Assembly: GCA_017940565.1 (NCBI GenBank)
Contig: JAGAYH010000037.1
Coordinates: forward strand, 1-48,402
Source of the DNA: Bacteroidaceae bacterium
GTDB taxonomy: Bacteria; Bacteroidota; Bacteroidia; Bacteroidales; Bacteroidaceae
DNA: 48,402 nucleotides
Direction: 5' to 3'
In this document: in pieces, positions 1 to 48,402 of the stretch
How the letters are laid out: each line of letters begins with the position of its first letter
How positions within the stretch are numbered: the stretch's first letter is position 1
Program-made: the position numbers and the translations under genes
The notes under the pieces: generated by a model
What the model saw: the letters and a program-made list of their open reading frames with translations, nothing else
What the model was told of the DNA's origin: nothing
Databases searched by the model: none

Positions 1-930
1 ACCGCCGCCGCCAAAGCCGCCGCCACCGAAGGAGCCTCCACCAAAGCCGCCGCCAAAGCCGCCGCCGCCAAACGAACCTCCGCCCCGTCCGGAACTGAGA
101 ATGGAGCCCAGCACGGCGCCAGCCAAAAGGCCATCGTCGCTGTCATCGCGATGGGGGCGGCGCACCACTTTCGACTGCGTGTATTTACAGTTCTGGCATA
201 CTTGCGTCACGCGGAAATAGTCCCAGCCGCCGCGGGTATATAGATAGTGTTCACCGGTTGTGGTGTACGCCCGTTTGCCGCACTGCGGACACTTCTGGTA
301 ACGCGACCAGACGATGACGAATAAAAATGCCAGGACGAACAGCGTGAGCAACAATATGCCAACCACGGCACCGGCGGCGTCATCGTCGTCACCGGCCAAT
401 TCGGCCACAAGTTCAGGGTCTTTCTCGATATAGCCGCACAAGGCCCGCACACCGGCTGTCATGGCACCGTCCCAGTCTCCTTGTTTGAGCAGGGGGTCCA
501 TGTAGGTGTACTCAATGCGCCGGCAGATGGCATCGGGCAGAGTGCCTTCAAGCCCGTAGCCGGTCAGGATATAGTAGCGGCGGTCCTCAGTGCTGAGCAC
601 AAAGACCAGTCCGGTGTTTTGCTTCTTGCTGCCCACCCCGTATTTGCGCGCCAGATTCATGCCAAACTCGTAGCAGTCGCCGTTTTCCACCCGTTTCACC
701 ACGACCACCACACTCTGTACGCCCTTGGTTTGCTCCAGTTGGAACAGGCGAAGGTCCATGCTGTCCACTGCGGCTTGCGAAAGCACGCCATCGGGGTTGC
801 ACACGTAGCGGCGGGCATCCTGCAGGTGCACCATAGGCACCTCGTCGGCCGACCACACCTTGGTCTCTGCCATGCTCCACAATGGAATCAGACAGAGCCA
901 CATAATCAACGTGTGAAGCAGATATTTCAT
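1..930 (-). CDS. TPM-domain (YgcG-like) membrane protein, 3' end cut by window edge
   Basis: The reading frame opens with ATG at 930-928 and stays open for 310 codons to the left edge, so the C-terminus is missing. Residues 1-21 look like a signal peptide. Residues 30-175 match the TPM domain, with hallmarks such as VVVVVKR and TGLVFVLSTEDRRYYILTGYGLEG. A transmembrane helix lies at about 186-208. It is followed by two CxxC pairs (C214/C217 and C245/C248) that could form a zinc ribbon, then a tail made almost only of Gly, Phe and Ser from about 282. TPM proteins with Gly-rich tails are common in bacteria and their role is poorly defined. This is the last visible gene of the phoH operon, 4 bp after aroE. 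The family call is firm; function is unknown. Confidence 0.85.
   Translation of the reverse strand, partial: MKYLLHTLIMWLCLIPLWSMAETKVWSADEVPMVHLQDARRYVCNPDGVLSQAAVDSMDLRLFQLEQTKGVQSVVVVVKRVENGDCYEFGMNLARKYGVGSKKQNTGLVFVLSTEDRRYYILTGYGLEGTLPDAICRRIEYTYMDPLLKQGDWDGAMTAGVRALCGYIEKDPELVAELAGDDDDAAGAVVGILLLTLFVLAFLFVIVWSRYQKCPQCGKRAYTTTGEHYLYTRGGWDYFRVTQVCQNCKYTQSKVVRRPHRDDSDDGLLAGAVLGSILSSGRGGGSFGGGGFGGGFGGGSFGGGGFGGGG
7..105 (-). repeat. Gly/Phe-coding trinucleotide-rich repeat in the TPM gene
   Basis: On the plus strand this stretch repeats GCCGCC, AAAGCC and CGAA(C)CCTCC blocks. Read on the minus strand it encodes runs of GGGF, GGFGGG and GGSFGG at the C-terminus of the TPM protein. It is a low-complexity coding repeat and may vary in length between strains. 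Confidence 0.7.
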
Positions 931-934
931 ATTT

Positions 935-1765
935 CTAATCCGTTTCGTTCCAAAAATCCCAACTGGCCAAGGCTTGCAGGTGGAGCATCTCCAGTCCGTT
1001 CTTCACCGTAGCACCGCGCTCACGGCCACGCCGCATAAACAGTGTTTCCTCCGGGTTGTAAATCAAGTCGTAAAGCAGGTGATCACTGCCGATGGCTTCG
1101 TAGGGGATGGGCGGACAGGCACCGGTTTGGGGATGCATGCCCAATGGGGTACAATTGACGACGACAGTGTATCGGTTCATCACTCCGCATGTCACATCCG
1201 CATAGCCCCACACCCCTTCACGCGGGGTACGGCTCACCAGTTGCACGGCCAGCCCCAGACGTTGCAGACCGTAAACGACCGCCCGTGAAGCCCCACCCGT
1301 GCCCAGCACCAACGCCTGCCGGTGGTGGGGGCGCAGCAAGGGACGGATGGACTGCGTGAAGCCTATCACATCGGAATTATATCCCCTCAGCCGCCACGCT
1401 CGCGACGTTCCGGAGGAACTAACTCCGTTTTCGTGCGGCCTATGTCCGTTTTCGTCGCCACTATATCCGTTTTCCTGCTGTTCTCCCCCGACACGGATTA
1501 CCCGAACCACATTCACCGCCCCTATGGCCTTCGCTTCGTCGCTAAGAGCGTCGAGCCAGGGGATGATTTGCTGCTTGTAAGGTATCGTAACATTGAAGCC
1601 GCACAGGTCGGGATGGTCGCTGAGCACCTGCGGAAGTTCATCTATCGACGGCAGTTCAAAATTGAGATACTGCGCATCGATGCCATCGCGCCGGAATTTC
1701 TCCGTGAAGAAAGCGCGACTGAAGGAATGTCCCAAGGGACGGCCGATGAGTCCGTAGGTCTTCAT
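935..1765 (-). CDS. aroE: Shikimate dehydrogenase carrying an in-frame 21-bp-repeat insertion
   Basis: AroE reduces 3-dehydroshikimate to shikimate with NADPH in the chorismate pathway. Substrate-site residues are clear: GRPLGHSFS near the N-terminus, NVTIPYK with catalytic Lys64, and GYNSD with the catalytic Asp132. The cofactor loop GTGGAS lies at 155-160, followed by VSRTPR, and NCTPLGMHP lies at 204-212. At 276 aa it is about 25-30 residues longer than I expect for Bacteroidales AroE. The excess lies at residues 93-121, between AIGAVNVVRV and RLRGYNSD. This segment holds three copies of ENGxxxx encoded by a 21-bp DNA repeat that elsewhere in the window is intergenic. The frame is kept, so the enzyme may still work. 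The start is 9 bp after menG. Confidence 0.95.
   Translation of the reverse strand: MKTYGLIGRPLGHSFSRAFFTEKFRRDGIDAQYLNFELPSIDELPQVLSDHPDLCGFNVTIPYKQQIIPWLDALSDEAKAIGAVNVVRVIRVGGEQQENGYSGDENGHRPHENGVSSSGTSRAWRLRGYNSDVIGFTQSIRPLLRPHHRQALVLGTGGASRAVVYGLQRLGLAVQLVSRTPREGVWGYADVTCGVMNRYTVVVNCTPLGMHPQTGACPPIPYEAIGSDHLLYDLIYNPEETLFMRRGRERGATVKNGLEMLHLQALASWDFWNETD
1421..1483 (+). repeat. 21-bp-phased array, locus 1, inside aroE
   Basis: There are three units, with TCCGTTTTCs starting at 1424, 1445 and 1466, exactly 21 bp apart. They read TCCGTTTTCGTG, TCCGTTTTCGTC and TCCGTTTTCCTG, with TATG or CTATA just before units 2 and 3. On the minus strand the array encodes ENGYSGD, ENGHRPH and ENGVSSS in AroE. 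Because 21 is a multiple of three, gain or loss of a unit would keep the frame. This is the only coding copy seen. Confidence 0.85.
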
Positions 1766-1774
1766 TCTGTCGGT

Positions 1775-2512
1775 TTATTTACAGGCCAGATACATGGTAC
1801 TGAGCCCGAAGGTATAGCGTTTGAACATCACATGGCCGAAACCGGCCTTTTCGAGAATGCCTTTCATTACCTCGCCCTGGGGGAAAGCCTCCATGGTGCG
1901 CGGCAGATAAGTGTAGGCCCTGCGGTCTTTCGACAACAGGCGGCCCAAAAGGGGCATCGCCACGTGCGAATAGACCCAAAACAGCTGTTTCATAGGGAAG
2001 CGCCTCGGCGCAGTCAGTTCCAATATGACGGCGTGGCCTCCGGGACGCAGCACACGCCACATCTCGCGCAGGCCGCGGTCTAAATCGGGGAAATTGCGCA
2101 CACCGTAAGCCACCGTCACCGCGTCGAACGAGCCGTCATCGAAACTCAACGCCAGACAATCTTCTCTACGGAACTCGATGACATCACTTAAACCGGCCTT
2201 AGCCACCTTGTCACGTCCCACAGCCATCATACCCTCCGACACATCCGTGGCCACCACTCTCTGCGGCTGCAACCGCCGGCAAGCCAGCATGGCAAAGTCG
2301 CCCGTACCGGTAGCCACGTCGAGAATATCGGCGTGAGGCAAGGTCAACAGGACATCGATGGTCTTGCGGCGCCAGCCACGGTCGATACCAAACGACAGAA
2401 GATGATTCAGCAAGTCGTATTTGGGCGCGATGTGGTCGAACATGCGCTCCACCTGCTCACCTTTGGGGGCATTGGCGTCGTATGGTTTGATGTCTTCTTG
2501 GGCGTAACCCAT
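1775..2512 (-). CDS. menG: Demethylmenaquinone methyltransferase (UbiE/MenG family)
   Basis: This SAM-dependent enzyme methylates demethylmenaquinone to menaquinone, the last step of the quinone pathway used by anaerobic Bacteroidales. The protein is 245 aa, normal for the family. It starts with the family-typical [22 protein letters not shown] (residues 21-42). SAM motif I is [12 protein letters not shown] (63-74). Later motifs include [10 protein letters not shown] and [12 protein letters not shown]. The ATG overlaps the stop of the upstream lipoprotein gene by one base (TAATG), which suggests coupled translation. aroE follows after 9 bp. Confidence 0.95.
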
Positions 2513-3000
2513 TAATGCTGCTTTTTACGTATTTCTGATTTGTCTATCACCACATAAATGGTGTCAACCACGCGCCCCTGACGGCCTTCGCCACGGTCAC
2601 GGAATACATTGGCAAAGTTCTTGTCGAGCACCGTCACGTCGTCAACGAAGTAGTTGAAACGACCACGGTTCATAAACCAGTTCCAGCCCTGCACACGATG
2701 ATATTTAATCTTGATTTTCCACCCTTCCACCTGCGCCTGCTGCAGCAGGGTGATGAGCGAATCCTGATCATCGCGGTCGTTATCGAACGAGAACTCAAAG
2801 GGCTCGCCGGCAGTGTTCATGCCGGTTTGCGTCATATTGAGACGCCCGTCCCAAGAGTCCCAGACGAGCCCCGACTTGGCAAATTCGATGAGCGTGCCCA
2901 CCTTTTCGCCGTCGGAATAGTGCTCCTTGCAACCGCACAGCTGCAACATAAGGAACACCAACGAGGCCAGAAGGCTAAACTGTCGCAGTGTCTTCATCAT
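2512..3000 (-). CDS. Predicted lipoprotein of unknown function
   Basis: The product is a 162-aa protein with a hydrophobic N-terminal segment ending in the lipobox LQLCGC, so it is probably lipid-anchored. The mature part is soluble, with an acidic stretch [10 protein letters not shown] and an aromatic cluster [17 protein letters not shown] do not recognise a functional domain. The tandem ATGATG start overlaps the purC stop (AAATGATG), and the stop overlaps the menG start, so it is locked into the purC-menG operon. No function is proposed. Confidence 0.8.
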
Positions 3001-3944
3001 TTGGCAAGGTAGGCGGTTACATTATCACCGATACGGCTGGCCACATCGCCCACGGTTTCTTTCACAAACTTCTCGCCGGTGATGTGTTCGTAGAGCTCGA
3101 TGTAGCGGTTGGAGATGTTCTCCACGATTTCCGGCGTCATCTCAGGCACTTGCTGGCCGGACTTGCCTTGGAAGCCGTTGTCCATTAACCATTCGCGCAC
3201 AAATTCCTTGGAAAGCTGGCGTTGCGGTTCACCGGCTTTGAACTTTTCCTCATACCCCTCGCTGTAGAAATAACGGGAGCTGTCGGGCGTATGTATTTCG
3301 TCCATCAGGTAGATGGTTCCGTTGTGTTTGCCGAACTCGTACTTCGTGTCCACAAGGATAAGTCCGCGCTTGGCGGCAATCTCCGTGCCCCGCTTGAAGA
3401 GAGCCAGCGTATATTTTTCAAGAACTGCGTATTCTTCGGGGGTAGCCAGCCCTTGAGCCAGGATTTCTTCTTTCGAGATGTCGGCATCGTGCTCACCGAT
3501 TTCTGCTTTCGTCGTCGGCGTGATAATGGGTTCGGGGAACTTCTCGTTTTCACGCATGCCGTCGGGCAGTTTCACGCCACAGATTTCGCGGACGCCACTT
3601 TTGTAGGCACGCCAGGCACTGCCGCACAGGTAACCGCGGACGATCATCTCCACGGGAAAGCCTTCGCACAGCACGCCGGCCGTTACCATCGGGTCGGGTG
3701 TGGCCAGTTTCCAGTTGGGACAGATGTCGGTCGTGGCATCGAGGAACTTGGCGGCAATTTGGTTGAGCACTTGTCCCTTGTAGGGGATGCCTTCGGGCAA
3801 GATAACGTCAAAGGCCGAGATACGGTCGGTAGCCACCATCACCAACTGCTCGTCGTTGATGTTGTACACGTCACGCACCTTACCATGGTACACACTCTTT
3901 TGTCCGGGGAAATTAAAATCGGTTCTTACTAATGCTTTGTTCAT
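2997..3944 (-). CDS. purC: Phosphoribosylaminoimidazole-succinocarboxamide synthase
   Basis: PurC (SAICAR synthetase) joins CAIR and aspartate with ATP in purine synthesis. The N-terminus has the family signature [20 protein letters not shown], then [37 protein letters not shown], and [11 protein letters not shown] with the [12 protein letters not shown] segment. I chose the second ATG, at 3944 ([10 protein letters not shown], 315 aa), because it begins right before the conserved domain and lies 10 bp after the phoH stop. The first ATG at 3968 would overlap phoH and add eight residues. The other purine gene in the window, purL, is far away and separately transcribed. Confidence 0.95.
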
Positions 3945-3954
3945 AATGGGTCTA

Positions 3955-4938
3955 TTATTTTTGTTCATTTATTATCTTTTCTTCCTTCTGCTCCTCGCGC
4001 CGGCGCCTGGCCTCGGCCTCATAGGCTTCCACAATATGGGTCACCAGTTTATGGCGCACGATGTCCTTGCGCGTCAGTTCCACAAAGCCTATGCCGGGTA
4101 CGTCTTTGAGTATGCGGAGTGCCTCAATGAGCCCCGAGCGCTGTGAAGCGGGCAGGTCTATTTGGGTTCGGTCGCCCGTAACTATCATCTTAGTGTTCGT
4201 ACCCATGCGTGTGAGGAACATTTTAATCTGCGACGTCGTCGTATTCTGCGCTTCGTCGAGTATGACCACCGCGTCATTGAGCGTACGGCCGCGCATGAAG
4301 GCCAGAGGGGCTATCTGTATGACGCCCGTGTCCATATATTCCTTCAGTTTCACGGCCGGTATCATCTCTTCCAGCGCATCGTAGAGCGGTTGCAGGTAAG
4401 GGTCGATCTTTTCCTTCATGTCACCCGGCAGAAATCCCAGTTTCTCGCCGGCTTCCACAGCCGGACGGCTCAGGATGATGCGCCGCACCTCTTTGCGCTT
4501 CAGGGCGCGCACGGCCAGGGCGATGCCGGTGTAGGTCTTTCCCGTTCCAGCAGGGCCCACGGCGAATGTCAGGTCATGGGTCTCGAAGGTTTGCACCAGT
4601 TTCAGCTGGTTTTCGCTGCGGGCGCGCACGGGACGGCCTTGCGTACTGTAAACGATAACGTCCTCACCGCTCTCGTCCTTCGTTTTCTGCCCGCGCAGGA
4701 TGTCAAGGATGTCTTCCTCCGTCAGCGAATTGTATTTGGCACAGTGCATCACCAGTGCCTGCATCTTTTCGTCGAACACCTCCAGGTCGTCGGCCTCGCC
4801 GACGGCCTTCACCACATTGTCGCGGGCCATCAGACGCAGTTTCGGGAAGAGCGACTTCACCATACGCCAGTTCGACCCCTGAACGCCGTAGAACACCGCA
4901 GGGTCAACATCCTCGAGTATCAGATGTTTTTCTATCAT
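3955..4938 (-). CDS. phoH: PhoH-like ATPase (YbeZ family)
   Basis: This is a cytoplasmic P-loop ATPase of the PhoH/YbeZ family, linked in other bacteria to RNA and ribosome metabolism. Walker A is GPAGTGKT (residues 128-135) and Walker B is VVILDEAQN (about 224-232). [31 protein letters not shown] and [13 protein letters not shown] are family signatures. The 327-aa length is typical and the C-terminal end is highly charged. It is the first gene of the six-gene minus-strand operon. A -7-like element stands about 30 bp upstream of its start. The Pi transporter gene lies divergently, 288 bp away. Confidence 0.93.
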
Positions 4939-4967
4939 CTATCCGGTTGCGTTTCTTTCTATACCTG

Positions 4968-4975
4968 CAAAATTA
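4968..4975 (-). promoter_or_regulatory. phoH: Probable -7 element for the phoH operon
   Basis: Read on the minus strand this is TAATTTTG, matching the Bacteroidota -7 consensus TAnnTTTG. It lies 30 bp before the phoH ATG. No good TTG is found 19-21 bp further upstream, so the call rests on the -7 element alone. Confidence 0.5.
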
Positions 4976-5061
4976 CAATTTTCCTTGCACACGCGTGCAT
5001 ACGTGACCAATCATATTTCACTATTGACGGCAAAAAAATCGGAGCAACCGTTTTTACAGAA

Positions 5062-5121
5062 CTAAATCGGATTAAGAAGAGACCAAATCGGATATAGGAC
5101 AGACCAAAACGGATTTGGGCA
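5062..5121 (-). repeat. 21-bp-phased array, locus 2, between phoH and the Pi transporter
   Basis: In plus orientation the units are AAATCGGATTAAG, CCAAATCGGATATAGG and CCAAAACGGATTTGG, with CGGA at 5068, 5089 and 5110, exactly 21 bp apart. Read on the minus strand they become the same AAATCCG/TATATCCG unit as at the other loci. The array sits in the divergent gap, about 75 bp upstream of the likely -7 element of the Pi transporter. Confidence 0.8.
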
Positions 5122-5193
5122 TCAGAAACGGCGGCCCGGCATTTTTAACAGGATTGTAACGCCACCAAAGACGCCGGCCCGGTCATCTATGAG

Positions 5194-5201
5194 TAATTTT
5201 G
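5194..5201 (+). promoter_or_regulatory. Probable -7 element for the Na/Pi cotransporter
   Basis: TAATTTTG fits TAnnTTTG and lies 25 bp before the ATG at 5227. No convincing -33 TTG is seen at the right distance. Confidence 0.5.
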
Positions 5202-5226
5202 CATCCGGAAACAACTCTATAAAACT

Positions 5227-6891
5227 ATGATAGCAATCGCATTCAAACTCTTGGGGGCTTTGGCCCTGCTCATTTACGGAATGAAAATCATGAGCGAAGC
5301 CCTGCAGAAGATGGCGGGACCGCAGTTGCGCCACATTCTGGGGGCCATGACCGGCAACAGGCTCACGGGCATCCTCACCGGCACGCTCATCACCGCCACC
5401 GTGCAGTCGTCGTCGGCCACCACCGTGATGACCGTCTCTTTCGTAAACGCCGGTCTGCTCACTCTGGCGCAGGCCATCACCGTCATCATGGGCGCCAACA
5501 TCGGCACCACGCTCACGGCCTGGATCATGACCTTGGGCTACAAAATGGACCTCACCACCCTGGTGTTTCCGGCCTTTCTCATCGGTATCATTCTCATCTA
5601 CACCCGCCGCCACCGCTATACGGGTGACGCACTCTTCGGACTGGCCTTCATGTTCTTCGCCCTCGTCCTGCTCAGCGCCACCGGAGGGGAAATGGACTTG
5701 GAGCACAATCCCGATGTCGTTGCATTCTTCACCTCTTTCAACACTGACAGCCGTCTGACCATCCTTCTCTTCCTCGGCATAGGGACCTTGATTACCTGCA
5801 TCGTCCAGTCGTCGGCGGCGGTCATGGCCCTTACCATCATGTTGTGCTCCACCGGTGTGCTTCCCATCTACCTGGGCATTGCTCTCGTCATGGGCGAAAA
5901 CATCGGAACCACCGCCACCGCCAATTTGGCCGCTCTCGGTGCCAACACACAGGCCCGTCGGGCCGCCATGGCTCACATGGTATTCAACGTATTCGGTGTC
6001 ATATGGGTGCTCTGCCTGTTCTATCCCTTCGTGGACCTTGTGTGCCACCTCGTAGGCTATAAAGCCGGCAGCGGAGCGGGCAACCTGCCTGTGGTGCTGG
6101 CCATGTTCCACACATGCTTCAATGTAACCAACACGCTCATCCTCGTCTGGTTCATTCCACAGCTTGAACAGTTGGTGAAATGGATCGTCCGCCCGCGCCG
6201 ACAGGACGACGAAGACGAATTCCGCCTGAAACATATCCAGGGCGGCCTGCTCAAAACACCGGAAATTGCCGTTTTCGAAGCCCAAAAAGAGATTGTCCAC
6301 TTTGCCCAGCGCATCGGGCGCATGGTCAATATGGTTAAGGAGGCAACCGAGGAGACCGACGCCAACGAACTGGACAAACGCTTGGAACGCATAAAGAAAT
6401 ACGAGACAATATGCGACAACATGGAAATGGAAATTGCCCAATTCCTCGAACTAACCAGCAACGCCCACGTGAGCGACCGCACCAAGCAGAAAATCCGTTC
6501 CATGATGCGTGAAATCAGCGAAATGGAAAGTATCGGAGACAGCTGTTACAATATGTCGCTCACCCTGCGCCGCAAATGGGATCAGAAGGCATCGTTCAAT
6601 GAGAGCCAGCTGCGCGGCATCCACCTCATGCTCCACGAAGCGTCGGGCGCAGTGGCCGCCATGACCGAAATGCTGCAGAAGTCGCGCGACCAGGCGCTGT
6701 TCGAACAGGCCAACGCCACCGAAAAACGTATCAATCTCCTGCGCGACCGGATGAAACAACAGAATGCCGAAGACGTGGCCAACGGCATCTACAGCTATGT
6801 GTCGGGCACGCTCTACATGGATATCGTCTGCGAGTGTGAACGCCTGGCCGACTATGTTATGAACGTCGTTGAGGCCAGATATGGAAAATAA
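5227..6891 (+). CDS. Na/Pi cotransporter family protein with C-terminal PhoU domain
   Basis: This is an inner-membrane sodium-phosphate symporter of the NptA/YjbB type, 554 aa. Both inverted-repeat Na_Pi_cotrans signatures are present: TATVQSSSATTVMTVSFVNAG with QSSSA at residues 60-64, and CIVQSSAAVMALTIM near residues 190-205. About eight hydrophobic segments fill residues 1-330. The rest (about 340-550) is helical and hydrophilic like PhoU. It has heptad-rich stretches such as KRIGRMVNMVKEATEE and a cytoplasmic character. A two-component system follows after 32 bp, which suggests phosphate sensing and uptake as one unit. That link is inferred from order only. Confidence 0.92.
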   Translation: MIAIAFKLLGALALLIYGMKIMSEALQKMAGPQLRHILGAMTGNRLTGILTGTLITATVQSSSATTVMTVSFVNAGLLTLAQAITVIMGANIGTTLTAWIMTLGYKMDLTTLVFPAFLIGIILIYTRRHRYTGDALFGLAFMFFALVLLSATGGEMDLEHNPDVVAFFTSFNTDSRLTILLFLGIGTLITCIVQSSAAVMALTIMLCSTGVLPIYLGIALVMGENIGTTATANLAALGANTQARRAAMAHMVFNVFGVIWVLCLFYPFVDLVCHLVGYKAGSGAGNLPVVLAMFHTCFNVTNTLILVWFIPQLEQLVKWIVRPRRQDDEDEFRLKHIQGGLLKTPEIAVFEAQKEIVHFAQRIGRMVNMVKEATEETDANELDKRLERIKKYETICDNMEMEIAQFLELTSNAHVSDRTKQKIRSMMREISEMESIGDSCYNMSLTLRRKWDQKASFNESQLRGIHLMLHEASGAVAAMTEMLQKSRDQALFEQANATEKRINLLRDRMKQQNAEDVANGIYSYVSGTLYMDIVCECERLADYVMNVVEARYGK

Positions 6892-6923
6892 TTTGCAACT
6901 TTGCAGAAACAAATCATGGTTAT

Positions 6924-7613
6924 ATGACCCAACTGACGCCTAAAATCCTCGTCGTGGACGATGAACAGGACCTCTGCGACATACTTCAGTTCAACCTGAA
7001 GGCAGCCGGCTACGACGTTGTCACCGCCTTATCAGCCGAAGACGCCCTGCTGGCCCTTGTTCAGACAGGCAAGCCCGACTTAATCTTGCTTGACGTGATG
7101 CTGGGGGGCATGTCGGGCTTCGAACTGGCCCAACGCCTGCGTAATGATGAAGCCACAAAAGACTTGCCCGTCGTTTTCCTCACCGCAAAAGACACTGAAG
7201 ACGACACACTCAAGGGTTTCAGCCTGGGAGCCGACGATTACATCTCCAAACCGTTTTCCTTGCGTGAGGTCATGGCGCGCGTCGCCGCCGTACTGCGCCG
7301 CACAGCACCGGCTGCCGGCAGTGAAACAGTTTACCGCGGCATTGTACTCCGCCCGGCCAGCAAGACGGTGAGCGTGGACGGCAAGGATGTGGCTTTTACT
7401 AAGACTGAATTTGAACTGCTTCTCCTTCTGGCTCAACATCCCGGTGAGGTCTATTCGCGGCGCCAGCTCCTCGACAGCGTATGGCCCAAAGGAGTCTATG
7501 TGACCGAGCGCACCGTTGACGTCAACATCACCCGTATCCGCAAAAAGATAGCCCCGTACGATACGTGTCTCACCACCCGCCAAGGCTACGGCTATTATCT
7601 CGAACCATTATGA
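6924..7613 (+). CDS. OmpR/PhoB-family response regulator
   Basis: This 229-aa two-component regulator has a receiver domain at residues 6-122, with acidic pocket VDDEQD, phosphoacceptor Asp57 in LILLDVMLGG, FLTAKD and ADDYISKPFS. A winged-helix DNA-binding domain follows at about 133-229 (FTKTEFELLLLLAQHPGEVYSRRQLLDSVW, then ERTVDVNITRIRKKI and TTRQGYGYYL). Its stop overlaps the kinase start by four bases (ATGA), so the pair is almost certainly co-translated. The Pi transporter just upstream makes a PhoB-like role plausible but not proven. Confidence 0.95.
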   Translation: MTQLTPKILVVDDEQDLCDILQFNLKAAGYDVVTALSAEDALLALVQTGKPDLILLDVMLGGMSGFELAQRLRNDEATKDLPVVFLTAKDTEDDTLKGFSLGADDYISKPFSLREVMARVAAVLRRTAPAAGSETVYRGIVLRPASKTVSVDGKDVAFTKTEFELLLLLAQHPGEVYSRRQLLDSVWPKGVYVTERTVDVNITRIRKKIAPYDTCLTTRQGYGYYLEPL

Positions 7614-8545
7614 AGAAACTCTCTACCGGCCGGAGCATGTTCTGGAGCGTTCTGGCCATTTTTATTGTCTATGCCGCCGTATTCCTGATTTTCGAGGACT
7701 TTGAGCGGCACGTTGTCGAACATTTGCCGGCCGAATTCGACTGGCCGCTGCTGTGGTTCACGCTATTCATGCTGGCCGTGCTGGGCCTGATATTGCTGAG
7801 ATACTCCCACCGCATGGACGAGCGCATCGACCGACAGCAGGCAGAGGAACAGAACCGCATGCGCCGCCGGCTCACGCAGAACGTGGCCCACGAGCTCAAG
7901 ACGCCCGTGGCCAGCATACGCGGCTACATGGAGACGTTGCTCGAGAATCCTGACTTGGATGAGGCCACACGCAACCAGTTCATAGCCCGCAGCCACAGGC
8001 AGACCGAGCGGCTGGCTTCGCTGCTGAGCGACATTGCCACGCTGAGCCGCATGGACTTTGCGCCGGCCAATCACCCCCATGAAGTGGTTGACCTCACCCA
8101 ACTGGTATGCGACATGGTGCTCGAGCTCAGCCTGCAGTTGGAAGAACACCGCCAGACGTTCCAAAACCTCCTGCCCGACGACATCACCATCGAAGGTGAC
8201 CCCTCGCTGTTCTACAGCATCTTCCGCAATCTCACCGACAACGCTATGGCCTACGCCGGCGACAAGGCCGTCATCACGCTCACGGCCAGCATGGAAGGCC
8301 CGTACTGGCATTTCACCTTCTATGACAACGGGCCGGGCGTGGACCAGAAACACCTGAAAAGGCTCTTCGAACGCTTCTACCGCGTGGAGTCGGGCCGCAG
8401 CCGTGCACAGGGCGGCACGGGGTTGGGACTGGCCATCGTCAAAAACGCCGTCGCCCTCCACGGAGGCACCATACATGTGATGAACCGGCCCGGAGGCGGA
8501 CTGCAGTTCGACTTCACCCTCCCCGTCATGAAAAACAATGGTTAA
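7610..8545 (+). CDS. Membrane sensor histidine kinase, partner of the upstream regulator
   Basis: The ATG at 7610 overlaps the regulator stop (ATGA) and gives 311 aa. An in-frame upstream start would only add residues that overlap the regulator. Two transmembrane helices (about 10-28 and 46-63) flank only about 18 periplasmic residues, so there is almost no sensor domain. No HAMP domain is evident. The H-box is NVAHELKTPV with phospho-acceptor His94. The N-box is NLTDNAMAY (207-215). G1 is DNGPGV (239-244) and G2 is GGTGLGLAIV (268-277). With so small an outer loop it may sense through its membrane part or through the neighbouring transporter, as PhoR does through PhoU and Pst. That is inference. 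Confidence 0.93.
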   Translation: MKKLSTGRSMFWSVLAIFIVYAAVFLIFEDFERHVVEHLPAEFDWPLLWFTLFMLAVLGLILLRYSHRMDERIDRQQAEEQNRMRRRLTQNVAHELKTPVASIRGYMETLLENPDLDEATRNQFIARSHRQTERLASLLSDIATLSRMDFAPANHPHEVVDLTQLVCDMVLELSLQLEEHRQTFQNLLPDDITIEGDPSLFYSIFRNLTDNAMAYAGDKAVITLTASMEGPYWHFTFYDNGPGVDQKHLKRLFERFYRVESGRSRAQGGTGLGLAIVKNAVALHGGTIHVMNRPGGGLQFDFTLPVMKNNG

Positions 8546-8576
8546 AACCGTTTTCATTAGACTCTTATTTTTTCCG

Positions 8577-8612
8577 AAACAGCGCCCCGTGTTATTCTGA
8601 GGCGCTGTTTTC
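8577..8612 (+). terminator. Intrinsic terminator after the histidine kinase
   Basis: AAACAGCGCC (8577-8586) pairs with GGCGCTGTTT (8601-8610) around a 14-nt loop and is followed by TTCAATTT. It lies 31 bp after the kinase stop. Confidence 0.7.
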
Positions 8613-8640
8613 AATTTGTATCTCCCCATTCGGGCCACCA

Positions 8641-8703
8641 ACTCCGTTTTTGTGCAGCCTATATCCGTTTTCGTCTTTTCCAAATCCGTTTTCGTAACCT
8701 CCG
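8641..8703 (+). repeat. 21-bp-phased array, locus 3
   Basis: TCCGTTTTTG, TCCGTTTTCG and TCCGTTTTCG start at 8643, 8664 and 8685, exactly 21 bp apart. CCTATA precedes the second unit and CCAAA the third. The array fills the gap between the kinase terminator and the promoter at 8769-8800. Confidence 0.85.
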
Positions 8704-8768
8704 GTCCGTAAATTTAGATTAGTAACTTTCGCCCGGCATAGCCAAAAAAGAAAAACGTGGTCTTTCAT

Positions 8769-8800
8769 TTTGGCTTTACTCTCGCTTATTCGTAACTTTG
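8769..8800 (+). promoter_or_regulatory. Bacteroidota-type promoter for the M15-like gene and truA
   Basis: TTTG (8769-8772), a 20-bp spacer and TAACTTTG (8793-8800) match the vegetative -33/-7 consensus well. The ATG is 8 bp beyond the -7 element, so the leader would be nearly absent. Confidence 0.75.
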
Positions 8801-8807
8801 CACTCCG

Positions 8808-9644
8808 ATGATACGTTACAAGAATTACATCCTATGGCCCGACAAAGTGGAGAAGCGCCATTTCGTACGGTTCTTCCTCAGCGTGGTAGGCGTGCTCTTT
8901 GTCATAAGGTTGCTGTTCCCCTCCGTGATGACACGTGTGGCGCGGATGTTCTCGCCAGACAAGCCTGAAACGGCCGTGGTCGATACCATCATGCAACAGA
9001 TGCAGGTGGCCGACTCGGTGCTCCTCGCTCCGCTGACACTCCACCCCGACCTGCTGGCAGGAGCAGACGGACAGAAGCACAAAATATACAGTGTGAGCAG
9101 TTACAAGGACTGCTTTCCCGACATCAACCCCGTGCAACTGGCCACGGCGCAGCGCCTGGGCGTGGACGTCATTGAAAACCGCGATGCCGCCGAGCACAGC
9201 AAAGACCGTCTGGTCTATGCCGGGCTGAATCCCTATTACAACATCAAGACGCTCTACAGCAGCATTCCTTATCTGGTGCCCCGCGCCCAGGTGCTGCTCG
9301 AACGCATCGCCCGCAACTTCCTCGACTCGCAGTATGTGAAGCATATTCCGCCCAGCAAACTGCTCGTCACGTCGATGACCCGCACCCGCGAGGACGTGGA
9401 GAAACTGCGCCGCCACAACGGCAACGCCTCGGAACAGAGTTGCCACTGTCACGGCACCACTTTCGACATCAGCTATCTTCACTACGTGCCTGTGCAAGAC
9501 CCCGACGGCCCGGCCGTGCGCCCCACGCGCAACGACACGCTCAAGTATGTGCTCTCCGAAGTGCTCAACGACCTGCGCCGGCAGGGCACGTGCTACGTGA
9601 AGTACGAAGCCAAACAGAGTTGTTTCCACATAACGGCACGATGA
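8808..9644 (+). CDS. DUF5715-like membrane-anchored protein with an M15-type zinc motif
   Basis: The protein is 278 aa with one N-terminal membrane helix (about residues 22-40), so the body is likely periplasmic. The C-terminal half carries VTSMTRT and then SCHCHGTTFD at residues 211-220. This fits SxHxxGxxxD, the zinc motif of peptidase family M15 (D-Ala-D-Ala carboxypeptidases and L-Ala-D-Glu endopeptidases). CFHIT near the end (His274) could be the last zinc ligand, as in M15 enzymes. Bacteroidales proteins of this kind are annotated DUF5715. A cell-wall peptide hydrolase is inferred from the motif, not shown. The stop overlaps the truA start (ATGA). Confidence 0.75.
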   Translation: MIRYKNYILWPDKVEKRHFVRFFLSVVGVLFVIRLLFPSVMTRVARMFSPDKPETAVVDTIMQQMQVADSVLLAPLTLHPDLLAGADGQKHKIYSVSSYKDCFPDINPVQLATAQRLGVDVIENRDAAEHSKDRLVYAGLNPYYNIKTLYSSIPYLVPRAQVLLERIARNFLDSQYVKHIPPSKLLVTSMTRTREDVEKLRRHNGNASEQSCHCHGTTFDISYLHYVPVQDPDGPAVRPTRNDTLKYVLSEVLNDLRRQGTCYVKYEAKQSCFHITAR

Positions 9645-10411
9645 GGTATTTTGTCTATTTGTCCTACGACGGCACCAACTACCACGGCTGGCAACGCCAG
9701 CCCAACGCCACGAGCGTGCAAGAGCAGATGGAAGACGTACTCCAGACGGTGCTGCGCCGTAAGGTGAACCTCGTGGCCGCCGGACGCACCGACACCGGCG
9801 TCCACGCCCGCCTCATGGTGGCCCATTTCGACGTGGAAGAACCCGTGGACTGCCAGCAGTTGACCTTCAAGTTCAACTGCCTGCTGCCGCCCGACATCGG
9901 CGTCTATACCATCGTACCCGTCACTGACGACGCCCACGCCCGCTTCAGCGCCACGTCGCGCACCTACCACTACCACCTCTACCAGCGCAAGGACCCCTTC
10001 CGCCGCCCCTACGCCTGCCGCTACTACTACGAGCTCGACTTCCCCCGGATGAACGAGGCCGCTGCACGCCTGATGCAGCACACCGACTTCGGCAGTTTCT
10101 GCAAAGCCGGGTCGGACAACAAGACCAACACCTGCCACCTCACCCATGCCCGCTGGGTGGAGGAAGACCTGCAGGCCTGGCGCTTCGAAATCACCGCCGA
10201 CCGCTTCCTGCGCAACATGGTACGCGCCGTCGTGGGCACTCTGCTCGAAGTAGGCAAACACCGCCTCACCCTTGAAGGTCTGGAAGACGTCGTCCGAGCC
10301 GGCAACCGCAGCGCCTCCGGTGAGAGCATGCCCGCCTGCGGCCTCTTCCTGCAAGACATCACTTACCCCGACGCCCTCTTTCTCAGCGGTAAAGCTCCCA
10401 AAATATTCTAA
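9641..10411 (+). CDS. truA: tRNA pseudouridine(38-40) synthase
   Basis: TruA makes pseudouridine at positions 38, 39 and 40 of the tRNA anticodon arm. The protein is 256 aa from ATG 9641, which overlaps the previous stop. The N-terminus has LSYDGTNYHGWQRQPN. The catalytic motif AAGRTDTGVHA contains Asp51. Later blocks are RFSATSRTYHYHL, FGSFCKAGSDNKTNTCHL and FEITADRFLRNMVRAVVGTLLEVG. Longer in-frame upstream extensions run inside the neighbour gene and were rejected. Confidence 0.96.
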   Translation: MRYFVYLSYDGTNYHGWQRQPNATSVQEQMEDVLQTVLRRKVNLVAAGRTDTGVHARLMVAHFDVEEPVDCQQLTFKFNCLLPPDIGVYTIVPVTDDAHARFSATSRTYHYHLYQRKDPFRRPYACRYYYELDFPRMNEAAARLMQHTDFGSFCKAGSDNKTNTCHLTHARWVEEDLQAWRFEITADRFLRNMVRAVVGTLLEVGKHRLTLEGLEDVVRAGNRSASGESMPACGLFLQDITYPDALFLSGKAPKIF

Positions 10412-10462
10412 CGCACCTAAGCGTTAATAAATCTAAATGGGGGGGTGTTTCTTCCCTTTCAC

Positions 10463-10493
10463 TTGGATTTTTGCATTTTTCCTATTATCTTTG
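10463..10493 (+). promoter_or_regulatory. Bacteroidota-type promoter for the first paralogous lipoprotein
   Basis: TTG (10463-10465), a 20-bp spacer and TATCTTTG (10486-10493) fit the -33/-7 consensus. A run of seven G residues (10439-10445) sits 17 bp upstream of the -33 element. The leader to the ATG at 10549 is about 50 nt and A-rich. Confidence 0.7.
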
Positions 10494-10548
10494 CGGAAGA
10501 AAACTCATAATTAGCATCTTAAAAGTCAGAAAATTGAAAAGCAAAAAC

Positions 10549-11529
10549 ATGAAACGAATGAATCTGCTGTTGCTCTGCTATACAACTGTCATGAGCGTGC
10601 TGTGTGCATGCTCCGCCTCGTGTTCCTCAACAAAGAAGTCTGACTGGTTTCATACGGATTATTATAAACTGCAGGGCTTTCATGAGCTACATGGCGAAAA
10701 TCCCCTTTGGCCTGAATTGGACTATCAAAATTTTGATATAAGGAATGCCGGCTATAATATACCGGATTGGCTTAACTATTCCGATGAATACATTGACAAA
10801 TGGTGGAAGGAACGTCAGTATGCGAAGAAGCAGGCCAAATGGCGACGGCACAAGAAGAAGTTCTACAAGAACGGACTGAAATTCCTCAACACGTTCTACG
10901 ATGACCTCTATGCGGCCAATGGAAGTGCCTTCACTGAAAAATATGCCTCCCATGTGGACTCCGTACTTATGCCGGCTCTCGACAAGGACAACGGGCAACT
11001 GGCGTGGGATGTCTTTGGCAAGCAACCAGAGGAGGCGTCGGAGCGGAAGCGCATCACCATCACACCCTATCAGGAACATTGGTTCAACGTGCAAGTGCCC
11101 GGGCCGGACACGCTCAACATCAAAGTGAGGCTCGACGATGACAAGAATTTCCTTATCAACGGTCTGCAGAACACGGCAAAGGGCATCAGCCTCTCGCCGC
11201 TCATCCGTGTGAAATCGGTGTTCCTGGCACGTTTCTACAACCAGCTCTATTCGGAAACTGACTGGGACCATTTCACCGGCATGTACCTGAGCCACCTCAG
11301 CGACGACGTGCGTAACGCCCTGCACCGCGGCTCGAGCACCTACGAGTGGAGTCAACTGAAGATTGGCAGGGACGAGTCGCTGAAGTTCAAGACGGACGAC
11401 ATCACCTACGACCGCGACAACTGGTTCGTCGTGCACCCAAAGAACAGCGACAATCTGAAAGCGCGTATCCAACTGAAAGTGATTGACAACAATCTGGTCA
11501 TAACAGGACTGGTCGTGCCGACAAAATAA
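10549..11529 (+). CDS. Predicted lipoprotein, paralogue A, with two tandem copies of one domain
   Basis: The product is 326 aa from ATG 10549 (MKRMNLLLLCYTT). The hydrophobic start ends in a Cys-rich lipobox region (VLCACSASC). The mature part holds two related halves. The first reads FLNTFYDDLYAANGSAFTEKY, then EHWFNVQVPG, VRLDDDKNFLINGLQN. The second reads FLARFYNQLYSETDWDHF, then DNWFVVHPK, IQLKVIDNNLVITGLVVP. The pattern resembles small NTF2-like domains such as DUF3828, but that is a guess. The next gene has the same plan. Function is unknown. Confidence 0.8.
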   Translation: MKRMNLLLLCYTTVMSVLCACSASCSSTKKSDWFHTDYYKLQGFHELHGENPLWPELDYQNFDIRNAGYNIPDWLNYSDEYIDKWWKERQYAKKQAKWRRHKKKFYKNGLKFLNTFYDDLYAANGSAFTEKYASHVDSVLMPALDKDNGQLAWDVFGKQPEEASERKRITITPYQEHWFNVQVPGPDTLNIKVRLDDDKNFLINGLQNTAKGISLSPLIRVKSVFLARFYNQLYSETDWDHFTGMYLSHLSDDVRNALHRGSSTYEWSQLKIGRDESLKFKTDDITYDRDNWFVVHPKNSDNLKARIQLKVIDNNLVITGLVVPTK

Positions 11530-11567
11530 TGCGGACAATCGCATAATGGAAACTCAAAAGTAAGAGA

Positions 11568-12551
11568 ATGAAAAAAGTTTTATTGAACTACCTTCTAATT
11601 ATAGCATCTTTCTATTGGTTTAGTGGATGCTCGCCAACACCCATAGACAAGCATGGCAAGCCACTGTACCCAGTGTATCCTATTGCGACGTATGACCCTG
11701 GAACTATCAATACGTCGTTTGATTACTTCCATCCGCCAACTGGCAGCACTTTGCACATGCCACTTGACGCAGAGGCAAAGGACTGGGGCGTGGAACGCTG
11801 GAACGATTATGTTGCCCAAATGACAAAGAAAGCCAAATGGGAGCGGCATAAGGATAAGTTTTATAAGAAAGGAAAGGTTTTTCTGGAAACATTCTACGCT
11901 GACCTTTATGCCCCCAAAGCCAACTGGCAGGCGTTCTCCGAAAAATACGCCTCGCACCTCGACACGGTGTTGCTGCCACTACTGAAATCCACCTATGAGA
12001 AACGTCATGCAAGCATGGGCGTAGCCTGGGAGGCTTTCGGATGGCATGTGGACGACACAAACGAGAGCCAACGGTTGAGCATCAAACCATATAAAGACCA
12101 TTGGTTTGAAGTGCAGGTGGTAGATGCGGACACCCATCGGGTGAGAGTCAGGATTGACAACGACCGCAAGTACATCATCAACGGTCTGTACAATCCGGAC
12201 CAGAACATAACCATGTCACCGCTCATCAAAGTGAAGAAATTATTCCTGAGAAATTTTTATAATGACATGAGTCGTGAGACCGACGTAGAGAAATTCACCA
12301 AAATGTACAAGAGTCATTGTGCTGACTTCATACTGAAGGCCTTGTTGAAAGACACAGGCGAATATGATTGGTCCCTACTCAGCATTGGCAAGGGAGATAT
12401 GCAGGAAATCACAGAAGATGACATTGACTACGAGCGCGACGGCTGGTTATGGGTAAAACCCCAATGGTATGACGGACCAGAAGTGCGCGTGCAGTTAGCC
12501 TTGATTAAAGACAAACTGGTCATTACGGGATTGATTAATCCTACGAAGTAA
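11568..12551 (+). CDS. Predicted lipoprotein, paralogue B, with two tandem copies of one domain
   Basis: The product is 327 aa, with signal MKKVLLNYLLIIASFYWFSGC ending in lipobox FSGC. It is clearly related to the gene before it: KKAKWERHKDKFYKKGKVFLETFYADLYA here matches KQAKWRRHKKKFYKNGLKFLNTFYDDLYA there. It also has two internal halves: FLETFYADLY then VRIDNDRKYIINGLYNP, and FLRNFYNDMS then VQLALIKDKLVITGLINP. The gap between the genes is 38 bp and a terminator follows. The base composition is more AT-rich than in the surrounding core genes. No function is known. Confidence 0.8.
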   Translation: MKKVLLNYLLIIASFYWFSGCSPTPIDKHGKPLYPVYPIATYDPGTINTSFDYFHPPTGSTLHMPLDAEAKDWGVERWNDYVAQMTKKAKWERHKDKFYKKGKVFLETFYADLYAPKANWQAFSEKYASHLDTVLLPLLKSTYEKRHASMGVAWEAFGWHVDDTNESQRLSIKPYKDHWFEVQVVDADTHRVRVRIDNDRKYIINGLYNPDQNITMSPLIKVKKLFLRNFYNDMSRETDVEKFTKMYKSHCADFILKALLKDTGEYDWSLLSIGKGDMQEITEDDIDYERDGWLWVKPQWYDGPEVRVQLALIKDKLVITGLINPTK

Positions 12552-12577
12552 GCAAAACAATTGATAGAAAAAAGCAT

Positions 12578-12614
12578 GAAAAGCGTCCCCTAAAAACAGG
12601 GACGCTTTTCGTTT
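12578..12614 (+). terminator. Intrinsic terminator after the lipoprotein pair
   Basis: GAAAAGCGTCCC (12578-12589) pairs perfectly with GGGACGCTTTTC (12599-12610) around a 9-nt loop, followed by GTTT. It stands 27 bp after the stop of paralogue B. Confidence 0.85.
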
Positions 12615-12620
12615 CATAAG

Positions 12621-12652
12621 TTTGTAAATGCGCTCATTTATTCGTAACTTTG
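12621..12652 (+). promoter_or_regulatory. prfA: Bacteroidota-type promoter for the prfA operon
   Basis: TTTG (12621-12624), a 20-bp spacer and TAACTTTG (12645-12652) form a near-ideal -33/-7 pair. The expected start of transcription is only about 15 nt before the ATG at 12674. This also argues against an in-frame TTG start at 12650, which would overlap the -7 element. Confidence 0.8.
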
Positions 12653-12673
12653 CACATCCAAAACCACCCATTC

Positions 12674-13786
12674 ATGGCAGAAACGAATTCCCTGTTGGAG
12701 AAGTTGGACGGTCTGTCCGCCCGCTTCGAAGAAATAAGTACGCTCATCACTGACCCGAGCGTGATAGCCGACCAAAGTCGCTACGTGAAACTCTCGAAAG
12801 AGTATAAGGACCTGGAGCGACTGGTGGCCGCCCGCGACGAGTACAAGAAACTGTTGCAAAACCTGGACGAGTCGAAGTCGTTGCTCCTCAACGAGAGTGA
12901 CCCGGAACTGAAGGAAATGGCCCGCGAGGAAGTGCAGGCCTGCGAAGAACGGCGGCCCCAACTGGAGGATGAAATCAAAGTGATGCTCATCCCGCAGGAC
13001 CCTGAGGACGGCAAGAACGCCATTCTCGAAATCCGCGGCGGCACGGGCGGCGACGAAGCCGCGCTGTTTGCCGGCGACCTGTTCCGCATGTACACCAAAT
13101 ACGCCGAGCGCAAGGGCTGGCGATTGGAAGTGTCGAGTGCCAGCGAAGGCGCCGTGGGCGGTTTCAAGGAGGTGATATGCTCAGTAAGCGGTGCTGACGT
13201 CTATGGCACGCTGAAATATGAGAGCGGCGTGCACCGCGTGCAGCGTGTGCCGGTGACGGAAACGCAGGGCCGCGTCCACACCAGCGCTGCCACCGTGGCC
13301 GTGCTGCCCGAGGCAGATGCCTTTGAAGTGCATATCAATGAAGGAGAAATCAAGTGGGACACCTTCCGCTCGAGCGGTGCCGGTGGCCAGAACGTGAACA
13401 AGGTAGAGAGCGGCGTACGCCTGCGCTACAACTGGAAGAACCCCAACACAGGCGAGGTAGAGGAAATCCTCATTGAATGTACCGAGACCCGCGACCAGCC
13501 GAAGAACAAGGAGCGCGCCCTGAGCCGGCTGCGCACGTTCATCTACGACAAGGAGCACCAGAAGTATGTGGACGACATCGCCTCACGCCGCAAGACACTC
13601 GTCTCCACCGGTGACCGCTCGGCCAAAATCCGCACGTACAACTACCCGCAGGGCCGTGTGACCGACCATCGCATCGGTTACACCATGTATAACCTGCCCG
13701 CCTTCATGGACGGCGACATCCAAGACTGCATCGACCACCTTATTGTGGCCGAGAATGCCGAGCGCATGAAGGAAGCAGAGATGTAA
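12674..13786 (+). CDS. prfA: Peptide chain release factor 1
   Basis: RF1 ends translation at UAA and UAG. The protein is 370 aa from ATG 12674 (MAETNSLLEKLDG), a typical length. The peptide anticodon region lies after EGAVGGFKEVICSVSG. The catalytic GGQ is at residues 237-239 in RSSGAGGQNVNKVESGVRL. The sequence RIRTYNYPQ-like (KIRTYNYPQGRVTDHR) and the stop-codon-recognition segment with VHRVQRVPVTETQGRVHTSAATV mark it as RF1 rather than RF2. pyrF follows after 21 bp. Confidence 0.96.
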   Translation: MAETNSLLEKLDGLSARFEEISTLITDPSVIADQSRYVKLSKEYKDLERLVAARDEYKKLLQNLDESKSLLLNESDPELKEMAREEVQACEERRPQLEDEIKVMLIPQDPEDGKNAILEIRGGTGGDEAALFAGDLFRMYTKYAERKGWRLEVSSASEGAVGGFKEVICSVSGADVYGTLKYESGVHRVQRVPVTETQGRVHTSAATVAVLPEADAFEVHINEGEIKWDTFRSSGAGGQNVNKVESGVRLRYNWKNPNTGEVEEILIECTETRDQPKNKERALSRLRTFIYDKEHQKYVDDIASRRKTLVSTGDRSAKIRTYNYPQGRVTDHRIGYTMYNLPAFMDGDIQDCIDHLIVAENAERMKEAEM

Positions 13787-13807
13787 ATTCCATTATATAC
13801 TTTCTAT

Positions 13808-14626
13808 ATGACGAAACAACAACTGATTGAGAATATCCGCCGCCACGAGTCATTCCTCTGCGTCGGACTGGACAGCGACCGCAAGAAACTGCCGCGCCAC
13901 CTGTTGGGCGAGGATGACCCTATCTTTGCTTTCAACAAGGCTATCATCGACGCCACCGCTCCCTACTGTGTGGCATACAAACCTAACGTGGCTTTCTATG
14001 AGTGCGAAGGCGTAGACGGCTGGGTGTCGTTGGAGCGCACCGTGGCTTACCTGAAGAAACATTATCCCGATCACCTCATCATTGCCGATGCCAAGCGCGG
14101 CGACATAGGCAACACCAGCGCCATGTATGCCCGTTGCTTCTTCGAACAACTTGACGTGGACGCCCTGACCATAGCTCCCTACATGGGCGAGGACAGCGTG
14201 ACGCCTTTTCTGGGATATCCCGGCAAGTGGGTCATCCTGCTCGCGCTGACAAGCAACAAGGGCAGTCACGACTTCCAAATGACAGCCAACGGTGAAGGAC
14301 AACGCCTCTTTGAGGAAGTCATCCGTAAGAGTCAGCAGTGGGCCGATGACGAGCGGATGATGTATGTCGTGGGAGCCACTCAGGGAAACCTGTTCGAAGA
14401 CATCCGCCGCGTAGCTCCCCGCCATTTCCTGCTCGTCCCCGGCGTAGGAGCCCAAGGTGGCAGCCTGGAGGAAGTGTGCAAGTACGGCTTGACTGACGAA
14501 TGCGGCCTGTTGGTCAACAGCAGCCGCGGCATCATCTTCGCTGACACGACAGAACAGTTTGCCCGCGCTGCCGCAGAGAAAGCCCGCGAGCTCCAACAAC
14601 AAATGAAACAGTTGCTCTACCGATGA
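13808..14626 (+). CDS. pyrF: Orotidine 5'-phosphate decarboxylase (long type)
   Basis: PyrF decarboxylates OMP to UMP, the last step of pyrimidine synthesis. The protein is 272 aa, the longer PyrF subtype. The active site is [18 protein letters not shown], with the DAKRGD block at 94-99 and Lys96. LCVGLDSD near the start and the phosphate-binding end ([10 protein letters not shown], then [11 protein letters not shown]) are conserved. The stop overlaps the next start by four bases (ATGA). Confidence 0.95.
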
Positions 14627-14943
14627 ACTGGATTATTCTCATCATTGCCGGACTGTGCGAAGTGGGCTTCACGTTCTGCCTCGGCAAAGCCAAGAGCGTC
14701 GATGGCCTGGCGTGGTGGCTATGGATTGGCGGTTTTGTGCTGTTTTCCATACTTAGCATGACGCTTCTCGCCAAGGCCACCCAATCACTGCCTGTAGGCA
14801 CGGCCTATCCCGTTTGGACGGGAATCGGAGCCGTCGGCACCGTGCTCGTAGGCATTTTCTTCTTCAACGAGCCCACCACCTTCTGGCGGCTCTTCTTCAT
14901 TACAACACTAATTATCTCCATTGTGGGACTTAAAATGTTATAA
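14623..14943 (+). CDS. Small multidrug resistance family exporter, SugE/Gdx-like
   Basis: This is a 106-aa inner-membrane protein with four transmembrane helices and the essential Glu13 in the first (IAGLCEVGF). The block [19 protein letters not shown] closely resembles SugE/Gdx guanidinium exporters. However, the Trp three residues after the Glu in Gdx is Phe16 here. Subtype and substrate are therefore uncertain, and it could be a quaternary-ammonium or guanidinium exporter. It overlaps pyrF by four bases and is followed by the HD gene after 15 bp. That places it in a housekeeping operon rather than a resistance island. Confidence 0.88.
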
Positions 14944-14958
14944 ACAAAGACGTCTGGG

Positions 14959-16167
14959 ATGATCATCAACGACCCTGTATTTGGCTTTATCGAAGTACCC
15001 GAAGGACTCATGGCCCAACTGGTACGCCATCCGCTCTTCGTGCGCCTAAGCCGCCTAAAACAGCTGGGCCCCACTCATTACGTTTACCCGGGAGCGACAC
15101 ATACGCGCTTTGAACACTCTCTCGGAGCCTTTCACCTCGTTTGTCAAGCCGTAGGAGCGCTTGGCGAGCGAGGCGTTTGCATTTTAGAGCACGAGCAAGA
15201 AGGGGTCATGGCCGCCATGCTCCTACACGACCTGGGCCACGGTCCGCTCTCGCACACTTTGGAGCATACGTTCCTTCACGGCGTGACTCACGAAGACATT
15301 TCGCTCATGCTCATGGAGCGCATGGGCCGTGACTTGGGACACTCCCTGCAAACGGCCATCGACATCTATCGCGGTACCTACCCAAAACGCTTTCTCCACG
15401 AACTCGTATGCAGCCAGCTTGACATGGACCGGCTCGACTACCTCTGCCGCGACAGTTTCTTCACCGGAGTGCGCGAGGGCATCATCGGCGTGGCGCGCAT
15501 CATCAAGATGCTTGACGTGAAGGACGACCAACTCGTCGTCGAACAAAAAGGCATCTATACTCTCGAAAACTATCTCATGGCCCGCCGACTGATGTACTGG
15601 CAGGTCTATCTGCACAAAACGGCCCTCGCTGCCGCCGAAATGCTTACCGTAGCCCTCGAACGGGCCAAAGAACTGGTAAACGGCGGCATACAATTGCCCT
15701 GCAGCCCCTCCCTGCTCTATTTTCTGAAGAACGATGTCACGCCTCAGTTCGCAAAGACGCATCCCGAGTGGCTCGACCACTATGTTCAACTTGACGACGC
15801 CGAAATTGAAACAGCAATGAAGTGTTGGGCCGCATGCAATGACCCCGTTCTGGCCAGACTTGCCGCCGGATACACCCACCGGCACCTTTTCAAGGCCATC
15901 GAAGCCGATGCCCCTGTGACCGAAGCTACGCTCCAGTCGCACCGCGAACAGGTAGCCCGACGGCTCAACATCACGCTCCACGAAGCCAGCTACCTCGTCA
16001 GAAGCCGTGAGATAGGCCAGACGCTCTATTCCACCCACGACGACCATATCAGCATTCTCATGAAAGACGGCAGCGTGCGCGACATCTCCCGGTTCTCAGA
16101 ATTGCTCAGCAACACCCTGGCCGACCGGCCCACGAAACGCTACTACCTGTTTCAGGAGGTTCTCTGA
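14959..16167 (+). CDS. HD-domain phosphohydrolase
   Basis: The 402-aa cytoplasmic protein has an HD metal-binding domain. HTRFEHSLGAFHL gives the first His (His53), MLLHDLGHGPLSHTLEHTF gives the HD pair (His90-Asp91), and QLDMDRLDYLCRDSF gives the last Asp. It resembles dGTPase/SAMHD1-like proteins that Bacteroidota encode next to lpxD. Substrate unknown: a dNTP triphosphohydrolase is possible. Last gene of the prfA operon. Its stop codon lies in the loop of a terminator hairpin. Confidence 0.9.
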   Translation: MIINDPVFGFIEVPEGLMAQLVRHPLFVRLSRLKQLGPTHYVYPGATHTRFEHSLGAFHLVCQAVGALGERGVCILEHEQEGVMAAMLLHDLGHGPLSHTLEHTFLHGVTHEDISLMLMERMGRDLGHSLQTAIDIYRGTYPKRFLHELVCSQLDMDRLDYLCRDSFFTGVREGIIGVARIIKMLDVKDDQLVVEQKGIYTLENYLMARRLMYWQVYLHKTALAAAEMLTVALERAKELVNGGIQLPCSPSLLYFLKNDVTPQFAKTHPEWLDHYVQLDDAEIETAMKCWAACNDPVLARLAAGYTHRHLFKAIEADAPVTEATLQSHREQVARRLNITLHEASYLVRSREIGQTLYSTHDDHISILMKDGSVRDISRFSELLSNTLADRPTKRYYLFQEVL

Positions 16168-16182
16168 AGAGAGCCTTTTTTT
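16158..16182 (+). terminator. Intrinsic terminator overlapping the HD gene stop
   Basis: GGTTCTC (16158-16164) pairs with GAGAGCC (16169-16175), with one G-U pair, around the loop TGAA. Seven T residues follow (16176-16182). The TGA stop of the HD gene is in the loop. It separates the prfA operon from the lipid A operon. Confidence 0.85.
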
Positions 16183-16280
16183 GTTGCCTTATTTTTGAGA
16201 AAACATTCGGATTTTTTGAAACGCCTCATGCGCCGGCCGAAGTTTCGCGGACTGACCTGTTTTTCCAACTTATCTTACAC

Positions 16281-16358
16281 TAACTCCGTTTTCGTCCGGC
16301 CTATATCCGTTTTCGTCACGACTCACCCCGTTTTCGTTCACACGAAAACGGGGTTAGT
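16281..16358 (+). repeat. 21-bp-phased array, locus 4, ending in a perfect hairpin
   Basis: TCCGTTTTCG, TCCGTTTTCG and CCCGTTTTCG start at 16285, 16306 and 16327, exactly 21 bp apart. The third unit is followed by its own inverted copy. CCCCGTTTTCGT (16326-16337) and ACGAAAACGGGG (16342-16353) form a perfect 12-bp stem with loop TCAC. TAAC at the left end and GTTA at the right end are also inverted. The 349-bp gap before lpxD contains nothing else clear except a weak -7 element. Confidence 0.85.
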
Positions 16359-16465
16359 ATTACAAATTCTTGGTTTGTCATTCATAAGGGTCATAAAAAC
16401 AGAAAGAAAAACACGGTTTTTTGAAATTGTGTAGGAATAATAGAGTCTATGTCGGCATTTTTTCC

Positions 16466-16473
16466 GATATTTG
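16466..16473 (+). promoter_or_regulatory. lpxD: Weak -7-like element before lpxD
   Basis: GATATTTG differs from TAnnTTTG at the first base and stands 43 bp before the lpxD ATG. No clear -33 TTG is visible. Some promoter is needed here because a strong terminator lies upstream. Confidence 0.3.
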
Positions 16474-16516
16474 CAGACTAAAACATGACCCGAAAGGGAC
16501 TATCGCCTAAAGTGAC

Positions 16517-17566
16517 ATGGAATTTACAGCGAAACAAATAGCCGGATATGTTGACGGCACCTTGGTAGGCAACGCCGACGCACACGTCAGCACTTTTGCC
16601 AAGATAGAAGAAGCAGGCAAGGGTGCCCTCACCTTTATGGCCAACCCTGCCTATGAGCACTATCTCTACCAGACAGAAGCCAGCGTGGTGCTTGTAAACA
16701 AGGACTTCGAGCCCGCTCAGCCCGTGAGCGCCACACTCATCAAAGTGACCGATGCCCGCGAGGCCTTGGGACTGTTGCTGCAGCTCTATGAGAAGAGCCA
16801 GCCCCGCCACGAAGGACAATCGTCGTTGGCCTACGTGGCTCCAACCGCCAAGATTGGGAAGAACGTGTTCCTCGCTCCGTTCTCAGCCGTGGGCGACGGG
16901 GCTGAAATAGGCGACGGAGCCCAGTTGCACCCCCACGCCACCGTCGGTGCCCACGCCAAAGTGGGAAAGGACACCATCATGTATCCAAATTCCGTCGTCT
17001 ATCATGACTGCGTGGTGGGAAGTGGCTGCATCCTGCACGCCGGTTGCGTCATCGGAGCCGACGGCTTCGGATTCGCCCCCACAGCTGAAGGCTACGAAAA
17101 GATTCCACAGATAGGCAACGTAGTGATTGAAGACAACGTGGAAATCGGCGCCAACACATGCATTGACCGCGCCACGATGGGCAGTACCGTTGTGAAGAAA
17201 GGTGTAAAACTGGACAACCTTGTCCAGATTGCCCACAATTGCGTAGTAGGCGAAAACACCGTGATGAGCGCCCAGGTGGGCGTTGCCGGCAGCACCAAGA
17301 TAGGCCAGTGGTGCATAATGGCCGGACAGGTGGGCGTGGCAGGCCATGCCACCATCGCCGACCGCACCATAGGCGGCGCCAAAGCAGGCATAGCCGGCAG
17401 CATCGTCAAGGAGGGCAACACCGTGCTGGGCATACCCGCCATCGACGCACGGCGCTTCGCCCGCAGCCAAGCCGTATTCCGCAACCTGCCACAGATGTCG
17501 CAGGATGTGGAAGCCCTGAAGCGCGAACTGGCACAACTGAAAGAACAACTGAACAAAAAACAATAA
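16517..17566 (+). CDS. lpxD: UDP-3-O-acylglucosamine N-acyltransferase
   Basis: LpxD adds the second acyl chain, to the glucosamine nitrogen, in lipid A synthesis. The protein is 349 aa, with an N-terminal uridine-binding domain (1-100, [13 protein letters not shown]). A left-handed beta-helix of hexapeptide repeats follows (about 105-315, such as [20 protein letters not shown]). The catalytic His is His240 in [15 protein letters not shown]. The end is a charged helix ([19 protein letters not shown]). It is the first gene of the lipid A operon; lpxC/fabZ follows after 27 bp. Confidence 0.96.
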
Positions 17567-17593
17567 CCCCAAACTACAAAAAACGAACAAAAC

Positions 17594-18979
17594 ATGTCGA
17601 AACAGAAAACACTGAAAGGCAGTTTCTCCCTTCACGGGAAAGGTCTCCATACAGGCTTGTCCATTACCGCCACGTTTAACCCTGCACCCGAAAATTCGGG
17701 ATACAAGATTCAACGCATCGACCTCGAAGGCGAGCCCGTCATTGACGCCATCGCTGAAAATGTGGTCGAAACCACCCGCAGCACGGTACTTGCCAAAGGC
17801 GACGTGCGGTGCGCCACCGTGGAGCATGCCCTTTCAGCCCTCTATGGCATGGGCATTGACAACTGTCTCATTCAGGTGAACGGCCCCGAAATGCCTATTC
17901 TTGACGGCAGTGCCGCTCCCTATGTGGAACAAATCAACCGCGTGGGTATAGCTGACCAAAATGCCAACAAGGACTTTTATATCATTCGTAAGAAAATAGA
18001 AGTAACCGATGAAGAGACCGGCGCGTCCATCATCATACTGCCCGACGAGGACTTCAGTGTCACCACCATGATATCCTACGACTCCACCTGGTTCTCCAGC
18101 CAGTTTGCCACTCTCGACAAGATGGAAGACTACGGCAAAGAGATAGCCGGTGCACGCACGTTTGTCTTTGTCCGCGACATAGAGCCCCTCATGCAAGCCA
18201 ATCTCATCAAGGGCGGTGACCTGGACAACGCCATCGTCATCTATGAAAACGAAATATCACAGGAACGCCTTGACAAACTGGCAGACCAACTGGGTGTGGC
18301 CCACGTGGATGCAACCAAGCTGGGATTCCTCAACACGAAACCTCTCGTATGGAAGAATGAACCTGCACGCCACAAATTGCTTGACATCATCGGTGACCTG
18401 GCTCTGACAGGACGCCCGCTCAAAGGACGTGTCATCGCCACGAAACCGGGACATACGGTGAACAACCAGTTTGCCCGCCAACTGCGCCGCGAAATCCGTG
18501 CCCATGAAGTGCAGGCACCCATCTACGATTGCAATGCCGAACCGCTCATGGACGTCAACCGCATCCGCGAGTTGTTGCCCCACCGCTACCCCATGCAACT
18601 GGTGGACAAAGTCATTGAGATTGGCGCAAACTACATCGTGGCCGTCAAGAATGTCACCAGCAACGAGCCATTTTTCCAGGGACACTTCCCCGAAGAGCCC
18701 GTCATGCCCGGTGTGCTTCAGGTGGAAGCCATGGCCCAAGCCGGCGGCCTGCTCGTGCTGAGCTCCGTTGAAGAGCCCGAACGCTGGAGCACCTATTTCA
18801 TGAAGATTGACGGTGTGAAGTTCCGCCAGAAGGTGGTGCCCGGCGACACACTCATCTTCCGTGTCGAGTTGCTCGCTCCGGTGCGCCACGGCGTTTCGTC
18901 CATGAAGGGATACATCTTCGTAGGCGACAGAGTCATCAGCGAAGCCACCTTCACGGCACAAATTGTAAAAAACAAGTAA
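17594..18979 (+). CDS. lpxC/fabZ: Fused LpxC deacetylase and FabZ dehydratase
   Basis: The product is 461 aa with two enzymes in one chain. Residues 1-305 are LpxC, the zinc deacetylase that commits UDP-GlcNAc to lipid A. Zinc ligands are His78 (TVEHALSAL), His260 and Asp264 (ARHKLLDIIGD), and the general His is His287 (KPGHTVNNQFA). Residues about 315-461 are FabZ, the 3-hydroxyacyl-ACP dehydratase (LLPHRYPMQLVDKV, then FFQGHFPEEPVMPGVLQVEAMAQAGG). Its catalytic residues are His364 and Glu378. The fusion is a known Bacteroidota trait. It joins two enzymes that compete for hydroxyacyl-ACP. Confidence 0.96.
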   Translation: MSKQKTLKGSFSLHGKGLHTGLSITATFNPAPENSGYKIQRIDLEGEPVIDAIAENVVETTRSTVLAKGDVRCATVEHALSALYGMGIDNCLIQVNGPEMPILDGSAAPYVEQINRVGIADQNANKDFYIIRKKIEVTDEETGASIIILPDEDFSVTTMISYDSTWFSSQFATLDKMEDYGKEIAGARTFVFVRDIEPLMQANLIKGGDLDNAIVIYENEISQERLDKLADQLGVAHVDATKLGFLNTKPLVWKNEPARHKLLDIIGDLALTGRPLKGRVIATKPGHTVNNQFARQLRREIRAHEVQAPIYDCNAEPLMDVNRIRELLPHRYPMQLVDKVIEIGANYIVAVKNVTSNEPFFQGHFPEEPVMPGVLQVEAMAQAGGLLVLSSVEEPERWSTYFMKIDGVKFRQKVVPGDTLIFRVELLAPVRHGVSSMKGYIFVGDRVISEATFTAQIVKNK

Positions 18980-19000
18980 AACCAATCCTTACACACAATT

Positions 19001-19774
19001 ATGAGCAAGATCAGCCCTCTGGCCTACATCGACCCCGAAGCACACATTGGTGAAAATTGCGAAATAGGTCCGTTCTGTTTCGTTGACAAAAACGTTACCA
19101 TTGGTGACAGCAATGTCTTGATGAACAGTGTTACCATTCTTAGCGGTGCGCGCATTGGCAATGGCAACACGTTCTTTCCCGGTGCAGTCATCAGTGCCGT
19201 ACCCCAAGACCTCAAGTTCCAAGGCGAAGAAACCACGGCCGAGATTGGCGACAACAACCGTATCCGCGAGAACGTCACCATCAACCGCGGCACGGCCGCA
19301 CGCGGCAAGACCACCATCGGCAGCTGCAATCTGCTCATGGAAGCCGTCCACATTGCCCACGACGCCAGTATAGGCAACCAGTGCATCATAGGCAACACCA
19401 CCAAGATAGCCGGTGAAGTGGTCGTTGACGACCACGCCGTCATTTCTGCCAGCGTGCTTATCCACCAGTTCTGCCACATGGGCAGCTATATCATGATTGG
19501 GGGAGGCACCCGCACCAGCCAGGACATTCCTCCATACGTGATGGTGGCCCGTGAACCGGCACAATACTGCGGCCTGAACCTCGTCGGCCTGCGCCGCGCT
19601 GGATTTACAGCCCAGCAGATTGACATCATCCACGACACCTACCGCATCATATACGACCGCAGTTTAGTGCTCGAGGAGAGAATAAAGACTGTGCGCCAGC
19701 TCTTCCCCGACAGTCCGGAGGTAGAAAACATCACGCGGTTTGTAGAAAACGCCAAACGCGGCATCATCAAATAA
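19001..19774 (+). CDS. lpxA: Acyl-ACP:UDP-N-acetylglucosamine O-acyltransferase
   Basis: LpxA makes the first lipid A intermediate by adding a 3-hydroxyacyl chain to UDP-GlcNAc. The protein is 257 aa. Hexapeptide repeats from the start (DPEAHIGENCEIGPFCFV) form the beta-helix. The catalytic His is His120 in LLMEAVHIAHDASIGNQC. The C-terminal helical part holds GLRRAGFTAQQIDIIHDTYRI. It is 21 bp after lpxC/fabZ and 13 bp before the next gene, in one operon. Confidence 0.96.
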   Translation: MSKISPLAYIDPEAHIGENCEIGPFCFVDKNVTIGDSNVLMNSVTILSGARIGNGNTFFPGAVISAVPQDLKFQGEETTAEIGDNNRIRENVTINRGTAARGKTTIGSCNLLMEAVHIAHDASIGNQCIIGNTTKIAGEVVVDDHAVISASVLIHQFCHMGSYIMIGGGTRTSQDIPPYVMVAREPAQYCGLNLVGLRRAGFTAQQIDIIHDTYRIIYDRSLVLEERIKTVRQLFPDSPEVENITRFVENAKRGIIK

Positions 19775-19787
19775 AGAACATCAGACC

Positions 19788-20330
19788 ATGTTATTCAAAT
19801 TCGTATTTTTCAGTGACGAATCGGAAGAGTTTCTCCGGGAAATCACCATTGATGCCGATGCCACGTTTCTCGACCTCAACAAAGCCATCCTCAAAGCCTG
19901 CGGCTACGAAGACGGACTGATGACCAGTTTCTTTATCTGTGACGACGGTTGGGAACAAAAGGACCAAATCACACGTGAAGACATGGACATCGACCCGGGT
20001 GACAAGGACATTTACGTTATGGAAAAAGTCACCTTACGCGATTTCATCTCCGACGAAGACCAGAAACTCGTATTCGTGTTCGATCCCTTCAACGACCGCA
20101 TTTTCTACGTAAAGGTCACGGAAATCATCCCGGGCAAGAATCTCAAGAAGCCCGTTGTCAGCCGCAAGGAAGGCAAAGCGCCTCAGCAGCTCGTTGTCAT
20201 TGACGATTCTGACATTACCAAAGGAACCGCCATTGTCGATGACAGTGAAGACGGCGACGAATATTTCGGCAGCGACAGTTTCAACGACGACGAGCTCGAC
20301 CTCGAAGGTTTCGAAATACAAGAATATTAA
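19788..20330 (+). CDS. Plasmid pRiA4b ORF-3-like domain protein in the lpx operon
   Basis: This 180-aa acidic cytoplasmic protein has an N-terminal half (FKFVFFSDESEEFLREITI, then ATFLDLNKAILKACGYEDG and SFFICDDGWEQ) that fits the pRiA4b ORF-3 / IS1096 TnpR-like fold. It ends in a very acidic tail (VDDSEDGDEYFGSDSFNDDELDLEGFE). Despite the family name nothing here looks mobile. It lies between lpxA and miaA with close spacing. Function unknown. Confidence 0.85.
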   Translation: MLFKFVFFSDESEEFLREITIDADATFLDLNKAILKACGYEDGLMTSFFICDDGWEQKDQITREDMDIDPGDKDIYVMEKVTLRDFISDEDQKLVFVFDPFNDRIFYVKVTEIIPGKNLKKPVVSRKEGKAPQQLVVIDDSDITKGTAIVDDSEDGDEYFGSDSFNDDELDLEGFEIQEY

Positions 20331-20336
20331 CCTGCC

Positions 20337-20354
20337 GTTCTCCACACGGAGAAC
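20337..20354 (+). terminator. Short hairpin between the pRiA4b-like gene and miaA
   Basis: GTTCTCC (20337-20343) and GGAGAAC (20348-20354) pair around ACAC. There is no T-run after it, so it may be a weak terminator or an RNA processing hairpin. Confidence 0.4.
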
Positions 20355-20368
20355 TGTCACCTCATTAT

Positions 20369-20457
20369 TCAGCGAGCGAAAGACTCATGAAAACGCTCTT
20401 CGCACTACTCGGCCCAACGGGCGTAGGCAAGACCAGTCTCAGTCTTTCGCTCGCTGA
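20369..20457 (+). promoter_or_regulatory. miaA: 17-bp inverted repeat enclosing the miaA start codon
   Basis: The 17 bases at 20369-20385 (TCAGCGAGCGAAAGACT) are the exact reverse complement of 20441-20457. The left arm ends one base before the miaA ATG (20387). The right arm codes for SLSLAE just after the P-loop. In mRNA the two arms could form a long stem with a 55-nt loop holding the start codon. This could hide the translation initiation region. Confidence 0.6.
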
Positions 20458-21289
20458 GTTTTTACATTCGCCAGTCGTCAGCGCCGATTCCCGTCAGGTC
20501 TATCGCGACATTCCCATAGGCACCGCCGCCCCCACAGCCGACGAACAGGCACGCGTGCACCACTACTTCATCGGCACGCTCGCCCTCACCGACGACTACA
20601 GCGCCGCCCGCTATGAAGAAGATGCACTCCGTGTCCTCAACGACGAGTTCAACCGCCACGACCACCTGCTTCTCTGCGGCGGCAGCATGCTTTATATAGA
20701 TGCCCTCTGCCACGGCATAGACGACATGCCGCCGGTCGATCCGGCCCTGCGGGAGAGACTCAGGCAAAGACTGGACAGCGAAGGGTTGCCTGCACTTGTC
20801 CAACAGTTACAAGAACTCGACCCCGTGTGGCACGCCCGTGTCGACCGCCGCAACCCGCGCCGTGTAGTCCATGCCCTCGAACTGTGCATACAAACAGGTA
20901 AACCCTACTCAACACTATTGGGACAAAAGAGGAAACGTCCGTTCAGAGTGATAAAGATTGGACTCTACCGCGACCGTGATGACCTCTACCGGCGCATAGA
21001 CCAGCGCGTTGACCAGATGCTGGCCGACGGACTCGTCGATGAAGCCCGCCGTGTCTATCCGCTGCGCCACCTCAACGCCCTGCAGACCGTGGGTTACCGA
21101 GAACTGTTCGCCCATTTCGACGGCCAGTCCACGCTGCAGGAAGCCGTCCGCCTCATCCGCCACAACACCCGCGTCTATGCCCGCAAGCAACAGAACTGGT
21201 TCGGCCGCGACGCCGCCATTGTCTGGTTCCATGCCGACCAGGCACAGGCCATCCGCCGTTTCGTAGCCGACCAGACACAGCCCGACTGA
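20387..21289 (+). CDS. miaA: tRNA dimethylallyltransferase
   Basis: MiaA adds a dimethylallyl group to A37 of tRNAs reading codons that start with U. The protein is 300 aa. The P-loop is GPTGVGKT (residues 9-16), the next motif is VSADSRQVYRDIPIGTAAP, and GGSMLYIDALCHGID and VDRRNPRRVVHALEL follow. The end has LQTVGYRELFAHFDG and RVYARKQQNWFGRD. It is the last gene of the lpx operon, 56 bp after the preceding gene. A strong inverted repeat covers its start. Confidence 0.96.
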   Translation: MKTLFALLGPTGVGKTSLSLSLAEFLHSPVVSADSRQVYRDIPIGTAAPTADEQARVHHYFIGTLALTDDYSAARYEEDALRVLNDEFNRHDHLLLCGGSMLYIDALCHGIDDMPPVDPALRERLRQRLDSEGLPALVQQLQELDPVWHARVDRRNPRRVVHALELCIQTGKPYSTLLGQKRKRPFRVIKIGLYRDRDDLYRRIDQRVDQMLADGLVDEARRVYPLRHLNALQTVGYRELFAHFDGQSTLQEAVRLIRHNTRVYARKQQNWFGRDAAIVWFHADQAQAIRRFVADQTQPD

Positions 21290-21310
21290 ACAGAGCCTGC
21301 TTAGGAACAG

Positions 21311-21384
21311 GGCAAATCCTATTTATTAAAACACAAATCGGATTTGGAACACGCCAAATCCGATATAGGCCGACCCGAACAGGA
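21311..21384 (-). repeat. 21-bp-phased array, locus 6, with one inverted unit
   Basis: In plus orientation CAAATCCTATTT, CAAATCGGATTTGG, CAAATCCGATATAGG and a degenerate GAACAGGAC follow each other. The CAAATC cores start at 21313, 21334 and 21355, 21 bp apart. The second and third units are mirror images: ATCGGATTTGG (21337-21347) pairs with CCAAATCCGAT (21354-21364). The array lies in the gap between miaA and the PorE-like gene. It is the most degenerate of the six. Confidence 0.65.
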
Positions 21385-21485
21385 CTTTCTTTCCGCCCAT
21401 ACCGAAATCCATTTCATGAAAACGGCACTTCGTTTTTCTCCTTTCGGACACAATAAAGCCCGCATTCATTCGTTTATTTCTATAC

Positions 21486-23927
21486 ATGAACCGGTTTATT
21501 TCTACATGTATCATCGTGGCAGCCGCATGGCTGCTCGCTTCTTGCGGTGCCGACAAGCATCTCAAGAAGGGCGACCAGTATATGGCCATAGGCGAATACT
21601 ACGAGGCCTCGCTGGAATATGCCAAGGCGTATTCAAAGACTCCGCCCAAAAAGCAGGAGAACCGCGGACCCATAGCTTACAAAATTGGTGAAAGCAACCG
21701 TCTGATGGGCTACACGGCCAAGGCTCTCACCGGCTACCGCAACGCTGCCCGCTACAAATATACCGACACACTGACCTACCTGTATATTGGCCAACTGGCC
21801 CTGCGCCAACGCGACTACAAAAGCGCCAAAACCGCTTTTGAACAATATCTTGAGCAACACCCGGGCGACCCTGCCGCCCTCACAGGCATACAGTCGTGCG
21901 CCGCAGCACCGGCCTGGCGCAAACAAGGGTCGGAATACACCGTCAGGGAAGACCGCCAGTTCAACGCTAACTACGCCGACTTCAGCCCTTGGCTCATTGG
22001 CAACGACCAGATAGTCTATTCCTCCACCCGAAAGACCGCCACCGGCGATGAGGCCAGCGGCATTACGGGCACCAAGAACGGTGACCTCTTCTATGCCAAG
22101 AAAGACGACAAAGGCAAGTGGCAACGCCCCGAGCCCCTGCCAGATGCAGTGAACACGGCCTACGACGAAGGAGCCGGCACCGTGTCGCCCGACGGCAAGA
22201 CACTCTACTTCACCCGCTGCACTTGGGACGCCCAATATCCCCGCATGGCCCAAATCTACCAGTCGGCCCGCAGCGACGCCTCATGGGGCAAGGCCACACC
22301 GTGCGAAATAGTCAAGGACACGCTCTCAAACTATGCCCACCCCGCCGTGTCGCCCGACGGCAAATATCTCTACTTCGTCTCCGACATGCCCGGCGGCATG
22401 GGCGGCACCGACATCTGGCGCTGCACACTTAGCGGCGACCACGGCTTCGGACCGGTAGAGAACCTCGGCACTCCCATCAACACGGCCGGCAACGAACGCT
22501 TCCCTACCTTCAGACCAAACGGCGACCTCTATTATTCCAGCGACGGCATGGTGGGCATGGGCGGACTCGATCTCTTCCGTGCACGGCTCGACACACTGAC
22601 CAACAAGTGGGACATCTGGCATCTGCCCTATCCCATGAACTCCGAAGGCGACGACTTCGGCATGACCTTCGACGGCGAATTCAACCGCGGCTACTTCTCG
22701 TCAAACCGCGCCAATCAGAAAGGCTGGGACAAGATTTATACGTTTGAGCACCCCGAGATAGTCCGCACCATGACCGGCTGGGTCTATGAACAAGACGGCT
22801 ACGAACTGCCGAAAGCCGTGGTATATATCGTCGGCGACGACGGCACCAACAAAAAAATCGGTCTGAAACTCGACGGCTCTTTCCAGGAAGAAATACAAGC
22901 CGGTGTGCGCTACCTGTTGCTCGCCACGTGCGACGGTTACCTCAACGTGCAGCAGACGCTCTACGTACCGCCGACAGAAGGTTCCATCGACACCACGCTG
23001 CAATTCCCCCTGCCGTCGATGAACATCCCCGTGCTGGTACGTAACGTGTTCTACGACTTCGACAAGGCAACCATACTGCCTTCGTCCTACCCCGCACTGG
23101 AAAAACTCACCGACCTGCTGCGCAAAAATCCCAGCATAGTCATCGAGTTGAGCTCTCACTGCGACTACCGCGGCACGGCTGAATACAACGAAAAATTGTC
23201 ACAACGACGGGCAGAATCGGTGGTAAACTATCTTACGACCCACGGTATACAAAAAGAACGCGTCGTGGCCCGAGGCTACGGCAAGAAACGGCCAAAGGTA
23301 ATAACCAAGAAATTTGCCGAAATGTATCCCTTCTTACATGCCGGTGACACCTTGACCGAAGCCTATATTCGCAAACTGACCAAAACGCAGCAAGATTCGT
23401 GCAACGGGCTGAACCGCCGCACCGAGTTCAGCGTGCTCAGCACCAAGTTCGGCCTCTTCGACGCCCAAGGCAATCTTAAGCCCGATGCCCTCCAAAACAA
23501 GCCAGATACAACCCAGGCTAAAAAGGCGTCCGCCAAGCCGGCCGACACGGACAAGAAACAAGCAGCCGGCACAAACAAGAAGCCTGCGGCCACAACGGCT
23601 ACAGCCAATCCGGCCAAAAAGCCTGCGGCTGACAACACCAAGAAAACATCAGCTGCTACAACTAACAAAAAGCCGACCGAAACAGCCAAGAGACAAGCCA
23701 CCGACTCCATCAAGGCAACGGCCGACAAGCCCACCGCACAAACGAACAAAAACAAACCGGCCGCCACACCGGCGCGCAAGGACTCAACCGGAAAAAGAAG
23801 AATTACCCTGCCAGGCAAACAATCAGCGCCCAAAGACAGCGCCGCCACGCCGACAAATAAATCCAACGACAAAACGGCCGGAACGAAGAACAAGGGTGGC
23901 AAAGGAACTGACAGCACGGTTCTGTAA
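21486..23927 (+). CDS. PorE-like OmpA-family lipoprotein with a long Lys/Ala/Thr-rich tail
   Basis: The product is 813 aa. Lipobox LLASC follows a short hydrophobic start. Domains in order are TPR-like repeats (about 25-135, GDQYMAIGEYYEASLEYAKAY), a PD40 beta-propeller (about 165-420; TVSPDGKTLYFT, AVSPDGKYLYFVSDMPGG), a carboxypeptidase-regulatory-like fold (about 428-500) and an OmpA peptidoglycan-binding domain (about 515-640; FYDFDKATILPSS, SHCDYRGTAEYNEKLSQRRAESV). This order equals that of PorE of the type IX secretion system, but Bacteroidales without that system have similar proteins. From about 665 to the end the sequence is low-complexity KPAxT-rich. It probably links the outer membrane to the cell wall. 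Confidence 0.85.
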   Translation: MNRFISTCIIVAAAWLLASCGADKHLKKGDQYMAIGEYYEASLEYAKAYSKTPPKKQENRGPIAYKIGESNRLMGYTAKALTGYRNAARYKYTDTLTYLYIGQLALRQRDYKSAKTAFEQYLEQHPGDPAALTGIQSCAAAPAWRKQGSEYTVREDRQFNANYADFSPWLIGNDQIVYSSTRKTATGDEASGITGTKNGDLFYAKKDDKGKWQRPEPLPDAVNTAYDEGAGTVSPDGKTLYFTRCTWDAQYPRMAQIYQSARSDASWGKATPCEIVKDTLSNYAHPAVSPDGKYLYFVSDMPGGMGGTDIWRCTLSGDHGFGPVENLGTPINTAGNERFPTFRPNGDLYYSSDGMVGMGGLDLFRARLDTLTNKWDIWHLPYPMNSEGDDFGMTFDGEFNRGYFSSNRANQKGWDKIYTFEHPEIVRTMTGWVYEQDGYELPKAVVYIVGDDGTNKKIGLKLDGSFQEEIQAGVRYLLLATCDGYLNVQQTLYVPPTEGSIDTTLQFPLPSMNIPVLVRNVFYDFDKATILPSSYPALEKLTDLLRKNPSIVIELSSHCDYRGTAEYNEKLSQRRAESVVNYLTTHGIQKERVVARGYGKKRPKVITKKFAEMYPFLHAGDTLTEAYIRKLTKTQQDSCNGLNRRTEFSVLSTKFGLFDAQGNLKPDALQNKPDTTQAKKASAKPADTDKKQAAGTNKKPAATTATANPAKKPAADNTKKTSAATTNKKPTETAKRQATDSIKATADKPTAQTNKNKPAATPARKDSTGKRRITLPGKQSAPKDSAATPTNKSNDKTAGTKNKGGKGTDSTVL
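23490..23900 (+). repeat. Low-complexity coding tail of the PorE-like gene
   Basis: This stretch encodes Lys, Ala, Thr, Pro and Asn in short repeats such as NKKPAATTAT, AKKPAADNTK and NKKPTETAK. It has the look of the Ala/Lys/Pro-rich linkers seen in wall-spanning proteins. Slippage could make it variable between strains. Confidence 0.7.
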
Positions 23928-23967
23928 CTATAATTCCAGGACAATCATTCATCGCTTTCCAAACCAT

Positions 23968-23997
23968 CGCCCCGCCAAACACACCTTTGGCGGGGCG
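23968..23997 (+). terminator. Strong hairpin after the PorE-like gene
   Basis: CGCCCCGCCAAA (23968-23979) pairs perfectly with TTTGGCGGGGCG (23986-23997) around CACACC. It is followed by AATAGTATG, so the T-run is absent. It is still the likely transcription end. Confidence 0.7.
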
Positions 23998-24135
23998 AAT
24001 AGTATGAGTGCAAATTAAAACATTAACTTTACAAAACACCCGGAACGGTCGTTCTTCTAATCACAAAAAGTCAATTAAAAACACAGAATTCACAAAAACA
24101 TTTTGACTGCGAAATGCCGGGCGTGGACGAAATCG

Positions 24136-24143
24136 TAACTTTG
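24136..24143 (+). promoter_or_regulatory. Probable -7 element for the AspT/YidE-like transporter
   Basis: TAACTTTG fits TAnnTTTG exactly and lies 34 bp before the ATG at 24178. There is no TTG at the usual distance. The rest of the 250-bp gap holds only the hairpin at 23968 and AT-rich sequence. Confidence 0.6.
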
Positions 24144-24177
24144 CAGCCTAAAACAGAAATAAAGCAGTGCAGTTGTC

Positions 24178-25911
24178 ATGAATTGGGTTCAGTCACTTTT
24201 TACCGACCTCTCGTCGCCGGCACATACCATTTTCATTTTTGCCATCGTCATTGCCGTAGGCTTCAAACTGGGTAAAATCAAAATAGGCAGCGTAGCTCTC
24301 GGCTCCACCTGTGTCTTGTTCGCCGGCATCCTTATTGGCCACATCTACCGTCAGACTGGGCTTGACCAAGGAGGTTACGTTTGTCCGGCCGACACACTCA
24401 ATTTTATTCAGGACTTCGGTCTCATCCTATTTGTCTATTGCATCGGTTTGCAAGTGGGCCCGGGCTTTTTCTCCTCATTCAAGAAGGGCGGTGTCAGACT
24501 CAATCTGATGGCATCCGTCATGGTTGTTCTCAACATCGGGGTCATGTTTGCGCTCTACTATCTTTTCTTCGACACCAGCGACCCCAAGGATTTGCCCATG
24601 ATGGTCGGCGTGCTTTGCGGTGCTGTCACCAACACGCCCGGACTCGGTGCAGCCAATCAGACCCTTGGCGATATTATGACCAACAATGCCCACTTGGCCC
24701 AGGCCATGGACGGCCAACAGATTGCCTCGGCCTATGCCTGCGCTTATCCGCTGGGCGTCATGGGCCAGATAGGCGCTGCCATTGCCTTGCGTTACCTCAT
24801 GCGTATCTCTCTGCATAAAGAATCGGAAGAAATCAAACGCCAGGCCGAGGAGAATCCCCACGCCCGGCCTCACCATATGACCATTGTTGCCAGCAACAAG
24901 TCGCTCGAAGGCAAGACACTCTTTGAAGTAAGCCGTTTTCTGGGCCGCACCTTCGTATGCACCCGCATTGAGCACAATGGCGTCATCTCGCAAGCCAACA
25001 ACGACACGCCCTTCCACATGGGCGACAAAATCAGAATTGTTTGCGCTGAAGATGACGCCGAAGCCATTCTCGCTTTCCTCGGCGACCGCATCGAGATGGA
25101 CTGGGACGAGGACCACTCGCCCATCGTCTCCAAGCGCATTGTGGTGACACGTCCCGAGATAGAAGGCAAGACCTTCGGCCAGATGCACTTCAATTCCGTC
25201 CATGGGGTCAACATCACCCGTTTCACCCGTTCAGGCATGGATCTGTATGCCGACCGTCACCTCAAACTCCAGATAGGCGACCGCCTCATGGTCGTGGGCA
25301 CAGAGGCCAATGTAGCCCGCGTGGCCAACCTCGTGGGCAACGAGGTCAAACGTCTCAACCACCCCAATATCGCCCCCATCTTCATCGGAATACTGCTGGG
25401 AATACTGTTGGGAAGCATACCCTTCACCATTTCCGGCATCCCCACGCCCGTCAAGCTCGGCATTGCCGGCGGACCGCTCATCGTGGCGATCCTCATCGGG
25501 CGCTTCGGTTACAAGGTTCATCTGGTCAGCTACACCACGACGAGCGTCAACCTCTTTGTGCGCGAGCTCGGCCTCATCCTCTTCCTCGCCAGTGTGGGAA
25601 TTAAGGCCGGCGCAGGGTTCTGGGACACAATAATAGCCGGCGACGGCATCAAATACGTGTGGACCGGACTCATCATCACTGTCATTCCCATTCTCATCAT
25701 CGGCATCTTCTGCCGCCGGCGCTACCACACCAACTACTTCACCCTCATAGGTCTCATTGCCGGAGCCAACACAGCGGCTCCGCTCCTGGGCTTTGCCAAC
25801 GAGATAGCCAACAACGACGCGCCCGCCGTGGGCTATTCCACCGTCTATCCCCTCACCATGTTCCTGCGCATCCTGACGGCACAGCTCATCATCCTATTCC
25901 TCTGCGTGTGA
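24178..25911 (+). CDS. AspT/YidE/YbjL-type antiporter with two RCK-C domains
   Basis: This is a 577-aa inner-membrane transporter of the aspartate:alanine antiporter (AAE) family. It has two membrane halves of about five helices each (residues about 15-210 and 395-577), joined by a soluble part with two TrkA-C/RCK-C domains (about 235-310 and 320-395; LFEVSRFLGRTFVCTRIEHNG, KIRIVCAEDDAEAIL, RLMVVGTEANVARV). Repeated family motifs are GVLCGAVTNTPGLGAANQ in the first half and LIGLIAGANTAAPLLGFAN in the second. The substrate cannot be read from sequence. The stop overlaps the next gene start by four bases. Confidence 0.92.
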   Translation: MNWVQSLFTDLSSPAHTIFIFAIVIAVGFKLGKIKIGSVALGSTCVLFAGILIGHIYRQTGLDQGGYVCPADTLNFIQDFGLILFVYCIGLQVGPGFFSSFKKGGVRLNLMASVMVVLNIGVMFALYYLFFDTSDPKDLPMMVGVLCGAVTNTPGLGAANQTLGDIMTNNAHLAQAMDGQQIASAYACAYPLGVMGQIGAAIALRYLMRISLHKESEEIKRQAEENPHARPHHMTIVASNKSLEGKTLFEVSRFLGRTFVCTRIEHNGVISQANNDTPFHMGDKIRIVCAEDDAEAILAFLGDRIEMDWDEDHSPIVSKRIVVTRPEIEGKTFGQMHFNSVHGVNITRFTRSGMDLYADRHLKLQIGDRLMVVGTEANVARVANLVGNEVKRLNHPNIAPIFIGILLGILLGSIPFTISGIPTPVKLGIAGGPLIVAILIGRFGYKVHLVSYTTTSVNLFVRELGLILFLASVGIKAGAGFWDTIIAGDGIKYVWTGLIITVIPILIIGIFCRRRYHTNYFTLIGLIAGANTAAPLLGFANEIANNDAPAVGYSTVYPLTMFLRILTAQLIILFLCV

Positions 25912-26168
25912 AACAGCTGTTACAACGCATCAAACGCTGGCTGGCCAGCCTGTCATTCCGCACGGGTGTCGTCGTGCTCCTGTGCTGCATCCCCTTCTAT
26001 ATCGCTTCCTTCGCACAAATGGCTTTGCCCATCAGTGCCCAAGCCAAGGGAATCTTGTGGGTCGTTCTATTCGGATTGGCCAAGACCTGCCAGTACGGCG
26101 GCATCACCATTCTCGGGGTCGAAGGCATGCGTAGGCTCAAAGCATGGTGGAAACGCAAAAAAAATTGA
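25908..26168 (+). CDS. Small membrane protein translated with the AspT-like gene
   Basis: The product is 86 aa starting at GTG 25908, which overlaps the transporter stop (GTGA). Two hydrophobic segments (GVVVLLCCIPFYIASFAQMALPI and ILWVVLFGLAKTCQYGGITIL) lie between basic ends (KQLLQRIKRW and RRLKAWWKRKKN), so both ends are likely cytoplasmic. I do not recognise the family. The tight coupling suggests a helper of the transporter, which is inference only. Confidence 0.75.
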   Translation: MKQLLQRIKRWLASLSFRTGVVVLLCCIPFYIASFAQMALPISAQAKGILWVVLFGLAKTCQYGGITILGVEGMRRLKAWWKRKKN

Positions 26169-26355
26169 TATTTTTTTGACATTTCCACTACAGAGGTCCG
26201 ACTTCGGGCGTCAAAAGCGGCGCTTCAAAAATTACAAACGGCGTTTCAAAATTCTGAAACGCCGTTTGTAATTTGCCCTATTTATGATACAATGGAAATC
26301 AGCAGTTTGCAAAACCAGCAGAAAAATGGTAAAAATTTTTGACAAAATAGTCTCT
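26163..26355 (+). repeat. Dispersed hairpin element, copy A
   Basis: About 190 bp resemble 38478-38667. Shared blocks are TTTTGACATTTCC, CACAGAG/AGnCCGA, GGCGTTTCAAAAT with its inverted arm, ATGnAAATCAGC, CAAAACC and ATGGTAAAAA. The core is a perfect 20-bp stem: 26229-26248 pairs with 26255-26274 around a 6-nt loop. It starts at the end of the small membrane gene and covers most of the 362-bp gap before purL. It could double as a terminator. Confidence 0.75.
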
Positions 26356-26492
26356 TACCCATTAGTGTCTCAACCATAACGGGAGCGGCTGTCGCTCCGC
26401 CAAAGAGGGCCAACAAAACAGACCACACAAGGATATGCCGTTTTCTTTAATAGAAATATGGTCAAAGCCATCGGAATGGCCCAAGTTTTTTG

Positions 26493-26500
26493 TATATTTG
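26493..26500 (+). promoter_or_regulatory. purL: Probable -7 element for purL
   Basis: TATATTTG fits TAnnTTTG and stands 30 bp before the purL ATG. No good -33 TTG is seen. I looked for a purine riboswitch in the leader and saw none. Confidence 0.55.
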
Positions 26501-26530
26501 CATCCAAATAAAGACAACTCCGAACAGAAC

Positions 26531-29500
26531 ATGATTCAATTCTTCAAAACGCCGGGTGGCAGCGTCATCGCCACCGAGTGTGATCACACACTGACAGACG
26601 ACAACCTGAAGGCCCTGTGCTGGCTTTTCGGCGAGGCTACGGTTGAAACGAGCGAAACCCTGGAAGGCTATTTCATCGGCCCGCGCCGCGAAATGGTGAC
26701 CCCCTGGAGCACCAACGCCGTGGAAATAACGCAGAACATGAACATCAACGGCCTCACACGCATTGAGGAGTATTTCCCCGTCAGCAGCGAGGAGGCCGAC
26801 TACGACCCCATGCTGCAACGCATGTACCGCGGGTTGGACCAGAACGTGTTCAAGACCGAGCGCAAGCCGGAACCTATCCGTTTTGTGGACAATATTGAGG
26901 AAGAAAACGACAAAGAAGGCCTGGCCCTCTCACCTGAAGAAATAGACTACCTGCACGGCGTGGAGAAGCAACTGGGCCGCCGGCTAACCGATTCGGAAGT
27001 GTTCGGCTTTGCCCAAATCAACTCGGAGCACTGCCGCCACAAGATATTCGGAGGCTCATTCATCATCGACGGCAAGGAAATGCCTTCGTCACTCTTTGCC
27101 ATGATTAAGAAGACCACGAAAGAAAATCCGCACCACATCATCTCGGCCTACAAGGACAATGTAGCCTTTGCCGAAGGCCCCGTAGTAGAGCAGTTCGCCC
27201 CGCAGGACCAAAGCACCAGCGACTTTTTTGTCATAAAGGACATCGAAAGCGTCATCTCCCTGAAAGCCGAAACGCACAATTTCCCCACCACCGTGGAACC
27301 CTTCAACGGAGCCTCAACGGGAACAGGCGGTGAAATACGCGACCGCATGGGCGGCGGCACCGGCTCGTGGCCCATCGCCGGCACAGCCGTCTACATGACG
27401 GCCTACCCCCGCCTCGACGGCGGCCGCGAATGGGAAGATATCCTGCCCGTGCGCCAATGGCTCTACCAGACACCCGAACAAATACTCATCAAAGCCTCCA
27501 ACGGCGCCAGCGACTTCGGCAACAAGTTCGGACAACCGCTCATTGCCGGCTCGGTGCTCACCTTCGAGCATCAGGAAAACGGAGAGAAATACGGCTACGA
27601 CAAAGTCATCATGCTTGCCGGCGGCGTAGGCTACGGCACCCGTCGCGACTGCCTGAAAAAAGAGCCCCGCAAGGGCAACAAGATAGTTGTGGTCGGCGGC
27701 GACAACTACCGCATCGGCCTCGGCGGAGGTAGCGTCTCGAGCGTGGACACCGGCAAATACTCCAGCGGCATTGAACTCAACGCCGTGCAACGCGCCAACC
27801 CCGAGATGCAAAAGCGCGCCTACAACCTCGTACGTGCCCTCTGCGAAGAAGACGTCAATCCCGTAGTCAGCATCCACGACCACGGTTCGGCCGGACACGT
27901 GAACTGCCTCTCGGAACTTGTCGAAGAATGCGGCGGACAGATTGATATGACAAAATTGCCCATAGGCGACCAGACGCTCTCGGCCAAGGAAATCATTGCT
28001 AACGAGAGCCAAGAGCGCATGGGCCTGCTCATTGACCAGGAACATATAGAACACGTGCGCCAGATTGCCGAGCGTGAACGCGCCCCGATGTACGTTGTGG
28101 GCGAAACAACAGGCGATGCCCACTTCTCTTTCGTTCAGGGCGACGGCGTGAAACCCTTCGATCTGGACGTGGCACAGATGTTTGGCCATTCGCCCAAGAC
28201 CGTCATGGTGGACGAAACCGTGACACGAAAATACGATGACGTCAGCTATGAGCCATCGAAACTGGCCGATTACCTGAACAACGTGCTTCAACTGGAAGCC
28301 GTGGCCTGCAAGGACTGGCTCACCAACAAGGTAGACCGCTCCGTAACGGGTAAGATTGCCCGCCAGCAGTGCCAAGGAGAATTGCAACTGCCGCTCAGCG
28401 ACTGCGGCGTGGTGGCTCTCGACTACCGCGGCAAACAAGGCATTGCCACAGCACTGGGACATGCCCCGCAGGCCGGACTGGCCGACCCGCAGGCCGGCTC
28501 CGTGCTCTCCGTAGCCGAAGCACTCACCAACATCGTCTGGGCACCGCTCAGCGAAGGTCTCGACAGCGTGTCCCTCTCCGCCAACTGGATGTGGCCCTGC
28601 CGCTCACAGAAAGGCGAAGATGCCCGACTCTACAGTGCCGTCGAAGCCTTGAGCGATTTCTGCTGCGCCCTCAAAATCAATGTGCCGACAGGCAAAGACT
28701 CACTGTCGCTGTCGCAACAATATCCCAACGGAGAGAAAATCATCAGTCCGGGCACCGTCATCGTCAGTGCCGGCGGACAGGTGAGCAACGTGCGCAAGGT
28801 AGTGTCCCCCGTATTGGTGAACAAGGCCAAATCGACGTTATATCACGTGGACTTCAGTTTCGACGAACTGCGTCTGGGCGGTTCCGCCTTTGCCCAAAGC
28901 CTCGGCAAGGTGGGCAGCGACGTTCCCACGGTGAAAGATCCGGAATACTTCCGTACCGCCTTCAACGCCGTGCAGCAATTAGTCAGGGAAGGTCTGCTGC
29001 TGGCCGGTCATGACATTTCCGCCGGCGGTCTCATTACCTGCCTGCTCGAAATGTGCTTCGCCAATGTGGACGGCGGCTTGAAGATCAATCTCGACGGTTT
29101 CAAGGAGGCTGACCTGGTCAAGACGCTCTTCGCTGAAAATCCCGGCATCGTCATCCAAGTGGCTGACAAGAATTGTAAACTGGTGGAAAAACAACTTGCC
29201 GAAGCCGGTGTATGCTTCATCAAATTGGGCCACCCTACCGATGAGCGCCACATTCTGGCCCAACGCGACGGCCAAACCTACCAGTTTGCCATTGATTATC
29301 TCCGCGACGTATGGTACCACACCAGCTACACGCTTGACACCAAGCAGAGCTTCAATGGTCAGGCCGACGAACGCTACACCAACTACAAGGAGCAACCCGT
29401 GGAATTTGCCTATAACAAAGACTTCACCGGCACGTTCAAGCAATATGGCATCACACCCGACCGCCGCAAGCCCAGTGGCGTGCGTGCTGCCATCATCCGT

Positions 29501-30244
29501 GAGAAAGGCACCAACGGCGAACGCGAAATGGCATACGTGCTCTATCTCGCCGGCTTCGACGTGAAGGACGTGATGATGACCGACCTCGTCAGCGGCCGCG
29601 AAACGCTCGACGACATTAATATGATTGTCTTCTGCGGCGGATTCTCCAACAGCGACACTCTGGGCAGCGCCAAGGGCTGGGCCGGAGCCTTCCTTTACAA
29701 CGAGAAAGCCAAAGCCGCCCTCGACCGCTTCTATGCCCGCCCCGACACCCTCTCACTCGGCGTGTGCAACGGTTGCCAGCTTATGGTGGAACTCGGTCTG
29801 CTCGACAAAGGCAACGGCCAGCCTGCCGACTATGCCCGCATGCTCCACAACAACAGCCATAAGTTCGAGAGCGCCTATCTCGGTCTTACTGTCCAAACCA
29901 ACCGCAGCGTCATGCTCGGTTCGCTGAGCGGTAACAAGCTCGGCGTGTGGGTGGCTCACGGCGAAGGCCACTTCCAGTTGCCGCGGCCTGAGAAAGACTA
30001 TAACATCGTGCTCAAATACACATACGACCAGTATCCCGGCAATCCCAACGGTTCCGACTACAGTGTTGCAGGCATTTGCAGCGCCGACGGCCGCCATCTG
30101 GCCATGATGCCCCACCCCGAACGCGCCTTCCTGCCATGGCAGTGCGCCACCTACCCCAAGGATCGTCTCAACGACGACGTGACCCCGTGGGTGGAAGCCT
30201 TTGTCAACGCCCGCCGCTGGGTGGAAGAGCACACCAAGAAATAA
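26531..30244 (+). CDS. purL: Phosphoribosylformylglycinamidine synthase, single-chain type
   Basis: PurL makes FGAM from FGAR, glutamine and ATP in purine synthesis. It is the long single-chain form, 1237 aa. I chose ATG 26531 (MIQFFKTPGG), because a longer in-frame opening would run through the -7 element. The catalytic part has the signatures QINSEHCRHKIF, LKAETHNFPTTVEPFNGA-STGTGGEIRD and VSIHDHGSAGHVNCLSELVE. The C-terminal glutaminase has CGGFSNSD, LGVCNGCQLMVELG with nucleophile Cys1079, AHGEGHF and MMPHPERAFLPWQ. It stands alone between two hairpin elements. Confidence 0.96.
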   Translation: MIQFFKTPGGSVIATECDHTLTDDNLKALCWLFGEATVETSETLEGYFIGPRREMVTPWSTNAVEITQNMNINGLTRIEEYFPVSSEEADYDPMLQRMYRGLDQNVFKTERKPEPIRFVDNIEEENDKEGLALSPEEIDYLHGVEKQLGRRLTDSEVFGFAQINSEHCRHKIFGGSFIIDGKEMPSSLFAMIKKTTKENPHHIISAYKDNVAFAEGPVVEQFAPQDQSTSDFFVIKDIESVISLKAETHNFPTTVEPFNGASTGTGGEIRDRMGGGTGSWPIAGTAVYMTAYPRLDGGREWEDILPVRQWLYQTPEQILIKASNGASDFGNKFGQPLIAGSVLTFEHQENGEKYGYDKVIMLAGGVGYGTRRDCLKKEPRKGNKIVVVGGDNYRIGLGGGSVSSVDTGKYSSGIELNAVQRANPEMQKRAYNLVRALCEEDVNPVVSIHDHGSAGHVNCLSELVEECGGQIDMTKLPIGDQTLSAKEIIANESQERMGLLIDQEHIEHVRQIAERERAPMYVVGETTGDAHFSFVQGDGVKPFDLDVAQMFGHSPKTVMVDETVTRKYDDVSYEPSKLADYLNNVLQLEAVACKDWLTNKVDRSVTGKIARQQCQGELQLPLSDCGVVALDYRGKQGIATALGHAPQAGLADPQAGSVLSVAEALTNIVWAPLSEGLDSVSLSANWMWPCRSQKGEDARLYSAVEALSDFCCALKINVPTGKDSLSLSQQYPNGEKIISPGTVIVSAGGQVSNVRKVVSPVLVNKAKSTLYHVDFSFDELRLGGSAFAQSLGKVGSDVPTVKDPEYFRTAFNAVQQLVREGLLLAGHDISAGGLITCLLEMCFANVDGGLKINLDGFKEADLVKTLFAENPGIVIQVADKNCKLVEKQLAEAGVCFIKLGHPTDERHILAQRDGQTYQFAIDYLRDVWYHTSYTLDTKQSFNGQADERYTNYKEQPVEFAYNKDFTGTFKQYGITPDRRKPSGVRAAIIREKGTNGEREMAYVLYLAGFDVKDVMMTDLVSGRETLDDINMIVFCGGFSNSDTLGSAKGWAGAFLYNEKAKAALDRFYARPDTLSLGVCNGCQLMVELGLLDKGNGQPADYARMLHNNSHKFESAYLGLTVQTNRSVMLGSLSGNKLGVWVAHGEGHFQLPRPEKDYNIVLKYTYDQYPGNPNGSDYSVAGICSADGRHLAMMPHPERAFLPWQCATYPKDRLNDDVTPWVEAFVNARRWVEEHTKK

Positions 30245-30250
30245 CGACAT

Positions 30251-30309
30251 CAAAAGCAGCGCCTCAAAAATTACAAGCGGCGCCTCGGAATACCGAGGCG
30301 CCGCTTTTG
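30251..30309 (+). repeat. Dispersed hairpin element, core-only copy C, likely terminator
   Basis: CATCAAAAGCAGCGCCTCAA then AAATTACAAGCGGCGCCTC follow the same order as in copy A. Its stem is a perfect 14 bp: AAGCGGCGCCTCGG (30275-30288) and CCGAGGCGCCGCTT (30293-30306), loop AATA, then TTGG. Compared with copy A both arms have changed in step, so pairing is kept. It lies 7 bp after purL and faces a convergent gene. Confidence 0.75.
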
Positions 30310-30407
30310 GTTCGTCTGAAATGGTTCAACCCGTACCTCACGGCACAGGCGAACGCATGTATAACATATATGAAAAAACCTTACTGTTTCAACTTTGGGG
30401 AATTGGG

Positions 30408-31088
30408 CTACTTCTGAAGCACTATTTTGCGCTGGTTGGCCTGCAGTTCGCGTACGGGAATCTTCATCAGTGTCTCTTGGCGAGCCCATCCCGTCGTGCC
30501 GGGCGCGGTTTCGGGGTGGCTGTCCTGGCCGATGTCCACCACGGTGCATGTCTTGGGCAGTGGCGGATAGATGCTCACCGAGTAGAAGAGCTGGCCCGCC
30601 TTGCCCTGCATCCAATAGCATACGTCGAGCGGTGCGCCCACATGGTCCTTCACGTAATACTTCTGCCCCGTGCGGCTGTCACGGATGAAGCTCGTGGCTG
30701 AATCGTAGAAATACATCTTATCCCACATCATTTGATGTATTTCAAAGAGGTAGGTCGCCTTTTTGGTACACAAGAGGATGATATCGTCCTTCCGGCCACG
30801 CGACGACCCGTCTTTGACCGTGCCAGCCGGCACCTCGAAGCAGGGCCATGTGTTGTAGTCCATCGGATCGTAGTTCTCCTGGCTCGAAATCAGTTTAGGT
30901 TCCGCGACGGCATCCTTCTTGAGTTTCTTGTCATACTGCAACGTCTGTATGCCGGCCGGCGACCAGCCGGCCGTCTCCTTTCCGTCGTTCGTATCAGATT
31001 GGGCGTAGCCTACTGTGAATATCATGCAGAGCATGAGAACCATTATCAGTTTTTCTGTCGTTTTCATAACGCGTTCTATTTTGTTCAT
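30408..31088 (-). CDS. Secreted protein of unknown function in the sigma-factor operon
   Basis: The product is 226 aa with a signal peptide (VLMLCMIFTVGYAQS). An ATG at 31067 would shorten the N-terminus by seven residues. The mature part is rich in Tyr and Trp with two Cys in CYWM and KTCTVVD. I recognise no domain. It begins 3 bp after the stop of the preceding gene and ends the sigma-factor operon. A role in the envelope is inferred from the signal only. Confidence 0.7.
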   Translation of the reverse strand: MNKIERVMKTTEKLIMVLMLCMIFTVGYAQSDTNDGKETAGWSPAGIQTLQYDKKLKKDAVAEPKLISSQENYDPMDYNTWPCFEVPAGTVKDGSSRGRKDDIILLCTKKATYLFEIHQMMWDKMYFYDSATSFIRDSRTGQKYYVKDHVGAPLDVCYWMQGKAGQLFYSVSIYPPLPKTCTVVDIGQDSHPETAPGTTGWARQETLMKIPVRELQANQRKIVLQK

Positions 31089-31091
31089 CGT

Positions 31092-32009
31092 TTATTTGTT
31101 CATTCTCGTTATCGTTTTGATGGCCAACTCGAGCGTAGCGAGGATTGAACTATCCTCACCGTCAAGTTCGCTCAAGTCTAAGAGACTTTTCAACCGTTGA
31201 CCGTAGGCCTTATACTGATCCGGATGGGTGGCAAAGCGCGTTCCCTGGCTGGCAAGTGCATACAAAACCCTCGACAGCGGTTCACGAAGTCCGGGATTCA
31301 TCGTATAAAGGGTTTCTATCTGGGTAAAAGCATCGATAAATTCCTCAATATTCTTTATCTTTGCGATGCCTTGGGACATGGCTATCAGATCATCATCATT
31401 CAGTTTAATTGACAACTCCTGTTTCTCCGCCTTTTGCCCCTTCCCGGGGATGCTGGCGTAGGTTATCACCACCTTGCCTTTATACTTCTTCTCCGTCACC
31501 GGTTGCTTAGTCAGTTTGCCTTTCACTTTCACCAGTTTGTACGATGCACCTGCCTCCTGCCACTCCAGGGCATAGGCATAGCGGTGGCTCTTGGTGCTGT
31601 CGTTGGCATCGAGAAAATTGATAATCGTGTAGTGGCTGGTGGCCGAGCGTCCCAGTTCCACTTTCTGGTTAGGGTCGTCGCCGATGAGGATGTCGTGCCA
31701 GTCCGTGCTGCCCGGCGTGTGCGTCTTTACAAAGTAACACAGCGATTCGTTCGAGCGTGCCGTCATGTAGTCTGCCATTTGTTGGAGTGTTGGCAGTTGA
31801 CTCTCATTGCAGGTAAAGTCCCACAGGTAACACATGGATTTCATCGGTGCGCCGGGTTGGTTCATGTCGCGTTCCTGTGTGGTGCTCTGCGAAACAGTGA
31901 ATCCTCCTGTCTGCAAGAACGACCGCAGGGCTGTTTCGATTTCTTGGTTTTGCGCTCCTGCCGTGAGGCTCACGACCAAGAGGAGCAGGGTTAGTTTGAT
32001 TGGTTTCAT
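31092..32009 (-). CDS. Secreted protein of unknown function in the sigma-factor operon
   Basis: The product is 305 aa from ATG 32009 (MKPIKLTLLLLVVSLTAGAQ), with a clean signal peptide. Earlier in-frame starts would overlap the gene before it. Residues 20-190 look beta-rich (YAYALEWQEAGASYKLVKVKG). The rest looks helical (IKNIEEFIDAFTQIETLY). No known family is recognised. It lies 19 bp after the putative anti-sigma gene. Confidence 0.7.
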   Translation of the reverse strand: MKPIKLTLLLLVVSLTAGAQNQEIETALRSFLQTGGFTVSQSTTQERDMNQPGAPMKSMCYLWDFTCNESQLPTLQQMADYMTARSNESLCYFVKTHTPGSTDWHDILIGDDPNQKVELGRSATSHYTIINFLDANDSTKSHRYAYALEWQEAGASYKLVKVKGKLTKQPVTEKKYKGKVVITYASIPGKGQKAEKQELSIKLNDDDLIAMSQGIAKIKNIEEFIDAFTQIETLYTMNPGLREPLSRVLYALASQGTRFATHPDQYKAYGQRLKSLLDLSELDGEDSSILATLELAIKTITRMNK

Positions 32010-32028
32010 TTTTATTATAATTAAAAGT

Positions 32029-32679
32029 TTAACTGTTCTGTACAATCACGGTGCCGGCCTGAGTCTTTGCCGGCTCTTTCGCCAGCAGGGCAATCACCAG
32101 TTCCATTTCGCGTTGCTGTTGCGCTTTTCTTGCGGCTGCCTGACGGCGATGCGTCTCCTTCTGCTGTTCCAATTCGGCCAGACAGAGCAGCAACCGTTCG
32201 CGGTCGGCCTCAGACAGGTCTGCCAGCAGTTCTTCGGTCGTGGACAGCGCCGGAGTCATGACCTCTTCTGCAGTTTCGGGTGTTTCGGCCTCTTCTGCAG
32301 GCTCCGTTTCCACCGGGGGCACCGGTTTCTGCTTTATAACCCTGCGGCTGGGTTTCGCGGACGGCTCGCTTTGGGCCATCAGTGAGGGCTGCGGAGCGGG
32401 CTCGGCCGCTGGTGTTGCCTGTGCCGTCACGACGGGCGCTTGGGGAGCGACAGCCGTTTCAACCGGGTGGGTCTGCCACTGCTTCACACCTACAAACACG
32501 GCCGTCAGCATGGCCGCGGCGGCCAGCAGGCGCATTCCTATTATATAAGGTCTGCGGCGGCGACGCAGCCGGGCGTCGAATTCGGCGGCTTTCGCCTCGT
32601 CGGTCCAGGCGGCCGTGTCTTCCTCGGGGAAGGCGAGGCGGTCCAGCCAGTCGTCTTGAACGTTTTGGTCTTGTCTCAT
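32029..32679 (-). CDS. Single-pass membrane protein, putative anti-sigma factor
   Basis: The product is 216 aa from ATG 32679; a TTG at 32694 would overlap the sigma stop. The N-terminus is soluble and acidic (DDWLDRLAFPEEDTAAWTDEA), then comes the basic run RLRRRRRP and one membrane helix (MRLLAAAAMLTAVFVGVKQW). The outer part is Pro/Ala/Glu-rich, then a helix with coiled-coil character (LLADLSEADRERLLLCLAELEQQKETHRRQ). The layout and its place right after an ECF sigma gene suggest an anti-sigma factor. No FecR or zinc anti-sigma domain is visible. Confidence 0.65.
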   Translation of the reverse strand: MRQDQNVQDDWLDRLAFPEEDTAAWTDEAKAAEFDARLRRRRRPYIIGMRLLAAAAMLTAVFVGVKQWQTHPVETAVAPQAPVVTAQATPAAEPAPQPSLMAQSEPSAKPSRRVIKQKPVPPVETEPAEEAETPETAEEVMTPALSTTEELLADLSEADRERLLLCLAELEQQKETHRRQAAARKAQQQREMELVIALLAKEPAKTQAGTVIVQNS

Positions 32680-32690
32680 TTTGTTTCCTG

Positions 32691-33182
32691 TCAAATATCT
32701 TGGTTCATTGCTTTTCGCAGCCGTGCCTTCGCTTCTGAAATCATGGCGCTCACGCTGCGTGAGGGGATGCCGGTGAGTCGGCTTATCTCGTCGGTCTGCA
32801 ACCCGTCCTCATGGCGCATGCGCAGCAGCAGGCGGTGGCGCTCGGGCAGTTGCTTTATCAGTTGGGTGAGGCGTTGCTCCGTCTCGCGGGCTTCCATCCG
32901 CCCGAGGGGCGTGTCGCTGTGGAGCGGTTCCTCAATGTCGTTCAGGCCCTGCGGCGCTTCCTGCTGCCGGCGCCAGAGGTCGATGCACACGTTCTTGGCC
33001 ACCCGCGTGGCATAGGCTTCCAGACCGTCCGTAGGCAGCGCGTCGCGCAGCCGCCAGAGGCGGAGCAGCGTGTCTTGAGCGGCGTCCTCGGCGTCTTCGC
33101 GGCTGCCGAAGAAGGTTCGGGCCAACTGCTGAAACCGACGACGCATGGGGAGGACCAATTCTACGAACGTTTCTTGTGTCAT
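32691..33182 (-). CDS. ECF-type RNA polymerase sigma factor
   Basis: The product is 163 aa. Region 2 is at about 8-78 (MRRRFQQLARTFFGSREDAEDAAQDTLLRLW, then YATRVAKNVCIDLWRR). Region 4 is at about 102-155 (LIKQLPERHRLLLRMRHEDGLQTDEISRLTGIPSRSVSAMISEAKARLRK), including the helix-turn-helix. ECF factors redirect RNA polymerase to a small regulon and are normally held by a membrane anti-sigma factor. The next gene fits that role. The gene faces away from GH127, with a 304-bp gap that holds array locus 5. Confidence 0.93.
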   Translation of the reverse strand: MTQETFVELVLPMRRRFQQLARTFFGSREDAEDAAQDTLLRLWRLRDALPTDGLEAYATRVAKNVCIDLWRRQQEAPQGLNDIEEPLHSDTPLGRMEARETEQRLTQLIKQLPERHRLLLRMRHEDGLQTDEISRLTGIPSRSVSAMISEAKARLRKAMNQDI

Positions 33183-33306
33183 CTCACTCTTATAACGGAC
33201 AAACGGGACAATGTTAAGTACAAAATTGGAGATTTTTTCCGAAATAACGTTTTTTTTTCTTTACAATGGGTAATAAGGGACTGGTGGCGCCATGTCGGGA
33301 AGTCTT

Positions 33307-33388
33307 TATCCGTTTTCGTCGCGCCTAAATGCGATATAGGAAAAACTAAATCCGTTTTCGTTGCGCCTATATGCGTTTTCGTCGCGGT
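33307..33388 (+). repeat. 21-bp-phased array, locus 5, four units
   Basis: Units start at 33309 (TCCGTTTTCG), 33330 (TGCGATATAGG), 33351 (TCCGTTTTCG) and 33372 (TGCGTTTTCG), each exactly 21 bp apart. TCGCGCCTA or TTGCGCCTA links the units. The second unit carries the ATATAGG of the reverse orientation. It lies in the divergent gap between the sigma gene and GH127, about 40 bp upstream of the GH127 promoter. Confidence 0.85.
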
Positions 33389-33424
33389 TTCCTGCACCTT
33401 TCTGTCAAAAAGCTGAGGCTAACG

Positions 33425-33456
33425 TTTGGCCATGTCGGAGGAAAATGGTTACTTTG
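33425..33456 (+). promoter_or_regulatory. Promoter for the GH127 gene
   Basis: TTTG (33425-33428), a 20-bp spacer and TTACTTTG (33449-33456) fit the -33/-7 pattern with one mismatch. TTGGCCAT right after the -33 start is shared with the rubredoxin promoter. Confidence 0.65.
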
Positions 33457-33486
33457 TAATCGTAAACGTTAAAATACTCAGGACAG

Positions 33487-35385
33487 ATGCACCTTCGACG
33501 ATACTCATGCCACTCATGGGTGCCGCGGCATTGGCGGAGCGCATGGGTGGCCGTTCTTCTGGGGCTTTCCACACTGACAGGTTCGTCCCGGTCGACGACA
33601 GAAGTCCCGCGCATGACTCTCCACGGCCCTATGGGCGAACGTTTTGAAGCCAACATGGAGCATTGGCTGCTCCAAGCACCCTATGCCAACCCCGGCATGG
33701 TGGAGATGTACTTCCGCCGCAATCAGAAACATCAGAAAAACGTGACCTGGTATGGCGAGTTTTCCGGCAAATACATCACAAGCGCGGCCTTGGCCTATGC
33801 CATGCAGCCCGATGAACGACTGAAGAAGACTGTGGACTATGTGGTGAATCGCCTGGCCGAAGCACAAGACACGGACGGCTATCTCGGCGTGTGGCCCGAC
33901 GACCAGAAACTCATGGGGCGCAATGCGTGGAACGCCAAAACATGGGACGCCTGGGCGCACTACCACAACATGTTGGGACTCTACCACTGGCATCGCGTCA
34001 CGGGCCATGAGAAAGCCCTTGACGTACTTCTGAAAGCGGCAGAAAAACTCTACAACTTCTATTACGTTGAAAACCACCCGCTGGACGAGGACAAGGACGG
34101 CACCGACGCCGCCGTGGGTCACGTCTTTGCACTGCTCTACCGGCAGACCCGCGACCCGCGCTGGCTGAAAATGGCAGAACGAACGCTGGAAACCTTTGCT
34201 GCCCCGGGCGGCGGCGACTACTACCGTGCCGGATTGCAGGACTTGCCTTTTTATCAGATGAAACGCAAGCGCTGGGAGTGCCTCCACGCCATCGAAACTA
34301 TTGCCGAGATGTACTATATCAGCGGCGACACCAGTTATCGCCAAGCCTTTGAAAACATCTGGCGCAGCATCGCACGCTACGACCGCCACAACACCGGCGG
34401 CTTCTCCTCGGGCGAAGCGGCCTGCGGCAACCCCTACGACACACGTCCCATAGAGACATGCTGCACCATAGCTTGGATGGCTCTTTGCATTGATATGCTC
34501 CGCATGACGGACGACACCCGTGTGGCCGACGAACTGGAACTCTCCACCTGGAATGCACTGATAGGAGCACAACATCCGTCGGGCCGCCTCTTTACCTACA
34601 ATACACCCATGCTGGGCGACAGAAAAGCCAGTGCCCACGACATCGTATTCCAAGCCATCGCAGGCAGCAGCGAACTCAACTGCTGCTCCGTCAACGGACC
34701 ACGCGGACTGGGCATGATAGGCCAATGGGGCACGGTTGCTCAGGAGGACACGGTGACGGTGAACTTCTACGGCCCGTCGGAGACTGTGTGCCCGTTATCG
34801 TCAAAGTCGCAGGTGACAATTATACAGACGGGCAATTATCCTTACGAAAACCACTTGCAGCTGCGCATCGTTCTCAAAGGCAAGAAATCAGTCGCCCTGC
34901 GGCTGCGCGTGCCCTTCTGGTCGGAAGAAACGTTCATCTCACGGGGAGGAAAAACCGTGCAGTCTGTGAAGCCCGGCACCTATTGTTCCCTCGAAGGAGT
35001 AAAGAACGGGGAAGTAATAGACCTGACGTTCGACTTCTCGCTCCACTGCTGGCAAGGTGACCGCGAACTGGCAGGCAAGACGGCACTTTACCGCGGTCCT
35101 ATCCTCCTTACCTGTGACCAACGTCATGAAGCAGACTTGGAAACATTGGAAACGCTCGACCTTGCTTCGCTGAAATTGCATCCGGCTGCTGCTTCGGACG
35201 CTGTGTGGCCTCAGCCCTATCTGCTGATGCGTGCTACCGACAAGGAAGGCCACAAGTGCCTGCTCTGCGATTTTGCCAGTGCGGGACAGACGGGAACGTC
35301 GTATACCACTTGGCTGCCTACGAAAACCCATCTGGCTTCACCCAATCTTTCCGTCGAGACGTCGCAATGGGGGCAGAGACCATGA
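33487..35385 (+). CDS. GH127 family glycoside hydrolase (beta-L-arabinofuranosidase type)
   Basis: The product is 632 aa of the former DUF1680 family. Characterised members release beta-L-arabinofuranose by a zinc-thiolate mechanism. The expected ligands are present: Glu323 and Cys325 in RPIETCCT, then Cys399 and Cys400 in ELNCCSVNGPRG. The spacing is close to that of HypBA1 (E338, C340, C417, C418). Cys399 would be the nucleophile and Glu310 or a nearby Glu the acid/base. The first about 35 residues, with a basic start and hydrophobic WVAVLLGLSTLTG, look like an export signal. A catalytic (alpha/alpha)6 barrel and C-terminal beta domain follow. Its own sugar target is not provable from sequence. 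Confidence 0.9.
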   Translation: MHLRRYSCHSWVPRHWRSAWVAVLLGLSTLTGSSRSTTEVPRMTLHGPMGERFEANMEHWLLQAPYANPGMVEMYFRRNQKHQKNVTWYGEFSGKYITSAALAYAMQPDERLKKTVDYVVNRLAEAQDTDGYLGVWPDDQKLMGRNAWNAKTWDAWAHYHNMLGLYHWHRVTGHEKALDVLLKAAEKLYNFYYVENHPLDEDKDGTDAAVGHVFALLYRQTRDPRWLKMAERTLETFAAPGGGDYYRAGLQDLPFYQMKRKRWECLHAIETIAEMYYISGDTSYRQAFENIWRSIARYDRHNTGGFSSGEAACGNPYDTRPIETCCTIAWMALCIDMLRMTDDTRVADELELSTWNALIGAQHPSGRLFTYNTPMLGDRKASAHDIVFQAIAGSSELNCCSVNGPRGLGMIGQWGTVAQEDTVTVNFYGPSETVCPLSSKSQVTIIQTGNYPYENHLQLRIVLKGKKSVALRLRVPFWSEETFISRGGKTVQSVKPGTYCSLEGVKNGEVIDLTFDFSLHCWQGDRELAGKTALYRGPILLTCDQRHEADLETLETLDLASLKLHPAAASDAVWPQPYLLMRATDKEGHKCLLCDFASAGQTGTSYTTWLPTKTHLASPNLSVETSQWGQRP

Positions 35386-35425
35386 CTTGCGGCCGACGGT
35401 ATTTCTTACTTAGAAAGCCAAAGGC

Positions 35426-35456
35426 TTGGCCATTTCCCAAAAAAGTTGTTACTTTG
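35426..35456 (+). promoter_or_regulatory. Promoter for rubredoxin
   Basis: TTG (35426-35428), a 20-bp spacer and TTACTTTG (35449-35456) mirror the GH127 promoter, including the shared TTGGCCAT block. The leader to the ATG at 35492 is A-rich. Confidence 0.65.
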
Positions 35457-35491
35457 CTGTGTGGTTTAACCCTTAAAAGAAAATAAAGAAA

Positions 35492-35656
35492 ATGAAGAAG
35501 TATGTTTGTACCGTATGCGGATATGTTTACGACCCCGCCGTGGGCGACCCCGACAGCGGCATTGAGCCGGGCACCGCATTTGAAGACATTCCCGCCGACT
35601 GGGTATGCCCCCTCTGCGGCGTAGGTAAGGACGATTTTGAGGTCAGCGAGGAATAA
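35492..35656 (+). CDS. Rubredoxin
   Basis: This 54-aa iron protein carries electrons, often to reductases that remove oxygen or peroxide in anaerobes. The two CxxC knuckles are Cys6/Cys9 in [12 protein letters not shown] and Cys39/Cys42 in [28 protein letters not shown] between them is typical. The length is standard. It has its own promoter and a terminator just after it, so it is a single-gene unit. Confidence 0.95.
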
Positions 35657-35680
35657 CCCTTCCGCGCAACCCATACCACA

Positions 35681-35718
35681 AAGCGGCAGACCCTTTTACA
35701 AGAGTCTGCCGCTTCTTT
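35681..35718. terminator. Bidirectional terminator between rubredoxin and the GH5-like gene
   Basis: AAGCGGCAGAC (35681-35691) pairs perfectly with GTCTGCCGCTT (35704-35714), followed by CTTT. The genes on either side converge on it, so it can end both. Confidence 0.8.
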
Positions 35719-35736
35719 ATGATGCAGGAATAGCAA

Positions 35737-36816
35737 TTACTGCAATTTGCCTGTCAGCGAACGGATGGTGTCAACCTCTTCCTGGCTGAAGGGCGTGCCG
35801 TCCTGACGGATGATGTCGTGGAACCACAGTTCCGGCTCTTTCACGTCGGGCTGCGGGTCGTCCCAGGCAAAGATGGTATTGGTCTTGCCCGAAACGAAGC
35901 CCCAGTTGATGGCCACCACCTTGTTCTTCTTCAGCATGGGCATGATACTTTGGAACGTGCTGCCGCGGCGGCGGGCCATATACTCCGTGCAGATGAGCGG
36001 GCGGTTGAGCAGTTTCAGATACTTCACCTCCTGCTCGTGGCTGGCCAGATTGTCGTAGTTGTGATAGGAAATCACATCGGAGTGCTCCAACTGGAAGGCA
36101 TTGAGCTCCAGGAAACGGTCGTCGAAATTCCAGATGCCCATCGTCAGCGGCTGCGAGGGATTGGCCTCGCGGGCCCAGCCATACACTTTCTTCAGCAGGG
36201 GCAGGGTCGATTCAAAGTAGTCGCTGTTGCCCGGCTCGTTCCAGAGGTCCCACAGCAACACGCGCTCGTCCTGTCCGAAGGTCTTGAGCAGGTCCTTCAC
36301 GTAACACTCCATGAGGGCATAGAGCTTGGCCGTGTCTTTGCGCATGGCGGCCGAGGGGTCCTGCACCCAACCGGAGTTATGCACTCCGGGTTTCGGCTCC
36401 GGTTGCTTGCCGTAACTTGACTCGGCAGCCCAGCAGTCGTCGAAGATGCAGAACAAGGGGCGCACGCCGTGCTTCTGACAAATCGACAGGAAGTTGTCCA
36501 TGCGCTGTTTCATGCCGTCGGCATCCTTTTCATAGACCACACTGCTCAGATATACGCGCATGGTGTTGAGCCCAAGTTCTTCGGCCCAGCCCATTTCCTT
36601 GTCTATCTGCGCTGCGTTGTAGGTTTCGGCACTCCACATTTCAATCTGGTTGATGGCGTCGGAAGTGATATAGTCACAACCGGCCATCCAAGGCAATTCG
36701 GCGTACCACGCATTGGCACGCTCGGCTGTCCAGCGCTCACCGGTACTGCCTTTGCCGCACGAGGCCAGAGACAGCACCAGTAACAGCGCGATACTGAGTT
36801 GACACAAGCGTCTCAT
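35737..36816 (-). CDS. GH5-like (clan GH-A) glycoside hydrolase lipoprotein
   Basis: The product is 359 aa with lipobox SLASC (Cys20), so it is surface- or periplasm-anchored. The TIM barrel has the two catalytic acids of clan GH-A: acid/base Glu194 in LLWDLWNEPGN and nucleophile Glu278 in PLICTEYMARRRGS. Other barrel marks are NTMRVYL, FCIFDDCW, ISYHNYDN and INWGFVSGKTN. It looks like the short GH5-related enzymes of Bacteroidales that are often named cellulase or xylanase. The substrate is not certain. It overlaps no neighbour. The nucleotidyltransferase gene upstream on the same strand ends 25 bp before it. Confidence 0.88.
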   Translation of the reverse strand: MRRLCQLSIALLLVLSLASCGKGSTGERWTAERANAWYAELPWMAGCDYITSDAINQIEMWSAETYNAAQIDKEMGWAEELGLNTMRVYLSSVVYEKDADGMKQRMDNFLSICQKHGVRPLFCIFDDCWAAESSYGKQPEPKPGVHNSGWVQDPSAAMRKDTAKLYALMECYVKDLLKTFGQDERVLLWDLWNEPGNSDYFESTLPLLKKVYGWAREANPSQPLTMGIWNFDDRFLELNAFQLEHSDVISYHNYDNLASHEQEVKYLKLLNRPLICTEYMARRRGSTFQSIMPMLKKNKVVAINWGFVSGKTNTIFAWDDPQPDVKEPELWFHDIIRQDGTPFSQEEVDTIRSLTGKLQ

Positions 36817-36841
36817 GTCGCTACAGGTTTAGTAAAACGGT

Positions 36842-37759
36842 TCAGAACAGTTTCTCGGGATATACGCCTTCCTCAATGAGTTTGGCAATCTTGGCAACCG
36901 TGTCGGGACGGTCTTCGGGATAGGTCACGCCGAACCACTTGCTCGTGGTGTCGAGCACCTTCACCGTAGCCTTCTGCTCGCGGATGAGCTTGTCCACCAT
37001 GAGCGGGATGAAGAACTCGGCCTTCAGGTTCGTCTTCGTGCTCTCCAGTGAGAGGAAATCCTTGAAGAATTCGTCGCTGTGGGCGAAATAGTCGGGTGTA
37101 AAGCCCCAGAAATTCATCGATACGGGCGTGCTCTCCTCAAGTCCGGTCCATGTGGTGCCGTCGTCATCGAGGAAACGGATGATGCCGTCGTCCTTGCGCT
37201 CAATCTTGGTGCGCTCCACCACGCTCTGCAAGTATTGGCTGGCGTCGGTGGCGCATACGCCGCGGCTTACGGTGCCGCTTTCGCTCAGCGTGTTGCCTAC
37301 GCGGAAGCCCACCATGGCATACTTGCCGGTGCTGCCCTCCGGGAGCTCGCTGAGGAACTTGCCCATCACCTGGAAGGAGTCGCGGCCGTAGAAGTCGTCG
37401 CAGTTGATGACGGCAAAGGGTTCCTTAATGACGTCCTCGCCCATCATCACGGCATGGTTCGTGCCCCACGGCTTTTCGCGGCCTTCGGGCACAGTGAAGC
37501 CCTCGGGCAGTTTGTCCAGCGACTGGAACACCACTTCCACCGGCAGGTGGTTCTCATACTTGCTGACAATCTTCTTGCGGAAATCGTCCTCAAAATCCTT
37601 GCGGATGACAAACACCAGTTTGCCGAAACCGGCCTTGATGGCATCATAGATGGAATAGTCCATAATCGTTTCGCCGTTGGGGCCCAGACCGTCCATCTGC
37701 TTCAGACCACCATAGCGGCTGCCCATGCCGGCAGCAAGCAAAAACAATGTAGGTTTCAT
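36842..37759 (-). CDS. Sugar-phosphate nucleotidyltransferase family protein
   Basis: The product is 305 aa. It starts with the NTP-transferase signature FLLAAGMGSRYGGLKQMDGLGPNGETIMDY, which binds the nucleotide. It continues with KPWGTNHAVMMGEDVIKEPFAVINCDDFYG, in which the Asp pair binds metal. The middle holds VSMNFWGFTPDYF and the end TSKWFGVTYPEDR. The enzyme probably makes an NDP-sugar from a sugar phosphate, but which one cannot be told. It precedes the GH5-like gene on the same strand with a 25-bp gap and may be co-transcribed with it. Confidence 0.85.
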   Translation of the reverse strand: MKPTLFLLAAGMGSRYGGLKQMDGLGPNGETIMDYSIYDAIKAGFGKLVFVIRKDFEDDFRKKIVSKYENHLPVEVVFQSLDKLPEGFTVPEGREKPWGTNHAVMMGEDVIKEPFAVINCDDFYGRDSFQVMGKFLSELPEGSTGKYAMVGFRVGNTLSESGTVSRGVCATDASQYLQSVVERTKIERKDDGIIRFLDDDGTTWTGLEESTPVSMNFWGFTPDYFAHSDEFFKDFLSLESTKTNLKAEFFIPLMVDKLIREQKATVKVLDTTSKWFGVTYPEDRPDTVAKIAKLIEEGVYPEKLF

Positions 37760-37856
37760 ACTGTCTTACTTATTTCTATTAGTTTTTATTCGTTCTACCT
37801 GATTACATCAACAACATGGCTTTGAAACCATGAATTATGTATTGTCCATTTGTGTA

Positions 37857-38390
37857 TTATCTTACAACCCGGCAATAGCCCTCCTTGCGCGGCTTGGCCT
37901 CGCGCGGCTCGCCGTCGGCATAGCCCAGCGCCAGGGCACCAATGCCCATCAACTCCTCAGGCACGCCCAGGTCCTTCATCAGGGCCTTGCCTTCCGGCAG
38001 GCTGAACATCTCCATCTCGCGGTTTATCCAGCACGAGCCCAGACCAATGGCGTGGGCAGCATTCATCATGTTGCCCAGCACCAGCGAGCCATCCTGCACC
38101 GAGTTTTTCCACACCTCGGGCTGCGAGCCAAACACCAGCACAATGGTCGGCGCATCGTAATAAGGATTACCCGTCGAGCCCAACACTTCGGCGTTCAGCT
38201 TCACCAGACGCGCCATCAGGTCCTCGCGCTGCACGGCCACAATCCAAGGGTCCTGTTTGCCATGCGCCGTAGGCGCCCACGTGCCCGCCTCAAGCACGAG
38301 ACGGAGCTCTTCGTCGCTGATCTGTTCCTTGCGGTACTTGCGCACGCTGCGGCGCGTACGCAAACATTCCAAAACGGCTTGATTCATCAT
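37857..38390 (-). CDS. Nitroreductase-family FMN oxidoreductase
   Basis: This is a 177-aa flavoenzyme. The FMN-binding start RTRRSVRKYR (about 11-20) is followed by APTAHGKQDPWIVA. GSCWINREMEMF and the end GIGALALGYADGEPREAKPRKEGYCRVVR close the fold. Start is at the ATGATG tandem (38390 or 38387). Such enzymes reduce nitro compounds, quinones or other flavin substrates with NAD(P)H. The physiological substrate is unknown. Confidence 0.92.
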   Translation of the reverse strand: MMNQAVLECLRTRRSVRKYRKEQISDEELRLVLEAGTWAPTAHGKQDPWIVAVQREDLMARLVKLNAEVLGSTGNPYYDAPTIVLVFGSQPEVWKNSVQDGSLVLGNMMNAAHAIGLGSCWINREMEMFSLPEGKALMKDLGVPEELMGIGALALGYADGEPREAKPRKEGYCRVVR

Positions 38391-38477
38391 CTTCTGTTGA
38401 TTTTGACTACAAATTTAGCGCAAAAAATCCGTAATACCAAGCCAAACGTCACTTTCCCCACGACAAACCATCTCGAA

Positions 38478-38667
38478 AATTGAAATTATTTTGACATTTC
38501 CTCCACAGAAGCCCGATTTCGGCATTCACAAGTGGGACTTCGGCGCGCAGAAACGGCGTTTCAAAATGACGAAACGCCGCTTCTGTTTCAGAACATCTGA
38601 GAGCCGATGAAAATCAGCCGGTTACAAAACCGCCGGATTTATGGTAAAAAAACTTTACATAATCTCC
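38478..38667 (+). repeat. Dispersed hairpin element, copy B
   Basis: This copy resembles copy A over about 190 bp, with the same order of blocks: TTTTGACATTTCC, CACAGA, CGATTTCGG, GGCGTTTCAAAATG, GAAACGCCG, ATGAAAATCAGC, CAAAACC and ATGGTAAAAA. Stem arms are CGGCGTTTC (38554-38562) and GAAACGCCG (38571-38579), with AGAA/TTCT pairing outside one mismatch. Here the element runs opposite to the minus-strand genes on both sides. It fills most of the 326-bp gap. Confidence 0.75.
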
Positions 38668-38716
38668 TCCCGCCGGTTAATATTCACTCTTTCCCCATCA
38701 GGGGAGTTGGACGGGC

Positions 38717-39967
38717 TTACTTCTTTACCTTCTTTCCCTTCTGAATGTAAATCTCCCCCTGCTTGGGATGCGCCACCCTGCGCCCTTGCAGGTCGTACGC
38801 CGGAGCATCGGAATTATGAATTGTAACTTGTGAATTATGAATGCCACTCAGCTCAATGTCGTCCACGATGTTCTCACCGTACTTGGCCCAATTGTCTGTT
38901 GTCGCGTAGATTTCCTTATACCCTTTAGGCACATGGAGCGTGGCACCTTCAATGTAGATACCTTCTTCTGGTGGAACGGTGCCTTCACAATACACGTCTG
39001 TCAGAGGGTTATTTTCATCGTAATAATACGTCTTGAACAACTTGGAGGTAACATAGCTCACTTGTCTCCCAAAGACCAATGTTTTGAGTTTGACGCAACC
39101 CGCAAAAAGAACTTTGTCTATAGCCCCGCCTAAAAATGTGACTTTTTCCAATGAATGACATTGCAAAAACACATTGCTGCCGAGCGTGTCAAGCGATGCG
39201 GGCAAGCAGGCTTCTTTCAACACCGTGTTATATGAAAAAGCCTCTTCGCCAATATATGTGACAGAAGAAGGAAGGTTTAATTGCTTCACCCGGGTGCCAC
39301 TGAAGGCGTGCTCTCCGATGTGTCTGACGGTATTTGGCAGGCGGATTTCTTCCAATTGATTGCCAAAATTTTCCGTACGATACTCATAGCCATTGAAAAG
39401 ATAGGAAGCAATGGTGGTCACGCCGTCTTCTATTTCCACATACTTAAGGCTGTCGCAACACGCAAAAACGCCTGAAGCATAATTCGTGTCTTTGTGCATA
39501 AAGACACTGTCCAATCCACTGTAACAAAAAGCCAGGGGTTCAATAATCTCCAATGTGTTCGTATGAACTAATTTCTTCAAGTTTACACAACCATAGAACG
39601 CCCGTTGCTCAATCAGCCTGACCGAAGAAGGGATGATGATTTCTTTTAATGACTCACAAGACATAAAAGCACCCCTTCGAATAGTCACCAACGTATTGGG
39701 AAGTTCAACCGTTTCTAAATCCCAGCAACTTTGGAAAGCCCCGGGATAAATCTCGACAACCGTATAGACCGTGTCATTGCAGACGACATGCGACGGAAGC
39801 ACCACGCCGGTAGTGTCTCTGGAAACATAAGTGACACTAACCGTCCTGTCTTCTCTGGAGAAATACCTGTATTCTATACCTTGATATTCAAAGTCAGACC
39901 AATTACGCAAACCATAACCATCCAGTAAAAGGGAAGAGAGAAACAAAGCCATTATCCAACGTTTCAT
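38717..39967 (-). CDS. BspA-type leucine-rich repeat surface protein
   Basis: The product is 416 aa from ATG 39967 (MKRWIMALFLSSLLLDGYG), with a signal peptide. Earlier in-frame starts would overlap the small gene upstream. Residues about 75-340 hold LRR_5 repeats with the pattern GAFxxCxxLxxVxLPxxL (GAFQSCWDLETVELPNTL, AFMSCESLKEIIIPSSV, AFSGTRVKQLNLPSSV). Such proteins bind host or other surfaces in related oral and gut bacteria. The end has the motif APAYDLQGRRVAHPKQGEIYIQKGKKV, also found in the right-edge gene. The linker before it (GIHNSQVTIHNSD) is encoded by near-repeats of GAATTATGAAT. Confidence 0.88.
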   Translation of the reverse strand: MKRWIMALFLSSLLLDGYGLRNWSDFEYQGIEYRYFSREDRTVSVTYVSRDTTGVVLPSHVVCNDTVYTVVEIYPGAFQSCWDLETVELPNTLVTIRRGAFMSCESLKEIIIPSSVRLIEQRAFYGCVNLKKLVHTNTLEIIEPLAFCYSGLDSVFMHKDTNYASGVFACCDSLKYVEIEDGVTTIASYLFNGYEYRTENFGNQLEEIRLPNTVRHIGEHAFSGTRVKQLNLPSSVTYIGEEAFSYNTVLKEACLPASLDTLGSNVFLQCHSLEKVTFLGGAIDKVLFAGCVKLKTLVFGRQVSYVTSKLFKTYYYDENNPLTDVYCEGTVPPEEGIYIEGATLHVPKGYKEIYATTDNWAKYGENIVDDIELSGIHNSQVTIHNSDAPAYDLQGRRVAHPKQGEIYIQKGKKVKK

Positions 39968-39980
39968 ATTCATACACATT

Positions 39981-40285
39981 TTATGGTTCAACATCCATTT
40001 CAAACGTACCGCCGCTTTCTACACTGAAGCCGTTTTTAATCATGATTTCTTTATTCGCCTTCAAAGTTACAGTTTTACCCGAACCTACAGTCACATTGCC
40101 AACCGGTTTTTTATCGGTGGATGTGATGAATGATGTATCACCATTCAATTCAATGACTGGAAGGAAAAATCCGTTTTGCTAAACGCTAACGAATACTCCA
40201 GGGTTCGCTGGGCTTTCGCCCCAAACGGCATCGCTGTGAACAGGCACAGGAGCCACAGTGCATTTGTTGTCTTAATTGATTTCAT
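39981..40285 (-). pseudogene. Small secreted-protein gene broken by a frameshift, upstream of the BspA-like gene
   Basis: From ATG 40285 the frame gives a clear signal peptide (MKSIKTTNALWLLCLFTAMPFGAKAQ) and stops at 40147-40145 after 46 codons. A different frame then continues to TAA at 39983-39981 with coherent protein sequence (VIELNGDTSFITSTDKK, VGSGKTVTLKANKEIMIKNGFSVESGGTFEMDVEP). This second part resembles the short Gly- and Lys-rich ends of Bacteroidota secreted proteins. The joint lies near 40165-40185. Either a one- or two-base indel broke the gene, or there is a sequencing error or recoding. It ends 13 bp before the BspA-like ATG. Confidence 0.6.
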
Positions 40286-40310
40286 ATCCAACTATTTCGG
40301 CTTAACGTTG

Positions 40311-40318
40311 CAAATTTA
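40311..40318 (-). promoter_or_regulatory. Probable -7 element before the small broken gene and the BspA-like gene
   Basis: On the minus strand the bases read TAAATTTG, a full match to TAnnTTTG, 25 bp before the ATG at 40285. A -33 TTG is not seen at the right distance. Confidence 0.55.
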
Positions 40319-40395
40319 TACATTTTTTTTAAGAATGGGCACACCCAAAAGGGTAAAAAATATTCACCCTCTTAAATTTTCAATGGAACGAGAGT

Positions 40396-42921
40396 TCAGA
40401 AAGGATAACCGATAGCGAAATGGAGGGTAAGGCCATCCTTGAACTTACCGATGTTGTAGTAGCCTCGCCGCCCATTGTCAGCCGGGTCGTGGAGTGCAAC
40501 GCCGAGATCGAAACGGAGGATAAGGAAGTCAAGGTCATAGCGCAGACCTATGCCGGTGCCGAGGGCAATGTCTTTGGCAAAATGCTTCAGTTTGAACGTA
40601 CCTCCGGGACGATGCTCATCTTCGTGCATGAGCCACACGTTGCCGGCATCAACAAAAAGGGCACCGCCGAGACTGCCGAAAACGGGGAAGCGAAACTCGA
40701 CGTTGGCTTCGAGCTTGATGTCGCCTGTTTGGTCCATATAAGAGTAGCGCGAACGAGGGGTGTAGAAACGCCCGGGGCCGACGGCGCGGATGGTGAAGGC
40801 ACGGATGCTGTTGGCTCCGCCCACGTAGAACTGGTCGCTGTAGGGGGCGAAACGCGAGTTGCCGTAGGTCCACACAATGCCGCCCATGAGGCGGGTGGCG
40901 AGACGATACTTTTCACTGATTTTAAAGTCGTTGTGCAGTTCAGTGGTCAATTTCAAATATTGAGCGAATGGATTGTGGAAAAGTTCCTTGTTCTGCTCTC
41001 CCCACTTCTTACCGGCCAAGGCATAGATGCCTGAAGTGACATTGCCGGCCTCTTTTACGGTAAGTTGCCACCAGAGAGGGTTACGGTGGCGGCGCGAGGA
41101 AGTGTAGGTATAGGTGTACTGCATGGCAGGCACAAAGCGGTCGCGCATACTGGCGTAGAGGGCGGGGTTGACCTGCATGATGGAGTCGAACTCATGGGTG
41201 CTGTTGATCATTTTGTCGTATGACAGGGAGAAGGGCGTGAACTCGTGGCGCGAAGTGCGGGTCTTGTGCCACGAATAGGTGGCATCGAGCCCCATAGTGA
41301 ACAGGTTGAAGTATCCGGAGCGGTTGAGCCAATCGGCAGTGAGGGCAAACTTGGTACTTGTGGGAAATCGGAACTGGTGACGGCTGATGCCGGGGAATAC
41401 CACACGGGGAAAGTCGATGGACAATTGGGTGCCGACTTCGTAGGAATTGAAGAAAGCATCGCGTTTCACCGTTTCACCATTGGTGCGCCATTCATAGGAA
41501 CCGAAGATTTTGAAGTTGAGCAGTTCGGCTCCGCGGAAGGCATTTTTCTTCTGCAGGCTGAGCGAGAGGCCCGGACCGATGCGGTCGCCGTTCTTCTCGG
41601 TGACGTTCATTTCGAAATCGAGGGTGTAGCGCTTGTCGAGCACGGTGGAAACCAGCAGGTCGAGGGTGTCGCAGGTCTGCGTGGTGTCGCGACGGGCATA
41701 GCTCACGTTGATCTGGTTGAAGATGCCCAGTCCAGCAAGCATTTCCTGAGTGCGCTCTTCGTCGCGCTGCCGATAGAGACGGCGGGGGCGGTGAGCAATG
41801 TTCTGCAGGAAAACCAAGGGATAAAGCGGCGGTTTGCGGCCGGAGTAATTGACCGTCACCGTGCGGCGGGTCATTGAGTTGGACAGGGTGTCGCCGGCAT
41901 GGCGGTAAACATTGATATACGTGTGACCCATGTAATAGCGCTTGTAGAAGAAGCCAGGCAGGTTGGCCTTGGGCTCCAAGCGTAGCTGAACCTTGTAGGG
42001 GACGGCAAAGGTGTCGGCCTTGTAGGTGGCCAGGCTTGCCTTATAATAGTAGAAGCCGGCATTGCGGTAGATGTTCTCCAAACGCGATTGTTCGTTTGTG
42101 AGATTGAGTACGCTGAAGGGGTCGCCTTTTTTGAGATAGGGCGTGCGCCACGGACGCAGAATAAGGCTGTCGGGCATCGGGGGAAATCCGCGGTATTCAA
42201 TGGAATCGAGACGGAACACCTGACCGGGGGTGACGTAATAGTTCACCTTGGCCTTACGGGGATTGTGGGCAGGGTCGAGCTCCGACTGCACTTTGGCATG
42301 GAAGTAGCCGAAGTTGTGGAGCGTGTTGGTGGCTATCTTAACACGCGTCGGGGGATTGACATTCGAGACAAGCACCGGCTCTGTGGCAAAGGTCTTGTAC
42401 ATCCAGCCGGCAAACTTGCCCTCACGATTCACATAGCGGTTATAAGCCCACAAGCCGAGGGGGATGGGAAAACGGTGGTAGGCACTGCCAAAGAGCGCAT
42501 TGTTTGGCGCCGCCTCGAGCACGGCATTCACTTCAATCTTGGCGGCTTCGAGTTCCCTGCGCGTAGTCTCCCTCAGAGAACGGAGAGAGTCACGCTCTGC
42601 CTTTGTCAATTCTTCCTCGTCAGAGATTTTTGTGTCCCTGGGCGGGGGCGGCAGTTTCACAGAATGGAGTACGGCATCTATGCGCTGGACTGCGTCGGCT
42701 ATGGCCGTGATGACACCGGTAGAGTCTTTACGATGACGATGATGCTTTTTCTGTTTCTTCTGATGTGGCAGTTCACCCTCCTCCAAATACTCGATGCTGT
42801 TCACACCGGTATAGAGTGTTTCGCCCTCCGGCAGATTACTGGTGACGGAGCAGGAGCCCAACCACGGCAAAACCAACAAGACGAGGCATGACAGGCGAAA
42901 GAGTCTTATTATTTTATCCAT
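40396..42921 (-). CDS. tamL: TamL-like lipoprotein of the Omp85/BamA superfamily
   Basis: The product is 841 aa with lipobox LGSCS (Cys24). POTRA-like modules fill about 150-400 (TRVKIATNTLHNFGYFHAKVQSEL, LDSIEYRGFP, IYRNAGFYYYKASLATY). A barrel follows to the end (GPGLSLSLQKKNAFRGAELLNFKIFGSYEWR, FYVGGANSIRAFTIRAVGPG, GTGIGLRYDLDFLILRFDLGVALHDP), closing on the terminal Phe of FAIGYPF. The N-terminal His/Lys run (HQKKQKKHHRHRKD) is unusual. With TamB next to it, it should form the outer-membrane part of the Tam system that moves lipids or helps proteins into the outer membrane. The lipid anchor is the mark of the Bacteroidota TamL form. Confidence 0.9.
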   Translation of the reverse strand: MDKIIRLFRLSCLVLLVLPWLGSCSVTSNLPEGETLYTGVNSIEYLEEGELPHQKKQKKHHRHRKDSTGVITAIADAVQRIDAVLHSVKLPPPPRDTKISDEEELTKAERDSLRSLRETTRRELEAAKIEVNAVLEAAPNNALFGSAYHRFPIPLGLWAYNRYVNREGKFAGWMYKTFATEPVLVSNVNPPTRVKIATNTLHNFGYFHAKVQSELDPAHNPRKAKVNYYVTPGQVFRLDSIEYRGFPPMPDSLILRPWRTPYLKKGDPFSVLNLTNEQSRLENIYRNAGFYYYKASLATYKADTFAVPYKVQLRLEPKANLPGFFYKRYYMGHTYINVYRHAGDTLSNSMTRRTVTVNYSGRKPPLYPLVFLQNIAHRPRRLYRQRDEERTQEMLAGLGIFNQINVSYARRDTTQTCDTLDLLVSTVLDKRYTLDFEMNVTEKNGDRIGPGLSLSLQKKNAFRGAELLNFKIFGSYEWRTNGETVKRDAFFNSYEVGTQLSIDFPRVVFPGISRHQFRFPTSTKFALTADWLNRSGYFNLFTMGLDATYSWHKTRTSRHEFTPFSLSYDKMINSTHEFDSIMQVNPALYASMRDRFVPAMQYTYTYTSSRRHRNPLWWQLTVKEAGNVTSGIYALAGKKWGEQNKELFHNPFAQYLKLTTELHNDFKISEKYRLATRLMGGIVWTYGNSRFAPYSDQFYVGGANSIRAFTIRAVGPGRFYTPRSRYSYMDQTGDIKLEANVEFRFPVFGSLGGALFVDAGNVWLMHEDEHRPGGTFKLKHFAKDIALGTGIGLRYDLDFLILRFDLGVALHDPADNGRRGYYNIGKFKDGLTLHFAIGYPF

Positions 42922-42929
42922 CGGAAAGA

Positions 42930-45900
42930 TTATTCTTTGGGTTGAACGGCATTGGCGGCCTTATCCTTATGCTTACGGAAGATGAACAGGTCGCCAAAGT
43001 TATCAGTTTTCTTACGGAGCACCAGACCGGCACCGGCCGTGGAATAGACACCCTCAAGCGGATCGACATTGTCATGGTCGTAGAACACACGCAGATGGCG
43101 CAGTCCGGCCTTACCAAGACGATATTCCAGCGACACGTTGTCAATGAAACTCTGATTCTCGTTAGAATTGGCAGAGCCGGTAGTCACCTTGCCGCCAATC
43201 TTAAACGTTACGCGGTCGTTCCACAGTCGTTTGGCAAACTGGAAAGAGTAATCGGTCTGGGCATCACCCGTGGCAGAGGTACTACCCTCCACACCCACCG
43301 TGACATCAATCGTCTTGAGAGCATTTCCGGCGATATTTTGAATTTCACTCTGCAGGAAGGCATTGAGCGCATTGTTGGCCTGGAACGACGATTTGTTGGT
43401 CGAGGTGAGATACATGCCCGTGGCAAGCATGCTCAATGCCAATTTTCCCCGCTCCTCCTTCGACATGGAAGCGAGTTCGTTCTGCACATTCATATCCTCC
43501 GGGGCATCAATGAGGAATTCCAAACCCATATCGTTCAATGTTTGCGAAATGGCCACACCGACATTGAACGTCACCATGCGGGTGGCACCACCGCCGTCGT
43601 TGACAGATGCGCGGGTGGTCTCCATAGCCGTGATGTGGAGGCCTGGATTGTAGGGATCACCCGTGAAGGAGATGTAGCTGCCTTCGTTCAGTACAAATGT
43701 CTTGAGCGGTATGAACGGCAGGGCATATTTCATCTCTCCTTGATACATGGTGAACCGGCCCACTAAAGTCATTTCTCCCGAAGGGAAATATTTCAGGTCC
43801 AGGTTTCCCCCACCCTGACAGTCAAAGTAACTGCTGCCATCGGCACTGAGTTCACAATGCATCTTGGCTTGGTCGCTCACATTGACGTTAAGCACCATGA
43901 GCATGCCGCTGGGCGGTGCCAATGTTTCCTTTTCAGTGGTGGTTGTGTCACTGAAATCAACAAACTCCACCAGACCGTTCAGACGGTCTTCCACTGTCAG
44001 CGGAGAGTCTTTCATCACATAGGTCATGTTTGTGTTGCCAAGCACCTTCAGTTTTCCACGCAGTATCATGAAGTCAGTCGTGCCCTTGAGGGTGGCGTCG
44101 ATATCTGCATAAACGTTGCCGAACAGCACCGTTTCTTTGGTACGGGGAGAATTGACCACCTCGAAGTTCTTTGCCTTGAAGGCCATGTCAAGTGTGATGG
44201 CATCAAGGTTGCTGAAGTCCACATCACCACTTACTACCAGTGGATTTGTCGATGACTTGGAGTACATGTTATGTCCTTCCATGTGCAGTTTGCTGCCCAC
44301 GATGTCCACGGGTTTGCCCTCTACGTTTAAATCCACGCCATAGAGCGGTGAAAGAATATGGAAGGAGTCGGGTTTCACTTGACCGTCAATAAGAATGGCC
44401 GAAGCGGGACCGGTTACATTTAACTGCCCGTTCAATTTACCGGCCAAAGCTACGGTTCCGTCATCCGAAAGGAAACCGTTGAGCATGGCTGCGGGGAAAT
44501 CAAGCAGGTTGACTTCGGCTTCCACACGGCCGTCACCCTCACTATAGTAGTCGCCGAAGAGATTCAGTACCTCGGCATTGTGATTGTTGACAGTGGCAGC
44601 CAGATAATGATCATTCTCGTTCTTGGGCAAATAAACCACTTCTGCACCCAGGTCTCCCATCGGCATACCTTCATAACCGAAGCCCTCAACATCGAGCGCA
44701 GCGACAGCCGACATCATATCGTTATCCCACTTCACATGGACATCGCCGCCCAGCAAACCGTCCAATTTTGGCATAACAGGGACGACCGACGACAACTCGC
44801 CCAAGTTCAGACGGGCCAAACTGACTGTCACGTCACGGGTAGAATCGCCCTCTGGGGTCGTTATCTTCAGACCGGTGCGGTCATCGGCTAACAAATCTAT
44901 GTCGGCGCTGATGTGCTTGTCTTTACCTAGTGTAAAGTAATTGTCATTGTTTACTTTGAACTTGCGGTAGGCTATGATCGACGTTTCGGGGAATAGTTTC
45001 AGTGTCAGGTCGCCATTCTCAGCCATAAGGGCTTTCAAGCCTATATTCAATCCTTCCACACCACGCTCATCCTTGAAGAGTGTCTCTAGAGAAATACCGT
45101 TGCTCAGCACTTGACCGTTGAAGCTGGCCTTAAACCGGTTCGGATTCTTACGGTTGGTATTTTCCACCTGGGCCCGTAGCTGCAGTCCGGTGGTGTCTTG
45201 GTAAACATGGAGATTCGATTCTTCCAACAACAGGGCTCCAGTGCGGAACGCCAACAGCCGGGCATCGCCTTGCAGACCACGGCCAGTCACCATGTTCATG
45301 TCCACCATCAGGCTGTCCATGTCGTAGCCGGCAAAATGAAGCAAGCTGCTTACAGGATTGTTTTTGCCGGCAGAGATAAACAGGTTTACGTTAGGCATCA
45401 GCGTGGAGAGCTCCTGTTGGTCCAAGTGCGCGTCCTTCACCTGCTCCATGGCACGGTCTATCAGTTTGCCAAACATATTTCCTATTTTATCCAACCCTTC
45501 GCCCGATTTCAAGTGTAGCGTCAGGTCACCCGAAATGACGCGGGCCACCGTTGTGTCAGGAGTGGTATTGAAACTGAACTTCACGTCATCGGCAGGATAG
45601 CCCATGGTCGGCGACATGAGATTGATGTTCTGCAAATCGCCACGGGCTGCAATCCGTTTGCCATCGTCTGAAATGCATACTTCAGCATCCATATCACTCA
45701 TCAGGTGTACCGAGTCAGCCGATTCCAGGAAATAGTGCAGGTCCACATCGTCCACATGGCCCTTTACCCGCATACAGAGCCCGTCTTTCATGACATCTGC
45801 CGTCAGGTCAAGGTCGCCGTTGAGCATCTTGTTGGCCGACTGTACACGGGCCGTTGCCTTACCGTCTTTCATGAGAGCATCGAACCGTACATTGTTCAGA

Positions 45901-47534
45901 GGCATGCCGTCATAGGTCAACGACTGTATATTGCCGCTTGCTTTCAAACGAGTCTTCTTGTTCGCAAAGTCGAAACCCTTACCCTCTGCATGCATCGTAG
46001 CCGTCAATGGAGACACGGGTTGAGTGGGCAAGAACGATTTCACCGGGAAGTTGCGTGCTTTCAGGTCTGCCTTGTATTGTTCCGTCGCGGTATTCACGTT
46101 GCCGTTCACAGCCAGTGTGCCCTTGCCCACATGGAGCGTGCTGTTCGTGTTATACTCGTCGCCACGGAAGCCCAGACTGCCACCCATGAGCATATTTTTC
46201 GGCACGCTTACTGTCTTACGCACATCGGCCGGCAGGGCTTTGTTCAAGATGGGCGACAGGTTACCCGTTTTCAGTTGGTATTTCAGCTGACCATAGCGCG
46301 AGGGACTTGTCACGTTACCGACATAGCCGTTGGCATCAAGTGTGGCATACTGACCCAGCGATGCTTTCAGACGGTGCACGTTCATATAGTCCATATTACC
46401 GCTCACATGGGCATCCACGTTCAGGCGTTCGTCTGGATAATAAGGAGCCATGTCCTTGGCAGATTCGCCGGCGAATTTCATCACGTCGTCGCGGCCTATG
46501 TAGCCCTTCACTTTTGCATCCATTTGAGAGGTATTGCCGTTTTTCAGAGCTTCCCAAGGCATCTTCACGCTCACGTCCAGGTTCGATGACGGCGTGTGCA
46601 GCGACATTGAGGGCACCGACACACCGTCGTCATCCAAATTAACCTTTCCTCCCAAACGGTCCACTTTCAGACCGCTGTTTTTTTCCTCGAGCGAGATTTC
46701 CTTGATATCAGCATTGACCTTACCCTTATCGTAGCTTACGTCTTTGGCTTTCAGGTTCAGATGCTTTACATCCAGATGATTCGGGTCCAGCCCCTCTCTG
46801 GCCTTAGGTTCGTGGGGAAGGTCGTATTTCACTTGGCTGTCCTTCACTTCCAACTGGCCTGCACGGTACTCCGGCTTGTCCAAATCCACATAGACATCCT
46901 TCGCCTCGGCCTTTTTCACATCGGCCGCCACGCGCATTGAGTCGCCCGGCGTTTGCATGTAGAATTTGGTGTTCTCTATCTTGGCTTTCCCCACCTTGAC
47001 TTTCCATTTCACGGGGTCGCTCTGCGTCGTGTCCTCCTTGGCGGTGTCGCTCAGAAGCACCTGCACGTCGCTGTCTTTCAACTTGATTTGCGACACGTCA
47101 AGCACCTCGCCGTTCAAGTCGGCCACCGTAGGGTCTTCCACTGACAACTCACCCACCCGTCCTTTGATACGCGTGTCACTGATGTGCCCTTTCGTATCCA
47201 TCTGCACATTTTTCAGGCTAAGTTCCGAAAGGCTAACTTTTTTCTTTAGCAAAGGCCAGAATTTTACGCCCATCCGCAGCGACTCGGCCGAGAGAATGGT
47301 GTCGCCCTTCTCCGTAGCCAGCACGTTATCCACCGCCAAATTCAATGGAAACGTCAGCCTCACGCGGTCAATACTCACGTCCATGCCCGTCTGTTCCGAC
47401 AGATAGTCGGCCACTTTATCCTTGACATAGTTCTGAACCGGAGGCAGATACAACGCACCCACTGCCATAGCCACAGCCACCACGGGCGCTGCCACAGCTC
47501 TACCGACCCACTTCAAAAGTTTTTTCAACTGCAT
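42930..47534 (-). CDS. tamB: TamB-like AsmA-superfamily envelope protein
   Basis: The product is 1534 aa. It has one N-terminal membrane anchor (VGRAVAAPVVAVAMAVGALYLPPV), then AsmA-like start VKDKVADYLSEQTGMDVSIDRVRLTFPLNLAVDNV. A very long beta-rich body of repeated strands follows. The DUF490/TamB C-terminal domain is at about 1150-1500 (GNVYADIDATLKGTTDFMILRGKLKVLGNTNMTYV, ALPFIPLKTFVLNEGSYISFTGDPYNPGLHI, then LEYRLGKAGLRHLRVFYDH). Such proteins form a hydrophobic groove that carries phospholipids across the periplasm. tamL begins 8 bp after the stop, so the two are in one operon. A -7 element lies 24 bp upstream. Confidence 0.93.
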   Translation of the reverse strand: MQLKKLLKWVGRAVAAPVVAVAMAVGALYLPPVQNYVKDKVADYLSEQTGMDVSIDRVRLTFPLNLAVDNVLATEKGDTILSAESLRMGVKFWPLLKKKVSLSELSLKNVQMDTKGHISDTRIKGRVGELSVEDPTVADLNGEVLDVSQIKLKDSDVQVLLSDTAKEDTTQSDPVKWKVKVGKAKIENTKFYMQTPGDSMRVAADVKKAEAKDVYVDLDKPEYRAGQLEVKDSQVKYDLPHEPKAREGLDPNHLDVKHLNLKAKDVSYDKGKVNADIKEISLEEKNSGLKVDRLGGKVNLDDDGVSVPSMSLHTPSSNLDVSVKMPWEALKNGNTSQMDAKVKGYIGRDDVMKFAGESAKDMAPYYPDERLNVDAHVSGNMDYMNVHRLKASLGQYATLDANGYVGNVTSPSRYGQLKYQLKTGNLSPILNKALPADVRKTVSVPKNMLMGGSLGFRGDEYNTNSTLHVGKGTLAVNGNVNTATEQYKADLKARNFPVKSFLPTQPVSPLTATMHAEGKGFDFANKKTRLKASGNIQSLTYDGMPLNNVRFDALMKDGKATARVQSANKMLNGDLDLTADVMKDGLCMRVKGHVDDVDLHYFLESADSVHLMSDMDAEVCISDDGKRIAARGDLQNINLMSPTMGYPADDVKFSFNTTPDTTVARVISGDLTLHLKSGEGLDKIGNMFGKLIDRAMEQVKDAHLDQQELSTLMPNVNLFISAGKNNPVSSLLHFAGYDMDSLMVDMNMVTGRGLQGDARLLAFRTGALLLEESNLHVYQDTTGLQLRAQVENTNRKNPNRFKASFNGQVLSNGISLETLFKDERGVEGLNIGLKALMAENGDLTLKLFPETSIIAYRKFKVNNDNYFTLGKDKHISADIDLLADDRTGLKITTPEGDSTRDVTVSLARLNLGELSSVVPVMPKLDGLLGGDVHVKWDNDMMSAVAALDVEGFGYEGMPMGDLGAEVVYLPKNENDHYLAATVNNHNAEVLNLFGDYYSEGDGRVEAEVNLLDFPAAMLNGFLSDDGTVALAGKLNGQLNVTGPASAILIDGQVKPDSFHILSPLYGVDLNVEGKPVDIVGSKLHMEGHNMYSKSSTNPLVVSGDVDFSNLDAITLDMAFKAKNFEVVNSPRTKETVLFGNVYADIDATLKGTTDFMILRGKLKVLGNTNMTYVMKDSPLTVEDRLNGLVEFVDFSDTTTTEKETLAPPSGMLMVLNVNVSDQAKMHCELSADGSSYFDCQGGGNLDLKYFPSGEMTLVGRFTMYQGEMKYALPFIPLKTFVLNEGSYISFTGDPYNPGLHITAMETTRASVNDGGGATRMVTFNVGVAISQTLNDMGLEFLIDAPEDMNVQNELASMSKEERGKLALSMLATGMYLTSTNKSSFQANNALNAFLQSEIQNIAGNALKTIDVTVGVEGSTSATGDAQTDYSFQFAKRLWNDRVTFKIGGKVTTGSANSNENQSFIDNVSLEYRLGKAGLRHLRVFYDHDNVDPLEGVYSTAGAGLVLRKKTDNFGDLFIFRKHKDKAANAVQPKE

Positions 47535-47557
47535 GGGGACTATTGAAATTCAATTTG

Positions 47558-47565
47558 CAAAGGTA
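47558..47565 (-). promoter_or_regulatory. tamB: Probable -7 element for the tamB-tamL operon
   Basis: On the minus strand the bases read TACCTTTG, a match to TAnnTTTG, 23 bp before the tamB ATG. Upstream there are AATTGA-type simple repeats, but no clear -33 TTG at the expected spacing. Confidence 0.6.
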
Positions 47566-47640
47566 CAATTTATAATTGAGAATTGAACTCCAAGCGTTGA
47601 AAATTGAAGTATTCACACTACTGACCCACGTTTTTCTTCA

Positions 47641-47671
47641 TAAAAAAGGTACATCCCTTTCAAGATGTACC
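47641..47671 (-). terminator. Intrinsic terminator after the right-edge gene
   Basis: On the minus strand GGTACATC (47671-47664) pairs with GATGTACC (47655-47648) and is followed by six T residues (47647-47642) and A. It ends the gene that stops at 47694 and so separates it from tamB. Confidence 0.85.
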
Positions 47672-47693
47672 CGTCTAATGCTATCGCTTCGTT

Positions 47694-48402
47694 TCAATAG
47701 GCTGTCTTCTTCCCGTTCCTAATGTAAATCTCGCCCTGCTTGGGATGCGTTACCCGGCGGCCCTGAAGGTCGTATGTCGGACCATCGGAATCATTGCTTA
47801 TGACTTGTAAACTATGAATGCCTTCCAATTCTTTTATCTCATCACCTTTTTCATAGAGACATTCATCTCCCTCATAACAAGATAACAAGGTACATGTTGT
47901 CAGAAAACTGAACGGACCATTGAGGCTGCCGATACGTTCGTAGGCATAGTAATAAATAGACTTCCATGAGATAATTAGAATATCCTGTATCTTTTGGCTA
48001 AGGTACGTTTTCTCACGCAAGGAAATCTCTTTGATTTCTTCCACACGGTAATGACCCAGATGGGCTCGGGTGTCGGCAGAGCTGTGGTAACTTTCACCTT
48101 TCTTGAAATCATAATTATAGAGTAAGATTTCATTTGAGGCATCATCCTCGTAATAAATCATTGACACTTTCCTGTCTGTTTCTCGCAAGGCAGCGTAATA
48201 GGTAGGTTCACTACCCATGAACTGGCGGTAGGCCTTCATATATACTTTGTCATTGATGATGGTGTCACCCTGCAGGTAATACCGACAGGAATCGTTAGGA
48301 ACAGCTCTATTCTGAACCAGTCTCTCATCATACTGCACCAGCCACGTCTTGCCTTCCTTTAAGAACGGTTGGTACTCATGCCCTCCGCTCCATTGGGCCG
48401 AG
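47694..48402 (-). CDS. Secreted protein with the YDLQGRRV C-terminal motif, 5' end cut by window edge
   Basis: The frame stays open to the right edge (first full codon at 48401-48399), giving at least 235 residues. The start codon is outside the window. The visible start SAQWSGGHEYQPFLKEGKTWLVQYDE has the look of the region just after a signal peptide, and it recalls the EGKxW motif of Prevotella secreted proteins. No enzyme family is recognised. The end, PTYDLQGRRVTHPKQGEIYIRNGKK, is nearly the same as in the BspA-like protein at 38717. A terminator follows the stop. Confidence 0.75.
   Translation of the reverse strand, partial: SAQWSGGHEYQPFLKEGKTWLVQYDERLVQNRAVPNDSCRYYLQGDTIINDKVYMKAYRQFMGSEPTYYAALRETDRKVSMIYYEDDASNEILLYNYDFKKGESYHSSADTRAHLGHYRVEEIKEISLREKTYLSQKIQDILIISWKSIYYYAYERIGSLNGPFSFLTTCTLLSCYEGDECLYEKGDEIKELEGIHSLQVISNDSDGPTYDLQGRRVTHPKQGEIYIRNGKKTAY

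Follow-up and report, generated by a model that had tools for sequence, protein, structure and literature searches.

An ArgR operator is a pair of ARG boxes to which a hexamer binds, with dyad centres 21 bp apart on one face of the helix, and in the lambda operators OR1-3 three dyads stand in a row near divergent promoters. Among extragenic elements, REP, BIME and REPIN sequences are described as species-specific palindromes in many copies (PMC3733652, PMC3116915), and CRISPR arrays as repeats of 24–48 bp with regular spacers at one or few loci (PMC3733652). Among the matches listed in a search of open-licence papers, the titles and the beginnings of abstracts did not describe 21/22-bp dyad arrays of the kind reported here.

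The arrays of the present window (the whole stretch of Bacteroidaceae DNA that was analysed, 48,402 bp) share with ArgR operators the 21-bp spacing of dyad centres on one helix face. Furthermore, three dyads would offer as many half-sites, six, as the hexamer has DNA-binding domains, and TGAA occupies half-site positions -7 to -4, as in our type B units. The differences are the hundreds of sites, the odd centre with C/G and the species-specific cores. The triple operators of lambda are similar in having three dyads in a row near divergent promoters, whereas our arrays are genome-wide, exactly spaced and present also in convergent gaps. With REP, BIME and REPIN elements, which RAYT transposases mobilise, they have in common species-specific extragenic palindromes in many copies, but they come without a RAYT domain in the part of the genome seen, keep an exact 21-bp lattice in tandem and inverted order, are common in divergent gaps and occupy the same gap of a sister species with other letters. 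The dissimilarity to CRISPR proposed in the initial annotation is evident from the dyads of 13–15 bp, separated by 6–8 bp and spread over 87 of 152 gaps.

Arrays in the window and in the genome of origin

The initial annotation described a degenerate unit recurring at a 21-bp step at six loci, five of them in promoter-bearing gaps. Five of these arrays indeed lie in gaps and the sixth lies inside aroE; the family as a whole is found mostly in promoter-bearing gaps. The features of the window are as follows:

935..1765, minus strand: aroE-like shikimate dehydrogenase gene hosting an array (PF08501, E 4e-22)
1416..1478, plus strand: type A array of 3 cells within aroE (core matches; in register with the sister species G015)
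4968..4975, minus strand: -7 box TAATTTTG on the opposite side of the divergent gap of array 5059-5121, 94 bp to the nearest cell centre
5059..5121, minus strand: type A array of 3 cells in the divergent gap between phoH-like and Na/Pi cotransporter-like genes (core matches)
5194..5201, plus strand: -7 box TAATTTTG, 83 bp to the nearest cell centre of array 5059-5121
8635..8697, plus strand: type A array of 3 cells in the gap between a histidine kinase gene and a DUF5715 gene (core matches)
8793..8800, plus strand: -7 box TAACTTTG, 106 bp to the nearest cell centre of array 8635-8697
16277..16360, plus strand: type A array of 4 cells (+++-) with an lpxD-like gene downstream (core matches)
21309..21371, plus strand: degenerate type A array of 3 cells with an OmpA-domain protein gene downstream (lattice score)
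26210..26272, unstranded: type B array of 3 cells of the GAAACGSCGTTTC type in a codirectional gap
30249..30311, unstranded: type B array of 3 cells in a convergent gap
33301..33384, plus strand: type A array of 4 lattice positions, the second cell worn, in the divergent gap between a sigma-70-family factor gene and a GH127 gene
38525..38587, unstranded: type B array of 2 strong cells (38546-38587) and a weaker third on the lattice

With up to two mismatches, TCCGTTTTCGT matched at 1424/1445/1466, 8643/8664/8685, 16285/16306/16327 and 33309/33351/33372, and in reverse at 5113/5092/5071, the locus where reverse copies had been placed at 5068/5089/5110. The core starts listed initially were thereby recovered with the exception of 33330, a worn lattice position with at least three mismatches. 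The supposed worn copy at 21313 belongs to a true three-cell array, 21309-21371 (lattice score 20.9 vs a maximum of -6.5 in 40 shuffles), and the three units at the 16285 locus are joined by an inverted fourth cell at 16352, on the same lattice, that had been missed. At gathering thresholds, Rfam gave no matches in the whole window. The TAnnTTTG boxes fit Bacteroidales.

For the genome of origin (G000), 1.79 Mb was analysed (63% complete), and lattice statistics were obtained from a 446-kb sample. In the sample, 117 cores of either orientation stood on a perfect 21-bp lattice: same-strand pairs within 150 bp were 21 (35 pairs), 42 (20) or 63 bp (3) apart, inverted pairs 15+21k (5 pairs) or 27+21k (8 pairs), and no other distances occurred. 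Each unit is a pseudo-palindrome (near-dyad), and therefore the lattice is kept by flipped copies. In the 1.79 Mb, TCCGTTTTCGT-N9..11-TCCGTTTTCGT had 41 matches, every one with N10, the pattern read backwards had none, and a relaxed dyad pattern (up to 3 mismatches) was found at 204 places vs 0 for the control. The three-cell lattice outscored all of the gap's own shuffles in 87 of the 152 sampled gaps of at least 80 bp, a density of about 1 array per 5 kb (87 in 446 kb). The dispersed family is thus real and genome-wide, and its first description was right but too modest; the search for phased copies found an excess with the step intact, the two points on which the family had been staked beforehand, and at a constant step all units face one side of the helix, as proposed.

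With the cell threshold set so that 1% of random genomic cells passed, 42 of 85 arrays had three cells and 38 had four, in agreement with the three or four units expected, and only 4–6% of lattice positions two cells beyond the arrays passed. Gaps nearly always hold a single array (type A: 48 arrays, 48 gaps; type B: 37 arrays, 36 gaps). The most conserved unit positions include the central C/G bases, and the half-sites around this single C/G resemble CTAAATC, CGAAAAC and TGAAACG. In G000, type A units (CTAAATCCGTTTTCG) occur chiefly in promoter gaps; of the 38 arrays made of type B units (GAAACGSCGTTTC), as many as 15 lie in convergent gaps. The types are nearly exclusive (46 gaps with A alone, 34 with B alone, 2 with both), and where both are present they stand on a single common lattice. 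Divergent gaps commonly hold type A cells, which are asymmetric and frequently in tandem; adjacent type B cells are mutually complementary. The dyad nature of the units, type B in convergent gaps and the other cores in congeners and other genera had not been foreseen in the initial annotation.

Same-gap conservation and the question of selfish spread

The sister species G015 (assembly 68% complete) has a median protein identity of 84% to G000 orthologues. When both gaps of a pair were at least 80 bp long (n=23), 13 pairs carried an array in both species, 4 in one only and 6 in neither; for all 32 pairs the counts were 13, 4 and 15. Judged by eye, the cell type differed between the species in 9 of the 13 doubly occupied gaps. 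The aroE gene is 831 bp long in both, with the array lattice in exact register and an identity of 51% within the array vs 75% and 73% in the flanks. Relative to 15 congeners this array is an insertion, common to the sister, and at 7 codons per 21 bp it keeps the reading frame. Congeners and other genera contain arrays on 21- or 22-bp lattices with different cores, and the exact core pair at the 21-bp step was found in 0 of 100 relatives. The same pair occurred in three stretches (Actinobacteria, Treponema, Phocaeicola) of a collection of 84,980 species genomes; by eye these had no CTAA-type context, and they were judged chance or unrelated.

Such species-specific cores, together with the intergenic bias, the palindromes and the several families per genome, would also be expected of selfish or neutral extragenic palindromes (REP/BIME-like or a slippage minisatellite) that spread into tolerated gaps and are homogenised within a species, an origin that we consider doubtful. 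An occupancy nearly independent of gap class in G000 (codirectional 45/84, divergent 22/37, convergent 17/30) and the aroE insert in multiples of 7 codons are in line with it. Recent tandem duplication is apparent as well: 4 of 51 type A arrays (0 of 38 type B) contain adjoining 21-bp units that match in every base, the free ones included. Between the most similar adjoining 21-mers, the median number of differing positions is 6. As regards the mobile minisatellite mentioned in the initial annotation, conservation and phasing favour a DNA-binding role instead, and the orientation is mixed here, unlike the near-identical head-to-tail units of an ordinary VNTR. Selfish spread is further opposed by the fixed lattice of mostly 3–4 cells with nearly always a single array per gap, by the non-random helical position (see below) and by the sister occupying the same gaps with the aroE lattice in register. 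Moreover, the PF01797 (Y1_Tnp/RAYT) transposase domain was not found in G000 (63% complete), G015 (68%) or the array-bearing, near-complete G008. Of 19 genus genomes 4 have it, and its presence does not clearly go with arrays, so that mobility of the RAYT/REP kind is disfavoured. The REP tags GTAG/CGTC do not mark one end of the units: 33 of the 117 type A cores end in CGTC, 7 have GTAG or CTAC inside or next to them, and the type B profile contains neither tag.

Promoter phasing and possible roles in curvature and at transcript ends

Arrays avoid the core promoter. The region from -35 to the start was overlapped by type A arrays at 6 of 46 promoter sides vs 16.1 expected from random placement in the gap, and by type B arrays at 1 of 23 vs 6.2. 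The distance from array to -7 box was phased at 10.5 bp in G000 (n=65, R=0.44, p=4e-6), and random placement attained this value in 0 of 2000 trials; for type A considered separately, R was 0.54 (n=46). The same phase was found in non-orthologous gaps of G015 (n=23, R=0.42, p=0.018), and previously unused arrays were also phased (n=11, R=0.59, Rayleigh p=0.02, V-test p=0.003). Phasing was not significant for type B in promoter gaps (G000 n=19, R=0.31, p=0.16; G015 n=24, R=0.34, p=0.058). Nor was it for the arrays of the remaining congeners and genera, too few of which have a well-defined centre (n=19, R=0.28, p=0.23). For the -7 box, the strand and reverse-motif controls comprised 1–5 sites only and were uninformative.

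A position relative to the promoter that depends on helical phase is typical of cis-regulatory sites, though A/T tracts have it too. Upstream of promoters the tracts keep a 10.5-bp phase to the -7 box whether an array is present or not; at promoters without arrays this phasing is about as strong as that of the arrays (G000 n=182 tracts, R=0.34; G015 n=161, R=0.28), and the tracts of the arrays, at +-4 from the dyad centre, lie in the same phase; array phasing may therefore stem from the arrays' own AAA/TTT and is no proof of a dedicated regulator. It is conceivable, albeit improbable, that arrays matter solely through AAA/TTT about once per turn, continuing the curved DNA that lies upstream of promoters in general. 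The likeness to phased A-tracts upstream of promoters lies in the 10.5-bp phase relative to the -7 box: the arrays are sequence-specific dyads with a conserved C/G centre, and curvature needs neither dyad symmetry nor two unit types nor species-specific cores. In convergent gaps, A/T tracts around arrays showed no phasing.

The complementarity of adjacent type B cells and their frequency in convergent gaps would suit RNA hairpins that end or protect transcripts, mainly in type B, as would the frequency of terminator-like hairpins in gaps with vs without an array (convergent: G000 12/17 vs 7/13, G015 9/9 vs 4/6; codirectional: G000 15/45 vs 6/39, G015 9/25 vs 8/47). We regard this role as highly improbable, given the asymmetric, often tandem type A cells of divergent gaps, a conserved intrinsic terminator without an array at C28:112007 and a terminator scan in which array palindromes and terminators are not separable; nor did the hairpin comparison support arrays replacing intrinsic terminators.

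Proposed operator platforms and their possible reader

We favour, at about even odds (roughly 0.5), the interpretation of the arrays as operator platforms for a putative cooperative DNA-binding protein. A DNA-binding role fits better than a plain minisatellite with the same-gap conservation under altered letters, the avoidance of the core promoter and the phase to the -7 box. Each array, with usually 3–4 pseudo-palindromic sites centred exactly 21 bp apart, would accommodate several dimers of a single DNA-binding protein, or a single higher oligomer, side by side on one helix face. With a platform in over half of the longer gaps, the system would be a global one, of the nucleoid or regulator kind. 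Platforms in promoter gaps would lie ahead of the core promoter and share the helical register of the -7 box and of the phased A/T tracts; because of this position they probably wrap or bend the upstream DNA or make contact with RNA polymerase from one fixed side. The type B arrays of convergent gaps probably act at transcript ends or on local topology. Selection would keep the geometry, and the letters may shift between species as the preference of the reader shifts.

Several results count against operator platforms. The near-equal occupancy of gap classes in G000 is unlike that of an ordinary promoter regulator, and the 15 type B arrays of convergent gaps lie away from any expected promoter. 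In G015 the two types are not divided by gap class: B-like arrays are the majority everywhere (18/25, 10/14, 9/9 for codirectional, divergent and convergent gaps). In addition, no reader protein for the arrays was found. ArgR is geometrically attractive, and one PF01316 match is present in 18 of 19 genus genomes, including G000 and G015. However, AQPTLSRDL, presumably the ArgR recognition helix, is identical in G014, G003 and G006, with quite different cores in G014 and no known arrays in G003 and G006. ArgR may be regarded as a candidate reader, albeit an unlikely one.

A broader reading, which we advance tentatively, is that of a lineage-wide intergenic punctuation, in which a nucleoid-like protein would read the geometry and species would differ by letters exchanged in place at hundreds of sites. 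The dyad step would be 21 bp for odd palindromes and 22 bp for even ones, at more than half of the longer gaps. Fast-evolving centromeres and PRDM9-type recognition offer a parallel.

If this is true, intergenic regions carry such a mark about every 5 kb, and its letters have been turned over between sister species while the gap and the lattice stayed. The arrays would then amount to a natural experiment in how the specificity of a global DNA-binding protein shifts without breaking its network, and to a genome-wide architectural code for a large, mostly uncultured bacterial lineage.

Lattice and cell types in the source genome

In the source genome (Bacteroidaceae bacterium, G000), the arrays are rows of short pseudo-palindromic cells, or dyads, whose centres lie on a 21-bp grid (the lattice). 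A core search confirmed, with small corrections, the core positions of the initial annotation: 33330, listed there as a core, is a lattice position with a worn cell; the units near 16285–16327 stand and are joined by an inverted cell at 16352; and the "worn copy" at 21313 is an array, in fact one of three cells (21309–21371). A 446-kb sample of G000, made up of six contigs or contig parts including the window (contig C10), was searched allowing one mismatch at most; 117 cores were found, and pairs at most 150 bp apart occurred only at 21, 42 and 63 bp on the same strand (35, 20 and 3 pairs), at 15, 36 and 57 bp with 3' ends facing (3, 1 and 1) and at 27 and 48 bp with 5' ends facing (5 and 3). 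These distances fit one 21-bp cell centred on the third base of the core, and therefore one lattice for both orientations. A pattern search of the G000 assembly (1.79 Mb, 63% complete) returned 41 core pairs, all with N10, and none for the reversed pattern.

Around its centre, the type A cell is the pseudo-palindrome CTAAATC C GTTTTCG (half-sites CTAAATC and CGAAAAC); fully symmetric cells such as CTAAATCSGATTTAG are interspersed among type A cells, and about 6 free bases separate the conserved parts. A repeat scan confined to 169 gaps picked up a 21-bp lag in 72 of them, versus 3.8 in shuffled sequence, each remaining lag within 13–32 being found in 0–7 gaps. Type A accounted for 39 of the 72, and the majority of the other 33, judged by eye, were type B (GAAACGSCGTTTC), which shares this lattice. 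Type B seed pairs lay 21 or 42 bp apart in G000 and 21, 42, 63 or 84 bp apart in the sister species G015, where two further pairs, at 47 and 68 bp, fell off the lattice. Genes were called with a purpose-made codon-usage caller (81–91% coding in samples of at least 80 kb).

Arrays of at least two cells in G000, by location
Type A: 51 in total; codirectional gaps 30, divergent 15, convergent 3, coding 2, edge 1
Type B: 38 in total; codirectional gaps 16, divergent 6, convergent 15, edge 1

An occupied gap nearly always has a single array: 48 A arrays occupy 48 gaps and 37 B arrays occupy 36. Type A is the sole type in 46 gaps and type B in 34; two gaps contain both, the A and B cells of each mixed gap lying along a single lattice. 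Among the 152 gaps at least 80 bp long, 87 exceeded all 40 of their own shuffles in pooled lattice score, five of them with no earlier array call; period 21 scored best among 17–25 in 97 of the 152 gaps and in 15 of 70 uncalled ones.

The number of cells counted per array varies with the threshold: type profiles gave three cells in 35, two in 11 and four in 5 type A arrays, three in 21, two in 15 and four in 2 type B arrays, and 11 lone cells of each type, while under a relaxed threshold, passed by 1% of random cells from anywhere in the genome, 42 of 85 arrays had three cells, 38 four, 3 two and 2 five. Orientation relative to the gene was nearly balanced (47 towards, 36 away), as expected for dyad sites. 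Among the 51 type A arrays, 4 had identical neighbouring 21-mers, free bases included, and none of the 38 type B arrays did; the best-matching neighbour differed at a median of 6 of 21 positions, so recent duplication has occurred in some arrays and not in most. A second in-gene array of three cells lies at C38:28505–28567, within a long predicted ORF (27060–30311, minus strand), and at C15:97339 AAATAAAGCTTTATTT-like palindromes form yet another sort of 21-bp array.

Sister species and other relatives

Reciprocal best hits between G000 and G015 comprised 91 genes (median identity 84%) and 32 comparable gaps. At a lattice score cut of 20, arrays were present in both species in 13 of these gaps, in G000 only in 2, in G015 only in 2 and in neither in 15; among the 23 pairs with both gaps at least 80 bp long, the counts were 13, 2, 2 and 6. 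The lpxD gap is doubtful among the 13, its G015 match being a hairpin at another place in the gap. Judged by eye, cell type was unlike between the species in 9 of the 13, as in C28:2964 (four CTAACTCCGTTTTCG-type versus three CGAAGTGGGACGTTG-type cells) and C28:36597 (type A versus CGAAGTCGGACTTC). Both species were A-like in three gaps (C28:33818, 102121 and 109681), and the letters of C28:109681 are almost unchanged. The 21-bp register was common with few alignment gaps in C28:30959, 33818, 109681, 2964 and 68763, the aligner itself being drawn to the lattice; in 36597, 7584, 15907, 74609 and 32460 the register differed or alignment was impossible. G015 contig C210 (L037) carries the same array as window positions 33301–33384, plus a GH127 start 99% identical; given the ~84% protein identity elsewhere, this may reflect assembly contamination or recent transfer.

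The array inside aroE offers a comparison unaffected by the aligner's attraction to the lattice. The gene is 831 bp long in both species and the best three-cell lattice begins at the identical base, with a weak third cell in G015; identity is 75% and 73% in the flanks and 51% in the array. In fifteen other congeners aroE matches in two pieces flanking the insert, which is thus absent there; G003 and G013 gave no match. We infer that the array predates the sister split, its lattice having been retained while its letters changed.

Arrays occupied 45 of 84 codirectional, 22 of 37 divergent and 17 of 30 convergent gaps in G000, and 25 of 72, 14 of 22 and 9 of 15, respectively, in G015. The division of A and B by gap class is confined to G000: when G015 arrays were typed with the same G000-trained profiles, those counted as B-like were 18 of 25 in codirectional gaps, 10 of 14 in divergent gaps and all 9 in convergent gaps.

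None of 100 relatives has the exact core pair with a 21-bp step; one of them (G093) has a pair at a different spacing. Among 200 genomes, a relaxed dyad pattern gave 204 matches in G000, 5 in G015 and 1 in G011, and its backward control one match in one genome. The lattice is more widely spread among relatives than the core letters. In 463 gaps of the sampled congeners except G000 (16 of 18 genomes, two being without usable gaps), lag 21 occurred in 74 (31 from G015), lag 22 in 28 and other lags in 7–18; in 125 gaps of other genera (17 of 20 genomes) the figures were 11, 14 and 0–9. In both sets, some lag-21/22 matches in low-complexity sequence are surely due to chance. G010 had no lag-21 gap among 27. 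Core letters vary by species: G014 has AACTCSSSGAGTT at 21 and AAGGCGYAAAA at 22, and G021 has AACTAACGTTAGTT at 22. Judging by a handful of families, a spacing of 21 seems to accompany odd palindromes and a spacing of 22 even ones. Two unlike three-cell 21-bp arrays, CGAGAACGGAYTTAG and ACGCGCACGCGATTAG, lie near each other in G011 (C18; L153:10606–10830), and a larger multi-dyad repeat element (AACAAGGTCGGATGTAGTTTAAACTAGGTCGGACTTAGTTT...) recurs in long gaps of G008 contig C17 and others.

Position and helical phase at promoters

The -7 box TAnnTTTG is established in Bacteroides fragilis and Flavobacterium johnsoniae (PMC7366714). Arrays reached into the region between -35 and the start codon less often than expected from random placement (type A at 6 of 46 promoter sides, 16.1 expected; type B at 1 of 23, 6.2 expected). 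The nearest cell centre was phased to the box at 10.5 bp, the best of periods 8–14 in both species (a single array in a divergent gap being scored against two promoters). The strength of phasing, R, was 0.44 in G000 (n = 65, p = 4e-6, phase 0.2), attained in 0 of 2000 random placements, 0.40 in G015 (n = 33, p = 0.005, phase 0.5) and 0.42 in its non-orthologous gaps (n = 23, p = 0.018, phase 0.3). By type, R was 0.54 for G000 A (n = 46), 0.31 and not significant for G000 B (n = 19), 0.56 for G015 A (n = 9, p = 0.057) and 0.34 for G015 B (n = 24, p = 0.058). A fresh set of 20 arrays (11 promoter sides), mostly loci chosen by type A matches, gave R = 0.59 at phase 0.1 (Rayleigh p = 0.02, V-test p = 0.003). 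Phasing was weak or absent relative to the start codon (G000 R = 0.19, p = 0.056; G015 R = 0.11), a random point (R = 0.03) or a shuffled motif (n = 11, R = 0.20); other motif controls had 1–5 sites each.

In the 110 bp preceding the -7 box, A/T tracts were also phased to the box, with or without an array. With several tracts taken from each promoter, R was 0.36 in array gaps (321 tracts) and 0.34 in other gaps (182) of G000, and 0.35 (215) and 0.28 (161) in G015; the 10.5-bp phase was nearly equal in both gap classes. The AAA and TTT of the arrays themselves share this phase, and tracts near convergent-gap arrays showed no phasing (R = 0.12, n = 112; R = 0.06, n = 35). The samples of both species thus carry a promoter-wide signature resembling curved DNA, and since tracts are phased with or without arrays, array phasing is part of promoter architecture and no proof of a dedicated regulator.

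Candidate function of the arrays

A function as hairpin RNA agrees with type B but disagrees with type A, which is asymmetric and frequently tandem. ArgR operators have the same geometry as the arrays and an ArgR gene is present; its presumed recognition helix is unchanged in three congeners, one of which (G014) has known arrays, so ArgR may be better taken as a structural analogue than as a likely reader. An origin as RAYT-driven REPs fits poorly, no RAYT domain having been found in the assemblies of G000 (63% complete) and G015 (68%).

The type distribution in G015, the identical neighbouring units and the counts in longer gaps weigh both for and against the reading of the arrays as operator platforms, and leave its estimated probability unchanged. 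The dyads, their conserved C/G centre, the fixed spacing of centres and the species-specific cores point to a putative DNA-reading protein, and we put at about one half the probability that the arrays serve as its operator platforms.
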